Positions 1 through 64,000 of a stretch of DNA of 64,000 nt are shown here, piece by piece. The notes beneath the pieces are model-generated. The model saw only the letters and a list, made by a program, of their open reading frames with translations, searched no databases and was not told the origin of the DNA. The position numbers and the translations under genes are program-made. The DNA is from Plantibacter flavus (lineage in GTDB: Bacteria > Actinomycetota > Actinomycetes > Actinomycetales > Microbacteriaceae), in the NCBI RefSeq assembly GCF_002024505.1, contig NZ_CP019402.1, positions 1,054,001-1,118,000 on the forward strand, written 5' to 3'. Positions within the stretch are counted from its first letter, which is position 1, and every line of letters starts with the position of its first letter.

Positions 1-507
1 GTACATGCCGATCTTCGCGCGGCCACCGGTGAGGAGGGCGCGCTTGCCGGTGAGGTCGGTGCGGGCGTCGCGCTTCGCGTGGCTCATCGCCGCGCACTGC
101 GGGCAGAGCTGGTGGTAGAAGGCGTCGACCGTCGTGTAGGGCTGCTTGCAGATGTAGCAGTTGCGCGGCACCAGCAGCTCGCCGGCGGTCGGAGCCGTCG
201 TGGTGGTGGCGAGCGGGATGCCCCGGGTCTCGTCGTCGATGCGGTCGGGGGCGCCCGTCGCGGTGGCGGCGATCACGGCGCGGTCGGCGTCGGCGATCCG
301 GGCCCGACGGTCGAGCCGGCGTTCCTTCTTGACCGCCTTGAACATCTTGGCGGTGGCGCGGCGCACCTGGAGGTAGTCGGGGTGCTCCTCGTCCATCGTC
401 GCCATGGTCTGGAGGACGCGCAGCGTGACCTCGAGATCGGTGGGATCGATGCCCGCGTCGTCGCCGGGAGCGTGGTTCGCAGGCTCGTCGTGGGGGAGAG
501 AGGTCAT
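1..507 (-). CDS. SDR-family protein with N-terminal zinc ribbon (partial)
   Basis: The gene starts at 507 and runs off the left edge of the window, so only the first 169 residues are visible. An acidic/basic N-terminal region of about 110 residues is followed by a CxxC...CxxC zinc ribbon (Cys117, Cys120, Cys135, Cys138). A glycine-rich turn, LLTGGRAKIG (from about residue 158), then marks the start of a Rossmann fold of the short-chain dehydrogenase type. This suggests an NAD(P)-dependent oxidoreductase carrying an extra metal-binding module. The start is supported by a -10-like TAGAAT exactly 6 nt upstream of the ATG, which suggests leaderless transcription. The substrate cannot be inferred. 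It is divergent from the helicase at 701. Confidence 0.7.
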   Translation of the reverse strand, partial: MTSLPHDEPANHAPGDDAGIDPTDLEVTLRVLQTMATMDEEHPDYLQVRRATAKMFKAVKKERRLDRRARIADADRAVIAATATGAPDRIDDETRGIPLATTTTAPTAGELLVPRNCYICKQPYTTVDAFYHQLCPQCAAMSHAKRDARTDLTGKRALLTGGRAKIGMY

Positions 508-551
508 TACCTCATTCTACGAGCCGCCGGACGTGCCTCGGTCGGAGCTGT

Positions 552-660
552 GGTCAGCGCGGGGCGCTGGACCGACCGCGACCCACAGACGTGAGCGCGC
601 CCCTCCGGAGGGGCGCGCTCACGTCGCAGACCCGCGCTCGCGTCAGCGCACCGCGCTGGC
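552..660. repeat. Palindromic dispersed repeat, copy A
   Basis: Between the divergent genes at 507 and 701 lies a perfect 38-bp palindrome (588-625, centred on CTCCGGAG). It is followed at 629-660 by 32 bp that recur exactly at 50104-50135. The 552-570 segment resembles a degraded left arm. Copy B is at 50027-50135. The element is intergenic in both places and looks like a REP-type or small palindromic mobile element. No transposase is near. Confidence 0.6.
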
Positions 661-700
661 TCGAGGGAGGGGTGTCCGTCGTGCGTGAGACCATGGGGCG

Positions 701-3700
701 ATGACTCCCGAGCCCGCACCACTGGTCGACGTGGCCGACCTCGTCCGGCTCGTCGGGCGGGTGGCGTTCGACCGCGGCCGGGTCTACGCGAGAGATGGCC
801 GGGTCACCGCCGCCGACTGGGACCCCGACAAGCGTCGGCTCCACGGGATCGTCGAAGGCTCCACCGATGTCCCGTACGCCTGCATCATCGACCTCGGCGA
901 CGACACCGGTGGGTTCGCTCGGATCGAAGGCAGCGCGTGCTCCTGCCCGCTCCGCGGTGACTGCAAGCACATCGTCGCCACCCTGCTGCACAGCAACGCG
1001 GCCCACCTCCGGGCCGAGGGTCGCTCCGACCGGTGGGTGGCACCACAACGGCCGCCTTCCGGGAAGGAGGCGTCCTGGCGCTCCGACCGACGTTGGACCG
1101 CGCCCATCAACGACCCCGTGCTCGACGAACCGGCCGAGCACCGGCCGATGTACGCCCTCGACGAGCTCGGCGACCTCCCTGACGCCTGGCGTCCGGAGGC
1201 GGAACGACGAGCAGCGCGATGGACCCCGAGTCCGCAGATGCCGCCGGCACCGCCCAGCTGGCGGAACCGACTCGACTCCCTCGCCGGCGATGCCGGTCGT
1301 GCCACGGTGCCGACGGCCATGGGGCTGCAGTTCGAGGTCCGCGAGAGCATCCCGCGCACCGCCGAACGCTGGCGCGGGCCGACCTCCCGAACGGCCGACG
1401 GCCCGCCCGACCCCCGGCACCCCCGCCGCATCGCCGTCCGACCCGTCGTCAAGAAGGCCGGCGGCGGCTTCGTGAAGTCGACGATCTCGTGGACCTCGTT
1501 CACGCACCAGGGCCACCGGCTGTCGCTCGATCCGGCGCACCAGCAGTGGTTCACGCAGTTCCAGGCGCTCCTGCGTGCCACCCGTCCGCCGGCCGGTGCC
1601 TACGCCGGCGCCGCCGACTCGGACTGGCTCGTCCTCGACGACTTCGGCAGCCCCGTCCTCTGGCATCTGTTCGAGGAGGCGGCCCAACTCGGGATCGAAC
1701 TCGTCGGTACGCGCAAAGGCACGGTCGCCCTCGGCACCACCGCCGCCATCCGGCTGGACGCCGCGCACGACGACGAGGGCGTGGTCCTCCGATCCGTCGT
1801 GACGATCGACGGTACCGACGTCGACGCGGCCACGAGCGGAGCCCTCGGCGACCACGGGCTCTACCACTACACGCTCGAACCACAGCAGGCGATCGTGCTC
1901 GCCCCGCTCGCCGAACCGCTGACGGACGAGGCCCGCGGACTGCTCGGGCCTGGCGAGCCGGTCGTCGTCCCCGAGGCCGAAGTGCCGGAGTTCCTCGAGC
2001 ACTACGTCCCACGACTCCGCCGCAGCATCTCGCTGAGTTCGACGGACGGCACCGTGGCTCTGCCCGAGATCGTGCCGCCGGTCCTCGTCCTCACGGCTTC
2101 CTTCGAACCGAAGCAGACCCTGCGCCTCGCCTGGTTCTGGCAGTACGCCCCGGCGCAGCGCGTCCCGATCGGTGGCGGCACCCCGGCGCTCGCCGCAGGA
2201 CGACCACTCGTGTCGACGGTGCCGCACGGTGCGCTCTCCGACAACGCAACCGACTCCGCCGCAGCGGAGGTCCTCCGCGACGAACGCGCGGAGCGGGCCA
2301 TCCTCGACCGGGTCGGCGCCGCCATCGCCGCCGCGGCGGAACCGGAACGCCGGGCGCTCGCCGCGGGCTCGTTCGACGAGCTCACGACTCCGGGCGTCTG
2401 GCCGCCCCGGCCGCAGGTCCTGACGGAGTTCGACGCGGCACTCGTCACCGAGCGCACCCTCCCCGTCTTCGAATCGCTCGACGACGTCCTCGTCGAAGTG
2501 TCCGGCGACCGCCCCGAGTACCGGGAGCTCACGGGCACGCCCCACATCTCGGTCACCACGGTGGAGACGGAGCAACGCGACTGGTTCGACCTCGGGATCG
2601 TCATCCACATCGGCGAGTACAGCGTCCCCTTCGAGCCCCTCTTCAAGGCCCTCTCGAAGGGGCGCACCAAGCTGCTCATGGTCGACCACACCTACCTGTC
2701 GCTCGAGCACCCCGCCTTCGACCGCCTGCGCGAGCTACTCACCGAGGCGGCCGCGCTCAAGGAGTGGGAGACGAAGCCGAGCATCAGCCGCTATCAGGCG
2801 AGCCTCTGGGCCGACTTCGAGGACCTCGCCGACGAGACCGAGCAGGCCGTCTCCTGGCGCGAGGCTGCAGCCGGACTCAACGCGATCGAAGCGGTCCCCG
2901 ACACCGCCTTGCCGTCGGGACTCCACGCAGACCTCCGGCCTTACCAGGTCGAGGGCTTCCGCTGGCTCGCATTCCTCTGGCAGCACGGACTCGGAGGCAT
3001 CCTGGCCGACGACATGGGCCTCGGCAAGACGCTGCAGACCCTCGCCCTCGTCGCCCACGCGCGCGAGACCACCGGGACCACGGCACCACCGTTCCTCGTG
3101 GTCGCCCCGACGTCGGTCGTCTCCAACTGGGTCGCCGAGGCCACGCGCTTCGTGCCCGACCTCGTCGTCCGCAGCATCACAGCCACGCAGGCGAAGGGGA
3201 GCGCGTCGATCGCGGACCTCGCGGCGGGCGCCGACATCGTGGTCACGAGCTATGCGCTGTTCCGGCTCGACGCAGCGGCGTACCAGGCGGTCGACTGGTC
3301 GGGGCTCATCCTCGACGAGGCGCAGTTCGTGAAGAACCACCGCGCCAAGCTGCACGAGTGCGCGGTCGACCTCAGAGCACCGTTCAAGCTCGCGATCACC
3401 GGCACGCCCATCGAGAACACGCTCATGGAGCTGTGGTCGCTGCTGTCGATCGTCGCGCCGGGCCTGTTCGCGTCGGCGCCGCGCTTCACCGAGCACTACG
3501 TCAAGCCGATCGGCAAGGGTCTCGACTCGAGTCGGCTGCAGACCCTGCGCCGACGCATCCGTCCGCTGCTCATGCGACGCACCAAGGAGATGGTCGCGCC
3601 CGAACTGCCGCCGAAGCAGGAGCAGGTGCTGCGGATCGAACTCGCGCCGGCCCACCGCAAGCTCTACGACCTCGTCCTCCAGCGCGAACGACAGAAGCTC

Positions 3701-4324
3701 CTCGGACTCGTCGACGACCTCGACCGCAACCGGTTCATCGTGTTCCGCTCGCTCACCCTCCTCCGCATGCTCAGCCTCGACGCGAGTCTCATCGACGCCG
3801 AGGAGCACGCGGGCATCCCCTCGAGCAAACTCGACGCACTCCTCGAGCAGCTCGACGACGTCGTCGCCGAGGGCCACCGGGCGCTCATCTTCAGCCAGTT
3901 CACGAGCTTCCTCGGCACCGCTGCGCGTCGGCTCGAGGAGCAGGGCATCGCGTACGAGTACCTCGACGGGTCGACCCGTCGTCGGGGTGAGGTCATCGAC
4001 CGCTTCCGCACCGGCGACGCCCCCGTGTTCCTCATCAGCTTGAAGGCCGGCGGGTTCGGCCTCAACCTGACCGAAGCGGACTACGTCTTCCTGCTCGACC
4101 CGTGGTGGAACCCGGCCGCAGAGGCGCAGGCCATCGACCGCACGCACCGCATCGGCCAGACCGAGAACGTCATGGTCTACCGGCTGGTCGCCGCCGACAC
4201 GATCGAGGAGAAGGTGATGGCGCTGCAGGCGAAGAAGTCCGAGCTCTTCGCCGCGGTCCTCGACGACGACGCGGTGTTCAGTCAGGCCCTCACCGCGGAG
4301 GACATCCGGGGCCTGCTCGAATAG
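701..4324 (+). CDS. SWIM zinc-finger SNF2-family helicase
   Basis: This is a 1207-residue DNA-dependent ATPase of the SNF2/HepA type. A SWIM zinc finger with the C-x-C-x5-C-x-H pattern (Cys80, Cys82, Cys88, His90) lies near the N-terminus, followed by a long middle region of unknown function. The SNF2 ATPase follows: Walker A DMGLGKT at about 771-777, DEAQ box at 872-875, and a C-terminal helicase lobe with the GGFGLNL and DRTHRIGQ motifs close to the end. Such proteins remodel protein-DNA complexes, and the SWIM finger probably binds DNA or protein. The ATG at 701 is preceded by GACCAT-N6, which fits a leaderless start. It is probably a single-gene unit, since the next gene has its own -10-like element. 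Confidence 0.9.
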   Translation: MTPEPAPLVDVADLVRLVGRVAFDRGRVYARDGRVTAADWDPDKRRLHGIVEGSTDVPYACIIDLGDDTGGFARIEGSACSCPLRGDCKHIVATLLHSNAAHLRAEGRSDRWVAPQRPPSGKEASWRSDRRWTAPINDPVLDEPAEHRPMYALDELGDLPDAWRPEAERRAARWTPSPQMPPAPPSWRNRLDSLAGDAGRATVPTAMGLQFEVRESIPRTAERWRGPTSRTADGPPDPRHPRRIAVRPVVKKAGGGFVKSTISWTSFTHQGHRLSLDPAHQQWFTQFQALLRATRPPAGAYAGAADSDWLVLDDFGSPVLWHLFEEAAQLGIELVGTRKGTVALGTTAAIRLDAAHDDEGVVLRSVVTIDGTDVDAATSGALGDHGLYHYTLEPQQAIVLAPLAEPLTDEARGLLGPGEPVVVPEAEVPEFLEHYVPRLRRSISLSSTDGTVALPEIVPPVLVLTASFEPKQTLRLAWFWQYAPAQRVPIGGGTPALAAGRPLVSTVPHGALSDNATDSAAAEVLRDERAERAILDRVGAAIAAAAEPERRALAAGSFDELTTPGVWPPRPQVLTEFDAALVTERTLPVFESLDDVLVEVSGDRPEYRELTGTPHISVTTVETEQRDWFDLGIVIHIGEYSVPFEPLFKALSKGRTKLLMVDHTYLSLEHPAFDRLRELLTEAAALKEWETKPSISRYQASLWADFEDLADETEQAVSWREAAAGLNAIEAVPDTALPSGLHADLRPYQVEGFRWLAFLWQHGLGGILADDMGLGKTLQTLALVAHARETTGTTAPPFLVVAPTSVVSNWVAEATRFVPDLVVRSITATQAKGSASIADLAAGADIVVTSYALFRLDAAAYQAVDWSGLILDEAQFVKNHRAKLHECAVDLRAPFKLAITGTPIENTLMELWSLLSIVAPGLFASAPRFTEHYVKPIGKGLDSSRLQTLRRRIRPLLMRRTKEMVAPELPPKQEQVLRIELAPAHRKLYDLVLQRERQKLLGLVDDLDRNRFIVFRSLTLLRMLSLDASLIDAEEHAGIPSSKLDALLEQLDDVVAEGHRALIFSQFTSFLGTAARRLEEQGIAYEYLDGSTRRRGEVIDRFRTGDAPVFLISLKAGGFGLNLTEADYVFLLDPWWNPAAEAQAIDRTHRIGQTENVMVYRLVAADTIEEKVMALQAKKSELFAAVLDDDAVFSQALTAEDIRGLLE

Positions 4325-4387
4325 TCTCCCGGCACCCACGACAGCCGTCGGGGTGTGGCCGGCCGAGCGACCGATAGCCTGATCGCT

Positions 4388-6124
4388 ATGGAACTCGGGG
4401 TGTATGCGGTCGTCGGCATCGCGGTGATCGTGGCCGTCGCGGCCTTCTCCCGCAAGCTCGGTGTCGCCGCGCCGATCATCCTCGTGATCGTCGGTGTCGG
4501 GCTCTCGTACCTCCCGGGCGTCCCGGAGATCGAGGTCGAACCGGAACTCGTGCTCGACGTCGTCCTGCCGCCGATCCTCTACGCCGCGGCGATCAGCGTT
4601 CCGATCATGGACTTCCGCCGCAACCTCGCCACCATCACGAGCCTGTCCGTCGTGCTCGTCATCGTCACCGCCTTCGGTGCCGGCTTCCTCCTCTTCAGCC
4701 TCCTGCCGGACCTCAACCTGGCCGCCGCCATCGCCCTCGGCGCGATCATCAGCCCGCCCGACGCGGTCGCGGCGACGTCCATCGGACGCCGTCTCGGCCT
4801 CCCGCCCCGCCTCCTGACGGTGCTCGAGGGTGAGGGGCTCGTGAACGACGCGACCGCGCTCGTGCTCCTCCGATCGGCGAGCGCTGCGGCGGCCGGCGGC
4901 ATGCTCACGCCGTGGGCGACGGTCGGCGACTTCGTCTACGCGGTCGTCCTGGCGATCGTCGTCGGCTTCATCGCCGGGTACGTCACCGTCTGGTTGCGCT
5001 CGAAGCTCAACGACTCCGTCCTCGACACCGCGATCTCCATCGCCGTCCCGTTCGTGGCGTTCATGCCGACCGAGGCGCTCGGCGGGTCCGGCGTGCTGGC
5101 CGTCGTCATCGCCGGCCTGTACACGGGGCACGCGAGTTCGGCCGCGTTCTCGGCGCAGGCGCGGATCAGCGACCGCATCAACTGGCGGACCATCCAGTTC
5201 CTGCTCGAGAACGCCGTGTTCCTCCTCATCGGCCTCGAGATCCGCACCCTCATCGGCGCTGTCGACGCCGAGATCCTGTCGGTCGAGGAGTCCATCGGGA
5301 TCGGTCTCGTCGCGACGGCCGCGCTCATCGCGCTGCGGTTCCTGTGGGTGGGCCCGCTGGTGCTCGGGCTCCGTGCACGAGAACGCTGGGCGGAACGCCA
5401 GACCCTGCAACGGTGGCTGTCGATGGGGTACTCGGAACGGTTCCCGAGACAGAACCGCCGATGGCACCGGCGGCGGCGGCGGGAGCGCGCCTACGAGCGG
5501 CAGCGCGCCGACCTCGAGCAGTTGCGGTTGGAGCAGATCGACTGGCGAGGTGGCGTCATCCTCAGCTGGTCGGGCATGCGTGGCGTCGTGACGCTCGCCG
5601 CCGCACAGTCACTGCCGCAGAGCACCCCGTACCGCGAGCAACTCGTCCTCATCGCCTTCACGGTGGCCGTCGTGACGCTCGTCGTCCAGGGCGGCACGTT
5701 GCCGTGGCTCATCCGGCTGCTCAAGGTGCAGGGGATCGACGAGTCCGAGGACCGCCGCCAGCTCGCGACCCTCCTCGACGAGATCAGCTACGCGGGCATC
5801 AGCGTGCTGGAGGATCCGGCCTCGGCGGTCGGCATCGAGGAGGAGATCGACCCCGATCTGCTCGAACGCGTCAGACAGTCCACGTTCCTGCGGGCGGAAG
5901 CCGCCTGGGAACGCTCGCGCGAGTCGGTCTCGCCGAGTGAGACGCACGCAGAGACACCGCACCGGCTCTACCGCCAGCTCCGCCTCGCCGTCGTGCAGGC
6001 CGAACGCGAGCGGCTCCTCGACGCCCGGGCGCGCGGCGCGTACCCGTCGCGCATCCTCGCCGAGGCGCAGACGATGCTCGACATCGAGGAGACGCGCCTG
6101 CGTCCGCCTCGCGCCGACCACTAG
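4388..6124 (+). CDS. CPA1-family Na+/H+ antiporter
   Basis: This 578-residue integral membrane protein has about 12 predicted helices in the first 420 residues and a charged cytoplasmic tail. Asp125 in a PPDAVAATS stretch and the Asn153-Asp154 pair in EGLVNDAT match the ion-binding signature of electroneutral CPA1 (NhaP/NHE-like) exchangers, so it should exchange Na+ (or K+) for protons across the plasma membrane in pH or salt homeostasis. An arginine-rich insert near residues 340-385 lies between transmembrane segments. The ATG at 4388 is chosen because TAGCCT ends 7 nt upstream. An in-frame GTG at 4355 exists but has no better signal. The gene ends just before the 153-bp repeat array. Confidence 0.9.
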   Translation: MELGVYAVVGIAVIVAVAAFSRKLGVAAPIILVIVGVGLSYLPGVPEIEVEPELVLDVVLPPILYAAAISVPIMDFRRNLATITSLSVVLVIVTAFGAGFLLFSLLPDLNLAAAIALGAIISPPDAVAATSIGRRLGLPPRLLTVLEGEGLVNDATALVLLRSASAAAAGGMLTPWATVGDFVYAVVLAIVVGFIAGYVTVWLRSKLNDSVLDTAISIAVPFVAFMPTEALGGSGVLAVVIAGLYTGHASSAAFSAQARISDRINWRTIQFLLENAVFLLIGLEIRTLIGAVDAEILSVEESIGIGLVATAALIALRFLWVGPLVLGLRARERWAERQTLQRWLSMGYSERFPRQNRRWHRRRRRERAYERQRADLEQLRLEQIDWRGGVILSWSGMRGVVTLAAAQSLPQSTPYREQLVLIAFTVAVVTLVVQGGTLPWLIRLLKVQGIDESEDRRQLATLLDEISYAGISVLEDPASAVGIEEEIDPDLLERVRQSTFLRAEAAWERSRESVSPSETHAETPHRLYRQLRLAVVQAERERLLDARARGAYPSRILAEAQTMLDIEETRLRPPRADH

Positions 6125-6140
6125 AGCTGGGCGACCTTAC

Positions 6141-6579
6141 TCAGGAGTCCTCCGGTACGCCGCCCGGGAAACGGATCGACGCGCCGGCGAACTCCTGAGA
6201 AAGGGTCGGTGGGGTCAGGAACTCGGGCCGGGGTTGGTGATGTTGGCGACGCGCTCCGCCTCGCGCTCGGCCGTTGAGGCTGCTTGACCGTTTTCAGGAG
6301 TCCTCCGGCGCGCCGCCCGGGGAACGGATCGACGCGCCGACGAACTCCTGAGAAAGGGTTGGTGGGGTCAGGAACTCGGGCCGGGGTTGGTGATGTTGGC
6401 GACGCGCTCCGCCTCGCGCTCGGCCGTTGAGGCTGCTTGACCGTTCTCAGGAGTCCTCCGGTGCGCCGCCCGGGAAACGGATCGACGCGCCGGCGAACTC
6501 CTGAGAAAGGGTCGGTGGGGTCAGGAACTCGGGCCGGGGTTGGTGATGTTGGCGACGCGCTCCGCCTCGCGCTCGGCCG
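6141..6579. repeat. 153-bp tandem repeat array (2 full units and a partial)
   Basis: Three head-to-tail copies start at 6141, 6294 and 6447 with an exact 153-bp period. The third breaks off at 6579, inside the 3' end of the small minus-strand gene at 6521-6760. Copies differ by only a few substitutions. Read on the minus strand, each unit contains the last codons of that gene, its TGA stop and an inverted repeat, so the gene's 3' end plus terminator-like hairpin has been duplicated twice. The arms are CTCAGGAGT (6140-6148) and ACTCCTGAG (6191-6199) in copy 1, with similar arms in the others. This fills the 400-bp gap between 6124 and 6521. Confidence 0.9.
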
Positions 6580-6760
6580 CAGCGTCGCGTTCGGTCTCCG
6601 AACCGGGGTTCGTGATGTCGGCCTCGCCGCTCGCCGCCGGGTCGTCCTCGGTGACGTGCGGGCCGGGGTTCGTCGTGGACGCCACGCGCTCGGCCGCCGC
6701 GTCGTCGACGGCCTCGTCGTGCGGGCCCGGGTTGTTGATGTCGGCGTTCTGGTCACTCAT
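6521..6760 (-). CDS. Small NPGP-repeat protein, unknown function
   Basis: This 79-residue acidic, low-complexity protein contains four copies of a short motif around Asn-Pro-Gly-Pro: INNPGPH, TTNPGPH, ITNPGSE and ITNPGPS. They are separated by Ala/Glu/Asp/Arg-rich linkers of about 15-20 residues. No signal peptide, membrane segment or cysteine is present, so it is probably a soluble, largely disordered cytoplasmic protein. I do not recognise a characterised family. The ATG at 6760 has a good ribosome-binding site, AAGGAG, 6 nt upstream, and a consensus-like promoter 70-100 bp upstream. Its 3' end is the seed of the tandem repeat array downstream. Confidence 0.7.
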   Translation of the reverse strand: MSDQNADINNPGPHDEAVDDAAAERVASTTNPGPHVTEDDPAASGEADITNPGSETERDAAAEREAERVANITNPGPSS

Positions 6761-6827
6761 GAGGTGCTCCTTCCGAGATCCGCCTGGGCGGTCTCCGTCT
6801 CGCGCATCGTCGCGCTGATCCGCTCTC

Positions 6828-6856
6828 ACGGTAGGTCCGTGGGCGGGTGGCTGCAA
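6828..6856 (-). promoter_or_regulatory. Promoter of the NPGP-repeat gene
   Basis: On the minus strand, TTGCAG (6856-6851) and TACCGT (6833-6828) are separated by exactly 17 bp. This is a good SigA-type promoter pointing at the gene that starts at 6760. The implied 5' leader is about 60 nt and carries the AAGGAG site. Confidence 0.6.
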
Positions 6857-6873
6857 GGGGTGGCGCCGGCCGA

Positions 6874-7857
6874 TCAGTCGCGAGCGGCGAAGGCGTCGAC
6901 CCCGGTGAGTTCGGCTGAGAGCGCCCAGAGTCGGGCCGCCTCCTCCGGATCGGTCGCATGGTCGGCGACGCCGGAGGCCGGGGAGACCGCGGTCTCCGCC
7001 GGGCCGGCGATGTCGCAGTCCTCGCAGAACACCCCGCCGAGGCCGTCGAGCGACGGCGAGGTCGCGGCCCACACCTCGGTTGCGGCGCCCTGCTCGGGCG
7101 ACTTGAAGCCCGAGACGAGGAGGTTGCCGTCGGCGTCGACCCAGCCGAGCGCCATCATCTCCTCGCGCGGCAGGTGCCGCTGCAGCGGCGTGAGGATGCC
7201 GCCGGGGTGGACGGAGAACGCGCGGACACCTTCCTCGGCACCGAGCGTGTCGAGCTGGAAGGCGAAGAGCGCGTTGGCGGTCTTCGCCTGCCCGTACGCC
7301 TCCCACTTGTCGTAGCCGTGCTCGAACTGGACGTCGTCCCAGCGGATCCCGGAGCGCTTGTGGCCGCTGGAGGACAACGCGGCGACCCGCGATGACCCGC
7401 CCTTGACGATGGCGGGCCAGAGGCGGTTGACGAGGGCGAAGTGGCCGAGGTGGTTGGTCGCGAACTGGAGTTCCCAGCCGGGACCGACGCGCGTCTCGGG
7501 AGCCGCCATGACGCCGGCGTTCGTGATGACGAGGTCGAGGCCCCGGCCCGTGGCGAGGAAGCGGTCGGCGAACGCCTCGACGCTCGCGAGGTCCGCCAGG
7601 TCGAGTTCGTCGACCTCCACACCGTCGATGCCGGCGAGCTCCTCGCGAGCGGTCTCCGGGCGCCGCGCGGGGACGATGACCTGGGCACCCGCGCCGACCA
7701 GGGCACGGACGGCCTCGCGGCCGATACCGGAGTAGCCGCCGGTGACGATGGCGAGCTTGCCGGTGAGGTCGATGCCCTCGAGCACCTCCGCCGCGGTGCT
7801 CGAGTGGCCGAAGCCGGAACCGATGGGGTGCTGCGGGGTGCGCGTGCGATTGGTCAT
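6874..7857 (-). CDS. Short-chain dehydrogenase/reductase
   Basis: This 327-residue classical/extended SDR has an NAD(P)-binding TGGYSGIG motif near residues 39-46, the structural NAGVM motif and the catalytic YGQAK (Tyr-x3-Lys). An Arg next to the nucleotide strand (PARRPE) suggests NADPH preference. It resembles the retinol dehydrogenase/protochlorophyllide reductase-like SDRs common in actinobacteria, whose substrates are mostly unknown. TAGCGT lies exactly 6 nt before the ATG at 7857, indicating a leaderless transcript separate from the glycan operon upstream, which ends at 7961. Confidence 0.85.
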   Translation of the reverse strand: MTNRTRTPQHPIGSGFGHSSTAAEVLEGIDLTGKLAIVTGGYSGIGREAVRALVGAGAQVIVPARRPETAREELAGIDGVEVDELDLADLASVEAFADRFLATGRGLDLVITNAGVMAAPETRVGPGWELQFATNHLGHFALVNRLWPAIVKGGSSRVAALSSSGHKRSGIRWDDVQFEHGYDKWEAYGQAKTANALFAFQLDTLGAEEGVRAFSVHPGGILTPLQRHLPREEMMALGWVDADGNLLVSGFKSPEQGAATEVWAATSPSLDGLGGVFCEDCDIAGPAETAVSPASGVADHATDPEEAARLWALSAELTGVDAFAARD

Positions 7858-7960
7858 GCCCTCACGCTACGACTCCGGGGAGGGCGGCGGAACCGGAAGG
7901 ACCTGGGAAGATGTGCAGCCGTCGTCGGCCCGTGGTCGTGGCCGCCCGCACCACCTGGTC

Positions 7961-8728
7961 TCAGCGGGTGGACAGCACGCGCACGGATGGGAGCGGGTGG
8001 CCGTGCAGCAGTGCGCGGACCTCCTGGAGGCGACGACGCACGCCCCACATCGTGACCTTCTTGAGCGACTCGGAGACGATGCCGCCGCTCATCTTCGACT
8101 CGCCCGACACCCGCTCGGTGAAGACGATGGGCGTCTCCACGACCCGGAGCCCGCGCTGCAGCGCACGCCAGAGGAGGTCGACCTGGAAGCAGTACCCCTG
8201 TGACGCGACGTCGGCGAGGTCGATGCGGCGCAGGGCCTCGCTGCGGAACGCGCGGAACCCGCCGGTCGCGTCGGCGACACCGATCCCGAGGGCGAGTCGC
8301 GTGTAGAGGTTGCCGCCGCGACTCAGCGCGAGCCGGTGGGCGGGCCAGTTCTCGACGACGCCACCCGGGACCCAGCGTGAGCCGAGCGCGAGGTCGTGAT
8401 CGTCGAGGAGCGCGATGAGGCGGGGCAGGTCCTCGGGGTGGTGGGATCCGTCCGCGTCCATCTCGACGACGACCTCGTACCCCCGGGCGAGCGCCCAGGC
8501 GAAGCCCGCGAGGTACGCGCCGCCGAGCCCGTCCTTCACGGCCCGGTGGAACACGTGCACCTCCGGGTGCTGCGCGGCGAGCTGTTCGGCGAGGAACCCG
8601 GTGCCGTCGGGGGAGGAGTCGTCCACGACGAGGATGTCGACCCCCGGGACGGCGAGCGTGCGGTTCACGATCGGCTGCAGGTTGTCGAGTTCGTTGTAGG
8701 TGGGGATGACGACGAGTGAGCGGTTCAC
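7961..8728 (-). CDS. Polyprenol-phosphate mannosyltransferase (GT2, Ppm/DPM1-like)
   Basis: This 255-residue soluble GT2 enzyme starts with VVIPTYNE and contains VVDDSSPDGT and EMDADGSHHPEDL (the DxD metal site), typical of dolichyl/polyprenyl-phosphate mannose synthases. It should transfer mannose from GDP-mannose to a polyprenyl phosphate on the cytoplasmic face, making the lipid-linked donor used by GT-C enzymes outside. The start is GTG at 8728 with AAAGGA 6 nt upstream. It is the last gene of the glycan operon, 77 bp after the sortase gene. The GT39-like protein encoded at 11590-13620 is its natural partner. It has no C-terminal membrane domain. Confidence 0.85.
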   Translation of the reverse strand: MNRSLVVIPTYNELDNLQPIVNRTLAVPGVDILVVDDSSPDGTGFLAEQLAAQHPEVHVFHRAVKDGLGGAYLAGFAWALARGYEVVVEMDADGSHHPEDLPRLIALLDDHDLALGSRWVPGGVVENWPAHRLALSRGGNLYTRLALGIGVADATGGFRAFRSEALRRIDLADVASQGYCFQVDLLWRALQRGLRVVETPIVFTERVSGESKMSGGIVSESLKKVTMWGVRRRLQEVRALLHGHPLPSVRVLSTR

Positions 8729-8805
8729 GTCGGTTCCTTTCGGGTCGGTGGGAATGGTTCGGAGCGGGGCCGCGCCGCGACGGGCGCGCGGAGCAGGGAG
8801 CGGCG

Positions 8806-9477
8806 CTACGGGGTCGTGCCGACGAGCGACGCGAAGACGACGTAGTTGTTCGCGTAGGTGTTCGCGGCGTCGTCGAAGGGGCCGTTGCAGGTGATGAGCC
8901 GGAGCTGCGCGTCGGGCGTCGGCCCGTAGACCTCCTCGGTGGGGAAGGTCTTCTTCTCGACGTCGATGGCGCGGTCCACGGCGTACGTGGCGGTCGAGCC
9001 GTCGGACATCGTGACCGTCACCTGGTCGCCCGCCACGAGCTGCTTGAGGTGGACGAACACCGCCTCGCGGAGGGTCGTGTCGAGGTGACCGGCGATGACC
9101 GCGGGCCCCACCTGGCCGGGCATGACGCCGGCGCGGTACCACCCGGCGTCCTCCCACTCGGCGGGTGGCAGGAGGACACCCGACGCATCGCGTTCGAGCG
9201 GTTCGACCGCCGCGTCGACCCCGATGGACGGGATCTGCACCCGGCTCACGCTCAGCGCGCTGACATCGGCCGCCGGCGCCTGGGCGACCGGGTCCTGCTT
9301 CGCGCCGGCGGCGCCACGGTCGGCCGCCTCCGAGGAGGTGATGGGGCCGTCGGCGGCGTTCGGCGAGGTCGGCTTCTGCCCGGCGTGCGTCGTGGCGCAG
9401 CCCGAGAGGGCGAGCGCCGTGAGGAGCGCTCCGGCGGCGGCGAGCGTGCCGATCCGACGGCGCTGTGCGCGGATCAT
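8806..9477 (-). CDS. Class F-like sortase with lipoprotein signal
   Basis: This 223-residue protein has a signal sequence ending in a lipobox (ALSGC, Cys27), a disordered linker, and a sortase barrel from about residue 76. The catalytic His131 is in AGHLD and Cys197 in the LITCNG motif. The YGPTP and FPTEEVYG stretches resemble the class F sortases of actinobacteria. I see no Arg after the cysteine; an Arg lies just before it. Sortases cleave cell-wall sorting signals and attach proteins to peptidoglycan or pili. The ATG at 9477 overlaps the GH8 stop codon by 4 bases (ATGA) and has AAGGAG upstream. No LPXTG-type substrate is encoded in the window. Confidence 0.85.
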   Translation of the reverse strand: MIRAQRRRIGTLAAAGALLTALALSGCATTHAGQKPTSPNAADGPITSSEAADRGAAGAKQDPVAQAPAADVSALSVSRVQIPSIGVDAAVEPLERDASGVLLPPAEWEDAGWYRAGVMPGQVGPAVIAGHLDTTLREAVFVHLKQLVAGDQVTVTMSDGSTATYAVDRAIDVEKKTFPTEEVYGPTPDAQLRLITCNGPFDDAANTYANNYVVFASLVGTTP

Positions 9478-10658
9478 GAGGTGGCTCCTTCGGTGAGCGG
9501 TGGACACCCGTCCAGCTCACCGGTCGTGAGCATCATCGGTGCGAGGGCTGCCCAGGCGGCGCCGAAGTAGCTCGGCACCTCCTGCGCGAGTTCGTCGGCG
9601 GCCCGGAGGTCGTCCGCCGACTCCGGCAGGTTGCCCACGGCGGCGCGCGCGGCCGCTCGGGCCTGGAGGGCGAGCGGGTGCACGTCCGAGGTCAGCGGTG
9701 ATCCGCCGAGATCGGTCTCCGCACGCGGCTCCTTCGAGCGCGCGAGGGTCGAGGCGAGGCGGGCGGCCGTCGCCCGGTCGGCGGTGTCGCATGACTCGGC
9801 GTAGCGGATCGGGAGCCGGGCCGCGTCGTAGCCGTAGCGGACGCTCTGCCCGGTCCCTGCCGCACCCGGCATGGCGTCGACGGTGCCGTCGGCGTGCACC
9901 TGGGCCCAGTCGGGCGGGAGCGGGCTCTCGTCGAGCAGGGTGGTCGTGACCGCCGCGGAACCCGCCTGCAGTTCGGCCCACCGCGGGTCACCGGTCGCCG
10001 CACCCAGCACCGAGAAGGCGACGGGGGAGGCGTAGGACGGGTTGTACGCGTAGGGCTCGGTCGCAGCGGCCCAGACACCGGGCAGCAGGATCCGGCCCGC
10101 GGCGGTCTCGGCGGTCATGCGGTCCGCGATCACACCGGCGAGCGTGACCCCGGCCTCGGTGAACCGCGGCTCGTCGAACCGGGTGCCGGCGACGACGAGC
10201 GCGCGGGCGGCGTCGAGGTCCGCATCGCTGGCGGGTTCGTCGTCGACGACCTCGCCATCGCGCCACTGCCAGGCGAGCAGCCCGTCGGGCCGCTGCAGGT
10301 GCTGCTCGGTCCAATCCCAGATCTCGGTGAAGGACTGCTCGTCCCCGACCCCGGCCGCGACGAGCAGTCCGTAGGCCTGCCCCTCGCTGACCGTGTCGTC
10401 ACCCTGGTCCCGGCGCACGACGCGGCCGTCGTCGACCCAGTCGGTAAGGAAGGCGTCGGCGGCCTCGGTGGTGGTCCGGTCCGTGACCGTCGAGGTCGGG
10501 CCAGGCTGTCCGTCGGCGTCGGTCGCGTCGGGTGACGCCGCGGTCGGGTCCTGGAGGAGGTTCGCCGGGAACCCGGTAGCCAGCGAGGCGATCACGGCGG
10601 TCGCGGTGACCGCGGCGACCGCGGTCGCGGCGACGCCGATCGTCTTCTTGGCGCTCAT
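9474..10658 (-). CDS. Glycoside hydrolase family 8 (BcsZ-like endoglucanase)
   Basis: This 394-residue exported enzyme has an N-terminal hydrophobic segment (about residues 6-29) that acts as signal or anchor, then an (alpha/alpha)6-barrel domain. The motif SEGQAYGLL puts the catalytic acid at Glu92, and SDADLDAA (Asp145/Asp147) holds the likely base. GH8 enzymes cut beta-1,4-glucans, chitosan or related polymers, and in bacterial cellulose systems the BcsZ member trims the nascent polymer. Here it sits next to a processive GT2 gene, suggesting a similar editing or release role. It lies 2 bp after the DUF4397 gene and overlaps the sortase gene by 4 bp. Confidence 0.85.
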   Translation of the reverse strand: MSAKKTIGVAATAVAAVTATAVIASLATGFPANLLQDPTAASPDATDADGQPGPTSTVTDRTTTEAADAFLTDWVDDGRVVRRDQGDDTVSEGQAYGLLVAAGVGDEQSFTEIWDWTEQHLQRPDGLLAWQWRDGEVVDDEPASDADLDAARALVVAGTRFDEPRFTEAGVTLAGVIADRMTAETAAGRILLPGVWAAATEPYAYNPSYASPVAFSVLGAATGDPRWAELQAGSAAVTTTLLDESPLPPDWAQVHADGTVDAMPGAAGTGQSVRYGYDAARLPIRYAESCDTADRATAARLASTLARSKEPRAETDLGGSPLTSDVHPLALQARAAARAAVGNLPESADDLRAADELAQEVPSYFGAAWAALAPMMLTTGELDGCPPLTEGATS

Positions 10659-10660
10659 GG

Positions 10661-11509
10661 TCAGCTCACCGCCGTCCCGAGGTCGCGCACGAGCCGGGCG
10701 AGCTTCGCGTCGAGGTCGTCGAGGATGCCCCGCAGCGTCGACGACTCCTTGGCGAGTCCACCACCACCGGTCTCCACCGGACCCTCGGGGGCGTCACCGG
10801 CCGCTGAGCTGTCGAGGACGGGCATGAGGGTGACGCCGCCTGCGGCGTTGTCGAGCACGAAGAGCGTGCTCACGGTGCCGGGTGCGAGGTTCACGGAGGC
10901 TTCGGCCGCCTGCTTGCCGCCGGTCAGCTCGAGATCCCACGGGCCGGCGGGGACGCTCGCATAGTCGGTCGCCGTTCCGGTGGTGGCGCCCTTCGCGATC
11001 GGCATGCCGGTCGAGGTGCTGACGTCGACGCTCGTGACGTCGGTCGACGCCTGGATCAGCCGGATGCGCGCCGCACCCTCGGCCGGACCGGTGAGGTCGT
11101 CCTCGAACACCTTCGTCTGCAGGTCCTTGTTGGGACCGTAGGCGGCTACGGTGGCCGCCTCCCCGGCGGTGATGGTCACGTTGGTGCTGATGACCGGCTT
11201 CGTGCTGTCGGGCGACCCGGCGGGCACCATCGACACCACGTAGGTGCCGGCGGCCAGATCGGTGTAGGGGGAGACCTGGCCGTAGGCGACGTCGTCGAGT
11301 TCGAACACGGTCGCGCCGCCGGAGAGTGCCGACAGCTTGACGTCGACGGTCTTGGTGTCGGCCGAGAGGTGGCCGACGCGGATCCAGCCGGAGCCTGAGG
11401 CCTCGGTGGTGGCGGCGCTCGCGGCGGTGGTGCCGAAGCCGATGAGCGCTGCCGTCGCGACGGCGGCGAGGCCGCTGAGGGCGAGTCGCCTGGTGGTGGT
11501 GGTTCGCAT
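10661..11509 (-). CDS. Secreted DUF4397 domain protein
   Basis: This 282-residue protein has a Sec signal peptide (about residues 1-32, ending ASA). Two DUF4397 beta-sandwich-like repeats follow, each beginning with a surface-exposed pattern like GWIRVGHLSADT and ARIRLIQASTD. DUF4397 proteins are extracellular and of unknown function, and often occur near sortases. The C-terminus (about the last 40 residues) is a Gly-rich hinge plus an amphipathic, charged helix. There is no LPXTG motif, hydrophobic anchor or basic tail, so it is probably not a standard sortase substrate unless the signal is non-canonical. It is 80 bp downstream of the GT39-like gene and 2 bp upstream of the GH8 gene. Confidence 0.85.
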   Translation of the reverse strand: MRTTTTRRLALSGLAAVATAALIGFGTTAASAATTEASGSGWIRVGHLSADTKTVDVKLSALSGGATVFELDDVAYGQVSPYTDLAAGTYVVSMVPAGSPDSTKPVISTNVTITAGEAATVAAYGPNKDLQTKVFEDDLTGPAEGAARIRLIQASTDVTSVDVSTSTGMPIAKGATTGTATDYASVPAGPWDLELTGGKQAAEASVNLAPGTVSTLFVLDNAAGGVTLMPVLDSSAAGDAPEGPVETGGGGLAKESSTLRGILDDLDAKLARLVRDLGTAVS

Positions 11510-11589
11510 GGTGGAACTCCTGTTCTTCGGGTGGGTCGGGGTTTCGGGTGGCCCGGGCGTCCGGCTCGAGCCGGTGCTCGGGAAGGTGG

Positions 11590-13620
11590 TCAGCGGACGA
11601 CGTCGGGTTCGACGACCGAGTAGGTGACCCGCACGCCGGCCGCCGTCTGCTCGACGCGGTCGGCCGCGTAGTCGCCCTGGATCGAGCGGATGGAGTCGGC
11701 CAGACGGCCGTCGCCCACCTCGGTGCCGGTGCGGAGCACCATCGTCCGACGCACGTCGCCCGTCTCGCCGTCGAGCACCGGAGTGCTCTCGAGCCTGACC
11801 GGCGTCGTGGCGAGTACCTGGCCGAGCGCCAGGAGGGCGCGGGAGTCGAGCTGGCCGTCGCTGAGGGTCTGCGCGGCCTCCGCCGAGACGCTGAGCGAGG
11901 GGTTCAGCAGGAGCTGCGCACCGAGCGCCGCCCGAGCCGCCGTGCGCCCGGCAGCCTGTTCGGCCGCCGCGTCGAGACCGTCGGCGTCGATGCGGCGGAC
12001 CTCGACGGCCTGCGTCCCGGAGCCGAACGTCGCGACGAGCTCGGAGTTGTCGATCGCACCCTTCACCTCGGGGAAGGTGGTCGGGAAGGTCCGCATCGAA
12101 TCGGTCGTGACGATGTAGTCGGCGTCGCGCCAGCCGTTGGGCGACTGGGCCTGGACGGCGGAGTCGGTGTCCATCTTGTAGTACCAGATGACGTTGTCAC
12201 GATCGAAACCGCTCTCGACGAGGTCGACCCACATCGCGTCGTCGACGATCACGCGGGACTCCTTCGGCACATTGGTCTGGACCCACTGCTGGGCCTGCCG
12301 GACCGGCTTGTCGAGGTCGGCGAGGAGGAAGCCGCGGAGCTGGGTCGCCGTGTTGGGGACGGCGACGACGGCTGCAGCGAGCACCGCGGCGACCCAGACG
12401 GCTCCGGCCGCACGTCCGCCGAGGAGACGACGGCGCTGTGCTCCGGCCTCGACGGTCGAGCGGCGACGGAACCGGCGGATGGCGGCGCCGGTCACGCCCA
12501 TGATGAGGATCGCCATGAACGGCAGCAGCATGATGACGTACGGCACCGGCAGGTAGCCGCCCGGGCGCAGCATGAACAGGCCGAGGAAGACGGTCATCGC
12601 GGCGATGACACGCAGTCGCGAGATGAAGAGCCCGGCGACGGCGGCCACCGCTCCGGCGACGAGGAATGCCGCGTCCAACTGCCACCACATGCCGAGGGTC
12701 TTCGCCGACAGGCTCTCCGGGTCGAACAGCGACCCGCTCGTGACGCGGGATCCGAGCTGGAAGAAGACGCCGCCGAGGAGGCTCACCCGGTCAGGGCCGG
12801 GGATGAGTTCGCCCTTGATGGCGGCGAAGAGCACGTAGGTGAAGCCGATGACGACGACGATGGTCGCGGCGACCGGCAGCGTGTACCGGCGGGTCTCCTT
12901 CCGAGCCGCGCGCCACATGGTCCAGGCGAGGAAGGGCAGGGCGAGCAGGAAGGTCTCCTTGCTCAGCACGGCGATGCCGAACGCGGCGGCGGAACCCGCG
13001 AAGCCGAGGAGCTGGTGCTTGCGGCTCGTCGCGAGGATGAAGGCGCCGAGGAGCCAGGGCACCGCGACGTTGTCGAGGTAGACGGTGCGGTGGAACTGCA
13101 CGGCGAGCGGCGAGATCGCGAACACGAGCGCGGCGAGGGCGGCCATGGCCCGGCTGAGGTGCAGGCGGCGGGCGAGGACCCACACGAGCACGACGGCGAT
13201 GAGCGTCGCGACGAGCATGGCCTCACGTGCCGCGATCACGGCGATGTCGTAGCGGTCGAACGCACCCGTCAGCCCCGTGTAGGCCGCGATCTGCAGCCAG
13301 CCGAGCGGCGGGTGGTCGTACCAGTAGGTGTAATGGGCGAGTTCGCCGAGCTTCAGCACGCTCCACGCCTGGGCGGTGTAGGTGCCCTCGTCGTCGATGC
13401 GCTGCGGGGATCCGCCCATATTCATGGCCTGTACGACGGCGGCGATGGCAAGCACGGGCAGGAGGAAGGCCAGGGTGCGACCGTGGCGCGAGAGCCAGCG
13501 GCGCACGACGCCGGGGCCTCGCTTCGTCGGTGGCCCGGAGGCGAGCCAGCTGAGGCGGTCGCTCTCCAGGTGGAGCTCTGGTCGGCCTGGGGCGGCCGGG
13601 CGTTCGAGGATGCCGGTCAT
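11590..13620 (-). CDS. GT39-like polyprenyl-phosphate sugar transferase (GT-C)
   Basis: This 676-residue membrane protein has about 11-12 helices in the first 430 residues and a soluble extracytoplasmic C-terminal domain. The RIDDEGTYTAQAW motif in the first outer loop carries the acidic pair typical of GT-C enzymes (PMT/ArnT family). These use polyprenyl-phosphate sugars as donors on the outer face of the membrane. The operon's own polyprenol-P-mannose synthase suggests mannose as donor. The start at 13620 overlaps the upstream stop by 4 bases and has GGAG upstream. The acceptor (polysaccharide or protein) is unknown. Confidence 0.8.
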   Translation of the reverse strand: MTGILERPAAPGRPELHLESDRLSWLASGPPTKRGPGVVRRWLSRHGRTLAFLLPVLAIAAVVQAMNMGGSPQRIDDEGTYTAQAWSVLKLGELAHYTYWYDHPPLGWLQIAAYTGLTGAFDRYDIAVIAAREAMLVATLIAVVLVWVLARRLHLSRAMAALAALVFAISPLAVQFHRTVYLDNVAVPWLLGAFILATSRKHQLLGFAGSAAAFGIAVLSKETFLLALPFLAWTMWRAARKETRRYTLPVAATIVVVIGFTYVLFAAIKGELIPGPDRVSLLGGVFFQLGSRVTSGSLFDPESLSAKTLGMWWQLDAAFLVAGAVAAVAGLFISRLRVIAAMTVFLGLFMLRPGGYLPVPYVIMLLPFMAILIMGVTGAAIRRFRRRSTVEAGAQRRRLLGGRAAGAVWVAAVLAAAVVAVPNTATQLRGFLLADLDKPVRQAQQWVQTNVPKESRVIVDDAMWVDLVESGFDRDNVIWYYKMDTDSAVQAQSPNGWRDADYIVTTDSMRTFPTTFPEVKGAIDNSELVATFGSGTQAVEVRRIDADGLDAAAEQAAGRTAARAALGAQLLLNPSLSVSAEAAQTLSDGQLDSRALLALGQVLATTPVRLESTPVLDGETGDVRRTMVLRTGTEVGDGRLADSIRSIQGDYAADRVEQTAAGVRVTYSVVEPDVVR

Positions 13621-15137
13621 CGGGTTGCTCCGTTCTGGAGGACGAGCTCGGGCGCGCGGTCGGGCAGGTCGACGGAGACGGGTGCGGCCTCGGTGGCATC
13701 GGCGACCTCCTCGCTGCGATGGGCGCCGGTGTGCTCCGTCTTCTCCCAGGAGTGGTCGCCCTTCCACTCGCGGAAGACGGAGCGGACGGCGGCCAGGCCG
13801 AGGAAGATCTGGTACGGGAAGGTGCCGAGGATCAGCCGGGCGTAGTCACGGAGGCGGACCTTCTGGCCGTAGAGGCGACCGAACTCACCGAGCCCGGAGG
13901 CTTCCACCGCGAGGGTGACGATCGTCGGCGCGAGCGGGATGAAGGTGAGGAGGGCGATCGGCGCGGGCACCTTCGCGAACAACACCAGCAGGACGGAGAC
14001 GGGGATGAGGAGGCCGGTCGCCGCCTGGAGGAACGGCATCGACAGCAGGTAGCGGGCGAACATGCGCTGACGGAACGTCGGCAGCTTGCGCCACTCGCCC
14101 TTCTTCAGGACCTGCAGAAACCCCTGGTTCCAGCGTGTGCGCTGCTTGTAGAGCGACTGCAGGGTGCCTGGGGTCTCCTCGCGGGTGACGACCTCGGGGC
14201 TGTAGGCCACGACGACCGTTGCACCGGCGCTCGAGAGTCGGACGCCGAGCTCGCAGTCCTCGGCGAGGCAGCCGTCGTCCCAGCCCTCCGACCAGTCGAG
14301 CCAGGTCTTCTTCACGAACACCGTGTTGCCGCCGAGCGGGATGAAGCGGGAGTTCGCGTGGAAGTGCAGGCGCGACCGGAACCAGAAGTAGTACTCGAGC
14401 ACGTTCCGGAGCGACCACCAGCTGGACTGGAAGTTCATGAGCTGCACGCCGCCCTGGACGACGTCGGCGCCGCTCTCCGAGAAGCGCGAGTCCACGAGCG
14501 TGAGCAGGCGCGGATGCACCTCGTCCTCGGCGTCGAACACGCCCACGACGTCGCCCCGGGCGATCTGCAGCGCCCGGTTGAGGGCCTTGGGCTTGTTCTT
14601 CGGCACGCTGTCGTCGACGACCACTGTGATGAGGTCGGGGTGCCGTGCGGCGGCCTCGCGGACGACGCGCTCGGTCCCCGGGTCATCGTGGCCCACGATC
14701 GCGATGATCTCGAAGTCGGGGTGGTCCTGTTCGGCGAGGCGGTCGAGGGTCTGACCCATGACCTCCTCCTCATGCCGACCGGGGACGAGCAGGGTGAAGG
14801 AGTGCTCGGCGGGCAGCGGGACCGCGGCGAACCCGGTGTTCTTCAGGTGGCCGGTCGACCGCCAGGCGTGGAGCATCCAGTAGAGCGTGGTGACGGCGAT
14901 GATCGTCAGCGCGGCGGCGAACAGCAGCATGGTGCCGTAGCCGAGCCATTCGCCGATGCTCCAGGAGCCGGGGTCGGCCGCCGTCATCGGGTCCACCAGG
15001 GTGCCGCGGTTCGGCAGCGGTTCCGTGGGTGCCGCGGGTTGGGGGGTCAGCAGGGGAGCGGGCTCGTCCGCGGATGCGAACGGTCGGGAGGGGATGAGCG
15101 CGAGCGCTTCGAGCAGCGGTGCGAGTGCGGGTGCCAT
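13617..15137 (-). CDS. Processive family 2 glycosyltransferase (BcsA/HAS-like)
   Basis: This 506-residue membrane enzyme has an N-terminal helix at about 67-89, a cytosolic GT2 domain and several C-terminal helices from about 355. It has all the hallmarks of a processive synthase: Asp151-Asp152, a DxD-type DAED at 202-205, the acceptor motif ED at 293-294, and QxxRW at 332-336 (QRTRW). Such enzymes polymerise UDP-sugars and push the chain through their own channel (cellulose, hyaluronan, chitin-like polymers). No PilZ domain or BcsB partner is present. The ATG at 15137 overlaps the gtrA stop by one base and has GGAGG 9 nt upstream. The GH8 gene two genes downstream supports a beta-glucan-like product. 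Confidence 0.85.
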   Translation of the reverse strand: MAPALAPLLEALALIPSRPFASADEPAPLLTPQPAAPTEPLPNRGTLVDPMTAADPGSWSIGEWLGYGTMLLFAAALTIIAVTTLYWMLHAWRSTGHLKNTGFAAVPLPAEHSFTLLVPGRHEEEVMGQTLDRLAEQDHPDFEIIAIVGHDDPGTERVVREAAARHPDLITVVVDDSVPKNKPKALNRALQIARGDVVGVFDAEDEVHPRLLTLVDSRFSESGADVVQGGVQLMNFQSSWWSLRNVLEYYFWFRSRLHFHANSRFIPLGGNTVFVKKTWLDWSEGWDDGCLAEDCELGVRLSSAGATVVVAYSPEVVTREETPGTLQSLYKQRTRWNQGFLQVLKKGEWRKLPTFRQRMFARYLLSMPFLQAATGLLIPVSVLLVLFAKVPAPIALLTFIPLAPTIVTLAVEASGLGEFGRLYGQKVRLRDYARLILGTFPYQIFLGLAAVRSVFREWKGDHSWEKTEHTGAHRSEEVADATEAAPVSVDLPDRAPELVLQNGATR

Positions 15138-15802
15138 CAGGACAGGCCTCCAGAGGTCGGCAGTGCGTGGGTCGGTGCGGATCGACGAGTGGTCGTGGTG
15201 CGCGGTGCGGCGGCGGGTGCCGGCGCGGCCGGGCTCGAAAGGGAGGTTTCCTGCGACGTCGTGCTTCGACGGCGACTGGTCGCCGAATCGGCGGGTCGGA
15301 AGACGACGAACCGATAGGCGAGGAAGCGGAACACCATGCCGAGGACGAGTCCGACGCCGTTGCCCGCGATGTTGTCGGCGAGCGGGGTGGTGTAGCCGAG
15401 GACGTAGTGCGAGACGAACAGACAGCCCGCGGCGATCCCGAGGCCGAGGACGTTCATGAGCGCGAAGAGGGCGCCCTCCTTCCACACCGCGCGGCGGTGC
15501 TCGGTCCGGAAGGTCAGCGCCCGGTTGCCGAGCCAAGCGACGACCGTGGCGACGGCGACGGAGATCACCTTCGCTCCGATCGGCTTGTCGTCGAGCACGG
15601 TGAACCGCAGGAGGTTGTACACACCGACGTCCACGACGAACGCGGTGCCGCCGACGAGGCCGAAGGTGACCAGCTGGGAGACGAGCTTGGGCAGTCGCAA
15701 CGGCTGGCGTGCACGGCGTGGACGTGTTCCCGGAGCGACGGATCGTTCGGGAAAGGACGGCTGGCTCGGGTGCACGACGGAAGATTCGGGCTTCACGGTC
15801 AT
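15137..15802 (-). CDS. GtrA-family membrane protein
   Basis: This 221-residue protein has four hydrophobic helices between about residues 40 and 165, basic N- and C-terminal tails, and the GtrA patterns (FGLVGGTAFVVDVGVYN and NRALTFR). GtrA proteins are thought to flip or assist polyprenyl-phosphate-linked sugars across the plasma membrane. As first gene of the operon with a Pol-P-Man synthase and a GT-C transferase, it is the likely translocator for the lipid-linked donor. The 40-residue Ser/Thr/Ala-rich tail is longer than usual. Confidence 0.8.
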   Translation of the reverse strand: MTVKPESSVVHPSQPSFPERSVAPGTRPRRARQPLRLPKLVSQLVTFGLVGGTAFVVDVGVYNLLRFTVLDDKPIGAKVISVAVATVVAWLGNRALTFRTEHRRAVWKEGALFALMNVLGLGIAAGCLFVSHYVLGYTTPLADNIAGNGVGLVLGMVFRFLAYRFVVFRPADSATSRRRSTTSQETSLSSPAAPAPAAAPRTTTTRRSAPTHALPTSGGLS

Positions 15803-16099
15803 GCACGCCGTTCGGGGGCAGTGGGAAGCGCGGTTTGGTCGAGGCGGCCGCAGCTCAGGGCTTTGCCAGGTTCATGAAACAGGGCCGAAATCCCTTGATT
15901 TCCCGCGGAAGTTGACGTACTCGCGAGGCCGTGGGGGACAACACCGCGGACCCCTGAACTGGGCTGCCGCCCGCCCGTCAACCGGCACGACGGCGATCCC
16001 TCGGTCGCCTACGATGGGGGCAACGCCCGGTGTGCTCGGGCGTCGCGTCGCCCTGATTCCCGGGTGCGCGAGGACGACCGGCACAGAGGGAGACATCTG
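15803..16099. promoter_or_regulatory. Divergent intergenic region upstream of gtrA and the DUF7882 gene
   Basis: This roughly 300-bp gap separates the minus-strand glycan operon from the plus-strand DUF7882 gene. It holds a 16-bp inverted repeat (GAAATC-N4-GATTTC, 15887-15902) about 90 bp upstream of gtrA, in a locally AT-richer stretch that could be the operon's control region. A TACGAT -10-like box lies at 16010-16015 on the plus strand. I could not assign a convincing -35 to either direction. Confidence 0.35.
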
Positions 16100-16462
16100 G
16101 TGGGAAAGCTGATCTACGGGAGTTCATCGCGTGAGCTCGAACTCGACGACCGGATGCTCGCGCATGTGAAGTCGATCGCGGTCATGAAACTGCGGCGCAA
16201 CGAGTCCTTCACGATCTCCTGGCCGCGCTCGCTCGAGACCGGTGGCGGACGCGTGACGATCTGGGTGCACCCGTCGATCTCACTGCAGTTCGAGTTCGAC
16301 CAGGAGCAGCGTCCCGAGCTCAACCGCAGCTGGCTCGAGTCGATGATGCAGGACGCCAACAAGACCGGCGACCTCGCGATCGGCCGTGAGGTCCCCGACA
16401 TCGACGAGCGGGCGCGCCCGACCAACGTCAGCGAACCCCGCCCCCGGAAGTCCTCCGCGTGA
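16100..16462 (+). CDS. DUF7882-like conserved protein
   Basis: This 120-residue soluble protein beginning GKLIYGSS resembles a small family seen in Microbacteriaceae (DUF7882). Conserved features are an ELDDRMLAHVK helix, KLRRNESF, and an aromatic-rich core with VTIWVHPSISLQFEF. The family was once described as similar to part of an ATP-dependent ligase, but no catalytic residues are evident and the function is unknown. The GTG at 16100 is chosen because GAGGGAGA lies 6-8 nt upstream and the protein then begins at the conserved GKLIYG. Its stop overlaps the next start (GTGA), so the SDR at 16459 is translationally coupled. Confidence 0.7.
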   Translation: MGKLIYGSSSRELELDDRMLAHVKSIAVMKLRRNESFTISWPRSLETGGGRVTIWVHPSISLQFEFDQEQRPELNRSWLESMMQDANKTGDLAIGREVPDIDERARPTNVSEPRPRKSSA

Positions 16463-17292
16463 GCGATCGGATGATCGTCCTCACCGGTGCGAGCGACGGC
16501 ATCGGCGCTGCGGCTGCGAAGGCGTTGACGGACGCGGGCGAGCAGGTCGTGGTGGTCGGGCGGTCACCGGAGAAGACGGCGGCCGTCGCGCGACGGATCG
16601 GCGCCGCATCGTTCATCTGCGACTTCGCCGAGCTGGCACAGGTTCGCCTCCTCGCCGAGCATCTCCTCGAGCAGTACCCGCGGATCGACGTCCTCGCCAA
16701 CAACGCCGGCGGCATCTTCGGTGCCGATCGCCGGGTCACGACGGACGGCCATGAGCAGACGTTCCAGATCAACTACCTGGCACCCGCGCTCCTCACCCAT
16801 CTCCTGCTCGACCGCCTCGTCGAGTCCGAGGCGACGGTCATCAACACCTCGAGCGTCGCCAACCGCCTGTTCGGGAAGCTCGACCTCGACGACCTCGACG
16901 CCGAACGCTCCTATTCGCCCACGCGCGCCTACGGCAACGCGAAGCTGGCGCAGATCCTCTTCACGAAGGAGCTCGACCGCCGGTACGGCCCGCGCGGCCT
17001 GTCCGCGGCGGCGTTCCACCCGGGGGTCATCTCGACGAACTTCTCCAGCTCGCCCGACGGCGCGATGCGGTTCCTCTATGCGAACCCGCTCGGGCGTCGC
17101 CTGCTGAACACCCCCGAGGAGGGCGCCGACACGCTCTTCTGGCTGGCCGAGAGTCAGCCGGGACTCGACTGGACCTCGGGCGGCTACTTCGCGAAGCGGA
17201 AGCCCGCACGCACGAACAAGCTCGCCGCCGACGTCGCCCTCGCCCGCGCGCTCTGGGAACGGACCGAGGAGATGTTCGCCGAGCACCGCTGA
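16459..17292 (+). CDS. Short-chain dehydrogenase
   Basis: This 277-residue SDR has TGASDGIG near the N-terminus, the NNAGG motif, and the catalytic YGNAK. The C-terminal segment with a GGYFAKRKPA stretch is typical of the retinol dehydrogenase-like SDRs. It is cytoplasmic and NAD(P)-dependent, with unknown substrate. The GTG start overlaps the stop of the DUF7882 gene by 4 bases, so the two proteins are made together. A functional link between them is inferred only from this coupling. Confidence 0.85.
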   Translation: MSDRMIVLTGASDGIGAAAAKALTDAGEQVVVVGRSPEKTAAVARRIGAASFICDFAELAQVRLLAEHLLEQYPRIDVLANNAGGIFGADRRVTTDGHEQTFQINYLAPALLTHLLLDRLVESEATVINTSSVANRLFGKLDLDDLDAERSYSPTRAYGNAKLAQILFTKELDRRYGPRGLSAAAFHPGVISTNFSSSPDGAMRFLYANPLGRRLLNTPEEGADTLFWLAESQPGLDWTSGGYFAKRKPARTNKLAADVALARALWERTEEMFAEHR

Positions 17293-17363
17293 GCGGTCCC
17301 GCCGGTTCACCGCAGCGGCTCCCGCGTCCCCGGGTCGTGGTGACGGGAGCCTAGGCTGGTGGG

Positions 17364-17537
17364 ATGCGATGGAACGAATGGACGACGGCGCTCGTCGTCG
17401 CCGGGGTCCTCGCCCTCGCCGCGGTGCTGATGCTCCTGATCCTCGGACCCGAGGCGCCTGTCGTGTGGGGACTCGTCTCCGGGGTGCTGCTCGCCCTCGT
17501 CGTCGGTGCCATGGCGTTCGTCAAGCGCGAGCGCTGA
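17364..17537 (+). CDS. Small two-helix membrane protein
   Basis: This 57-residue peptide starts MRWNEWTTAL and has two hydrophobic helices (about 8-27 and 33-51) and a basic end (KRER). The start is well supported: TAGGCT lies exactly 6 nt before the ATG, the leaderless pattern seen at many starts here. Codon bias is normal for the genome (strong G/C third positions). No family is recognised. It could be a small membrane regulator or simply a conserved hypothetical. Confidence 0.6.
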   Translation: MRWNEWTTALVVAGVLALAAVLMLLILGPEAPVVWGLVSGVLLALVVGAMAFVKRER

Positions 17538-17595
17538 TTGGGGCGATCCTGGGAAGGCCTGGGCGAGTCGGGCGACGGTGCGCGAGGATGGACCA

Positions 17596-18585
17596 ATGAC
17601 GACGAAGCGCATCCTGTTCATCGGCGGCAGCGGCATCATCTCCTCGGCCTCGGTCGCCAGAGCGGTGTCGCTCGGCCATGACGTCACCGTCCTGAACCGC
17701 GGCCTGTCCCACGTCCGCCCCCTCCCCGAGGAGGTCGAGCTGCTCCGCGCGGACGTGCGCGACACCGACGCGGTGACCGAGACGCTCGGCTCGCGTGAGT
17801 TCGACGTCGTGGCGCAGTTCACCGCGTTCACGCCACCGCAGGTGCAGGCGGACATCGACCGCTTCGCCGGGCGGATCGGCCAGTACGTGTTCATCAGCTC
17901 CGCATCCGCATACCAGAAGCCGCCACAGCGCCTGCCCGTGGTCGAGTCGACGCCGCTCCGGAACCCGTTCTCCCAATACGCGCGCGACAAGATCTCCTGC
18001 GAGGACGTCCTCGTCCACGCCTACCGCGGGCAGGGGTTCCCGGCGACGATCGTGCGCCCGTCGCACACCTACGACCGCACGCTCATCCCGACGATGGGCC
18101 GACGCACCGACCTCGACCGCATGCGCGCGGGCAAGCCGGTGGTCGTGCACGGCGACGGGACGACCCTCTGGACCATCACCCACACCGAGGACTTCGCGGT
18201 CGGGTTCGTCGGCCTGCTGGGTCGTCGCGACGTGCTCGGCGAGGCCTTCCACATCACGGGTGACCACGCACCGAGCTGGAACGACATCACCCGGTGGATC
18301 GCGGAGGCGGCGGGCGTGGAGGCCGACATCGTGCACGTGCCGTCCGACGTCATCGCGGAGGTCCACCCACCGCTCGGGCCGACGCTCCTCGGCGACAAGG
18401 CGTTCCCGATGGTCTTCGACAACACCCGCATCCGCAGTCTCGTCCCGGAGTTCCGGCCCACCATCCCGTTCTGGGACGGCGCGGCGGAGATGGTCGCGTT
18501 CCACGACGCGAACCCGCACTGGCAGCCGGCCGAACCGGAGCTCGACGCGGCCTTCGACCGGATGGTCGCCGCCGTCGGGCGCTGA
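17596..18585 (+). CDS. NAD-dependent epimerase/reductase (extended SDR)
   Basis: This 329-residue extended SDR has an N-terminal GGSGIIS nucleotide-binding loop, SSASAY around the catalytic Ser, and YARDK (Tyr-x3-Lys). It resembles the RNA-binding/CSP41-like and sugar-epimerase-like reductases of actinobacteria. It probably acts on a nucleotide sugar or related carbonyl compound, but the substrate is not readable from sequence. The ATG at 17596 is preceded by GAGGAT-N6. The gene ends convergently with the ligase gene, and a copy of the GTCGACAAGCTCAGG-type repeat separates them. Confidence 0.75.
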   Translation: MTTKRILFIGGSGIISSASVARAVSLGHDVTVLNRGLSHVRPLPEEVELLRADVRDTDAVTETLGSREFDVVAQFTAFTPPQVQADIDRFAGRIGQYVFISSASAYQKPPQRLPVVESTPLRNPFSQYARDKISCEDVLVHAYRGQGFPATIVRPSHTYDRTLIPTMGRRTDLDRMRAGKPVVVHGDGTTLWTITHTEDFAVGFVGLLGRRDVLGEAFHITGDHAPSWNDITRWIAEAAGVEADIVHVPSDVIAEVHPPLGPTLLGDKAFPMVFDNTRIRSLVPEFRPTIPFWDGAAEMVAFHDANPHWQPAEPELDAAFDRMVAAVGR

Positions 18586-18588
18586 GCC

Positions 18589-18606
18589 CGTCGACAAGCT
18601 CAGGGG
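18589..18606. repeat. Dispersed CTTCGACAGGCTCAGG-type repeat (variant)
   Basis: A variant of the repeat (GTCGACAAGCTCAGG) sits in the 35-bp gap between the convergent ends at 18585 and 18621. Better-conserved copies occur at 21878-21943 (as an inverted pair) and 28424-28441, also between convergent genes. Confidence 0.5.
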
Positions 18607-18620
18607 CCGGCGGGTGCGGC

Positions 18621-20225
18621 TCAGAGACCGGCGGGGGTGGCCTCCGCGGCCCGGAGGTCCTTCCGGAGGATCTTGCCCGACGCCGACTTCGGGATGGCGT
18701 CGACGAAGGCCACGCGCCGGATCTTCTTGTGCGGGGCGACCCGCTCCGTGACCCACGCCATGAGCGCCTCGGCCGTGACGTCCTGGCCCGCTTGCAGGAC
18801 CACGAAGGCCTTCGGCACCTCCTGGCCCTCATCGTCGAGCACCCCGATGACGGCCGCGTCGGCGATCGCCGGGTGGCCGAGCAGCAGCGCCTCGAGCTCC
18901 GCCGGGGCCACCTGGTAGCCGTGGTACTTGATGAGCTCCTTCAACCGCTCGATGATGCGCACGGTGCCATCACCGCGGACCGTCGCGATGTCGCCGGTGT
19001 GGAGGAAGCCGTCGGCCTCGAGGGTTTCACGAGTGGCCTCCTCGTTGCCGAGGTACCCGAGCATGACGTTCGGCCCCGCGCAGAGCAGCTCGCCCGCCGC
19101 GCTCTCCTCGTCCGAGCCCTCGGCCGGGTAGTCCACCTCGGCGCCGGTCTCGGGATCGACGATCCGGCACTGCATGTTCGGCAGCGTCGTGCCGACGCTG
19201 TCGAGCGACGCCCCCTCGGCCTGGAACGCGATCGCGTGGCTGACCGGGCTGAGTTCCGTCATGCCGTAGCCCTGCCGCATCCGACAGCCGAGGCGCTCCT
19301 CCACCGCCCGCCCGAGCGTCGCGTCCAGCGGTGCCGCACCCGAGAAGATCGTGTGGACGCTCGAGAGGTCGAACTCGTCGACGAGCGGGTGCTTCGCGAG
19401 TGCCACCGCGATCGGCGGGGCGATGAACACGTAGCTGCACCGGAAGTCCTGGATGATCCGGAGGAACTCAGCCAGGTCGAACCGCGGCATGGTCACGAGG
19501 GAGGCCCGCCGCGACAGCGCGAGGTTGAGCAGCACCGTCATGCCGTAGATGTGGAAGAACGGCAGGACCGCGAGGATCCGGTCGTCGGCGACCATGCCGA
19601 GCTGCGGGATCGACTGCTGCACGTTCGCGACGAGGTTCCGATGCGAGAGCATCACGCCCTTCGGCCGACCCGTCGTGCCGGAGGAGTAGGGCAGCACCGC
19701 CACGTGCGTGGCCGGGTCGAACGAGACGTCCGGCGCGGGGAGGCGGCGCATGAGGAGGTCGCTCAGCGACGCGTGCCCCTCCGCGCCGTCGAGGACGACG
19801 ACGCGGTCGGAGGGGATGCCGCAGGCGCTCGCCGCAGCCCAGGCCTGGGGGAGCAGCGGCGAGACGGTGAACAGCATCGTCGCGCCGGCGTCGCGCAGCT
19901 GCGCCTCGATCTCCTCGGCGTTGTAGAGGCCGTTCACCGTCGTCGCCGTCGCGCCCGCGCTCAGGATGCCGTGGAACACGGTCGCGAAGGCGGGGACGTT
20001 CGGCGCGTGGAGGGCGACGACGTCGCCGACCCCGATGCCGGCCGCCGCGAGGGCGCCGGCCAGGGCGTTGATCTGGCCGATGAGCTGTCGATAGCTCGTC
20101 TCGGCGCCGGTCGTGCCGTCGCGGAGGGCGATGCGGTCGAGGTCGCTCGGGGCGATGCCGCCGAACAGGGCGTCGTAGACACTCACGTCGGGGATCTCGA
20201 CGTCGGGATGCGGGCTGGTGAACAC
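18621..20225 (-). CDS. AMP-dependent acyl/aryl-CoA ligase (4CL-like)
   Basis: This 534-residue ANL-superfamily enzyme carries all core motifs: P-loop SSGTTGRPKGVM, the HNL-like FFHIYGM, GYGMTE, the TGD motif, the hinge IKYHGYQVAP, and the C-terminal catalytic lysine in PKSASGKILRKDL. It activates a carboxylic acid with ATP and joins it to CoA. The hinge and A8 sequences are closest to 4-coumarate-CoA ligase-like and medium/long-chain acyl-CoA ligases, so a plant phenolic acid or a fatty acid are both possible substrates. The start is GTG at 20225 with AAGGAG 7 nt upstream. It is monocistronic. Confidence 0.85.
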   Translation of the reverse strand: MFTSPHPDVEIPDVSVYDALFGGIAPSDLDRIALRDGTTGAETSYRQLIGQINALAGALAAAGIGVGDVVALHAPNVPAFATVFHGILSAGATATTVNGLYNAEEIEAQLRDAGATMLFTVSPLLPQAWAAASACGIPSDRVVVLDGAEGHASLSDLLMRRLPAPDVSFDPATHVAVLPYSSGTTGRPKGVMLSHRNLVANVQQSIPQLGMVADDRILAVLPFFHIYGMTVLLNLALSRRASLVTMPRFDLAEFLRIIQDFRCSYVFIAPPIAVALAKHPLVDEFDLSSVHTIFSGAAPLDATLGRAVEERLGCRMRQGYGMTELSPVSHAIAFQAEGASLDSVGTTLPNMQCRIVDPETGAEVDYPAEGSDEESAAGELLCAGPNVMLGYLGNEEATRETLEADGFLHTGDIATVRGDGTVRIIERLKELIKYHGYQVAPAELEALLLGHPAIADAAVIGVLDDEGQEVPKAFVVLQAGQDVTAEALMAWVTERVAPHKKIRRVAFVDAIPKSASGKILRKDLRAAEATPAGL

Positions 20226-20297
20226 GAGTGATCTCCTTCGAACACCGGTGATGGTGGAGTGAGTCTATCCACGCCGGGTGCTCGTTAGGCTGAACCC

Positions 20298-21200
20298 GTG
20301 AACGCGTCCCGCCCCATCCTCGGTCTCCTGCTCGACGTCGACGGCCCCATCGCCAGTCCGATCACTCGGACGATCAACCTCCCGAGCATCGCGCAGGACC
20401 TCGCGACGCTCGCGAACGCCGGGGTCCCGATCGCCTTCAACACCGGGCGGAGCGACGCGTTCCTCCGCGAGGTGGTCGTCCCACCGCTCCTGGCCGCCGG
20501 GCTCGCGGACGACGTCCGGCTCTACGGCATCTGCGAGAAGGGTGCCGTGTGGTTCGGCTTCTCGGCGGCCGGGGTCGACGAGCTGAGCCTCGATCAGGAC
20601 GTCGCGATGCCGGAGGGCTACGGCGATGCCATCGAACGCCTCGTCGACGAACGGTACGCCGAGACGGTGTTCTTCGACCACACCAAGCGCGCAATGGTCT
20701 CGGTCGAGCAGCACGTCGAGGTGCCGGCAGCGGACTACGCCCTCGTGCGGAAGCACTTCGACGACGACGCCCGAGCCGAGCTCGCCCGACGCGGGTTCGG
20801 CGTCGATCACGCCCCCGGCCGCTACCCGGACGACGCCGGCCTCGTGCAGTACCGCATCGATCCCACGATCATCTCCACCGACATCGAGTCGGTCCGGCTC
20901 GGCAAGGACCTCGGCGCCGAGCGCGCGCTCGAACTCCTCGAAGCCGACGGTGGTGCGCTCCCACTCGCCTGGCGCACGGTCGGCGACTCCCGGAGCGACT
21001 ACGCGATGGCCGACTGGTTGTTCGAGCACGGGTACGACGTCGTGCACGTGGACGTCCGTCCCGCCGACGGCGTCCCCGAGAAGCCCTACCCGGTGCTGAC
21101 CCACCCGACGCTCATCCACGACGAGGCCGGCGCGGCCTTCCTGGCCCGCTGGGTCGCCATGGTGCAGGGGACCGCGACCGACGACGCCGACGTGAGCTGA
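20298..21200 (+). CDS. HAD-superfamily hydrolase
   Basis: This 300-residue Cof/HAD-like phosphatase has motif I LDVDG near residue 13, a large cap domain, a conserved Lys in VRLGKDLG, and the metal-binding GDSRSDYAM. It hydrolyses a phosphate ester; the substrate is unknown. The GTG start is preceded by TAGGCT-N6 (leaderless). Two bases separate its stop from the TMEM175-like gene, with which it forms a two-gene operon. Confidence 0.8.
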   Translation: MNASRPILGLLLDVDGPIASPITRTINLPSIAQDLATLANAGVPIAFNTGRSDAFLREVVVPPLLAAGLADDVRLYGICEKGAVWFGFSAAGVDELSLDQDVAMPEGYGDAIERLVDERYAETVFFDHTKRAMVSVEQHVEVPAADYALVRKHFDDDARAELARRGFGVDHAPGRYPDDAGLVQYRIDPTIISTDIESVRLGKDLGAERALELLEADGGALPLAWRTVGDSRSDYAMADWLFEHGYDVVHVDVRPADGVPEKPYPVLTHPTLIHDEAGAAFLARWVAMVQGTATDDADVS

Positions 21201-21202
21201 CC

Positions 21203-21868
21203 ATGGTCGGCGACGAGGGACGTCCGACGGGCCGCCGTCGACCCGGTCCGACGACGGAGCGCGGGCTCGACCGCGTCGTCAACTTCAGCGACGCCGTCGT
21301 CGCGATCGCGATCACGCTGATCATCCTCCCGCTCGTCGACCTCGCCCAGGAACACGACGACGGCTCCGTGGTCGCGTTCTTCGGCCACAATTGGACCGGC
21401 CTCGCCGCGGCCGCGCTGAGCTTCGTCGTCATCGCCAACTTCTGGCGCGACCACCACCGCCTGTTCGAGCGCACCGCCGGATACTCGACGCGGCTCGTGA
21501 CCCTGAACTTCGTCTGGCTCGCCGGGATCGTGTTCCTGCCGCTGCCGACGGTGCTCCTCTTCGACGGGACGGGCGACGACCGCGGAGCCCCCACGCTCTA
21601 CATCGCGACGATGCTCGTCTCGATGGTCGCGGTACGACTCCAGCAGGTGGTCGTCGAGCGGGACGGGCTGCTCAGCGAGGAAGCGGCAGCTGCGCCCCGC
21701 CAACCATGGGTGCTCGTGTGGTTCCCGACCGGCCTGATGCTGCTCGCCGGCGTCCTGGCCGCGACAGTGCCGGGGCTCGGCGCCCAGGCGCTGTACCTCC
21801 TGCTGCTGTCGATCCCGATCGGGTGGATCGGCAGTCGGCGGCACCACCGGGGCGACCCCGGTTCCTGA
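21203..21868 (+). CDS. TMEM175/DUF1211-family membrane protein
   Basis: This 221-residue protein has six predicted helices in the first 200 residues. The hallmark RxxxFSDxVxAI pattern of the TMEM175 potassium channel family is present (RVVNFSDAVVAIAIT). Bacterial members form tetrameric K+-permeable channels. It follows the HAD gene by 2 bp. The C-terminal tail is short, basic and histidine-containing. Confidence 0.8.
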   Translation: MVGDEGRPTGRRRPGPTTERGLDRVVNFSDAVVAIAITLIILPLVDLAQEHDDGSVVAFFGHNWTGLAAAALSFVVIANFWRDHHRLFERTAGYSTRLVTLNFVWLAGIVFLPLPTVLLFDGTGDDRGAPTLYIATMLVSMVAVRLQQVVVERDGLLSEEAAAAPRQPWVLVWFPTGLMLLAGVLAATVPGLGAQALYLLLLSIPIGWIGSRRHHRGDPGS

Positions 21869-21877
21869 GCCCGTTCC

Positions 21878-21943
21878 GGTCCCTGAGCCTGTCGAAGGGC
21901 GGGGTGGGGCCGTCGGGGCTGCACTTCGACAGGCTCAGTGACC
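21878..21943. repeat. Inverted pair of the CTTCGACAGGCTCAG repeat
   Basis: Two 20-bp arms (21878-21897 and 21924-21943) are inverted copies with one mismatch, separated by a 26-bp GC-rich loop. They lie between the convergent stops at 21868 and 22002. The long stem could act as a bidirectional terminator. The remaining 21944-22001 holds nothing recognisable. Confidence 0.6.
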
Positions 21944-22001
21944 GGGGATTGTCGCTCGGTGACCGGCGGGGCGGCTCGGTGGCCGGCGCTGCGCCGTCGG
22001 G

Positions 22002-22775
22002 TCAGGTCTGGCAGTGGGGACACCAGTAGGTGTCGCGGAGGGCGGTCGGGTCGGCGCCGAGCTTGCCCCGCTGGATCCGGGTGCCGCACCGCAGGCAGCG
22101 CTGGCCGTCGCGCCCGTACACCCAGGTCTTCCGGCCGGGCCTCGTGTCGCCCGTCGTGACCCGGTTGCGGCGGTCGCGGTTGGCGTTGATGAGCCGGTAA
22201 CCGAGTCGGACGGCACCCGGCAGGTCGACCTCGGCGGTGGGTCGCGTCGGCAGGACGCCGCGGATGAAGCACAGCTCGTTGACGTACTCGTTGCCGAGTC
22301 CGGCGAGGTTGCGCTGGTCGAGCAGCGCGACGTGGATCTCGCGGCCGTCGGCCTCGAGGTTGTGGATGGCACGCTCCTCGTCCCAGTCCGGACCGAGGAG
22401 GTCGGGACCGAGCCAGCCGAAGCGCTCCTCGTCCTCGCGGGAGGGGAACACCTCGACGAGGCCGAGTTCGAACCCGACCGTCACCCAGTGCTGCGTCGAC
22501 ACGATCGCGCGCGCCTTCCAGGCCGGCCGCCGCCAGTGCTCGCCCGGCTGGTAGACGTGCCACAGCCCCTCCATCTTGAGGTGCGTGTGGAGGGTGTGGT
22601 CGCCGATGTGGTGCAGGAGGTGCTTGCCGCGGGGGATGACGTCGTGGACGACGTCGCCCCGGAGGTCGACGGTCGCGAAGGCGGGCACCCGCAGATCGAA
22701 GCCGGTGACGACCTCGCCGGCGAGCGCCTGCCGCAACCGGTGCGCGGCTTGGAAGACCGTGTCACCCTCTGGCAT
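22002..22775 (-). CDS. Nei-type (endonuclease VIII family) DNA glycosylase
   Basis: This 257-residue Fpg/Nei enzyme begins MPEGDT, so Pro2 (nucleophile after Met removal) and Glu3 are present. The helix-two-turn-helix region (LLDQRNLAGLGNEYVNE) and a C-terminal four-cysteine zinc finger (CLRCG...WCPHC) are intact. The PEGDT variant rather than PELPE marks it as Nei/Nei2-like. It removes oxidised pyrimidines and nicks the abasic site in base excision repair. The gene is 80 bp upstream of, and in the same direction as, the lhr end. Confidence 0.9.
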   Translation of the reverse strand: MPEGDTVFQAAHRLRQALAGEVVTGFDLRVPAFATVDLRGDVVHDVIPRGKHLLHHIGDHTLHTHLKMEGLWHVYQPGEHWRRPAWKARAIVSTQHWVTVGFELGLVEVFPSREDEERFGWLGPDLLGPDWDEERAIHNLEADGREIHVALLDQRNLAGLGNEYVNELCFIRGVLPTRPTAEVDLPGAVRLGYRLINANRDRRNRVTTGDTRPGRKTWVYGRDGQRCLRCGTRIQRGKLGADPTALRDTYWCPHCQT

Positions 22776-22855
22776 GAACCGCTCCGTCCGTTCCGGCTAC
22801 GGTGCCACCGGCAGGGTGTCCGGCGCAACCCGTGGCGGAACGGTAGCGCGCAAGT

Positions 22856-25800
22856 TCACCCACGCCGGAGCCGCAATCCACGTGGTGTCTCGACGAACCC
22901 GGCGTCGCGGAGGGCGTGGCCCGTCGGGGTGCCGATCACGAAGGCGCCGTTGACCTGCTCGATGCCGAGCTTCTCGATGCGACCCGCTCGCACCGTCGCC
23001 GCCAGGGAACGCGCCCCGGCACGGAGCTGGTCGTCGTCCTCCGAGAACACGAGCGCCGTCTTGCCGCCGCGTTCAAGGTAGTAGACCGGTGCTCCGTCGA
23101 CGAGGACGACGAGCGCACCCGCCTTCCGACCCGGGCGGTGTTTCACCCCGGTGACCTCCTGCCCCGGCCACCCGAGGGCGGCGCCGTACGGGTTCGCCGG
23201 GTCGGTCGCGGCGAGGGTGACGGCGTCGAGCGGCGGTTCGTCATCGGTCCGGATGAATCCGCGCAGGCGGTCGACGGTGCCCGAGGAGGCGAACTGGGCC
23301 CCGCCGAGGCGCTCCACGAAGTACCCGCGACGGCAGCGGCCGTTCTCCTCGAACTGCTTGAGCACGCGGTAGGCGAGGGCGAAACCGCCCGTCACCCCCT
23401 CCGCGACGACGGAGCCGCGCGTCACGACGCCGTAGCGCTCGAGCAGGGTCTCGCCCGTGGCGACGGCACGGATGGTGGCGTCCTGCTCGGCCAACGGCAG
23501 GATCGACCACCGTCCGCCGAGCGTCTGACTCGCCCGCGTCGACATCGAGGGACGTTGCAGGTTGCGCCCGCGGTACAACTTCGATCGCGGGGTCTGCCGT
23601 TGCACCCGGTGCGCCGAGTTCCCCGAACCGGAGCCGACGAGCGTGCGGAGTGGGGAGAAGGTGTCATTGGTGACGAGCCCGGCCCACACGAGCTCCCAGA
23701 GGGCGTCGACGAGAAGTTTGTCGTCCGTCGAGCCGACCGACTCCGCGAGCTGCCGGAAGAAGTACGCACCGCCCCCACCGAGCGTCGCGAGCAACTCGGT
23801 CTGCAGGGCGTCGGGGGTGTGCGGCGTCGGAGCGAGCGGCAGCGTGAGTGGTGCCGTGTCGGCGAGGTGGAGCGCGACCCAACCGTCGTTGCCGGGGATC
23901 GACCCGCTGCCCGACCACACGACCTCGCCCGTCGCGGTGAGCTCGTCGAGCATCGCGGGACTGTAGTCGGCGACGCGCGAGGGCAGGATCAGCGACTCCC
24001 AGGCCGACGCCGGGATGGGCGCACCGGCGAGCTGGTCGATGACCGTCGCGACGCCGTCGACACCGCGCAGCGTCCCGCCGAGGTGCTGCCACACCGGCAG
24101 GAATCGGGCGAACGCCTGCTGCTCGACCGGCTCGACCTCATGCCGCAGAGCGGCCAGCGATCGGATGCGGAGCTTGCGCAGCACGCCGGCGTCGCACCAC
24201 TCCGTCGCGTCGGTGGGGCCGCGGTCGGTGTCGTCGCCCTCGCCCACCTGCTGCCGGCCGGCGGGGAGGAACTCGCCCTTGACCACGCGTCCGGCGTCGG
24301 CCAATCGGGCGAGCGTGTGCTGGACCACCGCCGTCCCGAGACCGAAGCGCCTGGCCGTCTGTCCGGTCGTGAACGGCCCGTGCGTGCGCGCGTGGCGCGC
24401 GAGGAGGTCGCCCAGCGGGTCGGCGACCGGCTCGGTGAACGCGACGGGTACGCCGATGGGCAGCGGGGTGCCGAGGGCGTCGCGGAGTCGTCCGGCGTCC
24501 TCGATCGCGGCGAAGCGCTCTTCGCCGGCGATCGGGACGCGGATGACGCGCTTCGAGCGTTCGAGTTCGGCGACGGCGGCCGCCGAGCGAGCCGGATCCG
24601 GGGACCAGGCTTGCGGGTCGTCGCCGCGACTCGCCTCGCCGTCGGTGGAGACGGTGACGCCGTCGAAGGTCGTCCGGGCTGCGATCTCGTCGATGGTGAG
24701 CGGGCCGAGCATCCGCAGCGCGTCGGCGACGCCCTCGACCCCCTTGAGTCGTCGCTCGGGGTCGAGACGCTGCAGCTCGAGCGCGGTCTGTTCGATGACA
24801 CCCGGGTCGAGCAGCTCGCGGAGTTCCACGCGGCCGAGGAGTTCGCCCAGCATGGTGCTGTCGACCGCGAGCGCGGCGGCCCGGCGCTCGGCCAACGGGC
24901 TGTCGCCCTCGTACATGAACGCGCCGACGTAGCCGAACAGGAGTGAACGGGCATAGGGCGAGGGCTGATCCGTCGTGGTCTCGACGATGCGGATCGCGCG
25001 CGACTGCAGCTCGCGCGCGAGGTGGTCGAGGGCCGGGAGGTCGTAGACGTCCTGCAGACACTCGCGGAGCGTCTCGAGGATGATCGGGAACGTCGGGTAC
25101 TGCTTCGCGACCTCGAGGAGCTGGGCCGAGCGCTGGCGCTGCTGCCAGAGCGGCGAGCGTTTCTGCGGCGAGTAGTTCGGGAGCAGCAGCGCACGGGCGG
25201 CGCACTCGCGGAACCGTGAGGCGAACAGCGCCGAGCCACCGACCTCCTGCGTGACGAGGGCGTCGAGCTCCTCTGGTTCGAAGACGAAGAGCTCGGCTCC
25301 CGGCGGCTCGCTCTCGGTGTCGGGCAGGCGGACGATGATGCCGTCGTCGCTCGCCACCGCCGAGCCGTCGACCCCCAGACGCTCCTGCACCCGGGCTCCG
25401 ACCGCGAGCGCCCAGGGCGCGTGCACACGGAGGCCGTAGGGGGAGTGGAGGATGACCCGCCAGTCGCCGAGTTCGTCGCGCGAGCGTTCGACGACGAGCG
25501 TCGTGTCGTTGGGGACGACGCCCGTGGCTTCGCGCTGCTCACGGACGTAGGCGACGAGGTTGCTGATGGCCCGCTCGTCGAGGCCGGCTGCCTCGAGACG
25601 TGGGGTGGACCCCGTGCCGGTGGTGTCGAGCTCGCGCACGAAGGCGCCGATGGCGCGACCGAGCTCGGCCGGGCGACCGATGCCGTCGCCCTTCCAGAAC
25701 GGCAGTCGCCCCGGCTGGCCGAACGCCGGGGTCACGAGCACGCGGTCGTGGGTGATCTCCTGGATGCGCCAGCTCGTGGCGCCGAGGGCGAAGACGTCGC

Positions 25801-27700
25801 CGACGCGGGACTCGTAGACCATCTCCTCGTCGAGCTCGCCGACGCGCGCGCCGGCGCCGGACTCGCCGACCATGAACACGCCGAAGAGCCCGCGGTCGGG
25901 GATGGTGCCGCCGCTCGTGACGGCGAGGCGCTGGGCTCCCGGCCGACCGGTCAGGACCCCGGCGTCGCGATCCCAGACGATCCGCGGGCGCAGTTCCGCG
26001 AAGGCGTCGGAGGGGTAGCGTCCGGCCAGGAGGTCGAGTGTGGCCTCGAAGGCCGAGCGGGGCAGGGAGGCGAACGGGGCACTGCGCTTGACCGTCTCGA
26101 ACCAGTCCTCCACGCCGAGTTCATCGAGCGCGACCGCAGCGACCGTCTGCTGCGCGAGGATGTCGAGTGGATTCGAGGGGACCTCGATCGCCTCGATGAG
26201 CCCGGCCTCCATCCGCTCGGTCGCGACCGTGGTGCTGATGAGGTCGGCGCGGTGCTTCGGGAACAGGACGCCTCGGGAGACCTCGCCCACCTGGTGGCCG
26301 GCGCGGCCGACCCGCTGCAGGCCGCTCGCGACGCTCGGCGGTGACTCCACCTGGATGACGAGGTCGACCTCGCCCATGTCGATGCCGAGCTCGAGGCTCG
26401 AGGTCGCGACCACGCAGCGCAGGCGTCCGGACTTGAGGTCCTCCTCGATGCCCGCGCGCTGCTCCTTGGAGACGGAACCGTGGTGGGCGCGTGCGAGGAG
26501 GGGGATGTCGTCGTCGCTCTCCTCGGTGGCAGGCCGGGCCGCTGCGGCCGCGACGCTCGTCGATCCGCGGGTCTGTCCGCTCTGGGCCATGAGCTGCGCC
26601 GGTGGACGCCCTGCACCGGGGGTCGTGAGCGTGGCGTCGCTGAGTCGGGCCTCGTTGATCTCGTTGAGCCGGGCCGTGAGCCGCTCCGCCAGACGACGGG
26701 AGTTGGCGAACACGATGGTGGATCGGTGCGCGAGCACGCGGTCGACGATCGCCTCCTCGACGTGCGGCCAGATGCTGCCGACGCGGTCTTCGCCGCCGCC
26801 GTCACTGTTCGGGGTGTAGCCGGTGAACCCGCCACCGCTGCCGTCGTCGTCGGCCTCGCCGGGCGTCCGCATGCCGGCGTCGGGGTCGGTCATGTCGTCG
26901 ACCGGGACGACCACGTGCAGGTCGAAGGTCTTCGCGGCCGGCGGGGCCACGATCTCGACCGGTGCGCGGCCCCCGAGGAACCGTGCGACCTCCTCGGCGG
27001 GGCGCACCGTGGCGGAGAGCCCGATGCGCTGCACCGGCTTCTCGAGCATGGCGTCGAGCCGCTCGAGCGACACCGCGAGGTGCGCGCCGCGCTTCGTCGA
27101 GGCGACGGCGTGGATCTCGTCGATGATGACGGTGTCGACCGTGCGGAGGGTCTCTCGCGCCGCACTCGTGAGCATGAGGAAGAGTGACTCGGGGGTGGTG
27201 ATGAGGATGTCCGGTGGCTCCTTGGCCATCGCCCGGCGGTCGGCGGAGGGGGTGTCGCCGGAGCGGACGCCGACACTGATGGTGGGTGGTTCGGTGCCGA
27301 GGCGGCGCGCCGCCTGGGCGATGCCGACGAGCGGCGTGCGGAGGTTGCGTTCGACGTCGACGCCGAGGGCCTTCAGTGGCGAGATGTAGAGGACGCGGGT
27401 GCCCCGGGAGCGCTCGCGCTGGGCGGCGGCGGCCTCCGCCTCGTCGGCCTCGAGCCCGGTGAGCGGGACGCCGGACCGTGGCCGCACGGCGTGTTCGGCG
27501 ATGGCCTCGGAGAGCAGACGGTCGATCGACCAGAGGAACGCGGACAGGGTCTTACCCGAACCGGTCGGAGCGACGACGAGGGCGTTGGCGCCGCGGGAGA
27601 TCGCGTCCCAAGCACCCGCCTGCGCCGGCGTGGGCGCGACGAACGCCCCCTCGAACCAGTCGCGCGTCGCGGGGGAGAAGCGCTCGAGCACCTCGGTCAT
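22856..27700 (-). CDS. lhr: Lhr-family ATP-dependent helicase
   Basis: This superfamily 2 helicase of about 1614 residues has motif I PTGSGKTLSAF near the N-terminus, DEIH in motif II, SAT in motif III and QRVGRAGHQ in motif VI. The Lhr winged-helix and beta-barrel core follows, with a long C-terminal domain of the type that can be uracil-DNA glycosylase-like in Lhr. It acts in DNA repair. The start at 27700 is favoured because GATGAT lies 7 nt upstream. In-frame ATGs at 27709 and 27712 are alternatives. Full length fits bacterial Lhr of 1500-1600 residues. Confidence 0.9.
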   Translation of the reverse strand: MTEVLERFSPATRDWFEGAFVAPTPAQAGAWDAISRGANALVVAPTGSGKTLSAFLWSIDRLLSEAIAEHAVRPRSGVPLTGLEADEAEAAAAQRERSRGTRVLYISPLKALGVDVERNLRTPLVGIAQAARRLGTEPPTISVGVRSGDTPSADRRAMAKEPPDILITTPESLFLMLTSAARETLRTVDTVIIDEIHAVASTKRGAHLAVSLERLDAMLEKPVQRIGLSATVRPAEEVARFLGGRAPVEIVAPPAAKTFDLHVVVPVDDMTDPDAGMRTPGEADDDGSGGGFTGYTPNSDGGGEDRVGSIWPHVEEAIVDRVLAHRSTIVFANSRRLAERLTARLNEINEARLSDATLTTPGAGRPPAQLMAQSGQTRGSTSVAAAAARPATEESDDDIPLLARAHHGSVSKEQRAGIEEDLKSGRLRCVVATSSLELGIDMGEVDLVIQVESPPSVASGLQRVGRAGHQVGEVSRGVLFPKHRADLISTTVATERMEAGLIEAIEVPSNPLDILAQQTVAAVALDELGVEDWFETVKRSAPFASLPRSAFEATLDLLAGRYPSDAFAELRPRIVWDRDAGVLTGRPGAQRLAVTSGGTIPDRGLFGVFMVGESGAGARVGELDEEMVYESRVGDVFALGATSWRIQEITHDRVLVTPAFGQPGRLPFWKGDGIGRPAELGRAIGAFVRELDTTGTGSTPRLEAAGLDERAISNLVAYVREQREATGVVPNDTTLVVERSRDELGDWRVILHSPYGLRVHAPWALAVGARVQERLGVDGSAVASDDGIIVRLPDTESEPPGAELFVFEPEELDALVTQEVGGSALFASRFRECAARALLLPNYSPQKRSPLWQQRQRSAQLLEVAKQYPTFPIILETLRECLQDVYDLPALDHLARELQSRAIRIVETTTDQPSPYARSLLFGYVGAFMYEGDSPLAERRAAALAVDSTMLGELLGRVELRELLDPGVIEQTALELQRLDPERRLKGVEGVADALRMLGPLTIDEIAARTTFDGVTVSTDGEASRGDDPQAWSPDPARSAAAVAELERSKRVIRVPIAGEERFAAIEDAGRLRDALGTPLPIGVPVAFTEPVADPLGDLLARHARTHGPFTTGQTARRFGLGTAVVQHTLARLADAGRVVKGEFLPAGRQQVGEGDDTDRGPTDATEWCDAGVLRKLRIRSLAALRHEVEPVEQQAFARFLPVWQHLGGTLRGVDGVATVIDQLAGAPIPASAWESLILPSRVADYSPAMLDELTATGEVVWSGSGSIPGNDGWVALHLADTAPLTLPLAPTPHTPDALQTELLATLGGGGAYFFRQLAESVGSTDDKLLVDALWELVWAGLVTNDTFSPLRTLVGSGSGNSAHRVQRQTPRSKLYRGRNLQRPSMSTRASQTLGGRWSILPLAEQDATIRAVATGETLLERYGVVTRGSVVAEGVTGGFALAYRVLKQFEENGRCRRGYFVERLGGAQFASSGTVDRLRGFIRTDDEPPLDAVTLAATDPANPYGAALGWPGQEVTGVKHRPGRKAGALVVLVDGAPVYYLERGGKTALVFSEDDDQLRAGARSLAATVRAGRIEKLGIEQVNGAFVIGTPTGHALRDAGFVETPRGLRLRRG

Positions 27701-27764
27701 GGGTTCCATCATCCTGCACCCCACCGACACCGCGACCGGCGTCGCGCGCAGTCGCGTGGCCCCG

Positions 27765-27851
27765 TATGATCCCGCCAGGCGTCGGGCGCGGTGTCCGGTC
27801 GAACCGCCGCCCGCCTGGATCGCCGCTCGGCTCCATACGGTATGAAGGAGC
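27765..27851 (+). promoter_or_regulatory. Leader of the DUF4916 gene: -10 box and RBS-masking hairpin
   Basis: TATGAT at 27765-27770 is a good -10 box, implying a leader of about 75 nt. Within it, CCAGGCG (27775-27781) can pair with CGCCTGG (27812-27818). Immediately before the start, GCTCCATAC (27830-27838) can pair with GTAT (27840-27843) and GGAGC (27847-27851), which would hide the AAGGAG ribosome-binding site. Pairing is inferred by eye only. Confidence 0.3.
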
Positions 27852-27852
27852 T

Positions 27853-28422
27853 ATGAGCGTTCGCACCCCTGATCCCAACCCGGAACCCGATCTCCCCGGC
27901 AATTCCAATCCGGGCTGGCTGTCGGACGTCGAACTCGAGGAGATCCGCCGCCGGCTCCCGCTGCTGTACGTGGAGGCCGTGCCGGTCCGCGTCGACGGCT
28001 TCGGCGTCGTCACCGAGGTGGGCGTCCTGCTCCGGGCCACGGCGCTCGGCGAGATGACCCGCACGCTCGTCTCCGGTCGCGTCATGTACGGCGAGACGAT
28101 CCGCGACGCACTCTTCCGTCACCTGGAGAAGGACCTCGGTCCGATGGCGTTCCCGTTGCTCCCCGCCTCGCCCGTGCCGTTCCAGGTGGCCGAGTACTTC
28201 CCGTTGCCCGGATTGTCGCCGTACTCCGACGACCGGCAGCACGCCGTCGCGTTGGCGTACGTCGTCCCGGTGACCGGTACCTGCGAACCCCGCCAGGACG
28301 CGCTCGAACTCACGTGGATGACGCCCGAGGCGGCGTCCTCCGACGCGATCGCCGCCGAGATGGAGGGCGGCCGCGGCACGCTCCTCCGCGCGGCCCTCGC
28401 CTCCGTCGGCCGGCTCCGCTAG
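27853..28422 (+). CDS. DUF4916 NUDIX-fold protein
   Basis: This 189-residue protein matches the actinobacterial DUF4916/NUDIX hydrolase-like family: a WLSDVELEEIRRRLPLLYVEAVPVRVD opening (core part only) and a central VSGRVMYGETIRDALFRHLEKDLG stretch. That stretch replaces the canonical Nudix box (the REUXEE glutamates are not conserved), so classical pyrophosphatase activity is doubtful. AAGGAG lies only 2 nt upstream of the ATG, which is unusually close. The function of the family is unknown. Confidence 0.75.
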   Translation: MSVRTPDPNPEPDLPGNSNPGWLSDVELEEIRRRLPLLYVEAVPVRVDGFGVVTEVGVLLRATALGEMTRTLVSGRVMYGETIRDALFRHLEKDLGPMAFPLLPASPVPFQVAEYFPLPGLSPYSDDRQHAVALAYVVPVTGTCEPRQDALELTWMTPEAASSDAIAAEMEGGRGTLLRAALASVGRLR

Positions 28423-28423
28423 C

Positions 28424-28441
28424 CCTTCGACAGGCTCAGGG
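28424..28441. repeat. Dispersed CTTCGACAGGCTCAGG repeat
   Basis: CCCTTCGACAGGCTCAGG occupies most of the 37-bp gap between the convergent gene ends at 28422 and 28460. It matches the arms of the pair at 21878-21943. Confidence 0.6.
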
Positions 28442-28459
28442 GTCGGGGACCGGGGTGCG

Positions 28460-28954
28460 TCAGCGGGTGTAGCGGACCTCGTCGATCATCTCGCCGAGGA
28501 ACGGCTCGGTCTTGGCTCCACCGTCGAGCACGAACCCGTTGCGCTGGTAGAAGCGGTGCGCACGCGGGTTGTCCGCGGCGACCCACAGGAACGACGGCTG
28601 ACCGTCGGGGATCGCGGCGTCGAACAGCTGCTGACCGATCCCAGTGCCGTGCCACGCGTCCAGCAGGTAGATGAAGTACAGCTCGCGCTCGCGGGGTGCG
28701 TCCTCATCGCGGGCCGGACCCGAACCGGAGAACCCGACGATCTCGCCGTCGACGAGGGCGGCGAAGTGCGTGTACTCGGGGCCCTGTGCGGCCCAGTGGG
28801 TCCAGAGCTCGGCCATGCGACGCGGCGACAGCTTCGCGAGCGTCGCAGCGCTGATGAGGTGGTCGTAGGTCTCGTGCCAGGTGGTGGCGTGGACGCGTCC
28901 CAGCGACTCGGCATCGACGTCGCGGACGGGGCGGACGACTGCGTTGACGTTCAT
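28460..28954 (-). CDS. GNAT-family N-acetyltransferase
   Basis: This 164-residue protein has the GNAT fold. The acetyl-CoA-binding loop is in LDAWHGTGIGQQLFD, followed by the beta-bulge region LWVAADNPRAHRFYQRNGF, a classical motif A/B pair. It probably acetylates a small amine or peptide N-terminus; the substrate is unknown. TACGGT lies exactly 6 nt before the ATG (leaderless pattern). Confidence 0.85.
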   Translation of the reverse strand: MNVNAVVRPVRDVDAESLGRVHATTWHETYDHLISAATLAKLSPRRMAELWTHWAAQGPEYTHFAALVDGEIVGFSGSGPARDEDAPRERELYFIYLLDAWHGTGIGQQLFDAAIPDGQPSFLWVAADNPRAHRFYQRNGFVLDGGAKTEPFLGEMIDEVRYTR

Positions 28955-29011
28955 GGTGGAACCGTATCCCGAGCGCCCCCGTCTCGCGAAATCGAGCGGG
29001 TCCGCGAACCG

Positions 29012-29047
29012 CGAAGCGCCGCCCACCCTGCGGTGGACGGCGCTTCG
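29012..29047 (-). terminator. Hairpin terminator of the DEAD-box helicase gene
   Basis: CGAAGCGCCG and CGGCGCTTCG form the outer stem, with CCACC/GGTGG inside (one imperfect position), 16 bp after the helicase stop. No U-tract follows on the minus strand, so termination may need a factor or rely on the stem alone. Confidence 0.6.
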
Positions 29048-29063
29048 TTCGAGCGGTTCGCTG

Positions 29064-30641
29064 CTAGTTGCCGCTGGACGCGCGACGGTTGGTCCGGGGA
29101 CGCGAGGACTCGGCGGGAGCGCCTGAGTTCGCGGCGTAGCCGGTGCTGTAGTGCGTGCGGCTGCCACCGGTGGCGGCACCCGCACGGGCACCGCCCGAGC
29201 GACCGGCGCCGGAGCGCTGTCCGCCCTGACCACCGTTGCCGCCGGCGGGACGACCGCCACGACGACCGCCGCCGCCCTGGCCTCCCTCGCGGGGAGCGCT
29301 GTCGCGGCTCGCGCCGGCACGGGCGCCGTCGCGGTCGCGGTGACCGTTGCCGAGGCCGTTGCCGTCGCGGGCTGCGCGCTTGCGCTGCGCGTTGGCGCCC
29401 TGTGAGCGACCGCCGCCACCCTGCTGCTGCACGGCCGCGCGCGGCGCCGGCTTCACGTAGGGGGCGACGTCGCCGATGAGCTCGAGGACCGCCGGGGAGG
29501 TCGCGGTGACCGCCTGCGGGGTGACGGTGATCTCGGCCTTGCGGAGGAGCTTCTTGAGGTCGTCCATCTGGCCGGGGATCGCGAGGGTCACGACGTCACC
29601 GGCGCTGCCCGCGCGAGCCGTTCGGCCCGAGCGGTGCAGGTACGCCTTGTGCTCGGTCGGCGGGTCGACGTGGATGACGAGCTCGACATCGTCGACGTGC
29701 ACACCGCGTGCGGCGACGTCGGTGGCGACGAGGACCTTGGCGGTGCCGGCGCTGAAGGCCGCGAGGTTGCGGTCGCGGGCCACCTGCGAGAGGTTGCCGT
29801 GCAGGTCGACCGCGGGGATGCCGGAGTCGGTGAGCTGCTTCGCGAGCTTCTTGGCGTGGTGCTTCGTGCGCATGAAGAGGATGCGACGGCCGCTACCCGA
29901 GGCGAGGGCCTGGATGAGGTCCTTCTTCGACTCGACCGAGGGGGTCGTGAAGACGTGGTGGGTCATCGCGGCGACGGGCGAGTTCGCCTCGTCGACGGAG
30001 TGGAGCACCTCGTTCTGCAGGAACTTGCGGACGAGCTTGTCCACGCCGTTGTCGAGCGTCGCGGAGAACAGCAGACGCTGCCCGCCGCGAGGCGTCTTGT
30101 CGAGGATGCGCGTGACGACCGGCAGGAAGCCGAGGTCGGCCATGTGGTCGGCCTCGTCGAGGACCGTGATCTCGACGGCGTCGAGGTTCACGAAGCCCTG
30201 CTTCATGAGGTCCTCGAGACGGCCGGGGCAGGCGATGACGATGTCGACGCCGGCGCGGAGCGCCTCTTCCTGACGCTTCTGCGAGACGCCGCCGAAGATC
30301 GTGGTGGTCTTCAGCGAGTAGGCGTCGGCCAGCGGCTGCATGACCGCGGCGATCTGGGTGGCGAGCTCGCGGGTCGGGGCGAGGACGAGTCCGAGCGGGC
30401 GACCCGGACGGCGCTTGCCGCCGGCGAGGGCGCCGCCGAGACGGGCGACCATCGGGATGCTGAAGGCGAGGGTCTTGCCGGAGCCGGTCTTGCCGCGGCC
30501 GAGGACGTCGCGTCCGCCGAGGGTGTCGGGGAGCGTGTCGATCTGGATGGGGAACGCACTCGTCTTGCCGTCCTTCGCGAGGGAGGCGACGAGTGGTGCC
30601 GGGACGCCGAGGGCGTCGAAGGTGATGGTTGCTTCGGTCAT
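29064..30641 (-). CDS. DEAD-box RNA helicase with RGG-rich tail
   Basis: This 525-residue RNA helicase has motif I GKTGSGKT, PTRELA, DEAD in VLDEADHM, SAT and HRSGRTAR. Residues beyond about 405 form a low-complexity Gly/Arg/Asn tail with many RGG-like pieces, typical of RhlE/CsdA-type helicases that bind RNA non-specifically and can drive condensate formation. Likely roles are RNA degradation, ribosome assembly or cold adaptation. GAAAGAG precedes the ATG at 30641. Confidence 0.9.
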   Translation of the reverse strand: MTEATITFDALGVPAPLVASLAKDGKTSAFPIQIDTLPDTLGGRDVLGRGKTGSGKTLAFSIPMVARLGGALAGGKRRPGRPLGLVLAPTRELATQIAAVMQPLADAYSLKTTTIFGGVSQKRQEEALRAGVDIVIACPGRLEDLMKQGFVNLDAVEITVLDEADHMADLGFLPVVTRILDKTPRGGQRLLFSATLDNGVDKLVRKFLQNEVLHSVDEANSPVAAMTHHVFTTPSVESKKDLIQALASGSGRRILFMRTKHHAKKLAKQLTDSGIPAVDLHGNLSQVARDRNLAAFSAGTAKVLVATDVAARGVHVDDVELVIHVDPPTEHKAYLHRSGRTARAGSAGDVVTLAIPGQMDDLKKLLRKAEITVTPQAVTATSPAVLELIGDVAPYVKPAPRAAVQQQGGGGRSQGANAQRKRAARDGNGLGNGHRDRDGARAGASRDSAPREGGQGGGGRRGGRPAGGNGGQGGQRSGAGRSGGARAGAATGGSRTHYSTGYAANSGAPAESSRPRTNRRASSGN

Positions 30642-31026
30642 GGGTGTGTGTCTCTTTCAGGCACGGCCACGAGCTTCGATGACGGCTGCCGGCGCACTCG
30701 TGTGCGGTAGCGGGCACTGCCGGGATGACCACGCACGTGATGACTCACGTGGATGGTACGGCGTGCTTCCGTCGGCGTCGTCGCTGGTGGGAGGTGGCGA
30801 AGGCGCAGGTCGCGCATCCGTTCGCCGTATGAAGTGTCATCGACCCTGGCATGCACCGCTGGGTGCCGTGCAGGGGAGAGAGGGAGCGTTCTACGACGCA
30901 AGCGAGTACCGCACCGGATGGCGCGATCGCACGCAAGTTCCTCAAGCGTAGCGCATCAGGCGAGGAGTCTGCTGGGAGTGGCGCGTTACGGCTGTGTTTC
31001 CATCTCCTGGAATCGGTCGTCGGCGC
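30642..31026. other. Intergenic leader region upstream of the DEAD-box helicase
   Basis: Nearly 400 bp without a convincing gene. It likely contains the promoter and a long 5' leader of the minus-strand helicase, a common arrangement for cold-inducible RNA helicases. I could not pick one promoter with confidence. Open frames crossing it lack a start signal and run into the flanking genes. No tRNA or small RNA was recognised. Confidence 0.3.
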
Positions 31027-31062
31027 TTGACAGTCCGCTGGAGCGGGTGAGTAATGTGTCAC
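31027..31062 (+). promoter_or_regulatory. GH127 operon promoter with overlapping operator
   Basis: A perfect -35 TTGACA (31027-31032) is followed after 19 bp by TAATGT (31052-31057). The sequence AGTAATGTGTCAC (31050-31062) covers the -10 box and recurs exactly, in reverse orientation, at 42222-42234 in front of the second half of the locus. It is the best candidate operator for the GntR/FCD protein encoded at 41475. Confidence 0.65.
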
Positions 31063-31082
31063 CCACCACAAACCCGGATCCG

Positions 31083-31103
31083 TGTACTGTGTCACACGGT
31101 ACA
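31083..31103. promoter_or_regulatory. 21-bp palindromic operator in the GH127 leader
   Basis: Arms TGTACTGTG and CACGGTACA form an imperfect palindrome whose centre again contains TGTGTCAC (31088-31095), the core shared with the sites at 31055-31062 and 42222-42229. It lies just downstream of the expected transcription start and directly upstream of the GAAAGG ribosome-binding site, a position suited to repression. Confidence 0.6.
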
Positions 31104-31119
31104 GAAAGGCCTGTCGCCC

Positions 31120-33138
31120 ATGAGCTTCGACGAAGACGCCCGAGCAGCGAGCACCGCGGTGCGCGCGGGAGGCCACTACGCCGCCGTCGCACCGATCGCC
31201 GGAGTCCGCATCCCGCTGGGCGCCGGACAGGTCACGCTGGGCGACGGCGAACTCGGTGCGTGGCAGCGTCGGAACCGGGGTGCCACCGTCCCGCACTCGA
31301 TCGAGCAGCTCCGCCTCGCGGGCAACCTCGACAACCTCGCCCGGATCGCCGACCCCGGCGACGGCACTTCACGCTTCCGCGGGCGCTACCCGTTCCTCGA
31401 CACGGACGTCTTCAAGACCCTGGAAGGCCTCGCCTACCTGCTCGCCGAGGACGAGGCCGTCGGCGCGGCACCCGGCGATGTCCGCGACTTCTACGAGGAG
31501 GCCGTCGGCGTCATCGAAGCCGCGCAGCGGGAGGACGGGTACCTCAACTCCTACTTCCAGGCTCCGGAGATCGAGAAGGAACCCTGGGAGGACCTCGCCT
31601 GGGGCCACGAGTTGTACAACCTCGGGCACCTCATCCAGGCGGCGATCGCCGCGAAGCGTCGTCTCGGCGACGACCGTCTGCTGAACGTCGCCCGGGCCTT
31701 CGCCGACCTCGCCGTCGAACGGTTCGGACCGGACGGCGACCCGCAGGTGTGCGGGCACCCCGAGGTCGAGATGGCCCTGGTCGAGCTGTTCCGTGAGACC
31801 GGCGTGCGGTCCTACCTCGAGCTCGCGACCGCGTTCGTCGACCGCCGCGGCCACGGCACGGTCGAGCTCCGGGTCTTCCCCGCCGAGTACTTCCAGGACT
31901 CGGCCCCACTGCGCGACCTCGACTCCGTGACCGGACACGCCGTCCGCATGGCGTACCTGGCCGCCGGAGCGACCGACGTCGCCCTCGAACACGGCGACCA
32001 GGAACTGCTCGCGTCGCTGCAGCGGCTCTGGGACGACATGGTGGAGACGAAGCTCTACCTCACGGGCGGCCTCGGGAGCCGACACTCCGACGAGGCGATC
32101 GGCGACCGCTACGAGCTGCCGTCCGAACGCTCCTACAGCGAGACGTGCGCCGCGATCGCCGTGATGCAGTGGGGCTGGCGCCTGTACCTCGCGAACGGGT
32201 CGGCGGCCGTCCTCGACACCGTCGAGACCGTCCTCTACAACGCCTACGCCGCCGGCCTCTCCGCGGACGGCACGGCCTTCTTCTACGACAACCCGCTGCA
32301 GCGTCGCCCCGACCACCTGCAGCGGTCGGGGGCGGAAGCGGACGGCGAACTCCTCAGGCGGAGCTGGTTCGGGTGCCCGTGCTGCCCGCCGAACATCGTG
32401 CGCTGGATCGCGGAGCTGCAGGACCACCTCGCGACGTCGACTCCCGCCGGTGTCGAAGTCGCGCACCTCACCGCGGCGTCGATCACGACCGAGCGGCTCT
32501 CCGTCACCGTCGACACCGCGTACCCGTGGGACGGAGCGGTCACCGTGACGGTGGACACCGCCGCCGACGACGAGGTCGAGCTCGCGATCCGCATCCCCGC
32601 GTGGGTCGTCGGAGGTTCCATCCGCGTGGGTGGATCGGCCGCGCCGCTCGAACCCGTCGACGGATGGATCCGGGTCCGGCGCTGGTGGCGTGCGGGCGAC
32701 ACCCTGGAACTCGACCTCCCGATGCCCGTCCGGGCGCACGGCGCGCACCCCTCCGTCGACGCCCTCCGCGGCTCGATCGCCTTCGCCCGCGGACCGATCG
32801 TCTCCTGCGCCGAGCAGCAGGACACGACGGCGGACCTCGACCTCCTGCGGTTCTCCGGAGCCGACGCGGATCTCGCGGTCGTCGAGCACCGTCGGATCCT
32901 GGCCCGGGAGGGGATCGACGCCGTCGCACTCCTCGTCCCGGCGGCCGTCGACGCTCCCGCTCCGGCCGTGCTCTACCCGGTCCTCTCCGGTGCGCCCGAG
33001 GCCGAGCCCGCCGCGGCACCGCTCGTCGATGTCGCGACGACAGCCGCGGCGACGCAGACCACCGCGACCCTCATCCCCTACGCCCTCTGGGGCAACCGCG
33101 AACCGGGCGCCATGCGCGTCTGGTTCCGCGCCCGCTGA
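31120..33138 (+). CDS. GH127 beta-L-arabinofuranosidase
   Basis: This 672-residue glycoside hydrolase has an (alpha/alpha)6 barrel and C-terminal beta-sandwiches. The unusual zinc-thiolate active site of GH127 is complete: Glu341-x-Cys343 (SETC) and the Cys421-Cys422 pair in CPCCPPN. By comparison with HypBA1 of Bifidobacterium longum, the first of this pair is the nucleophile. Characterised GH127 enzymes release L-arabinose from beta-linked arabinofuranosides, including arabinosyl-hydroxyproline, though other specificities exist. There is no signal peptide, so it acts inside the cell, after import. The ATG at 31120 has GAAAGG upstream and directly follows the operator. It is first in the locus, 77 bp before the ABC binding-protein gene. 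Confidence 0.9.
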   Translation: MSFDEDARAASTAVRAGGHYAAVAPIAGVRIPLGAGQVTLGDGELGAWQRRNRGATVPHSIEQLRLAGNLDNLARIADPGDGTSRFRGRYPFLDTDVFKTLEGLAYLLAEDEAVGAAPGDVRDFYEEAVGVIEAAQREDGYLNSYFQAPEIEKEPWEDLAWGHELYNLGHLIQAAIAAKRRLGDDRLLNVARAFADLAVERFGPDGDPQVCGHPEVEMALVELFRETGVRSYLELATAFVDRRGHGTVELRVFPAEYFQDSAPLRDLDSVTGHAVRMAYLAAGATDVALEHGDQELLASLQRLWDDMVETKLYLTGGLGSRHSDEAIGDRYELPSERSYSETCAAIAVMQWGWRLYLANGSAAVLDTVETVLYNAYAAGLSADGTAFFYDNPLQRRPDHLQRSGAEADGELLRRSWFGCPCCPPNIVRWIAELQDHLATSTPAGVEVAHLTAASITTERLSVTVDTAYPWDGAVTVTVDTAADDEVELAIRIPAWVVGGSIRVGGSAAPLEPVDGWIRVRRWWRAGDTLELDLPMPVRAHGAHPSVDALRGSIAFARGPIVSCAEQQDTTADLDLLRFSGADADLAVVEHRRILAREGIDAVALLVPAAVDAPAPAVLYPVLSGAPEAEPAAAPLVDVATTAAATQTTATLIPYALWGNREPGAMRVWFRAR

Positions 33139-33215
33139 CCTCCTCCCGTCCCCGACCCCGCTCCACCCTCTCCACCCGCGGGCGACCCGCCCGATCGACA
33201 CGAAAGCAGAGCGTC

Positions 33216-34910
33216 ATGAAGCAACGATTCTCCATCCCCGCCCTCGCGGCGGCGGCCGTCCTCCTCCTCGCGGGGTGTACCTCCGCGGGTTCGGGCTCGG
33301 GAGGTGACGGACCGTCCAGCACCCCGGTGAAGGGCGGCACGGTCGACGTCCTCTTGAACGCGGACTTCTCGCACCTCGACCCGGTCCAGGGCTTCGACGG
33401 CGGCGTGAACAACTTCTACCGTCTGATCTACCGCACGCTGACGACGCAGTCCACGGGCGAGGGCGCCAAGGGCACCGAGATGGTCCCCGACCTCGCGACC
33501 GACCTCGGCACGGTGAGCGACGACGGCCTCCAGTGGACGTTCACGCTCAAGGACGACCTGAAGTTCGAGGACGGCACGCCGATCACGAGCAAGGACGTGA
33601 AGTTCGGCGTCGAGCGCTCCTTCGACCCGGCCATCGCCGTCGGATCGCCCTACGCCCGCCTCACGATCGCCGGCACGGACTCGTATGAGGGCCCGTACAT
33701 CACGGGTGACCTGCCGTCCATCCAGACGCCGGACGACCAGACCATCGTCTTCACGCTCAAGGAGCCGTTCGCCGACTTCGCGAGCGTCGTCGGGCAGAAC
33801 AGCTTCACACCCTTCCCCGCCGACACCGAGCGGGTGACGACGGCGAGCCTCGACAAGATGCCGATCGCCTCCGGCCCCTACAAGGTCGACAGCTACGAGC
33901 GCGGTTCGCAGCTGAAGCTCGTCCGCAACGACTCGTGGGACCCGAAGACGGACGACGTCCGCAAGGCCTACCCGGACGGCTTCGACTTCACCTTCGGTCT
34001 CGACGCCTCGACCATCGACGAGCGCATGATCGCCGGCCAGGGTGACGACGCGAACGCGATCGCCGGGTCCGTCCAGGCGGCCTCCATCTCCCGGATCCAG
34101 ACGCCGGCCCTCAAGGCACGCACCATCGCCGGTCTCCAGGGCTGCACCACGTACATGGGTCTGAACACGACCAAGCCGAACATGGACAACCCGCTGGTCC
34201 GCCAGGCCATCGCCTACGCCATCGACCGCGAGTCGGTGAAGGACGCCTCGGGCGGGTCGCAGCTCGCGGACATCGCGACCACCATGCTGCCGCCCACCGT
34301 CGCCGGTCACACCGAGTTCGACCTCTACCCGAGCAAGGACAACGCCGGCGACCCGGAGAAGGCCAAGGAACTCCTCGCCGAGGCGGGCCTGCCCGACGGC
34401 TTCTCCTTCACACTCGACATCCGCAGCCAGCCCAAGATGCAGGCGCAGGCCGAGGCGGTGCAGCAGGCGCTCGCGAAGGCCGGCATCACGGTGAACTTCA
34501 ACCTCATCGACACCTCGACCTACTACGAGGTCATCGGCACGACGTCGCAGCAGAACGACGCCGCCATCACCGGCTGGTGCCCGGACTGGGCCTCAGGCTC
34601 GACCTTCCTGCCGCCGCTCTTCGACGGTTCGCAGATCTTCCCGAAGGGCAACTCGAACATCGCGCAGCTGAACGACCCCGCCGTCAACGAGCGCATCGCC
34701 GAGATCCGCGCGATGACCGACACCGACGAGGCCAACGCCGCCTGGGGCGCGCTCGACGAGCAGATCCAGAAGCTCGTACCGACGGTGCCGCTGCTGTTCG
34801 AGAAGACGGTCATGGTCGTCGGAGCCAACGTCGCGGGTGCGTACTCGCACGCCGGGTACTCCGGTGGCATCGACTACGTGTCCGTCGGCCTGTCCTCGGC
34901 CGGCGAGTAG
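33216..34910 (+). CDS. Peptide ABC transporter substrate-binding lipoprotein
   Basis: This 564-residue family 5 extracellular solute-binding protein (DppA/OppA/NikA fold) has a lipoprotein signal with lipobox LLAGC (Cys21). A Gly/Ser linker follows, then the typical VPDLATDL, FTLKDDLKFEDG and NPLVRQAIAYAIDRE segments. It captures the ligand outside the membrane for the permeases encoded next. Family members bind di/oligopeptides, nickel or glycosides. The enzymes encoded around it suggest hydroxyproline-containing, possibly arabinosylated, peptides. A pyrimidine-rich 77-bp gap precedes it. It is 21 bp from the first permease gene. Confidence 0.9.
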   Translation: MKQRFSIPALAAAAVLLLAGCTSAGSGSGGDGPSSTPVKGGTVDVLLNADFSHLDPVQGFDGGVNNFYRLIYRTLTTQSTGEGAKGTEMVPDLATDLGTVSDDGLQWTFTLKDDLKFEDGTPITSKDVKFGVERSFDPAIAVGSPYARLTIAGTDSYEGPYITGDLPSIQTPDDQTIVFTLKEPFADFASVVGQNSFTPFPADTERVTTASLDKMPIASGPYKVDSYERGSQLKLVRNDSWDPKTDDVRKAYPDGFDFTFGLDASTIDERMIAGQGDDANAIAGSVQAASISRIQTPALKARTIAGLQGCTTYMGLNTTKPNMDNPLVRQAIAYAIDRESVKDASGGSQLADIATTMLPPTVAGHTEFDLYPSKDNAGDPEKAKELLAEAGLPDGFSFTLDIRSQPKMQAQAEAVQQALAKAGITVNFNLIDTSTYYEVIGTTSQQNDAAITGWCPDWASGSTFLPPLFDGSQIFPKGNSNIAQLNDPAVNERIAEIRAMTDTDEANAAWGALDEQIQKLVPTVPLLFEKTVMVVGANVAGAYSHAGYSGGIDYVSVGLSSAGE

Positions 34911-34931
34911 TCGGAAAGCCGGTAGCCGCAG

Positions 34932-35891
34932 ATGTCGTCGTCCGTTCCCAGTGAGCTGACCACCGTCGCCGAGGAGGTGGGTGCGCCGGTCGGTGCGCCC
35001 ACCCCCGCGCGGCGGGTGATCGCCACCCTCCGTTCCAGCCCACCGGTGCTGCTCAGCGTCGCGTTCATCGTGCTCGTCGTGCTGCTCGCGATCCTCGCCC
35101 CACTGATCACCGCGATCAGCGGCTGGGGTCCGTACACCTTCGACAAGTCGGCGGTGGACTCCGACCTCGGCGGCGTGCCGATCGGCAACCTCGGCGGGAT
35201 CTCCGCCGAGCACTGGTTCGGGGTCGAACCCGGGAACGGACGCGACATCTTCGCGCGCATCGCCTTCGGTGCGCAGGTGTCGCTGTCGATCGCCGTCTCG
35301 GCGACCATCGTCACCACCGTGCTCGGCGTGGTGCTCGGCATGCTCGCCGGCTTCTACGGCGGGTGGGTCGACCAGGTCGTCTCCCGCGTCATGGACTTCC
35401 TCATGGCGTTCCCGTCGCTCATCTTCATGATCGCGCTCCTGTCGGCCCTGCCCGCCGGCAACCGACCGGTCCTGCTCGTCGTGGTGCTGAGCCTCTTCGG
35501 CTGGCCGTACACCGCCCGGGTGGTGCGCGGTCAGGCGATGTCGCTGCGGACGAGCGAGTTCGTCGAATCGGCGCGTGCGTCGGGCGCCGGGGGCATCCGC
35601 ATCGTCTTCCGCGAGATCCTGCCGAACCTCCGCGGCACCATCATCGTCCTGGCCACCCTCGCCGTTCCCGGTTACATCGGCACGGAGGCTGGCCTCTCCT
35701 TCCTCGGCGTCGGCGTCACCCCGCCCACGCCCAGCTGGGGCCAGATGATCGCGACCGCGGTCGGCTGGTACGCGGTCGACCCGATGTACTTCCTGATCCC
35801 CGGCACCTTCCTGTTCCTCACGGTGCTGTCCTTCACCGTGCTCGGCGACCGCCTGCGCAAGGCCCTCGACTCGGGAGACGCCGCCTCATGA
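34932..35891 (+). CDS. Peptide ABC transporter permease (DppC-like)
   Basis: This 319-residue permease has an N-terminal helix at about 37-60 followed by the BPD_transp_1 domain with five helices. The EAA loop is visible as ESARASGAGGIRIVFREILPN (centre only). The DppC/OppC order N-terminal extension and GRDIFARIAFGAQVSL segment identify the subunit. It pairs with the DppB-like permease, whose start overlaps its stop by 4 bases. Confidence 0.9.
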   Translation: MSSSVPSELTTVAEEVGAPVGAPTPARRVIATLRSSPPVLLSVAFIVLVVLLAILAPLITAISGWGPYTFDKSAVDSDLGGVPIGNLGGISAEHWFGVEPGNGRDIFARIAFGAQVSLSIAVSATIVTTVLGVVLGMLAGFYGGWVDQVVSRVMDFLMAFPSLIFMIALLSALPAGNRPVLLVVVLSLFGWPYTARVVRGQAMSLRTSEFVESARASGAGGIRIVFREILPNLRGTIIVLATLAVPGYIGTEAGLSFLGVGVTPPTPSWGQMIATAVGWYAVDPMYFLIPGTFLFLTVLSFTVLGDRLRKALDSGDAAS

Positions 35892-36883
35892 CCCTCTACC
35901 TCCTGCGCCGCATCGCGTCGGCGATCGGCATCCTGCTGCTCATCAGCCTCTTCACCTACGCCATCTTCTTCCTGCTGTCGCCCGACCCGGCGGTGCAGAT
36001 CTGCGGCAAGACCTGCACCCCCGACCGCATCGACCAGATCCGGGCGCAGCTCGGGCTCGACCAGCCGTTCTGGCAGCAGTACCTCGAATTCATCCGGGGG
36101 ATCGTCATGGGCCGGAGCTACGGGGAGGGTGCCTCGGCGGTCTCCTGCGCGGCGCCGTGCCTCGGCTTCAGCTTCCAGACGAACGAGTCCGTCATGGACA
36201 TGATCACCGCGCGCTTCCCCGTGACCGCGACGGTCGCGATCGGTGCGGCGGTCCTCTGGCTGCTCGTCGGCGTCAGCGGTGGCCTGCTCAGCGCCGTCAA
36301 GCAGGGGACCGGCTGGGACCGTGGGGCGATGATGGTCGCGCTCGCCGGCATCAGCCTGCCGAACTACTTCCTCGCGCTCCTCCTGCAGTACGTCCTCGTG
36401 GTGCAACTGCAGATCCTGCCGTTCCCGCAGGCCGTACCGTTCGCCGAGGACCCGGTGCGCTGGTTCCAGAACTACCTCATGCCGTGGATCGTGCTCGCCC
36501 TCGGCTACGCGTCGATGTACGCGAGGCTCGTCCGGTCGAACGTCATCGACACCCTCGGTGAGAACTTCATGCGGACCGCCCGGGCGAAGGGCCTGCCCGC
36601 GCCGCTCATCCTGCGCCGCCACGCGCTGCGCCCGGCGCTCACCCCCGTCGTCACGCTCTTCGGCATGGACTTCGCGGGCCTCCTCGGTGGCGCCCTCATC
36701 ACCGAGACGGTGTTCGGACTGAACGGCGTCGGCAAGCTCGCCGCCGACTCGATCGCGAAGAACGACCAGCCGGTCATCATGGGCGTCACCCTCCTGGCCG
36801 CGTTCTTCGTGGTCATCGGCAACGTCGTGGTCGACGTCGCGTACACGTTCCTCGACCCGAGAGTGAGAGTGAAGAGCGCATGA
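35888..36883 (+). CDS. Peptide ABC transporter permease (DppB-like)
   Basis: This 331-residue permease begins TLYLLRRIAS, the usual DppB/OppB opening. A periplasmic loop contains two cysteine pairs (ICGKTC and CAAPC, about residues 38-43 and 88-92) that could form disulfides; this is not a standard family feature. The EAA motif lies in RTARAKGLPAPLILRRHALRPA. The start at 35888 overlaps the previous stop (ATGA). With the DppC-like protein it forms the membrane channel of the importer. Confidence 0.9.
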   Translation: MTLYLLRRIASAIGILLLISLFTYAIFFLLSPDPAVQICGKTCTPDRIDQIRAQLGLDQPFWQQYLEFIRGIVMGRSYGEGASAVSCAAPCLGFSFQTNESVMDMITARFPVTATVAIGAAVLWLLVGVSGGLLSAVKQGTGWDRGAMMVALAGISLPNYFLALLLQYVLVVQLQILPFPQAVPFAEDPVRWFQNYLMPWIVLALGYASMYARLVRSNVIDTLGENFMRTARAKGLPAPLILRRHALRPALTPVVTLFGMDFAGLLGGALITETVFGLNGVGKLAADSIAKNDQPVIMGVTLLAAFFVVIGNVVVDVAYTFLDPRVRVKSA

Positions 36884-37761
36884 GCCCCACCGTCACCAGG
36901 ACCATCTCCCTGCCCGTCCCCGGGGCGGCGCTGCTCGAGGTCGACGACCTCACGGTCACCTTCCCGACCACCTCCGGTGACGTCGACGTGGTGCGGAAGG
37001 CGTCGTTCACGGTCCAGCACGGCCAGACCCTCGGCATCGTGGGCGAGTCCGGCTCCGGCAAGTCCATGACCTCGCTCGCGATCATGGGGCTGCTCCCGAA
37101 CGGCGGGCGCACGACCGGCAGCGTCCGACTGAGCGGACACGAGCTCGTCGGTCGCAGCGACCGCGAGATGCGTCGCGTGCGCGGCGACCGGATCGCGATG
37201 GTCTTCCAGGACCCGCTCTCCTCGCTCAACCCGTACTACACCGTCGGGCTGCAGATCGAGGAGGCGTACCGCGCCCATCGCGGCGGTTCCCGGAAGGCCG
37301 CCAGGGCCGTCACGATCGAAGCCCTCGAACGGGTCCGCATCGCGGACGCCTCCCGGCGCGTCGACCACTACCCGCACCAGTTCTCGGGCGGCATGCGGCA
37401 GCGCATCATGATCGCCATGGCGCTCTGCCTGGAACCCGACCTGCTCATCGCGGACGAACCGACGACAGCACTCGACGTCACCGTCCAGGCGCAGATCCTC
37501 GACCTCCTCTCCGAACTGCAACGGGAGACCGGCACCGGCATGATCTTCATCACCCACGACCTCGCCGTGGTCAGTCAGGTCGCCGACGACGTGCTCGTCA
37601 TGCGTGGCGGCGACCCCGTCGAGATGGGCACCGCCGAGCAGATCTTCTCCCGGCCGCAGGCGCCGTACACCCGCGCACTGCTCGACGCCCTGCCGCGGAT
37701 CGACGACCCGTTCACCGAGCGGCCGACGGCACCCGCCACGACCGGAGAGGGACGGGCATGA
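36880..37761 (+). CDS. Peptide ABC transporter ATPase (DppD-like)
   Basis: This 293-residue ATPase has Walker [10 protein letters not shown]-loop [11 protein letters not shown], signature FSGGMRQR, Walker [13 protein letters not shown] and H-loop THDLA. The C-terminal [10 protein letters not shown] and the PxP-containing tail are typical of oligopeptide-transport ATPases. It starts 4 bases inside the previous gene and ends 4 bases inside the next, so the transporter subunits are translationally coupled. Confidence 0.9.
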
Positions 37762-38636
37762 ACGACGCACCAGTGCTCCTGCAGGCCACCGGGCTCACGA
37801 AGGACTTCACGACCAGGGGTGACGGGGCGTTCCGCGCACGCACCACCCGGTTCCGCGCCGTCGACGACGTCGGGTTCGCCGTCCGCGCCGGCGAGACGCT
37901 CGGCATCGTCGGGGAGTCGGGCAGCGGCAAGTCGACGACCGCGCGGATGATCGCGAAGCTCATCGAACCGACCGCCGGCACGATCACCTTCGACGGCGAG
38001 GACGTCACCACCGCGCGTGGCCCGGCGCTCGCCGCGTTCCGGACGAAGGTGCAGGTCGTCTTCCAGGACCCGTTCTCCTCCCTGAACCCCCGGCACACCG
38101 TCGAGCGCATCGTGTCGGCACCGCTCGACTACCAGGGCATCACCCCGAAGCAGGGCAAGCGCGCCCTCGTGCGCGACCTGCTCGACCGCGTCGGCCTGAA
38201 CCCCGACCACCTCCAGCGCTATCCGCGGCAGTTCTCGGGCGGCCAGGCCCAGCGCATCGGGATCGCCCGGGCGCTCGCCGTCTCCCCGAAGCTCGTCATC
38301 TGCGACGAGGCGGTGTCGGCGCTCGACGTGTCGGTGCAGGCACGCATCATCGACCTGTTGCGGGACCTGCAGGCCGAGCGCGGCCTGAGCTACCTGTTCA
38401 TCGCGCACGACCTCGCCGTCGTGCGGCAGATCGCCCACGACGTCGCCGTCATGCACCGGGGCAAGGTGGTCGAGCAGGGTGACCGCGAGGCGATCTTCGA
38501 CCACCCGCAGGACGACTACACGAAGACCCTGCTCGCCGCCGTGCCCTCCATCGACCCGAGCTGGGAGGCCGCGCGTGCCACCATGCTCGGACAGGAGCGG
38601 ACGCACGGATCGACCGCCGGAAGGACAGAGGCATGA
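37758..38636 (+). CDS. Peptide ABC transporter ATPase (DppF-like)
   Basis: This 292-residue ATPase has Walker [25 protein letters not shown], signature FSGGQAQR and Walker B LVICDEAVSALD. A Glu of the usual DEPT is replaced in sequence context by DEAV, a common DppF/OppF variant, and the catalytic Glu is kept. It pairs with the DppD-like subunit. It overlaps the peptidase gene downstream by 4 bases, linking import directly to intracellular peptide hydrolysis. Confidence 0.9.
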   Translation: MNDAPVLLQATGLTKDFTTRGDGAFRARTTRFRAVDDVGFAVRAGETLGIVGESGSGKSTTARMIAKLIEPTAGTITFDGEDVTTARGPALAAFRTKVQVVFQDPFSSLNPRHTVERIVSAPLDYQGITPKQGKRALVRDLLDRVGLNPDHLQRYPRQFSGGQAQRIGIARALAVSPKLVICDEAVSALDVSVQARIIDLLRDLQAERGLSYLFIAHDLAVVRQIAHDVAVMHRGKVVEQGDREAIFDHPQDDYTKTLLAAVPSIDPSWEAARATMLGQERTHGSTAGRTEA

Positions 38637-39946
38637 CCCACCGCACCACCACCTCCCTGCTGCCGGGGATCCACGTGACCGACCACACGGTCGACGTCCC
38701 GCTCGACTGGCGGCGCCCCGACGACGGCCGCACGATCAGCCTGTTCGCCCGCGAACTCGTCGACCCTCTGCGTCGCGACGAGCAGCTCCCGGTCCTCGTG
38801 TTCCTCCAGGGCGGACCGGGCGGCAAAGGCCCGCGTCCGGTGTCCAGGGACGGCTGGGTCGCCGAGGCCCTCCGCACCTTCCGGCTCGTGCTGCTCGACC
38901 AGCGCGGCACCGGCCGGAGCACCAGGATCGACGGCCGGTCCATCGCGGCCGTCGGTGACGCTGCCGCACAGGCCGAGTACCTGGAACGCTTCCGGGCCGA
39001 CTCGATCGTCGACGACGCCGAGTACCTGCGCCGCACCGTCTTCGGTGGCCGTCGCTGGTCGACGCTCGGTCAGAGCTACGGCGGGTTCCTCACCCTCACC
39101 TACCTCTCGCGAGCCCCGGAGGGACTGGCCGCCTGTTACGTCACGGGCGGTCTGGCAGGCATCCACCCGTCGGCGGCTGAGGTCTACCGCCGCACCTATC
39201 CGCGCGCGGAGCGCAAGAACCGGGCCTTCGCCGAGCGGTACCCCCAGGACGTCGACACCGTCGCGCGGATCGCCGACCGACTCGCCGCCGATGAGGTGCT
39301 CCTGCCGGACGGCGACCGCCTCACCGTGCGGCGCTTCCAGAACCTCGGGATCGACTTCGGGATGAAGCCCGGTTACGAGCGTCTCCACTGGCTGCTCGAC
39401 GAGGCGTTCGACAGCGGCGACCGCTTGAGCGACACCTTCCTGGCGCAGGTCTGGGGGAGGACGTCCTACGTCGACAACCCCCTCTTCATCGCCCTGCAGG
39501 AGAGCATCTACGGTGCCACCGGCTCGGGGGCGACCGCGTGGGCGGCGCAGGCCGAGCGCGATGCACGGCCGGCGTTCGCCGAGACGGCCAGGCCGCTGCT
39601 GTTCACGGGCGAGATGGTCTACCCCTGGATGTTCGAGGAGATCCGCTCGCTCCGACCCTTCCAGGGCGCGGTGGAGCGACTAGCGGCCAAGGCCGACTGG
39701 GACCCGCTGTACGACCCCGCTGTCCTGGAGGCGAGCACGGTGCCGCTCGCCGCGGCCGTGTACTACGACGACATGTACGTGGACGCGCAGCTGCAGTTGG
39801 AGACGGTCGACGCGGTCGGCGGGGCGACCGCCTGGGTCACGAACGAGTACGAGCACGACGGGATCCAGGACGCCGCCGTGGTGCGCCGCCTGTTCTCGAT
39901 GGTGGACGAGCGCGGCGGCCGTCGCGCGGATGAGGAGCAGGCATGA
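38633..39946 (+). CDS. S33-family prolyl iminopeptidase-like hydrolase
   Basis: This 437-residue alpha/beta hydrolase of the proline iminopeptidase type has the oxyanion-hole FLQGGPGGK, the DQRGTGRS motif and the nucleophile Ser148 in GQSYGG. An Asp in YYDDMYVD and a His in NEYEHDG complete a plausible triad. The length and N-terminal domain match the longer actinobacterial prolyl aminopeptidases. It should remove N-terminal Pro, and some relatives also accept hydroxyproline. There is no signal peptide, so it is cytoplasmic. Its start overlaps the DppF-like ATPase gene and its end overlaps the aminopeptidase P gene. Confidence 0.85.
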   Translation: MTHRTTTSLLPGIHVTDHTVDVPLDWRRPDDGRTISLFARELVDPLRRDEQLPVLVFLQGGPGGKGPRPVSRDGWVAEALRTFRLVLLDQRGTGRSTRIDGRSIAAVGDAAAQAEYLERFRADSIVDDAEYLRRTVFGGRRWSTLGQSYGGFLTLTYLSRAPEGLAACYVTGGLAGIHPSAAEVYRRTYPRAERKNRAFAERYPQDVDTVARIADRLAADEVLLPDGDRLTVRRFQNLGIDFGMKPGYERLHWLLDEAFDSGDRLSDTFLAQVWGRTSYVDNPLFIALQESIYGATGSGATAWAAQAERDARPAFAETARPLLFTGEMVYPWMFEEIRSLRPFQGAVERLAAKADWDPLYDPAVLEASTVPLAAAVYYDDMYVDAQLQLETVDAVGGATAWVTNEYEHDGIQDAAVVRRLFSMVDERGGRRADEEQA

Positions 39947-41433
39947 CCGACACACAGCAGCAGGCACCCGAGCAGACGGCGGGCCTCGCGCCGGCGACCA
40001 CGGAGGCACCCGCCACGTCCATGCCGCGCCCGGCGAACCCGGACCCGAAGCTGCCCCGTCTGGCCGAGGTGCCGGCGTTCAGCGAGTTCCTCAGCACCGG
40101 CTGGGGCACCCCCGACCGCACGCCGCCGGTCGAGCCCGGGATCGCCGCAGCCGCAGCCGAGCACCGTCGTCGGTTGAGCGAGGCATTCGTCGGGCGGACG
40201 CTCGTCGTCGCCGCCGGTCGCGCGCCCGTCCGGGCCAACGACTCGAACTACGACTTCCGCCCCGACAGCGACTTCTTCTGGCTCACCGGCTGCTCCGCCG
40301 AGGACGCGGTCATCGTGCTGCGTCCGAGTGGCACCGGTCACGACGCGACGTTGTACATCCCGGCACCGGCGCACCCGGGCGAGACCGGGTTCTTCGCCGA
40401 CGCCAACCACGGCGAACTCTGGGTCGGTTCGGCGCCGGGGCCGGCCGACTGGTCCGCGGTCCTCGACCTCCGGGTCGAGGTGCTCGCCGCGCTGCCCGAC
40501 GCGCTCCGAGGCGTCGAACGACCACTCCTCGCGGGGACCCTGACCTCGCGGCATCGTGCGCTCGAGCCGCTGACGGTCGCGCCGGAACTCGGCCGCGTGC
40601 TCTCGGAACTGCGCATGATCAAGGACGACTGGGAGATCGCGGAGCTGCGGCGGGCGGTCGACGCGACCGTCGGCGGGTTCTCCGCCGTGATCCGGGAGCT
40701 GCCGACGGCCCTCGCCGGCGGCGGTGAGCGTTGGCTCCAGGGGACCTTCGACCGGCACGCCCGCACCACGGGGAACGGCCCCGGCTACTCGACCATCGTC
40801 GGCAGCGGTGCGCACGCACCCACGCTCCACTGGGTGCGCTGCGACGGCCCGGTCCGCCCCGAGGACGCGATCCTGCTCGACATGGGCGTGGAGACGCGTG
40901 CGTTCTACACGGCGGACGTCACCCGCACCTTCCCCGTCTCGGGCACCTTCAGTCCGGAGCAGCGTCGCGTCCACGACCTCGTCGAGGCGTCCCACCGCGC
41001 CGGGATGGCCGCCGTCCGCCCGGGCCGCGACTTCACCGACTTCCACCACGCGGCCATGGAGGTCATCGCGCAGGGACTCCACGACTGGGACCTCCTGCCG
41101 GTGTCCGTCGACGAGGCTCTGAGCCCGGTCGGGCAACAGCACCGGCGGTACCTCGTGTGCGGCATCGGTCACCACCTCGGTCTCGACGTGCACGACTGCG
41201 CGAAGTCCTCCTACGAGGCCTACCAGGGTGGCTCGATGGCCCCCGGCATGGTCCTCACGGTCGAGCCGGGGCTGTACTTCCACGCCTTCGACGAGACGGT
41301 TCCACCGGAACTGCGCGGCATCGGCGTCCGGCTCGAGGACGACCTCCTCGTGACGGCCGACGGCGCCGAGGTGTTGTCGGATGCGCTGCCCATCGACGCG
41401 TCGGGCATCGAAGCGTGGATGCGCGCCCAGTAA
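39943..41433 (+). CDS. M24B Xaa-Pro aminopeptidase (aminopeptidase P)
   Basis: This 496-residue pita-bread metallopeptidase has an N-terminal creatinase-like domain with an extra Pro/Ala-rich extension of about 45 residues. The metal-binding set is intact: Asp in LLDMGVE, Asp in TADVTRTF, His in GHHLGLDVHD, Glu in LTVEPGLY and Glu in VRLEDDLLV. Aminopeptidase P cleaves the bond before a penultimate Pro and can often tolerate Hyp, complementing the neighbouring prolyl iminopeptidase. Together they can take short Pro/Hyp peptides to free amino acids. It is cytoplasmic. It ends 41 bp before the regulator gene. Confidence 0.9.
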   Translation: MTDTQQQAPEQTAGLAPATTEAPATSMPRPANPDPKLPRLAEVPAFSEFLSTGWGTPDRTPPVEPGIAAAAAEHRRRLSEAFVGRTLVVAAGRAPVRANDSNYDFRPDSDFFWLTGCSAEDAVIVLRPSGTGHDATLYIPAPAHPGETGFFADANHGELWVGSAPGPADWSAVLDLRVEVLAALPDALRGVERPLLAGTLTSRHRALEPLTVAPELGRVLSELRMIKDDWEIAELRRAVDATVGGFSAVIRELPTALAGGGERWLQGTFDRHARTTGNGPGYSTIVGSGAHAPTLHWVRCDGPVRPEDAILLDMGVETRAFYTADVTRTFPVSGTFSPEQRRVHDLVEASHRAGMAAVRPGRDFTDFHHAAMEVIAQGLHDWDLLPVSVDEALSPVGQQHRRYLVCGIGHHLGLDVHDCAKSSYEAYQGGSMAPGMVLTVEPGLYFHAFDETVPPELRGIGVRLEDDLLVTADGAEVLSDALPIDASGIEAWMRAQ

Positions 41434-41474
41434 CCTGAGCGGACCGTGGTGGGAGACGAAGGATGGGAGTCGCG

Positions 41475-42152
41475 ATGAGCATGTCGGCGATCCGACCGGC
41501 CGAGGAACGGCTGAGCCTGCGGGCGCAGGTGGAGCGGGCGGTGTCCGCGGCGATCATCTCGGGCGAGCTCGCGCCGGGGACGATGATCTCGGTACCGACG
41601 CTGGCGGTGCAGTTCAACGTCTCGGCGACGCCCGTCCGTGAAGCGATGCTCGATCTCGAGAAGCGCGACTTCGTGGAGGCGGTCCGGAACAAGGGGTTCC
41701 GTGTCACGGTCGTCAGCGAGGCCTCGCTCCGCAACACGGCGCAGATCCGCCAGCTCCTCGAGCCGCCCGCGATGGCGGACCTGGCGGAGGTCTTCGACCA
41801 CGGGTCGCTGCCCGAGCTCCGGCAGCAGGCTGACGACATCGTGGCCGGTGCCCGCGACGGCGACCTGACCCGGTACCTCGAAGCCGACCAGGCGTTCCAC
41901 CTCGCGCTCACCGCGAAACTCGGCAACCCGCTGCTCGTCGAGCTCGTCGCGGACCTCCGCGGACGTACCCGCCTCGTGGGGTTGGCCGCCATGCTCGATT
42001 CGCAGCAGCTCGACCGCTCGGCCGTGGAGCACCACGAGCTCCTCGACGCCCTCGAGCGGGGTGACGGGGCCGCCGCTCGCGAGCTCATGCACCGACACAT
42101 CGGGCACACCACCGGCTGGTGGGCCGGCAAGCCGGAATCCGACGCCGAGTAG
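41475..42152 (+). CDS. GntR/FadR-type regulator with FCD ligand domain
   Basis: This 225-residue regulator has an N-terminal winged helix (about 14-80; SVPTLAVQFNVSATPVREAM as recognition region) and a C-terminal FCD domain. The metal/ligand residues of that domain are visible as EADQAFH, EHHELLDAL and HRHIGHT. FCD regulators bind small carboxylates or amino acids, so hydroxyproline or a pathway intermediate is a reasonable ligand (inference). The ATG at 41475 with GGGAG 5 nt upstream is preferred over the ATG at 41463. It lies exactly between the uptake/hydrolysis half and the catabolic half, and its likely operators lie in front of both. Confidence 0.85.
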   Translation: MSMSAIRPAEERLSLRAQVERAVSAAIISGELAPGTMISVPTLAVQFNVSATPVREAMLDLEKRDFVEAVRNKGFRVTVVSEASLRNTAQIRQLLEPPAMADLAEVFDHGSLPELRQQADDIVAGARDGDLTRYLEADQAFHLALTAKLGNPLLVELVADLRGRTRLVGLAAMLDSQQLDRSAVEHHELLDALERGDGAAARELMHRHIGHTTGWWAGKPESDAE

Positions 42153-42158
42153 CCCCTG

Positions 42159-42202
42159 GCGTGCGTGCGCGGACCTCGACCAGGATCCGCGATCGCGCAC
42201 GC
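42159..42202 (+). terminator. GC-rich hairpin after the regulator gene
   Basis: GCGTGCGTGCGCGGA and TCCGCGATCGCGCACGC form an imperfect long stem just after the GntR stop codon and before the second promoter region. It is a plausible terminator separating the two halves of the locus. No T-run follows. Confidence 0.4.
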
Positions 42203-42234
42203 TTGCCTGTCGAGTGAATGTGTGACACATTACT
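42203..42234 (+). promoter_or_regulatory. Operator/promoter region of the hydroxyproline catabolic operon
   Basis: AATGTGTGACACATT (42217-42231) is a perfect odd palindrome. On the minus strand it includes AGTAATGTGTCAC (42222-42234), identical to 31050-31062 in front of GH127. TTGCCT at 42203-42208 is a possible -35, but the -10 cannot be assigned firmly. The palindrome shape fits a GntR/FadR-type dimer. Confidence 0.65.
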
Positions 42235-42270
42235 GAAAGCCCTTCCTTGCACCGACCGAAAGGACCGCCC

Positions 42271-43467
42271 ATGACCCGCATCGTCATCGTCGGCGCCGGC
42301 ATCGTCGGTGCGGCCTGCGCGCGGATCCTCGCCCGCCGCGGCGCCGAGGTCGTCGTATTGGACCGTTCGGCGGCCGCCGGCGGTACGAGCGGCTCGGGGG
42401 AGGGGAACCTGCTCGTCTCCGACAAGGGGCCCGGCCCCGAACTCGACCTCGCCCGGTACGCTTCACGCCTCTGGCCCGTCGTCACCGCCGAACTCAGTGC
42501 CGAACTCGGACCGGCCTTCCCGAGCATCGAGTTCGAGCGCAAGGGCGGCATCGTGGTCGCCACCACCGAGGCCGGCGCGCAGCCGCTGCTCGACTTCGCC
42601 GCCGCCCAGCGCGCGGCCGGTGTCGACGCCCGGCCCCTCACCGAGGACGAGCTGCTCGCGGCGGAGCCGTCGATCACCCGCTCCTCCACGGCGGCCGTCC
42701 ACTATCCCGAGGACGCACAGGTCCAGCCCGTCATCGCCACGGAGGCCCTGCTCGCCTCGGCCCGGCGGGCGGGCGCGATCGTGCGCACCGGCGTCACCGT
42801 GACGGGCGGCGTCCGGAGCGCGACCGGTCGCCTCACGGGTGTCCGGACCTCCGTGGGCGACGCCTCGGGCGATGCGGTCCTCGTCTGCGCCGGACCGTGG
42901 TCGGCCGAGCTCGGCGAGGTGCTCGGGGCACCCGTCCCGGTCCGTCCCCGTCGCGGCATGGTGCTCGTCACCACCCGCATGCCGCACCGCGTGCACCACA
43001 AGGTCTACGACGGCGACTACTTCGGGGCCACGCAGTCGAGCGACGCCTCGCTCCAGACCTCGAGCGTCGTCGAGTCGACGGCTGCGGGCACCGTCCTCAT
43101 CGGATCGAGTCGGCAGCAGATCGGGTTCGACGCGCGCCTCGACGTCGACGTGCTCCGCGAGGTCGCGGCGAAGTCGCTGCGCCTCTTCCCGTTCCTCCGC
43201 GACGCCTCGGTCATGCGCAGCTACGGTGGCTTCCGGCCGTACATGCCCGACCATCTCCCGGTCATCGGCCCCGACCACCGCCTGGACGGCCTGTGGCACG
43301 CGACGGGCCACGAGGGCGCCGGCATCGGGCTGGCCCTCGCGACGGCCGAGCTCATCGGCGCCCGCCTGCTCGGCGGATCGGCCGACCTCGACGACGCCCC
43401 GTTCCAACTCGACCGCCCGGGGCTCGCCCCGCACCTGCGCGTCGACCGGCCGGCGGAGGTGGCCTGA
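42271..43467 (+). CDS. FAD-dependent D-hydroxyproline dehydrogenase, DAO-like subunit
   Basis: This 398-residue flavoprotein of the D-amino-acid oxidase/glycine oxidase (DAO) family has an N-terminal VGAGIVGAACA dinucleotide-binding motif and a C-terminal YGGFRPYMPDHLPVIGP with HATGHEGAGIGLA. In heteromeric D-hydroxyproline dehydrogenases this subunit oxidises cis-4-hydroxy-D-proline to 1-pyrroline-4-hydroxy-2-carboxylate. The assignment rests on the two partner subunits encoded directly downstream and the complete pathway around it. AAAGGA precedes the ATG at 42271. It overlaps the 2Fe-2S gene by one base. Confidence 0.85.
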   Translation: MTRIVIVGAGIVGAACARILARRGAEVVVLDRSAAAGGTSGSGEGNLLVSDKGPGPELDLARYASRLWPVVTAELSAELGPAFPSIEFERKGGIVVATTEAGAQPLLDFAAAQRAAGVDARPLTEDELLAAEPSITRSSTAAVHYPEDAQVQPVIATEALLASARRAGAIVRTGVTVTGGVRSATGRLTGVRTSVGDASGDAVLVCAGPWSAELGEVLGAPVPVRPRRGMVLVTTRMPHRVHHKVYDGDYFGATQSSDASLQTSSVVESTAAGTVLIGSSRQQIGFDARLDVDVLREVAAKSLRLFPFLRDASVMRSYGGFRPYMPDHLPVIGPDHRLDGLWHATGHEGAGIGLALATAELIGARLLGGSADLDDAPFQLDRPGLAPHLRVDRPAEVA

Positions 43468-43817
43468 TGGTCTCGAGACGACTGCCCGCGACGAGCGATC
43501 GGATCCTGCCCGGCACGGAGGACGCGCTGCGCATCGACCTCGACGGGACGCCCGTCGACGGACTCCGCGGCCAGACGATCGCCGGTGTCCTGTTGGGTTC
43601 CGGCGTCCTCGCCTGGCGCCGCACCAGCAGGGCCGGGAAGCCGCGCGGCGTCTTCTGCGGCATCGGGGTCTGCTTCGACTGCATCGTCACGGTGAACGGC
43701 CAGCGGGACGTCCGTGCCTGCCAGCGTCGCGCCGCGGACGGCGACCGCATCGAGACGCAGCAGGACGCCCTCCCGGAACCCACGACGGAGAACGACCCGT
43801 TCGGGGACCGGACATGA
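43467..43817 (+). CDS. 2Fe-2S subunit of D-hydroxyproline dehydrogenase
   Basis: This 116-residue ferredoxin-like protein has the plant-type 2Fe-2S ligand set Cys64-x4-Cys69-x2-Cys72-x12-Cys85. The small (2Fe-2S)-binding subunit of multi-component opine/D-hydroxyproline dehydrogenases has this size and motif. It should carry electrons between the flavin subunits. Its start overlaps the upstream stop by one base and its stop overlaps the next start by four, as expected for subunits made in equal amounts. Confidence 0.85.
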   Translation: MVSRRLPATSDRILPGTEDALRIDLDGTPVDGLRGQTIAGVLLGSGVLAWRRTSRAGKPRGVFCGIGVCFDCIVTVNGQRDVRACQRRAADGDRIETQQDALPEPTTENDPFGDRT

Positions 43818-45331
43818 GCGCCCGGCAGCGGGAGGTCGTCGTCGTCGGTGCAGGTCCCGCCGGCCTCCAGGCCGCGCTCGCCGCCCGGGCCCTCGGTGCG
43901 TCCGTCACCCTGCTCGACGCCTCGGACGAGCTCGGCGGTCAGTACTGGCGGCACCTGCCGGCCAGCCGGCCGTCTGCGGCCGAGGCCTCGCTGCATCACG
44001 GGTTCGAGCGCTTCGTCGCCATGCGCGCGGCGCTCGACGCCGACGACGGCTGCACGGTGATCACCGAGGCGCAGGTGTGGGCGATCGACGTCGACCGCGC
44101 CGCCGCCGACCACGGCTCCGACGACGTCTCCAGGGCGACCGGCCTGCGTCTGCACGTCCTGGTCGGACCGCCGGACGGCACCGACCGCACGGCGCTCACC
44201 CTCCGGCCGGACGCGCTCGTCCTCGCGACCGGCGCCCATGACCGCACGCTGCCCTTCCCCGGCTGGGACCTCCCCGGCGTGTTCTCGGCCGGTGCCGCCC
44301 AGGCCCTCGCGAAGGGCGAGCGGGTCACCGTCGGTCAGCGGGTGGTCGTGGCCGGTGCCGGACCGTTCCTGTTGCCGGTGGCCGCGTCCTTGACCGCGAC
44401 CGGATCACGCGTCCTCGGCGTCTACGAGGCCACGACCGTCGGCGGACTCGCCAGGGGCTGGCTCCCCAAGCCCTGGCAGCTGCTCGGCGTGACCGGGAAG
44501 GCCGGTGAGCTGCTCGGCTACGTCGGCGGCCACCTCCGTCACCGGATCCCGTACCGCGTCGGCCACGCGGTGGTCGCTGCGCACGGCACGGACCGGGTCG
44601 AGCGCGTGACCATCGCCGCCGTCGACGCCGACTGGTCGCCGATCCCCGGGACCGAGCGCACGGTCGAAGCGGACGCCGTCTGCGTCAGCCACGGGTTCAC
44701 CCCACGGCTCGAGCTGCCCGTCGCGGTCGGCTGCGCGCTCACCGAAGCCCGGTTCGTCCAGGTCGACGACGAGCAGCGCACGAGCGTCCCGGCCGTCTTC
44801 GCGGCGGGGGAGATCACCGGTATCGGTGGTGTCGACGCCGCGCTCGCCGAGGGCGCGATCGCGGGACACGCTGCCGCCGGCGGACTCCACGGCGCCTCCG
44901 GCATCCGTGCCGCCGTGAGCCGACGCGACACGTTCCTCGCCTTCGCCGACCGGCTCGAACGCGCCCACGGCATCCGCGCCGGCTGGAGCGACTGGCTCGA
45001 CGACGACACCACCATCTGCCGCTGCGAGGAGGTCGACTACCGCTCGTTGCGCACGACGGCGACCGCCACCTGCGCGACCGGCCTGCGCTCCCTCAAACTC
45101 AGCACGCGCGCCGGGCTCGGGATCTGCCAGGGGCGCATGTGCGGTCGCACCGTCGAGGAGCTCCTCCACCGCGTCGCAGCCGAATCCGGCGGCAGCGGCC
45201 TCATCGACGGCGTCTCGAGCGACCGCCGGCCCATCGCCTCCCCGCTGCGCATCGGCGAACTCGCCGCGCAGGCACCGGGACACCCTCCCCACGAACCGCC
45301 GTCGACCCCGACGGCCGAACACCCAGGATGA
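43814..45331 (+). CDS. NAD(P)/FAD-dependent oxidoreductase subunit with BFD-like Fe-S domain
   Basis: This 505-residue flavoprotein has VVGAGPAGLQAA at the N-terminus and a second dinucleotide site VVVAGAGPFLLPVA in the middle. The C-terminal BFD-like [2Fe-2S] module has CRCEEV and CQGRMC. This is the architecture of the alpha subunit of opine oxidase and D-hydroxyproline dehydrogenase complexes. The final 40 residues are a Pro-rich tail with no known role. It likely passes electrons to the respiratory chain or another acceptor. A 41-bp gap with GGAAAGGA separates it from the deaminase gene. Confidence 0.85.
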   Translation: MSARQREVVVVGAGPAGLQAALAARALGASVTLLDASDELGGQYWRHLPASRPSAAEASLHHGFERFVAMRAALDADDGCTVITEAQVWAIDVDRAAADHGSDDVSRATGLRLHVLVGPPDGTDRTALTLRPDALVLATGAHDRTLPFPGWDLPGVFSAGAAQALAKGERVTVGQRVVVAGAGPFLLPVAASLTATGSRVLGVYEATTVGGLARGWLPKPWQLLGVTGKAGELLGYVGGHLRHRIPYRVGHAVVAAHGTDRVERVTIAAVDADWSPIPGTERTVEADAVCVSHGFTPRLELPVAVGCALTEARFVQVDDEQRTSVPAVFAAGEITGIGGVDAALAEGAIAGHAAAGGLHGASGIRAAVSRRDTFLAFADRLERAHGIRAGWSDWLDDDTTICRCEEVDYRSLRTTATATCATGLRSLKLSTRAGLGICQGRMCGRTVEELLHRVAAESGGSGLIDGVSSDRRPIASPLRIGELAAQAPGHPPHEPPSTPTAEHPG

Positions 45332-45372
45332 CCGACCGGTCTCCGCACCATTCCCTCGGAAAGGAACCACCC

Positions 45373-46287
45373 ATGGCCAAGCAGTTCGACCTCGGCGGCG
45401 TCATCGTCGCGACCACCCTCGCGTTCAAGGAGGACGCCTCGGCGCCCGCAGGCCTCGCCGTCGACTACGACCGCTTCGCCGAGCACTGCAACTGGCTCAT
45501 CGAGAACGGTTGCCGAGGCGTCGGCCCGAACGGCTCGCTCGGTGAGTACTCGTCACTCACGGACGCCGAGCGTCGCAAGGTCATCCAGGTCGCGGTCGAC
45601 ACCGTCGGCGACCGCGGCCTCGTCGTCGCCGGGGTGCACGGCGTCGGCTGGCACCAGGCCCAGCAGTGGGCCGAGTACGCGAAGGAGGACGGCGCGGACG
45701 GCGTCCTGCTCCTGCCGCCCACCATCTACCGGGCGAACGACGACGAGGTCATCGAGCACTACAGCCGCGTGGACGAGGTCGGCCTGCCGATCATGGCCTA
45801 CAACAACCCCATCGACACCAAGGTCGACCTCACGCCCGACCTGCTCGTCGAACTCGCCAAGCTCGAGCACGTCGTCGCCGTGAAGGAGTTCTCGGCCGAC
45901 ATCCGTCGGGTGCTCGAGATCCAGGACAAGACCGACCTCGACGTCATCGCGGGAGCGGACGACCTCCTCTTCGAGTCCCTCGTCGCCGGTGCGGTCGGCT
46001 GGTTCGCCGGCTACCCGAACGCCTTCCCGCGCGAGGCCGTCGAGCTGTACACACTCGTCACCTCCGGTCGCGTCGACGAGGCCCGCACCCTCTACCGCGA
46101 GCTCGTGCCCGTCTTCGGGTGGGACTCGAAGACGGAGTTCGTCCAGGCCATCAAGCTGTCGATCGACATCGCCGGCGAGAGCTACGGTGGTCCGACGCGT
46201 CCGCCGCGCGGTCCGCTGAACGCGCTCCAGACGGAGCAGGTCACGACGCATACTCGTCGCGCGCTCGACTACCTCGCGGCACGCTGA
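45373..46287 (+). CDS. DapA-family 1-pyrroline-4-hydroxy-2-carboxylate deaminase
   Basis: This 304-residue TIM-barrel enzyme of the dihydrodipicolinate synthase/N-acetylneuraminate lyase family has the Schiff-base Lys171 (VAVKEFS), Tyr143 (AYNNP) and a GPNGSLGE carboxylate-binding loop. In hydroxyproline pathways this family member (LhpC/HypD) deaminates and dehydrates pyrroline-4-hydroxy-2-carboxylate to alpha-ketoglutarate semialdehyde. Lysine-biosynthetic DapA would normally carry GTTGE here, so the loop and context argue against that role. The start at 45373 follows GGAAAGGA. Confidence 0.85.
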   Translation: MAKQFDLGGVIVATTLAFKEDASAPAGLAVDYDRFAEHCNWLIENGCRGVGPNGSLGEYSSLTDAERRKVIQVAVDTVGDRGLVVAGVHGVGWHQAQQWAEYAKEDGADGVLLLPPTIYRANDDEVIEHYSRVDEVGLPIMAYNNPIDTKVDLTPDLLVELAKLEHVVAVKEFSADIRRVLEIQDKTDLDVIAGADDLLFESLVAGAVGWFAGYPNAFPREAVELYTLVTSGRVDEARTLYRELVPVFGWDSKTEFVQAIKLSIDIAGESYGGPTRPPRGPLNALQTEQVTTHTRRALDYLAAR

Positions 46288-46342
46288 GCCTGGTGGCCGA
46301 CGCGACACCCCGACCACGACCACCAGTCCTGAGAGGCACACC

Positions 46343-47344
46343 ATGAAGTCCTCCCGCATGATCAGTGCGGTCGACTCGCACACCGAGGGCATGCCGACCC
46401 GCGTCGTCACCGGCGGGGTCGGCGTGATCCCCGGCGCGACCATGAACGAGAAGCGCCTCCACTTCATGGAGCATCTCGACGACCTGCGGCTCTTCCTCAT
46501 GAACGAGCCCCGCGGTCACGCGGCGATGAGCGGGGCGATCCTGCAGCCGTCCACGCGTGCGGACTGCGACTGGGGCGTCGTGTACATCGAGGTGTCCGGC
46601 TGCCTGCCGATGTGCGGGCACGGCACCATCGGGGTCGCGACGGTCCTCGTGGAGACCGGCATGGTGGAGGTGGTCGAGCCGGTCACGACGATCCGGCTCG
46701 ACACCCCCGCCGGACTCGTGATCGCGCGGGTCGACGTCAGCGACGGGCACGCCGACCGTGTGACGATCGAGAACGTCCCGAGCTATGTCGACCGCCTCGA
46801 CGCCACGATCGAGGTGCCGGGCCTCGGCACCGTGCCGTACAGCCTCGCGTTCGGCGGCAACTTCTACGCGATGGTCGACCTCGACGACGTGGGCCTGCCC
46901 TTCGACCGCGACCGTCAGCAGGACATCCTCGACACGGGCCTGCGGATCATGGCGGCGATCAACGAGCAGGCGCCGCCCGTGCACCCCGAGATCGCCGGCC
47001 TCGACCACTGCCACCACGTCGAGTTCATCGCGCCGGGATCCGACGCCGTGCTGTCCCGGCATGCGATGGCCATCTTCCCGGGGTGGTTCGACCGCTCGCC
47101 CTGCGGCACCGGAACCTCGGCCCGCATGGCCGAGCTCTGGGCCCGCGGTGAGCTGCCGCTCGACCAGGACTTCGTCAACGAGTCCTTCATCGGTAGCCGG
47201 TTCACCGGCCGGCTGATCGCCGAGACGTCGGTGGCCGGCCGGCCGGCCGTCATCCCGACCATCTCCGGTCGGGCCTGGGTCACCGGTATCGGCTCCTACC
47301 TCCTCGACCCCGCCGATCCGTTCCCGACCGGCTTCCAGTTCTGA
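46343..47344 (+). CDS. 4-Hydroxyproline 2-epimerase (proline racemase family)
   Basis: This 333-residue proline racemase-fold enzyme has both catalytic cysteines: Cys91 in MCGHGT and Cys254 in SPCGTGTSA. The dehydratase branch of the family (trans-3-hydroxy-L-proline dehydratase) has Thr in place of the second Cys, so this member should be a two-base epimerase/racemase. It would convert trans-4-hydroxy-L-proline to cis-4-hydroxy-D-proline, the first step of the pathway. It is a cytoplasmic, cofactor-free enzyme. It lies 55 bp after the deaminase gene and 26 bp before the aldehyde dehydrogenase gene. Confidence 0.9.
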   Translation: MKSSRMISAVDSHTEGMPTRVVTGGVGVIPGATMNEKRLHFMEHLDDLRLFLMNEPRGHAAMSGAILQPSTRADCDWGVVYIEVSGCLPMCGHGTIGVATVLVETGMVEVVEPVTTIRLDTPAGLVIARVDVSDGHADRVTIENVPSYVDRLDATIEVPGLGTVPYSLAFGGNFYAMVDLDDVGLPFDRDRQQDILDTGLRIMAAINEQAPPVHPEIAGLDHCHHVEFIAPGSDAVLSRHAMAIFPGWFDRSPCGTGTSARMAELWARGELPLDQDFVNESFIGSRFTGRLIAETSVAGRPAVIPTISGRAWVTGIGSYLLDPADPFPTGFQF

Positions 47345-47370
47345 ACCACACCACGATCCCGGAGGATCAC

Positions 47371-48900
47371 ATGACGACCACGCCAGCCCCCGACGCCCCC
47401 ATCGCGGAGACCACCCACGAGCAGCTCGAGGAGGTCCTCCGGGGAGCCGCCGCGGCTGCACCCGCGTGGGCCGCGACGCCGGCGGACGCCCGTGCGAGTG
47501 CGCTCGTCGCCGTCGCCGACGCCCTGCAGGCCCACGCGGACGAGCTCGTCCCGGTCGGCATGGTCGAGACGGGGCTCGCCGAGGCCCGGCTCCGCGGCGA
47601 GCTCCTCCGCACCGCCGTGCAGCTGCGGTTGTTCGCGGAGACGATCGTCGACGGCTCTTACCTCGACGTCCGGATCGACGAGGCCGACCCGGATTTCGCG
47701 CTCGGCGCGCGCCCGGAACTCCGCCGCGTCCTCGTGCCGCTCGGCCCGGTCGTGAACTTCGCGGCGAGCAACTTCCCCTTCGCCTTCTCGGTCGCCGGTG
47801 GTGACACCGCGTCGATCCTCGCGGCCGGATGCCCGGTGATCCTCAAGGTGCACGACGGGCACCCGCGGCTCTCGCTCGCGACGGCGGCCGTCGTCGAGGC
47901 CGCGCTCCGGGCGTCCGGGGCTCCTGACGGCGTCTTCCAGACGATCATCGGCCAGGAGGCCGGCGTCGTCGCGCTGCAGGACGAGCGCGTCCGGGCCGGC
48001 TCCTTCACGGGCTCCCTCCGGGCGGGTCGGATCCTCGCCGACCTCGCGGCGGCACGCCCCGTCCCGATCCCGTTCTTCGGCGAGCTCGGCAGCGTCAACC
48101 CCGTGTTCGTGACGCAGACCGCCCTCGACGAGTCCGCAACGGCCATCGCGACGGGATTCGTCACGAGTGTCGCGGGCTCGGCGGGTCAGCTGTGCACGAA
48201 GCCCGGCTTCGTCTACCTGCCGGACGGCGCGGGGCTCGACGAGTCGATCCGTGAGGCTGCTGCCGCGGTCCCCGAGCACCGACTCCTGAACGACCGCATC
48301 ACGGCCGGGTACCAGGCGAGGCGCGACACGATCCTCGGCACCGACGGTGTGCGGATCATCGCCGAGGGGTCGCTCCGGGTCGACGAGGACGGCGACGGCT
48401 GGGCGACCCCCACGATCATCGCCGTCTCACTCGACGCGCTGCGGGCCGGTCGGGACGCCCTGCTCGACGAGGCCTTCGGTCCGTTGTCGATCCTCGTCGA
48501 GGTCCCGGCCGGAACAGCGCTCGCACCGCTCGTGCCGGAGTTCTGCGAGGGCAATCTGACGGCCACCCTGCACGCCGGTGCCGACGAGACGAGCGACGAC
48601 CTCGTGGAACTCGTCCAGCAGCTCTCGGCGCACGCCGGACGGGTGCTGTTCGGCGGTTGGCCCACCGGCGTCGCGGTCACGCCCGCCATGCAGCACGGCG
48701 GACCGTGGCCGGCGACGACGAACGACTCGAGCACCTCGGTGGGGACGGCCGCGATCACCCGTTTCCTGCGGCCGGTCGCGTTCCAGAACATGCCGGACCG
48801 GTTCCTGCCCGAGGTGCTGCGATCGTCGGCCACCGGCGTCCCGCGGACGATCGCACCCGCGGGCGAGTCGACGCACTGGGGCGAGGCGGCTCAGCGCTGA
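47371..48900 (+). CDS. Alpha-ketoglutarate semialdehyde dehydrogenase
   Basis: This 509-residue aldehyde dehydrogenase has a catalytic Cys275 in AGQLCTKPG and a general base Glu238 in FGELGSVNP. The FGELGSVNP and QLCTKPG variants are those of the 2,5-dioxovalerate/alpha-ketoglutaric semialdehyde dehydrogenase subgroup (usually NADP+-preferring). It completes the pathway by making alpha-ketoglutarate, which enters the TCA cycle. It is the last gene of the locus; the next gene is convergent. Confidence 0.9.
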   Translation: MTTTPAPDAPIAETTHEQLEEVLRGAAAAAPAWAATPADARASALVAVADALQAHADELVPVGMVETGLAEARLRGELLRTAVQLRLFAETIVDGSYLDVRIDEADPDFALGARPELRRVLVPLGPVVNFAASNFPFAFSVAGGDTASILAAGCPVILKVHDGHPRLSLATAAVVEAALRASGAPDGVFQTIIGQEAGVVALQDERVRAGSFTGSLRAGRILADLAAARPVPIPFFGELGSVNPVFVTQTALDESATAIATGFVTSVAGSAGQLCTKPGFVYLPDGAGLDESIREAAAAVPEHRLLNDRITAGYQARRDTILGTDGVRIIAEGSLRVDEDGDGWATPTIIAVSLDALRAGRDALLDEAFGPLSILVEVPAGTALAPLVPEFCEGNLTATLHAGADETSDDLVELVQQLSAHAGRVLFGGWPTGVAVTPAMQHGGPWPATTNDSSTSVGTAAITRFLRPVAFQNMPDRFLPEVLRSSATGVPRTIAPAGESTHWGEAAQR

Positions 48901-48934
48901 CGCGCGGCCGGCCGGTCTCCCGGACGGCGAGGCG

Positions 48935-49471
48935 TCAGATGGCGCCCTCGACCGTGGCGCCGACCTCGTCGTCCTCCTCGTCGCCGGGGAGCGGCGGGTC
49001 GTAGGCCCAGCTCGGCGCGAGCGCCTTGATCCGCGCACCGCGCCACTGCCATGTCGCCCACAGCGGGTACCAGTAGAGCGGGGCGATCGCGCCGGTGATC
49101 ACGAGTCGGTCGCGGTACAGGGTCTTCGTCGGGTCCTGCTTGTCGCGGGCCACCGCCATCTGGTGGTCCCACCCGGCGAGCTTGCTGAGCGGCCCGCTGA
49201 CCGGGTCGCCCTGGTCGTGGAGGATGCGGGTGCCGTCACGGCGCTCGATGAACTCGAGGTCGATGACCTGGTCGCCGACCGGGATCGCGCCGGCGGCCTT
49301 CACGCGCACGCGGTGCGCTCCCGGCTCCCAGATGGTGGGGAACCCGTCGGCGTCGAGCGCCTCGAGGCCCATGACGGGGCTGTAGAGCTCCCGCAGGACC
49401 GCCGGGGAGCGGAGTGCCCGCCAGGCGACGTCGACATCACAGTCCAGGACGAGTTTCAGCATCACGCGCAT
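48935..49471 (-). CDS. SRPBCC-like protein
   Basis: This 178-residue protein begins MLKLVLDCDVDVAWRALRSP, the typical first strand-helix of the START/SRPBCC fold, with a following ligand-cavity beta-sheet and a C-terminal helix. Such proteins bind small hydrophobic ligands or act as polyketide-cyclase-like folds. No catalytic residue is evident. The acidic C-terminus (GDEEDDE) is disordered. It is convergent with the aldehyde dehydrogenase gene, 34 bp apart. Confidence 0.55.
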   Translation of the reverse strand: MRVMLKLVLDCDVDVAWRALRSPAVLRELYSPVMGLEALDADGFPTIWEPGAHRVRVKAAGAIPVGDQVIDLEFIERRDGTRILHDQGDPVSGPLSKLAGWDHQMAVARDKQDPTKTLYRDRLVITGAIAPLYWYPLWATWQWRGARIKALAPSWAYDPPLPGDEEDDEVGATVEGAI

Positions 49472-49535
49472 GCCTCAGTGTCGCATGTGCGGCTCGGCGG
49501 CTGCAGGGGGTGCGCCGGTAGGGAAGACTGTGCCT

Positions 49536-50009
49536 ATGGCGATCCGGTACTGGCTGGGCGTGATCCAGCGGGATCACGTCGTCCTCGGCGTCCGGCAGGG
49601 CTTCGTGCAGATCAACCACGGGCAGCGCGGTGGTCTCGACCAGATGCGCGAGTCCGACGGCTTCGTGTACTACTCGCCGAGGGTCAGCACCCCGGACGGC
49701 GCGCCGCTCAAGGCGTTCACCGCGATCGGGCGGGTCTCCGACGACACCGTCTACCAGGCGGCCGTGCCTCGACCGGACGGAGCCGATTGGCGGCCCTGGC
49801 GGCGGAGTGTCGACTGGTACCCGGACGCGGTCGAGGCGCCCATCCGTCCGATGCTCGCGCTCCTCGACTTCACGAGCTTCACCCGGAACTGGGGTGTCCA
49901 GCTCCGTCGGGGGTTCCTCGAGCTGAGTCGTCACGACTTCGAGCTCATCCGTACCGAGATGCGTCCGCCCCACCCCGACGACCGTCGCTTCCCCACCGCC
50001 TCCCGCTGA
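49536..50009 (+). CDS. EVE-domain protein
   Basis: This 157-residue PUA-like EVE-domain protein begins RYWLGVIQRDHV and contains the aromatic-rich pocket (FVYYSPR, DWYPDAVEAPI and SFTRNWGVQLRRGF). EVE domains recognise modified bases in DNA or RNA. No restriction or modification gene is nearby, so it may read an RNA modification. AAGACT lies exactly 6 nt before the ATG at 49536. Confidence 0.75.
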   Translation: MAIRYWLGVIQRDHVVLGVRQGFVQINHGQRGGLDQMRESDGFVYYSPRVSTPDGAPLKAFTAIGRVSDDTVYQAAVPRPDGADWRPWRRSVDWYPDAVEAPIRPMLALLDFTSFTRNWGVQLRRGFLELSRHDFELIRTEMRPPHPDDRRFPTASR

Positions 50010-50026
50010 CCCCCTCCTGCCCTTGC

Positions 50027-50135
50027 GCCAGCGCGGTGCGCTGACGTCACCGCGGGTCTGGCGCGTGAGCGCGCCCCTCCGGAGGCCCGCGCTCACGTCC
50101 GATGACCCGCGCTCGCGTCAGCGCACCGCGCTGGC
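50027..50135. repeat. Palindromic dispersed repeat, copy B
   Basis: The outer arms (50027-50046 and 50116-50135) are perfect 20-bp inverted repeats around a GC-rich core that includes GTGAGCGCGCCCCTCCGGAG. The 32 bp at 50104-50135 match 629-660 exactly. The element fills most of the gap between the EVE and ComB-like genes. Confidence 0.65.
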
Positions 50136-50206
50136 CACCACCCCCACCGAGGTCTTCGGACGCAACAGTCGTGGGGCGGGTGGGTGCGCCTGGATACGAT
50201 GAACGG

Positions 50207-50857
50207 GTGAGTACCGCAGCCGCCACCCCGCCGCCCGTCCACCCGCCGCTCGCCCAGACCAAGTACCAGGTCAGGTTCGACTGGGGCGTGGCAGGAGCTG
50301 GCCGGGTCGAGGCGGCGGACGTCGCGGTCGTCGTGGACGTGCTCCACGCGACGACCTCCGTCGAGCGGCGCGTGAGCGGTGGGGAGACCGTCGCCGTCGC
50401 CGAACTGGACGACCGCGGGGAGACGGCTCAGATCGCGACCCTGCTCGCCGACGCGGGTGCGACGGTCGTCGCCGGGTGCCTGCGCAACCGGTCGGCGGTC
50501 GCGGACTGGATCATCGCGAAGCAGGCCGAGCTCGGTCGGCGCACGAGCATCGTCGTCATCGCGGTCGGCGAACTCGACGACACGGCCGAGACCCGGTTCG
50601 CCGTCGAGGACCTCTTCGGGGCCGGTGCCGTGATCGAGGCGCTGGGGCTCCGCGGCATCGACTTCACCTCACCGGAGGCCGCTGCCGCCGCCGCCGCGTA
50701 CGAGGGCCTGCGCAACGGCGTCGGGCACCTGCTGTCCGCGTCCGCCACCGCCCAGCAGCTCGCGCAGGCGGGTGCCACGCAGCACGTCCAGGCGGCACGC
50801 GAGGTCGACGTGTCAAGCGTCGTCCCGGTCCTGGACGGAGCCGTGTTCCGGGCGTAG
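50207..50857 (+). CDS. ComB-like 2-phosphosulfolactate phosphatase family protein
   Basis: This 216-residue protein has the ComB signature VVVDVLHATTSVE near residue 45, a GCLRNRSAVA segment, and a central VVIAVGEL strand. ComB dephosphorylates 2-phosphosulfolactate in coenzyme M synthesis, but actinobacterial homologues occur without that pathway and their substrate is unknown. TACGAT lies exactly 6 nt before the GTG start. The first 15 residues are a Pro/Ala-rich leader. Confidence 0.8.
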   Translation: MSTAAATPPPVHPPLAQTKYQVRFDWGVAGAGRVEAADVAVVVDVLHATTSVERRVSGGETVAVAELDDRGETAQIATLLADAGATVVAGCLRNRSAVADWIIAKQAELGRRTSIVVIAVGELDDTAETRFAVEDLFGAGAVIEALGLRGIDFTSPEAAAAAAAYEGLRNGVGHLLSASATAQQLAQAGATQHVQAAREVDVSSVVPVLDGAVFRA

Positions 50858-50866
50858 TCTCGGCGC

Positions 50867-51169
50867 ATGCGCGCACTCCTCGGAACCACCGTCCTCGCCG
50901 AAGCCCCCGAATCGGAGCTCATCAAGATCGAGGGCAACTGGTACTTCCCGCCGTCGAGCCTCAACCGCGAGCGCTTCGTCGAGACCGACACCCAGTACCA
51001 CTGCCCGTGGAAGGGCGACGCCCAGTACTGGGGCGTCACCGACGGCGGCGAGGTCAAGCCCGATGTGGCCTGGTCGTACCCGACCCCGTATCCGACCGCG
51101 TTCGACCGCGTCGGCAAGGACTTCTCCGGCTACGTCGCCTTCGGGAACGAGGTCCAGGTCGTCGACTGA
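50867..51169 (+). CDS. DUF427 family protein
   Basis: This 100-residue protein matches DUF427: GNWYFPPSSLNRE, an aromatic/Cys strand YHCPWKGDAQYWGV and a C-terminal DFSGYVAFGNEVQV. The structure is a small beta-barrel of unknown function, common in actinobacteria and cyanobacteria. TAGTCT lies exactly 6 nt before the ATG. Its stop overlaps the DinB gene by one base. Confidence 0.85.
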   Translation: MRALLGTTVLAEAPESELIKIEGNWYFPPSSLNRERFVETDTQYHCPWKGDAQYWGVTDGGEVKPDVAWSYPTPYPTAFDRVGKDFSGYVAFGNEVQVVD

Positions 51170-51672
51170 TGGCCGACTGGGGCGACCGCCCGCAGCCGCC
51201 TGAGCGCGGTGGGGAGCGCGAGACGATCGAGGGTTTCCTCGATCTGCAGCGCGCGAGCATCGTCTGGAAGGCGCGCGGACTCACCGACGAGCTCGCGGCC
51301 AAGCGGCTGCTGCCGAGCATCACGACGGTCTCGGGCGTCATCCGACACCTCGCCGATGTCGAGCGCAGCTGGTTCCGCGAGGACATGGACGGGCAGTCGG
51401 ACGTCCCAGCGCGGTGGACCGACGACGATCCCGACGGCGAATGGCGCGTCACGGCCGAGGACAGCCTGGCCGAGATCATCGCCGACTACGAGGCGGCCTG
51501 TGCGGAGTCCCGCGAGGTGGCGTCGCGGTATCAGCTCGACGACGTCTGCCTCGGCAACGACCAGCGGTTCACACTGCGGTGGATCGAGCTCCACATGATC
51601 GAGGAGACGGCCCGGCATCTCGGGCACGTCGACGTCCTCCGCGAACAGCTCGACGGCCGCACGGGCGAGTAG
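51169..51672 (+). CDS. DinB/DUF664-family protein
   Basis: This 167-residue four-helix-bundle protein has the DinB-type metal-binding histidines in VIRHLADVERSWF, and in ELHMIEETARHLGHVDVLRE near the C-terminus. Members include mycothiol- and bacillithiol-dependent enzymes, so a thiol-transfer or detoxification role with mycothiol is possible. It is translationally coupled to DUF427 (TGATG). Confidence 0.8.
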   Translation: MADWGDRPQPPERGGERETIEGFLDLQRASIVWKARGLTDELAAKRLLPSITTVSGVIRHLADVERSWFREDMDGQSDVPARWTDDDPDGEWRVTAEDSLAEIIADYEAACAESREVASRYQLDDVCLGNDQRFTLRWIELHMIEETARHLGHVDVLREQLDGRTGE

Positions 51673-51699
51673 CGCCGCGGCCGTCGAGCGAGCCGAGCG

Positions 51700-52521
51700 T
51701 CAGTCGACCACGAGCGCTGCTCGGTCGCGTCCCCGTGAGACGCGGACGACCACGGTGACGACGGCTACCACGACCGCGACGATCAGCGCCGTGACCCCCG
51801 CTTCGGTCGACAGCAGTTCACCGGTGAAGCGGCCCACGGCCACCCACGCCAGCCCCCAGCAGAGCGACAGCATGGGGGCGATGCGCCCACGTCCGACGAC
51901 CGCGAGCAGGATCCCGACCGCGCCGGCGACCGCGAGGACGATAATCGCCCAGACACCGGCGGCCGGGCCGTCCGCGCTCCCGATCCCGGATCCGACGAGC
52001 GCCGCGGTGATGTTCGCCGCCGTCGCGACGCACACCCACCCGAGGTAGAGGCCCATCGTGCCGTCCGTGATGATGGCGTCGACCATCCCGGCCGGCCTGG
52101 TGCGGAGCACGATGACGAAGATGCGGGCCAGGACACCCAGGAGGGCGACGATCACGAACACGCTGAGGATCAGGAAGCCCGCCTGCACCACGAGGATCCA
52201 CGCCGCGTTCAGCAACAGGCTCGCCACGACCCAGTAGCCGAGACGACGGTGCCGCTCGCGGGTCGTCTGCGAGGGCAGGAACTGCCAGACCGCATAGGCG
52301 ACGAGCCCGAGGTAGATGACGCTCCAGATGGAGAACGCAGGTCCGTCCGGTGCGATCGGCGTCGACGAGGCGCTCAACGCGCCGTTCGCCGCGTTCTGGA
52401 CCTGCGTGCCCCCGGCGGCTCCCGACCCGATGTAGGAGCCGATGATCGCGAGGACCGCGCTGACGGCGACGGCGATCTGCCGGACGCGGTCCGCGGTGGT
52501 GGGTGAGTCGATGCCGGTCAT
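51700..52521 (-). CDS. TspO/MBR-like membrane protein
   Basis: This 273-residue protein has about eight hydrophobic helices and no long soluble domain. The PDGPAFSIWSVIYLGLVAYAVWQ region resembles the Trp/Pro-rich TspO (tryptophan-rich sensory protein)/MBR-related family common in actinobacteria. Those proteins bind porphyrins or other small hydrophobic ligands, but this member is longer than classical TspO (about 160 residues). GGAGG lies 8 nt before the ATG. A large AT-rich palindrome just upstream suggests repression by a ligand-responsive regulator not encoded here. Confidence 0.6.
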   Translation of the reverse strand: MTGIDSPTTADRVRQIAVAVSAVLAIIGSYIGSGAAGGTQVQNAANGALSASSTPIAPDGPAFSIWSVIYLGLVAYAVWQFLPSQTTRERHRRLGYWVVASLLLNAAWILVVQAGFLILSVFVIVALLGVLARIFVIVLRTRPAGMVDAIITDGTMGLYLGWVCVATAANITAALVGSGIGSADGPAAGVWAIIVLAVAGAVGILLAVVGRGRIAPMLSLCWGLAWVAVGRFTGELLSTEAGVTALIVAVVVAVVTVVVRVSRGRDRAALVVD

Positions 52522-52535
52522 GACGCGTGCCTCCA

Positions 52536-52561
52536 GAATTGTGCAGCTAGCTGATCAATTC
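52536..52561. promoter_or_regulatory. 26-bp AT-rich palindromic operator upstream of the TspO-like gene
   Basis: GAATTG (52536-52541) and CAATTC (52556-52561) flank a perfect CAGCTAGCTG core (52544-52553). In total 22 of 26 positions are symmetric. It is 15 bp upstream of the start codon, overlaps the likely promoter/leader, and is strikingly AT-rich for this genome. A MarR- or TetR-type dimer is a likely ligand. Confidence 0.6.
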
Positions 52562-52621
52562 AGCGTACGCCACCGTCGGGCACCTCGCGGGGGCTTGCGC
52601 CGACGCCGCGGATCAGCCTGC

Positions 52622-53188
52622 TCAGAGGAGCTTCCGCAGCGTCCGCAGGTTTCGCGTGGTGACGTACGGTTTGAACCGGGCCTTCGAGGACTCCTTCGCG
52701 AAGGCGGTGTCGGTGCTCGACCCCTTCGGGACCTCCCAGTAGAGGACGCCGTCGCCGGGTGCGACGCGGTCGGGCTGCTCCCCGGCTGCCGCCGAGAACG
52801 CGAACAGTGCGTCGAGCGAGCTCTGTTCGGAGGAGAACATGACGTACGGCTGGACCTCGTCGGCCTCCGTCCAGGGGTAGGCGTCGACGATGTCGGCGAG
52901 TGCGTGCTGATGCGTGAGCACGATCCACGCCTCGTAGCCGAAGGCCTCCGCGAGCGCCCGCTCGATTCGCCGTTTCAGCGCGCCGCGTGCATCGTGCGCC
53001 GTCTCGCCGGGCTCGTGCTCCGGGTCGTCGAAGACGACGTTGCCGCTCGCGAGGACGGTGCGGACTCCCGTGAACCCGGCCGATCGGAACACCTCGGCGA
53101 GGTCCGCGGAGCGGATCGTGACGCCGCCGACGTTGACCCCGCGCAGGAGTGCGATCCAGCTGTCGGCGGGAACCGCGGTGCTGGTCAT
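52622..53188 (-). CDS. DUF1697 family protein
   Basis: This 188-residue protein matches DUF1697: the N-terminal WIALLRGVNVGG, RTVLASGNVVFD and the central EAWIVLTHQHALADIVDAYPW (core part). The C-terminal RNLRTLRKLL basic helix is typical. The function is unknown, though the fold is ferredoxin-like. The start at 53188 overlaps the SprT-like stop by 4 bases (ATGA). Confidence 0.85.
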   Translation of the reverse strand: MTSTAVPADSWIALLRGVNVGGVTIRSADLAEVFRSAGFTGVRTVLASGNVVFDDPEHEPGETAHDARGALKRRIERALAEAFGYEAWIVLTHQHALADIVDAYPWTEADEVQPYVMFSSEQSSLDALFAFSAAAGEQPDRVAPGDGVLYWEVPKGSSTDTAFAKESSKARFKPYVTTRNLRTLRKLL

Positions 53189-53709
53189 GACCCGATGCCC
53201 GGCTCGGGCTGGGTGGAGCCGTCGAACGCGGCCGCCCGACGCCGCATGGCCGGCGTGACCTCCCGGTGCACCCAGCTGAGGAGGAAGCGTTCGTCCCAGG
53301 AACGCGAGCACTTGCCACACGAGGTTGCCCGGCTCGGGCGCCGATGCCGGTAGAGGACATGGCCCGAGGGGCAGGTGCCGACCCACGGGGCGAGTTCGTC
53401 GGCCGTCTGGCCCTCGTGGAGACGCGAGCCCTCGTAGCCGATCTCCTCGGCGACCTTGCGCCACTTGGGTCCGTGCCCGGCGCGCGCCCCGGCGAGGGCG
53501 TGCGCGACCTCGTGGAGGAGGATCTGGTGGATCTCGTCGTCGTCGTAGCGTGCAGCGAGATAGCGCGAGACGGTGATGCGCTTCGTCGTGAAGTTGCACA
53601 GGCCGGCGCGTCGCTTGGCGTTGTCGAAGCCGAAGGTCCAGACCGTCGGGTCGAGGTGCAGCACGATGAGCGCCTGTGCCCACGCCGTGACCCGACTGAG
53701 TTCTGCCAT
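53185..53709 (-). CDS. SprT-like metalloprotease domain protein
   Basis: This 174-residue protein has a SprT/SPRTN-type zinc site HEVAHALAGARAGHGPKW (HExxH plus a third His) and a C-terminal zinc ribbon with cysteines in CPSGH and SCGKCS. SprT-like proteins degrade proteins crosslinked to DNA. TACCAT lies exactly 6 nt before the ATG (leaderless pattern). Confidence 0.85.
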   Translation of the reverse strand: MAELSRVTAWAQALIVLHLDPTVWTFGFDNAKRRAGLCNFTTKRITVSRYLAARYDDDEIHQILLHEVAHALAGARAGHGPKWRKVAEEIGYEGSRLHEGQTADELAPWVGTCPSGHVLYRHRRPSRATSCGKCSRSWDERFLLSWVHREVTPAMRRRAAAFDGSTQPEPGIGS

Positions 53710-53781
53710 GCCTGGATGGTACTCCCGGCGACCGACACCGGACCGCAGGAGCGGGACGACCCTCCGGTGTGGCGGTCGCCC

Positions 53782-55014
53782 TCAGCGGGCCGCGAGCGGG
53801 GCGAGGGGGAGTTCGACGATCCGGTCGTCCTCGGTTCCGGGCGAGCCCCGGCCGTCGGTGTTGTTCGTGAGGATCCAGGCGGTCCCCGGCGGGCCGGCGA
53901 CGACGTCGCGGATCCGTCCGAACTCGCCGACGAGGTAGGGCACCGCGTCGATCACGCCCACGAGCGCGCTGCTCCCCGCCGGGACGTGCACGCCGTCGGT
54001 GATGCCGTACAGGCGCTCGCCGCGGAGCGAGGCCATGAAGATCGTGTCGTCGATGATCGCGAGACCGCTCGGGCTCGCGTCCTCCGTGGCCCACTGCGCG
54101 ACCGGGTCGATCATGCCCTGGGCTCCGGCGATGCCCTCGGCGACCGGCCAGCCGTAGTTCCCACCGGGGGTGATCCGGTTGAGCTCGTCCCAGGTGTTCT
54201 GGCCGAATTCGCTCGCCCACAGGCCGCCGTCGCGATCCCACGCGATGCCCTGCGGGTTGCGATGGCCGAGGGAGTGGACGGGCGACCCCGGGAAGGGGTT
54301 GTCGCCCGGTACCGCGCCGTCGGGCGTGAGCCGCAGGATCTTCCCGCCGAGGCTGCTCACGTCCTGGGCCAGGCTCCGGTCACCGGCGTCACCCGTGGTG
54401 GCGTAGAGCATGCCGTCCGGTCCGAACGCGATGCGTCCGCCGTTGTGGTTCCCGGCCCGGGGGATGCCGACGAGGACCTCCTCGACGCCGCCGAGCGCGT
54501 ACGACCCTGCCGCTCCCGTGAGCGGGAACCGCACGATCCGGTTGTCGGACGACGTCGTCAGGTAGGCGTAGAGCCAGGTTCCCGCGGTCTCCGATCCCGC
54601 CGGCGTGAGGGCGGCGAGCCCGAGCAGCCCGCCCTCGCCTCCCGCGGCCACCCCGGGGACCACGCCGACCTGCCGCACCGCGCCGCCGCTGACGACCTCG
54701 AGGATATCGCCCGCGTCGCGCTGGCTCACCAGCGTGCTGCCCGAGACGAGTCGGACCATCGACCAGGGCGCGTCCAGGCCGCCGACGACCGTGGTGGCCT
54801 CACCGGTCGGGGCGACCGGCCCGGTGGGAACCGCGGATGTGGGCGTCGATGCGGACGCACTCGGCGCGGGGGAGGGGGAAAGGGAGGCCGTACCCGGTGA
54901 TCGTGGCTCCCCGTCGGTGCAGGCCACGAGCGCCAGGGCGGTGGCGGCGAGCAGGGTGGTGAGCGAGGCGGGCGCACGCAGGCCCCGTCGTCGCGGCGTC
55001 TGCGTGGTGGCCAT
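53782..55014 (-). CDS. PQQ-type glucose/sorbosone dehydrogenase lipoprotein
   Basis: This 410-residue exported lipoprotein has a signal sequence with lipobox LVACT (Cys32) and a Ser/Pro/Ala-rich linker. A six-bladed beta-propeller follows, with RAGNHNGGRIAFGPDGMLY, SLGHRNPQGIAWD and FGQNTWDELNRITPGGNYGWP, all marks of the soluble glucose dehydrogenase/YliI family. The His-Asn and Gly-His-Arg-Asn motifs fit PQQ and Ca2+ binding. It probably oxidises aldose sugars outside the cell. No PQQ synthesis genes are in the window. It is 2 bp after the spermidine synthase-like gene. Confidence 0.85.
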   Translation of the reverse strand: MATTQTPRRRGLRAPASLTTLLAATALALVACTDGEPRSPGTASLSPSPAPSASASTPTSAVPTGPVAPTGEATTVVGGLDAPWSMVRLVSGSTLVSQRDAGDILEVVSGGAVRQVGVVPGVAAGGEGGLLGLAALTPAGSETAGTWLYAYLTTSSDNRIVRFPLTGAAGSYALGGVEEVLVGIPRAGNHNGGRIAFGPDGMLYATTGDAGDRSLAQDVSSLGGKILRLTPDGAVPGDNPFPGSPVHSLGHRNPQGIAWDRDGGLWASEFGQNTWDELNRITPGGNYGWPVAEGIAGAQGMIDPVAQWATEDASPSGLAIIDDTIFMASLRGERLYGITDGVHVPAGSSALVGVIDAVPYLVGEFGRIRDVVAGPPGTAWILTNNTDGRGSPGTEDDRIVELPLAPLAAR

Positions 55015-55016
55015 GG

Positions 55017-55871
55017 TCAGCCCTTCGTCTGGAAGATGCCCTGGGCGGGGTTCGGGGAGGGGACGGCGGTCGTGTCCGTGACGACCTGTGCCCCCGCGAT
55101 GAAGGCGCGCAGCTCGGCGCCAGCCACCGCCTTGGCGGGGTGGGGTCCGGCCGCGAGGAGCCTCGGCAGGAAGTCGAGTGGGAGCGCGGTGTTCGAACCG
55201 ACGAGGACGACGTTCCCGAAGCGGCGGCCTTTGAGGATCTGCGTCTCCGCGAGGGCGGCGACGTGTGACACGGAGTCGGCGAGCGTCGCGGCCTGTCCGC
55301 GGGCGAAGGCGAGTCCGCGGCCGTCGGCGACGTTCACGACGATGACGCCGGTCGGCGACAGCAGCTCGACCGCCGAGGCGTAGAACTCCGTGCTCGTGAC
55401 GTGGGCCGGCGTGTTGGCGCCGCTGAAGATGTCGACGACGACGAGGTCGACGGTGCCCCGGAGCCCCGGCGGCAGCTTCGCGACGATCTCGCGGGCGTCG
55501 CCGTAGCGGACGCGGATCTGGGCGCGCTTCGACCAGGGGAGGTGCTCGCGCACGAGATCGATGAGTTCGCGCTCGAGCTCGACGACCTGCTGCCGCGAGC
55601 CCGGCCTCGTCGCCTCGACGTAGCGGGGGAGGGTGAGCGCGCCGGCGCCGAGGTGTACCGCCGTGATCGGCTGACCGGGATCGGCGATCTCGTCGATGAT
55701 GTGACCGATGCGCTGGATGTACTCGAAGAAGAGCTCCTCGGGCTGATCGAGGTTGACGTGCGACTGCGGCGTGCCGTCGACCACCAGCTGATAGGTGCCC
55801 GGCACGAAGCGGTCGGCCTCGATCCTGGCCAGGTATCCGCTGACGCCGAGTCGTACCTGTGCCTCGTCCAT
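55017..55871 (-). CDS. Spermidine synthase-like methyltransferase-fold protein
   Basis: This 284-residue protein has the aminopropyltransferase/SAM-binding fold: VHLGAGALTLPRYV (motif I), an acidic VVELERELIDLVREHLPW (motif II region) and VVVDIFSGANTPAHV. In actinobacteria such spermidine synthase-like proteins often lack the full substrate-binding set, and aminopropyl transfer is not proven. TAGGGT lies exactly 6 nt before the ATG. It is cotranscribed with the dehydrogenase lipoprotein gene. Confidence 0.7.
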   Translation of the reverse strand: MDEAQVRLGVSGYLARIEADRFVPGTYQLVVDGTPQSHVNLDQPEELFFEYIQRIGHIIDEIADPGQPITAVHLGAGALTLPRYVEATRPGSRQQVVELERELIDLVREHLPWSKRAQIRVRYGDAREIVAKLPPGLRGTVDLVVVDIFSGANTPAHVTSTEFYASAVELLSPTGVIVVNVADGRGLAFARGQAATLADSVSHVAALAETQILKGRRFGNVVLVGSNTALPLDFLPRLLAAGPHPAKAVAGAELRAFIAGAQVVTDTTAVPSPNPAQGIFQTKG

Positions 55872-55927
55872 ACCCCCACCCTAGACTTTCCCGCAGGCGT
55901 GGGAGGCGGAGCGGAAGGGGTGCGGCC

Positions 55928-56716
55928 GTGGCGCAGGTGGACCTCAACAGCGACCTCGGCGAGGTCTGGCGCGGCGTGCCGACCGCCGACGACGACGCCA
56001 TGTTCGCCCTCATCACGAGCGCGAACGTCGCCTGCGGCTTCCACGCCGGGGACGACGCGTCCATGCGCGACGCCGTCCGCCGCTCGACGGCCCACGGGGT
56101 GTCGTTGGGAGCCCACCCCTCCTACCGGGACGAGGCGGGCTTCGGGCGCCGCGACCAGGACGTACCCGCCGAGGTGCTCGAAGCGGAGGTCTTGGAGCAG
56201 CTCCGCGCCCTGCAGCGAGCGGTCGACGAGGTCGGCGAAGCCGACGGGACCGCCGTGGGGCTCGCCTACGTGAAGCCGCACGGCGCCCTCTACAACCGGA
56301 TCGCGCACGACCGGGTCCAGGCGCGGGCGGTCGTCCGCGCGGTGGTCACGGCCTCCGAAGAGCTCGGGCGACCACTTCCCGTGCTCGGGATGCCCGGCTC
56401 CGTGATCGGACGCGAGACCCTCGCCGCCGGGCTCCGCTTCGTCGCTGAAGCCTTCGTCGACCGCGGCTACCGCTCCGACGGTTCGCTCGTCCCGCGTGAT
56501 ACCCCCGGGGCACTGGTCACCGATGAGACGGCCGCCGCCCGCCGCGCCGTCTCCCTCGTCCTCGACCGACGCATCACCAGTGTCGACGGTGCCGGCGTCG
56601 AACTCGACGCGGTCTCGCTCTGCGTGCACGGCGACACCCCGGGAGCCGTGTCGCTCGCCACGGCGGTCAGGACCGCCCTGCTGGACGCCGGCGTCGCACT
56701 GGTCGCGCCGTGGTGA
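55928..56716 (+). CDS. pxpA: 5-Oxoprolinase subunit A (LamB/YcsF family)
   Basis: This 262-residue protein begins AQVDLNSDLGE, the invariant PxpA opening, with NVACGFHAGD and KPHGALYN motifs. With PxpB and PxpC it forms the bacterial ATP-dependent 5-oxoprolinase that opens 5-oxoproline (pyroglutamate) to glutamate, removing a damage product of glutamine and N-terminal glutamyl residues. The GTG at 55928 has GGAAGGGG upstream. Its stop overlaps the pxpB start (GTGA). Confidence 0.9.
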   Translation: MAQVDLNSDLGEVWRGVPTADDDAMFALITSANVACGFHAGDDASMRDAVRRSTAHGVSLGAHPSYRDEAGFGRRDQDVPAEVLEAEVLEQLRALQRAVDEVGEADGTAVGLAYVKPHGALYNRIAHDRVQARAVVRAVVTASEELGRPLPVLGMPGSVIGRETLAAGLRFVAEAFVDRGYRSDGSLVPRDTPGALVTDETAAARRAVSLVLDRRITSVDGAGVELDAVSLCVHGDTPGAVSLATAVRTALLDAGVALVAPW

Positions 56717-57405
56717 ACACGGACACCTCATCGGGACCCGTGCTCCGAGCGATGGGGGAGGAGGCCGTACTCCTCGAACTCGGATCGCTCGAGGACGTGC
56801 TGCTCGTGCACCGGGCGCTCGCCGCGTCGCGCCCGGCGGGGCTGGTCGACCTCGTCCCGGCCGCCCGGACCGTGCTCGCCGTGACGGACGCGCGGGGTCC
56901 GGCGCTCGCCGCGGTGGGGACCTGGTTGCTCGCGACCGCTGAACGGGCGCTCGCACCCGGCGCGGGAGGCTCGGCGGTCGCTGTCGAGGAGGAGCTGGCG
57001 CGGCCGGACGTCGTCATCCACGTCCGCTACGACGGACCGGACCTCCGCGAGACCGCGGAGCTGCTCGGCATGGAGGCAGCGGATCTCATCGCCTGGCACA
57101 CCGCTCGCGCATGGACCGTCGCCTTCAGCGGCTTCGCGCCGGGATTTGCCTACCTCGTCCCGGAACGGGAGGACGAGATGATCGGCCGGCCACTCGAGAT
57201 CCCGCGCCTGAGTGTGCCGCGGACGACCGTCCCCGCGGGTTCGGTGGCGCTCGCCGGAACGTTCAGCGGCGTCTATCCGCGTGCCTCCCCGGGCGGGTGG
57301 CGCATCATCGGGACGACCGACGCCGTCCTGTGGGAAGATGCAGCGGACCCGCCCGCCCTTCTCGTCCCCGGCGGCCGGGTGCGCTTCGTGCAGGTCGCCG
57401 CATGA
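56713..57405 (+). CDS. pxpB: 5-Oxoprolinase subunit B (KipI-like)
   Basis: This protein of about 230 residues is of the KipI/PxpB family, with the C-terminal FSGFAPGFAYL and FSGVYPRASPGGWRIIG motifs of the carboxyltransferase-like half. It works with PxpC. The GTG at 56713 overlaps the pxpA stop by 4 bases and is preferred over the GTG at 56710. Its own stop overlaps the pxpC start by 4 bases. Confidence 0.9.
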   Translation: MNTDTSSGPVLRAMGEEAVLLELGSLEDVLLVHRALAASRPAGLVDLVPAARTVLAVTDARGPALAAVGTWLLATAERALAPGAGGSAVAVEEELARPDVVIHVRYDGPDLRETAELLGMEAADLIAWHTARAWTVAFSGFAPGFAYLVPEREDEMIGRPLEIPRLSVPRTTVPAGSVALAGTFSGVYPRASPGGWRIIGTTDAVLWEDAADPPALLVPGGRVRFVQVAA

Positions 57406-58271
57406 TGGGCGGGACGCTGCTCGTGGAGGCGGCGGGACCGGCGACCACCGTGCAGGACCTGGGTCGACCTGGGGCCGCGGCCCTCGGGGTCAGCCCGTCC
57501 GGCGCGCTCGACCGCGGCGCCCTGCGCCTCGCCAACCGTCTCGTCGGCAACCCGGAGGGCCGTGCGGCGCTCGAGGTCGTCCTGGGCCCGTTCGTGGCCG
57601 TCGCCGAGGTCGACCTCTGGATCGCCGTGACCGGTGCGTGGGGTCCGATCACCGTCGACGGCAGGCGGTCCGACGGGCACCGCGCCGTCCGCGTACAGGC
57701 CGGCTCCCGGCTCGAACTCGGCGCGGCGACCCACGGGCTCCGGTACGTCCTCGCCGTCCGCGGCGGCTTCGACGGCCCGCGGCTCCTCGGCTCGCGGTCG
57801 ACGGACACCCTGGCCGGCCTCGGCCCGGCACCGGTCGTCGCCGGCGATCGACTCCCGGTCCTCCCCACCCCGCGCCGCCGCGTCCCTCCGCTCGACATCG
57901 CCCCGTGGACGCGGCCCGACGCCGGGGAGCGTCTCGTGCGGATCTCGCCGGGGCCCCGCCGGGACTGGTTCGACGACGCCTCCCTGCGGCGCCTCGTCGA
58001 GCAGCCGTGGACCATGACGGCCGACGCCGATCGCATCGGGATGCGCCTCGACGGGCCTCCGCTCGAGCGACTCGATCCCGGTCGGGAACTGCCGAGCGAG
58101 GGCATGGTCGCCGGGGCGGTCCAGGTGCCGCCGAGCGGTCTGCCGACGATCCTGTCGGCCGACCACCCGGTCACCGGCGGGTATCCGGTCGTCGCGGTCG
58201 TGCGTGCCGCGGACCGAGACCTCCTGGCGCAACTCCGGCCCGGTCAGCGTCTGCGGTTCAGCACGGGTTGA
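57402..58271 (+). CDS. pxpC: 5-Oxoprolinase subunit C (KipA-like)
   Basis: This 289-residue KipA/PxpC protein begins with TVQDLGRPG and contains VSPSGALDRGALRLANRLVGN and a C-terminal LPTILSADHPVTGGYP. It completes the pxpABC operon. All three genes overlap by 4 bases, so subunits are likely made in fixed ratio. The downstream 58272-58333 holds no recognisable terminator before the rpoB promoter. Confidence 0.9.
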   Translation: MMGGTLLVEAAGPATTVQDLGRPGAAALGVSPSGALDRGALRLANRLVGNPEGRAALEVVLGPFVAVAEVDLWIAVTGAWGPITVDGRRSDGHRAVRVQAGSRLELGAATHGLRYVLAVRGGFDGPRLLGSRSTDTLAGLGPAPVVAGDRLPVLPTPRRRVPPLDIAPWTRPDAGERLVRISPGPRRDWFDDASLRRLVEQPWTMTADADRIGMRLDGPPLERLDPGRELPSEGMVAGAVQVPPSGLPTILSADHPVTGGYPVVAVVRAADRDLLAQLRPGQRLRFSTG

Positions 58272-58333
58272 CGGGAACACCGGGGTCGACGCGGCGGTTA
58301 TACCGGAAAGTCGAAAACTCGTCAAGGAAAGAG

Positions 58334-58362
58334 TAGACACGCCGAAGATTCCGGCATATAGT
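58334..58362 (+). promoter_or_regulatory. Promoter of rpoB
   Basis: TAGACA (58334-58339) and TATAGT (58357-58362) are 17 bp apart, a strong SigA-type promoter in a locally AT-rich stretch. The leader to the rpoB start is about 140 nt and contains GGAGG (58496-58500). A short open frame across the pxpC end and this leader (58204-58455) has no ribosome-binding site and is not called. Confidence 0.7.
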
Positions 58363-58508
58363 TGTTCTTTGCGCTCCCAGAATCTCTATGCCTTCATATT
58401 GCGGTCGGCTGGTGTGCGGGTCCAACCCGCCACATGTTCTCTTTCTGGTGAGTAACTCCACTGACGACCAGTAACTCGGCCCCCAACAGGCCTCCGGAGG
58501 TTATCCCC

Positions 58509-61500
58509 TTGGCTGCTGCGCGCAACGCAACCACCAACTCACCCAAGAACGGCCGCGGAGCATCCCGCCTCTCGTTCGCGAAGATCACCGACACGCTCAC
58601 GGTTCCAGACCTCCTGGCTCTGCAGACCGAGAGCTTCGACTGGCTGGTCGGCAACGACGTGTGGAAGGCACGCGTCGCAGAAGCCACCCAGGCCGGCCGA
58701 CAGGACCTGCCCACGAAGAGCGGCCTCGACGAGATCTTCGAGGAGATCTCGCCCATCGAGGACCTCGGCGAGACGATGCAGCTCTCCTTCGCCAACCCGT
58801 ACCTCGAGCCCGAGAAGTACTCCATCGACGAGTGCAAGGAGCGCGGCAAGACGTACGCGGCCCCGCTCTACGTCGAGGCCGAGTTCATGAACCACCTCAC
58901 CGGTGAGATCAAGACGCAGACGGTCTTCATGGGCGACTTCCCGCTCATGACCGAGCGCGGTACCTTCATCATCAACGGCACCGAGCGTGTCGTCGTCTCG
59001 CAGCTCGTCCGCAGCCCGGGCGTGTACTTCGAGTCGGCTCAGGAGAAGACCTCCGACAAGGACATCTTCTCCGCTCGCGTCATCCCGAGCCGCGGTGCCT
59101 GGCTCGAGTTCGAGATCGACAAGCGCGACCAGGTCGGCGTCCGCATCGACCGCAAGCGCAAGCAGTCCGTCACCGTGTTCCTCAAGGCGCTCGGCATGAC
59201 GAGCGAGGAGATCCTCGAGGAGTTCAAGGGCTACGAGTCGATCGAGCTCACCCTCGAGAAGGACACGATCCTCACCAAGGAGGACGCGCTCCGCGACATC
59301 TACCGCAAGCTCCGTCCGGGCGAGCAGGTCGCAGCCGAGGCCGCGCGTGCGCTCCTCGACAACTTCTACTTCAACTCGAAGCGCTACGACCTCGCGAAGG
59401 TCGGCCGGTACAAGATCAACAACAAGCTCGGTCTCGACAAGCCGCTCAGCGACTCCGTCCTGACGACCGACGACATCGTCGCCACGATCAAGTACCTCGT
59501 CGCCCTGCACCGCGGAACGGCCACCCTCCCGGGTGTCCGCAACGGCAAGCCCGTCGACCTCCGTCTCGACACGGACGACATCGACAACTTCGGCAACCGT
59601 CGCATCCGCGCCGTCGGCGAGCTCATCCAGAACCAGGTCCGCACCGGTCTGTCCCGCATGGAGCGCGTCGTCCGCGAGCGCATGACCACGCAGGACATCG
59701 AGGCCATCACGCCGCAGACCCTGATCAACGTGCGCCCCGTCGTCGCCGCGATCAAGGAGTTCTTCGGAACCTCGCAGCTGTCGCAGTTCATGGACCAGAA
59801 CAACCCGCTCGCGGGTCTGACCCACAAGCGTCGCCTCTCGGCGCTCGGCCCCGGTGGTCTGTCGCGTGAGCGTGCAGGCGTCGAGGTGCGAGACGTCCAC
59901 CCGTCGCACTACGGCCGCATGTGCCCGATCGAGACCCCGGAAGGCCCGAACATCGGCCTCATCGGTTCGCTCGCATCGTTCGCGCGGATCAACTCGTTCG
60001 GTTTCATCGAGACCCCGTACCGTCGCGTCGTCGACGGCCGGGTCACCGAGGACATCGACTACCTGACCGCGATGGAAGAGGACAACTACATCGTCGCGCA
60101 GGCCAACGCTCCGCTGAAGAGCGACGGCCACTTCCAGGAGGACCGCGTCCTCGCCCGGAAGAAGGGCGGCGAGGTCGACCTCATCCCGTCCGAGGAGATC
60201 GGCTACATGGACGTCTCCCCGCGCCAGATGGTGTCGGTCGCGACCTCCCTCATCCCGTTCCTCGAGCACGACGACGCGAACCGCGCACTCATGGGTGCCA
60301 ACATGCAGCGTCAGGCCGTCCCGCTCCTCATGTCGGACTCGCCGCTCGTCGGTACCGGTATGGAGGGCTACGCAGCCATCGACGCGGGTGACGTCGTCAC
60401 CGCCGACAAGGCCGGCGTCGTCCAGGAGGTGTCGGCCGAGTCCGTCACCGTCCAGCTCGACGAGGGTGGCACGCAGACCTACTACCTGCGCAAGTTCGAC
60501 CGCTCCAACCAGGGCACGAGCTACAACAACCGCGTCATCGTCTCCGAGGGTGCACGCATCGAGGCCGGCGAGGTCATCGCCGACGGCCCCGCCACGGAGA
60601 ACGGCGAGCTCGCGCTCGGCAAGAACCTCCTCGTCGCCTTCATGACGTGGGAGGGTCACAACTTCGAGGACGCGATCATCCTCAGCCAGAACCTGGTGAA
60701 GGACGACGTCCTCTCCTCGATCCACATCGAGGAGTACGAGGTCGACGCCCGCGACACCAAGCTCGGCAAGGAGGAGATCACCCGTGATCTCCCGAACGTC
60801 AGCCCGGAGCTGCTGAAGGACCTCGACGAGCGCGGCATCATCCGCATCGGTGCCGAGGTCCGCCCCGGCGACATCCTCGTCGGCAAGGTCACGCCGAAGG
60901 GTGAGACCGAGCTCTCCGCCGAGGAGCGCCTGCTCCGCGCCATCTTCAACGAGAAGAGCCGCGAAGTCCGCGACACCTCGCTGAAGGTCCCCCACGGTGA
61001 AGCCGGCACGATCATCGCCGTCAAGGTGTTCGACGCACAGGACGGCGACGACGAGCTCGGCTCGGGCGTCAACCAGCGTGTGGTCGTCTACATCGCCCAG
61101 AAGCGCAAGATCACCGAGGGCGACAAGCTCGCCGGCCGTCACGGCAACAAGGGTGTCATCGCGAAGATCCTGCCCGTCGAGGACATGCCGTTCCTCGAGG
61201 ACGGCACGCCGGTCGACGTCATCCTCAACCCGCTCGGCATCCCCGGTCGAATGAACTTCGGTCAGGTCCTCGAGATCCACCTGGGGTGGATCGCGAAGCA
61301 GGGCTGGAACGTCGAGGGCAAGCCCAGCTGGGCCAAGAAGCTCCCGGCTGCCGCGCACTCGGCCGAGCCGAACACCAAGGTCGCGACCCCGGTGTTCGAC
61401 GGCGCCTCCGAGGAGGAGATCGCCGGTCTGCTCGACTCGACCAACGTCACCCGCGACGGCGACCGCCTCATCGGTTCCTCCGGAAAGGCGCGTCTGTTCG

Positions 61501-62000
61501 ACGGCCGCTCCGGTGAGCCGTTCCCGGCACCGGTCTCGGTCGGCTACATGTACATCCTCAAGCTGCACCACCTCGTGGACGACAAGATCCACGCGCGTTC
61601 GACGGGTCCGTACTCGATGATCACGCAGCAGCCGCTCGGTGGTAAGGCTCAGTTCGGTGGACAGCGCTTCGGTGAGATGGAGGTCTGGGCCCTCGAGGCC
61701 TATGGAGCCGCGTACGCGCTCCAGGAGCTCCTGACCATCAAGTCCGACGACATCCTCGGCCGCGTCAAGGTGTACGAGGCCATCGTCAAGGGCGAGAACA
61801 TCCAGGAGCCGGGTATCCCCGAGAGCTTCAAGGTGCTCATCAAGGAGATGCAGTCGCTGTGCTTGAACGTCGAGGTCCTCTCGGCCGACGGCACCGCGGT
61901 GAGCCTGCGCGACACCGACGACGACGCGTTCCGCGCCGCCGAGGAGCTCGGGATCAACATTTCCTCCAGGTTCGAGTCGTCGTCCATCGACGAGATCTAA
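58509..62000 (+). CDS. rpoB: DNA-directed RNA polymerase beta subunit
   Basis: This is the complete 1163-residue RpoB, with usual actinobacterial length. The rifampicin-binding region reads [19 protein letters not shown], and the residues most often changed in resistant strains are wild type (Asp429, His439, Ser444 here), so the enzyme should be rifampicin-sensitive. The catalytic-region GRHGNKGV stretch is intact, as is the C-terminal clamp region. The best start is TTG at 58509: GGAGG is 8 nt upstream and the following AAARN is in frame. Confidence 0.95.
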
Positions 62001-62015
62001 GCCTGACCACTGTAG

Positions 62016-64000
<1,985 letters not shown>

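Follow-up and report, generated by a model that had tools for sequence, protein, structure and literature searches.

Fifteen genes on the same strand (+) span positions 31120..48900 of the window, the 64,000-nucleotide stretch of Plantibacter flavus DNA that was analysed, and their reading frames and Pfam matches place them in the order GH127 enzyme, peptide-type ABC importer, S33 and M24 proline peptidases, GntR/FCD regulator and hydroxyproline (Hyp) pathway, all as a sequence-only reading had listed them. The first gene (31120..33138) encodes a predicted GH127 β-L-arabinofuranosidase-type hydrolase of 672 aa, without a signal peptide, in which the catalytic domain (PF07944, 274 bits against a cut-off of 24.9) and the middle and C-terminal domains (PF20736, PF20737) were found. 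It is followed by the five-part importer that the reading had recognised, namely a family 5 solute-binding lipoprotein of peptide type (SBP, 33216..34910; SBP_bac_5, PF00496) with an LLLAGC lipobox-like motif seen by eye in the translation, DppC/OppC-type (34932..35891) and DppB/OppB-type (35888..36883) permeases, each with BPD_transp_1, and DppD-type (36880..37761) and DppF-type (37758..38636) ATPases, matched in Pfam and NCBIfam and each carrying ABC_tran with oligo_HPY; the DppB match lies in a longer frame (35363-36883), and its start was chosen from the translation. Next are an S33 prolyl aminopeptidase-like enzyme (38633..39946; Abhydrolase_1), which scores just 35.7 bits against the NCBIfam prolyl aminopeptidase model (cut-off 259.75) and whose best solved relative is Arabidopsis AT3g61540 (E 8e-99), an M24 aminopeptidase P-like (Xaa-Pro) enzyme (39943..41433; AMP_N and Peptidase_M24) and a HypR-like regulator with GntR and FCD domains (41463..42152).

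The Hyp half comprises the β-like (DAO, 42271..43467), γ-like (Fer2_4, 43467..43817) and α-like (Pyr_redox_2 and Fer2_BFD, 43814..45331) subunits of a D-hydroxyproline dehydrogenase, a DHDPS-family protein (45373..46287) that pathway position marks as pyrroline-4-hydroxy-2-carboxylate deaminase-like, a 4-hydroxyproline 2-epimerase-like protein (ProR, 46343..47344; Pro_racemase) and an aldehyde dehydrogenase (47371..48900; Aldedh); the γ, α and DHDPS matches fall within longer frames (42897-43817, 42839-45331 and 45139-46287, respectively). The order from DAO to ProR is that of SCO6289-6293 in Table 2 of PMC6608401. The aldehyde dehydrogenase, whose nearest solved relatives are 3v4c (named as an NADP+ aldehyde dehydrogenase) and 1eyy, is α-ketoglutaric semialdehyde dehydrogenase-like, its substrate being predicted from pathway position. 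To call the locus complete, as had been done, was too strong, as outer proteolysis and the removal of α-1,3-arabinose are not encoded among the 15 genes: by Pfam, these include no secreted protease, α-L-arabinofuranosidase, GH121, GH43 or arabinose enzyme, and an L-arabinose isomerase match is present elsewhere in the genome, outside the locus.

ProR and GH127 active sites

The assignment of ProR draws on alignment to proline racemase and on the sites given in the available text of PMC1964878 and PMC4364671 as discriminating between epimerase, proline racemase and T3LHyp dehydratase. Aligned to AsProR, the protein carries the epimerase signature, with C91/C254, Ser63 at site 1 (where there is no Phe) and His225 at site 4; site 5 is Ile244 beside Phe245, in a part where the alignment is unsure. 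An identity as proline racemase was considered and dropped, since the residues at sites 1 and 4 speak against it and the model scores are undecisive: both fall below their cut-offs, with ProR slightly closer by bits to the proline racemase model (343, cut-off 556) than to the 4HypE model (336.6, cut-off 376); among solved proteins, the best relative is a proline racemase.

For the GH127 enzyme, translation most likely starts at ATG 31120, chosen from a ribosome-site-like sequence and the conserved start; a start at 31027, where the region of the earlier reading begins, and the longest frame from 31054 are not favoured and would contain operator sites. Numbered from this ATG, the Zn-ligand and nucleophile residues cited in the earlier reading are exact: E341, C343, C421 and C422 align with E338, C340, C417 and C418 of HypBA1 and are invariant in nine aligned orthologues, and H142, E322 and C415 of HypBA1 correspond to the identical residues H163, E325 and C419. 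Strict patterns were matched across 85 clade proteins (duplicates included) as follows: CxCCPxN in 85, GHE[LM]Y in 84, GS[RT]HxxE in 81 and [YF][SG]ETCA in 57. The enzyme nevertheless is not a HypBA1 orthologue, as it belongs to a clade of its own (support 100/100), with the three reference proteins grouping together elsewhere in a tree whose reference rows are incomplete and differ in composition. It lies outside their group, at a similar distance from HypBA1 (284 bits), 4qjy (309) and 6ex6 (305), and the substrate therefore cannot be read from sequence alone; a single NCBIfam match was obtained, 'aceric acid hydrolase', which scores 329, far below its cut-off of 950. Since orthology with HypBA1 is rejected, activity on arabinosyl-Hyp, with β-L-Araf-Hyp as the probable substrate, is inferred from the genomic context described below.

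An N-terminal stretch with a mean hydropathy of at least 1.8 was found in 0 of 85 clade GH127 proteins, compared with 78 of 86 binding proteins (both sets containing duplicates). Extracellular deglycosylation as the first step was rejected on this ground; as the GH127 enzyme has no signal peptide, import most likely precedes deglycosylation, and the sugar would be removed in the cytoplasm.

Conservation of the linkage between GH127, importer and Hyp genes

Among 199 genomes of relatives, the GH127 clade was found in 14 (7 genera of one family; 13 fetched loci and the window itself), and in all 14 the SBP-DppCBDF genes and the M24 gene lie beside it. A second set of 72 named clade loci, which has species in common with the first, contains a binding-protein gene in 69 and a 7% remnant in one (L136), the remaining two ending at contig edges. 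With flank matches counted by identity at any length within 10 kb, SBP was seen in 70 loci (remnant included), DppC, DppB and DppD each in 68, DppF in 67, S33 in 61 and M24 in 53; the Hyp genes were seen less often (DHDPS 31, DAO 23, ProR 19), and all three were unseen in 27 of the 72, some of which lie at contig ends and 12 of which are from Kribbella. Much of the gene set is found again in other actinobacteria. GH127 precedes the importer genes in clade loci, and the clade spans at least nine actinobacterial families by the rows of the tree. Outside the clade, the importer lay beside GH127 in 0 of 31 loci (8 named loci and 23 fetched stretches, the latter being 22 of 100 non-clade matches plus one more PF07944 locus), where the most similar proteins were a single SBP (38%) and ATPases (27-34%). 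Given these synteny counts and the operator counts below, the arrangement is not due to chance.

ProR also goes with the clade when whole genomes are considered, being present in 39 of the 40 clade genomes examined against 3 of 7 outside the clade (covering 47 of the 80 loci), and in 14/14 clade genomes versus 26/185 others among the 199 relatives (P = 1.4e-5 by genus); most ProR-bearing relatives, 26 of 40, are without the GH127 clade. SBP orthologues without clade GH127 occur in two genomes (G027 and G181), and versions of the cluster without GH127 at two loci (L079 and L086). No further conserved neighbour emerged among the best 40 gene groups outside the 15 genes, each being present in at most 11 of the 72 loci; by eye, with families not assigned, these extra groups look genus-bound or shadow-frame-like.

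Two other PF07944 enzymes were found at Hyp clusters. In G027, a GH146-like protein, whose best solved relatives are 5opj, 6yqh and 8qf8, followed by the β-L-arabinofuranosidase entries 8k7x and 8k7y, replaces GH127 and is placed between M24 and DHDPS. G106 has a GH127 from another clade next to GntR-DAO-Fer2-PyrR-DHDPS-ProR; permeases of sugar type, not Dpp, were noted there by eye beside the GH127 gene and the Hyp operon. This last arrangement is compatible with the view that free arabinosyl-hydroxyproline or another small β-arabinoside is what enters the cell, the SBP being a glycosyl-amino-acid binder and the peptidases serving internal or separately imported peptides, and family 5 binders do take varied non-peptide ligands, with nickel and heme binders among the solved relatives of this SBP. 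Such a route is possible but rather unlikely: S33 and M24 accompany the clade in 61 and 53 of 72 loci, and the nearest solved relative of the SBP, 2wok, is listed as clavulanic acid biosynthesis oligopeptide binding protein 2. For the SBP of this locus, a peptide rather than nickel or a sugar is a putative ligand.

Operator-like sites at the two promoters

Predicted HypR-type operators, to which no strand is assigned, were located with a weight matrix trained on the DAO promoters of 12 loci outside Plantibacter. As these 12 of 39 promoters were picked for clear sites with a consensus from the window's own DAO site, the matrix depends in part on the window. With a threshold of 12 bits, its matches within the 64 kb are confined to the GH127 promoter and the Hyp operon (DAO) promoter; with one of 10 bits, an unrelated place (62032, 10.2 bits) is picked up as well. 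The top match (42216..42232, GAATGTGTGACACATTA, 27.3 bits) precedes the Hyp operon. The GH127 promoter holds operator 1 (31052..31068, TAATGTGTCACCCACCA, 20.9 bits), a score reached by 0 of 500 mononucleotide shuffles, and operator 2 (31085..31101, TGTACTGTGTCACACGGTACA, 14.6 bits), which lies within a 21-nt near-palindrome (31083-31103) and includes TACTGTGTCAC, two positions off TACAATGTCAC, the autoregulatory site of HypR in S. coelicolor as given in PMC6608401. Operator 1 is one of three places in the whole genome that match RTGTGTGACAYATTA with at most 2 mismatches. The third of these, at 2,421,639, adjoins TetR-like and alcohol-dehydrogenase-like genes by eye and was set aside.

In control promoters, matrix scores of 8 bits or more were rare (SBP 1/71, DppC 1/70, DppB 0/69, DppD 2/72, DppF 0/72, S33 0/62, M24 0/55, Fer2 0/14, PyrR 0/14, ALDH 0/7, ProR 1/27 and non-clade GH127 1/32); they were reached by GntR (7/41) and DHDPS (6/33) promoters, genes that can be the first of Hyp operons. 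The preset promoter stretch of G058 (-0.5 bits) missed a 26-bit site at L049:5291, ahead of the first aligned codon (5326), probably because the start had been extrapolated. Of 73 clade GH127 genes, 50 have upstream a match to the S. coelicolor HypR 11-mers printed in PMC6608401 with at most 2 mismatches (7.2 in shuffles), which is exact in 7, and the other 23 have none at this tolerance; the controls gave SBP 3/71, DppC 2/70, DppB 1/69, S33 1/62 and M24 0/54, while DppF promoters were also above chance (16/68 versus 5.6 in shuffles). Counts of simple operator patterns in the window are weakly above chance (3 versus 0.52 expected, reached by 3 of 100 shuffles; 7 versus 3.5 for a second pattern, reached by 9 of 100), and the case for the operators is carried by the matrix, the genome-wide pattern and the published 11-mers rather than by these. 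In G084, the GH127 half and the Hyp half are more than 1.1 Mb apart and both carry an operator-like site. At L084, L086, L088 and L091, relatives of the GntR regulator (58, 66, 67 and 54% identity, respectively) lie next to Hyp operons that lack GH127. The GntR regulator is suggested to bind the sites at both promoters.

It is very improbable that the locus is a HypR regulon for animal-derived Hyp of collagen type, as proposed for S. coelicolor, with GH127 merely incidental: GH127 precedes the importer genes, many GH127 promoters carry a HypR-type site and the Hyp of collagen is not known to carry arabinose. What favours such use is the control of a putative collagenase gene by S. coelicolor HypR (PMC6608401, as far as its available text goes).

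It is also unlikely that the importer and peptidases use bare Hyp peptides and that the GH127 enzyme, co-induced with them, acts on another plant β-L-arabinofuranoside such as an arabinan side chain or RG-II. The absence of HypBA1 orthology would allow this, as would the activity of family members on other sugars, the below-threshold aceric acid hydrolase match and the cluster versions lacking GH127. Against it, clade GH127 stands beside a peptide-type importer wherever the sequence continues (as the remnant alone in L136), a HypR-type site lies directly upstream of GH127, the two further PF07944 enzymes occur at Hyp clusters, and no added gene group, these being unassigned to families, exceeds 11 of 72 loci.

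A probable route for arabinosylated Hyp peptides and its relation to known systems

The locus is probably a HypR-type-controlled catabolic system for β-L-arabinosylated Hyp peptides, that is, fragments of extensins or other HRGPs. SBP-DppBCDF would import short Hyp-containing (glyco)peptides, presumably glycosylated rather than bare, or Ara-Hyp; in the cytoplasm, the GH127 enzyme, a cysteine glycosidase, would cleave β-L-arabinofuranose from the Hyp hydroxyl, and the S33 and M24 peptidases would trim Pro/Hyp peptides to free Hyp. The epimerase, three-subunit D-Hyp dehydrogenase, deaminase and semialdehyde dehydrogenase would then convert Hyp to α-ketoglutarate, with the GntR/FCD repressor sensing Hyp or a Hyp product and acting on both operons through one type of operator. 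That the parts form one regulated system, as first proposed, is well supported because of the multi-genus linkage, the shared operator and the other β-arabinofuranosidase-family enzymes at Hyp clusters; the parts of that proposal that were revised are deglycosylation as the opening step and completeness for extensin.

Bifidobacterium longum HypBA1/HypBA2/HypAA likewise combines an intracellular GH127 with an ABC importer for Hyp-linked β-L-arabinosides of HRGPs, but, according to the available text of PMC7263609, its sugar importer takes β-Ara2 freed outside by GH121, whereas the present locus has an importer of peptide type together with proline peptidases and Hyp catabolism, GH121 and GH43 are absent from its 15 genes and the GH127s are not orthologues. 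In Xanthomonas euvesicatoria, whose XeHypBA1/BA2/AA include a GH127 acting on Ara-Hyp (a substrate only suggested by context here), the enzymes are described as extracellular, and the available text of PMC6085000 lacks the word transporter and holds no Hyp catabolism. Closest to the Hyp half is S. coelicolor, in which SCO6289-SCO6293 are the same five genes in the same order (β, γ, α, deaminase, epimerase), HypR is a GntR/FCD regulator with a related operator, L-Hyp induces the operon and an epimerase knockout does not grow on Hyp; its regulon table, in contrast, lists a putative collagenase but neither GH127 nor a peptide importer nor a proline peptidase, and the semialdehyde dehydrogenase gene is not nearby (PMC6608401, available text). 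The proline racemase superfamily network predicted 4HypE with oxidase, deaminase and semialdehyde dehydrogenase from neighbourhoods, and Streptomyces lividans grows on Hyp, but 'arabino', 'glycos' and 'peptide' are absent from the main text as available (PMC4113996; PMC10728902 is also among the literature cited). The Hyp half with its regulator type (PMC6608401) and the Hyp-arabinoside hydrolases are each already known separately; for the coupling of such a hydrolase with peptide import and Hyp catabolism, literature searches found no description.

The available text of PMC6085000 gives hypBA1/BA2/AA homologues among plant pathogens as found only in Xanthomonas. The Clavibacter clade GH127s (L140, L146, L151 and L164, with importer; L154 ends at a contig end) qualify this remark, with the proviso that they are not HypBA1 orthologues and that the comparison covers GH127 alone of the three genes. 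It is conceivable, though quite unlikely, that Actinomycetota take up O-arabinosylated Hyp glycopeptides intact, through an importer dedicated to them, and deglycosylate them inside the cell, and that natural substrates in plant-dwelling species include arabinosylated plant signal peptides; if so, their uptake would also clear the apoplast of such peptide signals.

Plant walls are rich in extensins and related Hyp-rich glycoproteins. The use of both the sugar and the Hyp of such glycoproteins by bacteria of soil and leaves has so far been understood only in fragments, and the locus joins these into one likely regulon. It suggests which substrate an uncharacterised GH127 clade, together with its peptide importer, may act on, and the HypR regulon would extend from collagen to plant-wall glycoproteins.

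Gene content and active sites

All 15 genes that the sequence-only reading had named, in those families and that order, were found at 31120-48900 on the forward strand of the single-contig, 4.2-Mb genome. These comprise a GH127 enzyme, a family-5 binding lipoprotein (SBP), two permeases and two ATPases (genes 1-6, from 31120; the importer is SBP-DppCBDF), S33 and M24 peptidases and a GntR/FCD regulator (genes 7-9), and the hydroxyproline (Hyp) genes 10-15, to 48900, which encode DAO, Fer2_4 and Pyr_redox/BFD proteins (Hyp dehydrogenase beta-, gamma- and alpha-like subunits), a DHDPS-family deaminase-like protein, a proline-racemase-family enzyme (ProR, 4-hydroxyproline 2-epimerase-like) and an aldehyde dehydrogenase. 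As seven adjacent gene pairs overlap by 1-4 bases, the arrangement is operon-like. The GH127 start codon is most likely at 31120; a longer frame from 31054 was rejected, as the predicted operator sites would fall inside it. No signal peptide was seen by eye in this GH127, and the same N-terminal hydropathy mark was reached by 78 of 86 binding proteins and by none of 85 GH127 proteins of its clade, a group set apart from HypBA1. Two more PF07944 proteins are encoded outside the window in the source genome (G000), at G000:C1:2044000 (L059) and G000:C1:292163 (L058); the former is weakly alignable to the window GH127, with no match at 1e-15, and has the longest branch of the tree.

The GH127 site described as intact was confirmed by alignment, E341, C343, C421 and C422 corresponding to E338, C340, C417 and C418 of HypBA1, and E325, H163 and C419 to E322, H142 and C415. 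HypBA1 residues E322, E338, H142, C415 and C417 are named in PMC10728902. In the racemase-family protein both catalytic cysteines (C91 and C254) are present, and at published discriminating sites Ser63 replaces the Phe of proline racemase, and His225 its Leu or Cys, which, judged by sequence, is the epimerase pattern. These residues favour the proposed Hyp epimerase, but site 5 is ambiguous and no NCBIfam cut-off was reached, the proline racemase model scoring slightly higher (343 bits) than the epimerase model (336.6).

The GH127 clade, its importer and Hyp catabolism

Among 199 relatives, clade GH127s (identity at least 54%) occur in 14 genomes of seven genera in one family; SBP-DppCBDF and M24 adjoin the gene in all 14, and S33 in 13 (window included). 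A scan of genome contigs (best 80 of 152 matches) gave 72 clade loci with genus names, including Plantibacter, Agromyces, Okibacterium, Glaciibacter, Clavibacter, Microbacterium, Planctomonas, Isoptericola, Krasilnikoviella, Terrabacter, Arthrobacter, Specibacter, Kribbella, Nonomuraea, Streptosporangium and Streptomyces. Within 10-kb flanks of these 72, counted by identity at any length, SBP was present at 70 (including a 7% remnant, L136), DppC, DppB and DppD at 68 each, DppF at 67, S33 at 61, M24 at 53, GntR at 38, DHDPS at 31, DAO at 23 and ProR at 19; DAO, DHDPS and ProR were all absent at 27. The two loci lacking SBP, L133 and L154, are both cut off by the end of their contig. Identity falls sharply to about 50% or less outside the clade, which forms one side of a branch with 100/100 support. 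The clade-type importer was found at none of 23 non-clade loci (22 of the 100 non-clade matches among the relatives plus one more PF07944 locus), the nearest resemblance being one SBP at 38% (L073) and ATPases at 28-34%, and at none of eight with genus names. The neighbourhood search proposed earlier placed the clade GH127 beside this importer, which was seen at 0/31 sampled non-clade loci.

At the Streptomyces locus L136 (10001-16500), GH127, S33, M24, DHDPS and ProR are kept with no Dpp match between them, as if after a deletion. Five Clavibacter loci (L140, L146, L151, L154 and L164) have clade GH127, the importer being seen in four and L154 ending at a contig edge; a 2018 remark in PMC6085000 names Xanthomonas alone among plant pathogens for hypBA1/BA2/AA homologues.

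The same search for proline racemase-family genes succeeded in part, ProR being a neighbour at some clade loci and unlinked at others. ProR occurs anywhere in the genome in 39/40 clade genomes versus 3/7 non-clade (47 of the best 80 loci tested) and, among the 199 relatives, in 14/14 versus 26/185; by genus, all seven clade genera lie within the 29 ProR genera of 131 (P = 1.4e-5, deeper kinship ignored). Sixteen relatives have an SBP orthologue of at least 57%: all 14 clade genomes plus G027 and G181, with ProR near the orthologue in both of the last two. The genes share a single strand in Plantibacter and, as far as the flank reaches, Clavibacter; they form divergent operons around a common gap in G058 (a relative), Isoptericola and Terrabacter, and the deaminase, sometimes the epimerase, lies behind M24 in Nonomuraea and some Streptomyces. 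The halves are unlinked in the genomes G084 and G009, and in Kribbella ProR was present in eight of nine tested and within 70 kb by coordinates in none. S33 and M24 also accompany two Hyp clusters that lack GH127 (L086 and L088), where Dpp-type genes of lower similarity (36-51%) lie within the same 20 kb, so the peptide-plus-Hyp core also occurs without the clade.

A predicted operator on both halves

Twelve non-Plantibacter loci supplied the DAO promoters for a weight matrix. This matrix is not wholly independent, as its training sites were chosen by a consensus read from the window DAO site and came from those 12 of 39 promoters in which a site was clear. Across the entire window it predicted sites scoring at least 12 bits only in the GH127 (31052 and 31085) and DAO (42216) promoters, and none of 500 mononucleotide shuffles reached the GH127 promoter score. 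Among the relatives, 13 of 14 clade genomes scored at least 14.6 bits at this promoter; the remaining genome has its site a little inside the extrapolated start. When two mismatches are allowed, RTGTGTGACAYATTA occurs at three places genome-wide, two being the GH127 and DAO promoters, and its reversed control at none. In G084 the halves, more than 1.1 Mb apart, both carry a predicted site (28.3 and 26.2 bits). Across 440 kb of control loci the single match of at least 15 bits lay 5' of a second GH127 in the Okibacterium-like genome G049 (L052:10467). The tree places this non-clade gene (L052:8304-10505; 47%) as sister to the clade. The predicted HypR-type site directly before it scores 20.7 bits, its neighbours resemble, by eye, sugar-ABC and LacI genes, and it may be a further regulon member. 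More such predicted sites, of 22-23 bits, lie outside known operons at L075:15077 and L086:12462-12485.

A matrix-free test matched promoter stretches to three 11-mers of HypR, the GntR/FCD repressor of the Streptomyces coelicolor Hyp operon, all of which bind by EMSA and one also by footprint, according to PMC6608401. At up to two mismatches they were found 5' of 50/73 clade GH127s (shuffles 7.2), promoters that are not independent events since many are close kin (Nonomuraea, Kribbella); exact matches numbered seven (two Kribbella, Arthrobacter, Specibacter and three Streptomyces). All 27 matches with at most one mismatch had a single orientation, 21 lying 12-60 nt 5' of the extrapolated start. 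At two mismatches the controls gave 3/71 for SBP, 2/70 for DppC, 1/69 for DppB, 1/62 for S33, 0/54 for M24 and 1/9 for non-clade GH127; DppF showed an excess (16/68 versus 5.6 in shuffles), and DAO promoters gave 15/27 versus 3.0. The exact core ATGTCAC was present at 23/80 clade GH127 (shuffles 1.5), 32/49 DAO (0.5), 4/80 SBP (0.8), 4/71 M24 (2.9), 1/73 S33 (1.4) and 1/32 non-clade GH127 promoters (0.6), and at no DppC or DppB promoter. These matches indicate one predicted operator common to the GH127 and DAO promoters. The claim of one regulated system, the two halves belonging together, was well supported by linkage with importer and ProR and by the predicted HypR-type site on both promoters.

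Other beta-arabinofuranosidase-family enzymes and a proposed route

In G027, SBP-DppCBDF-S33-M24 and Hyp genes are present, and the place of the clade GH127 is taken by a PF07944 protein of 950 aa encoded between M24 and DHDPS. Its best matches among solved structures are 5opj (family GH146), 6yqh and 8qf8, then 8k7x and 8k7y, entries named beta-L-arabinofuranosidase. In G106, of the same genus, an other-clade GH127 adjoins GntR-DAO-Fer2-PyrR-DHDPS-ProR, and two permeases, sugar-type by eye, lie directly 5' of GntR and the Hyp operon (L175:13139-17900), possibly a sugar-importer version of the same idea. By coordinates, no PF07944 gene lay near ProR in the other 24 of the 26 ProR genomes without the clade among the 199 relatives. 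We read this as three different beta-arabinofuranosidase-family enzymes having joined Hyp clusters, and the G027 and G106 cases give the strongest support from sequence for a sugar placed on Hyp.

The locus most likely serves import of Hyp-glycoprotein fragments, cytoplasmic deglycosylation, peptide cleavage and Hyp catabolism in sequence. Fragments of Hyp-rich glycoproteins, released outside by other enzymes, would enter through the Dpp-type importer as glycopeptide, Ara-Hyp or bare peptide; in the cytoplasm GH127 would take beta-L-Araf off Hyp, the two peptidases (S33 and M24) would reduce Pro/Hyp peptides to amino acids, and Hyp would be converted to alpha-ketoglutarate. For the use of L-arabinose the cell would rely on genes outside the locus, an isomerase match elsewhere in the genome being a candidate.

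The earlier statement that no described system combines these parts stood: among the matches listed, by title and abstract start, a single system joining GH127, a peptide importer and Hyp catabolism was not found in the open-access literature. Of the parts, the Hyp genes and HypR have been described in S. coelicolor and tied there to collagen (PMC6608401), and Hyp-arabinoside hydrolases are known from Bifidobacterium and Xanthomonas (PMC7263609 and PMC6085000). What would be new is the coupling of GH127, peptide importer and Hyp catabolism, the Hyp half and the Hyp-arabinoside hydrolases being already known separately.
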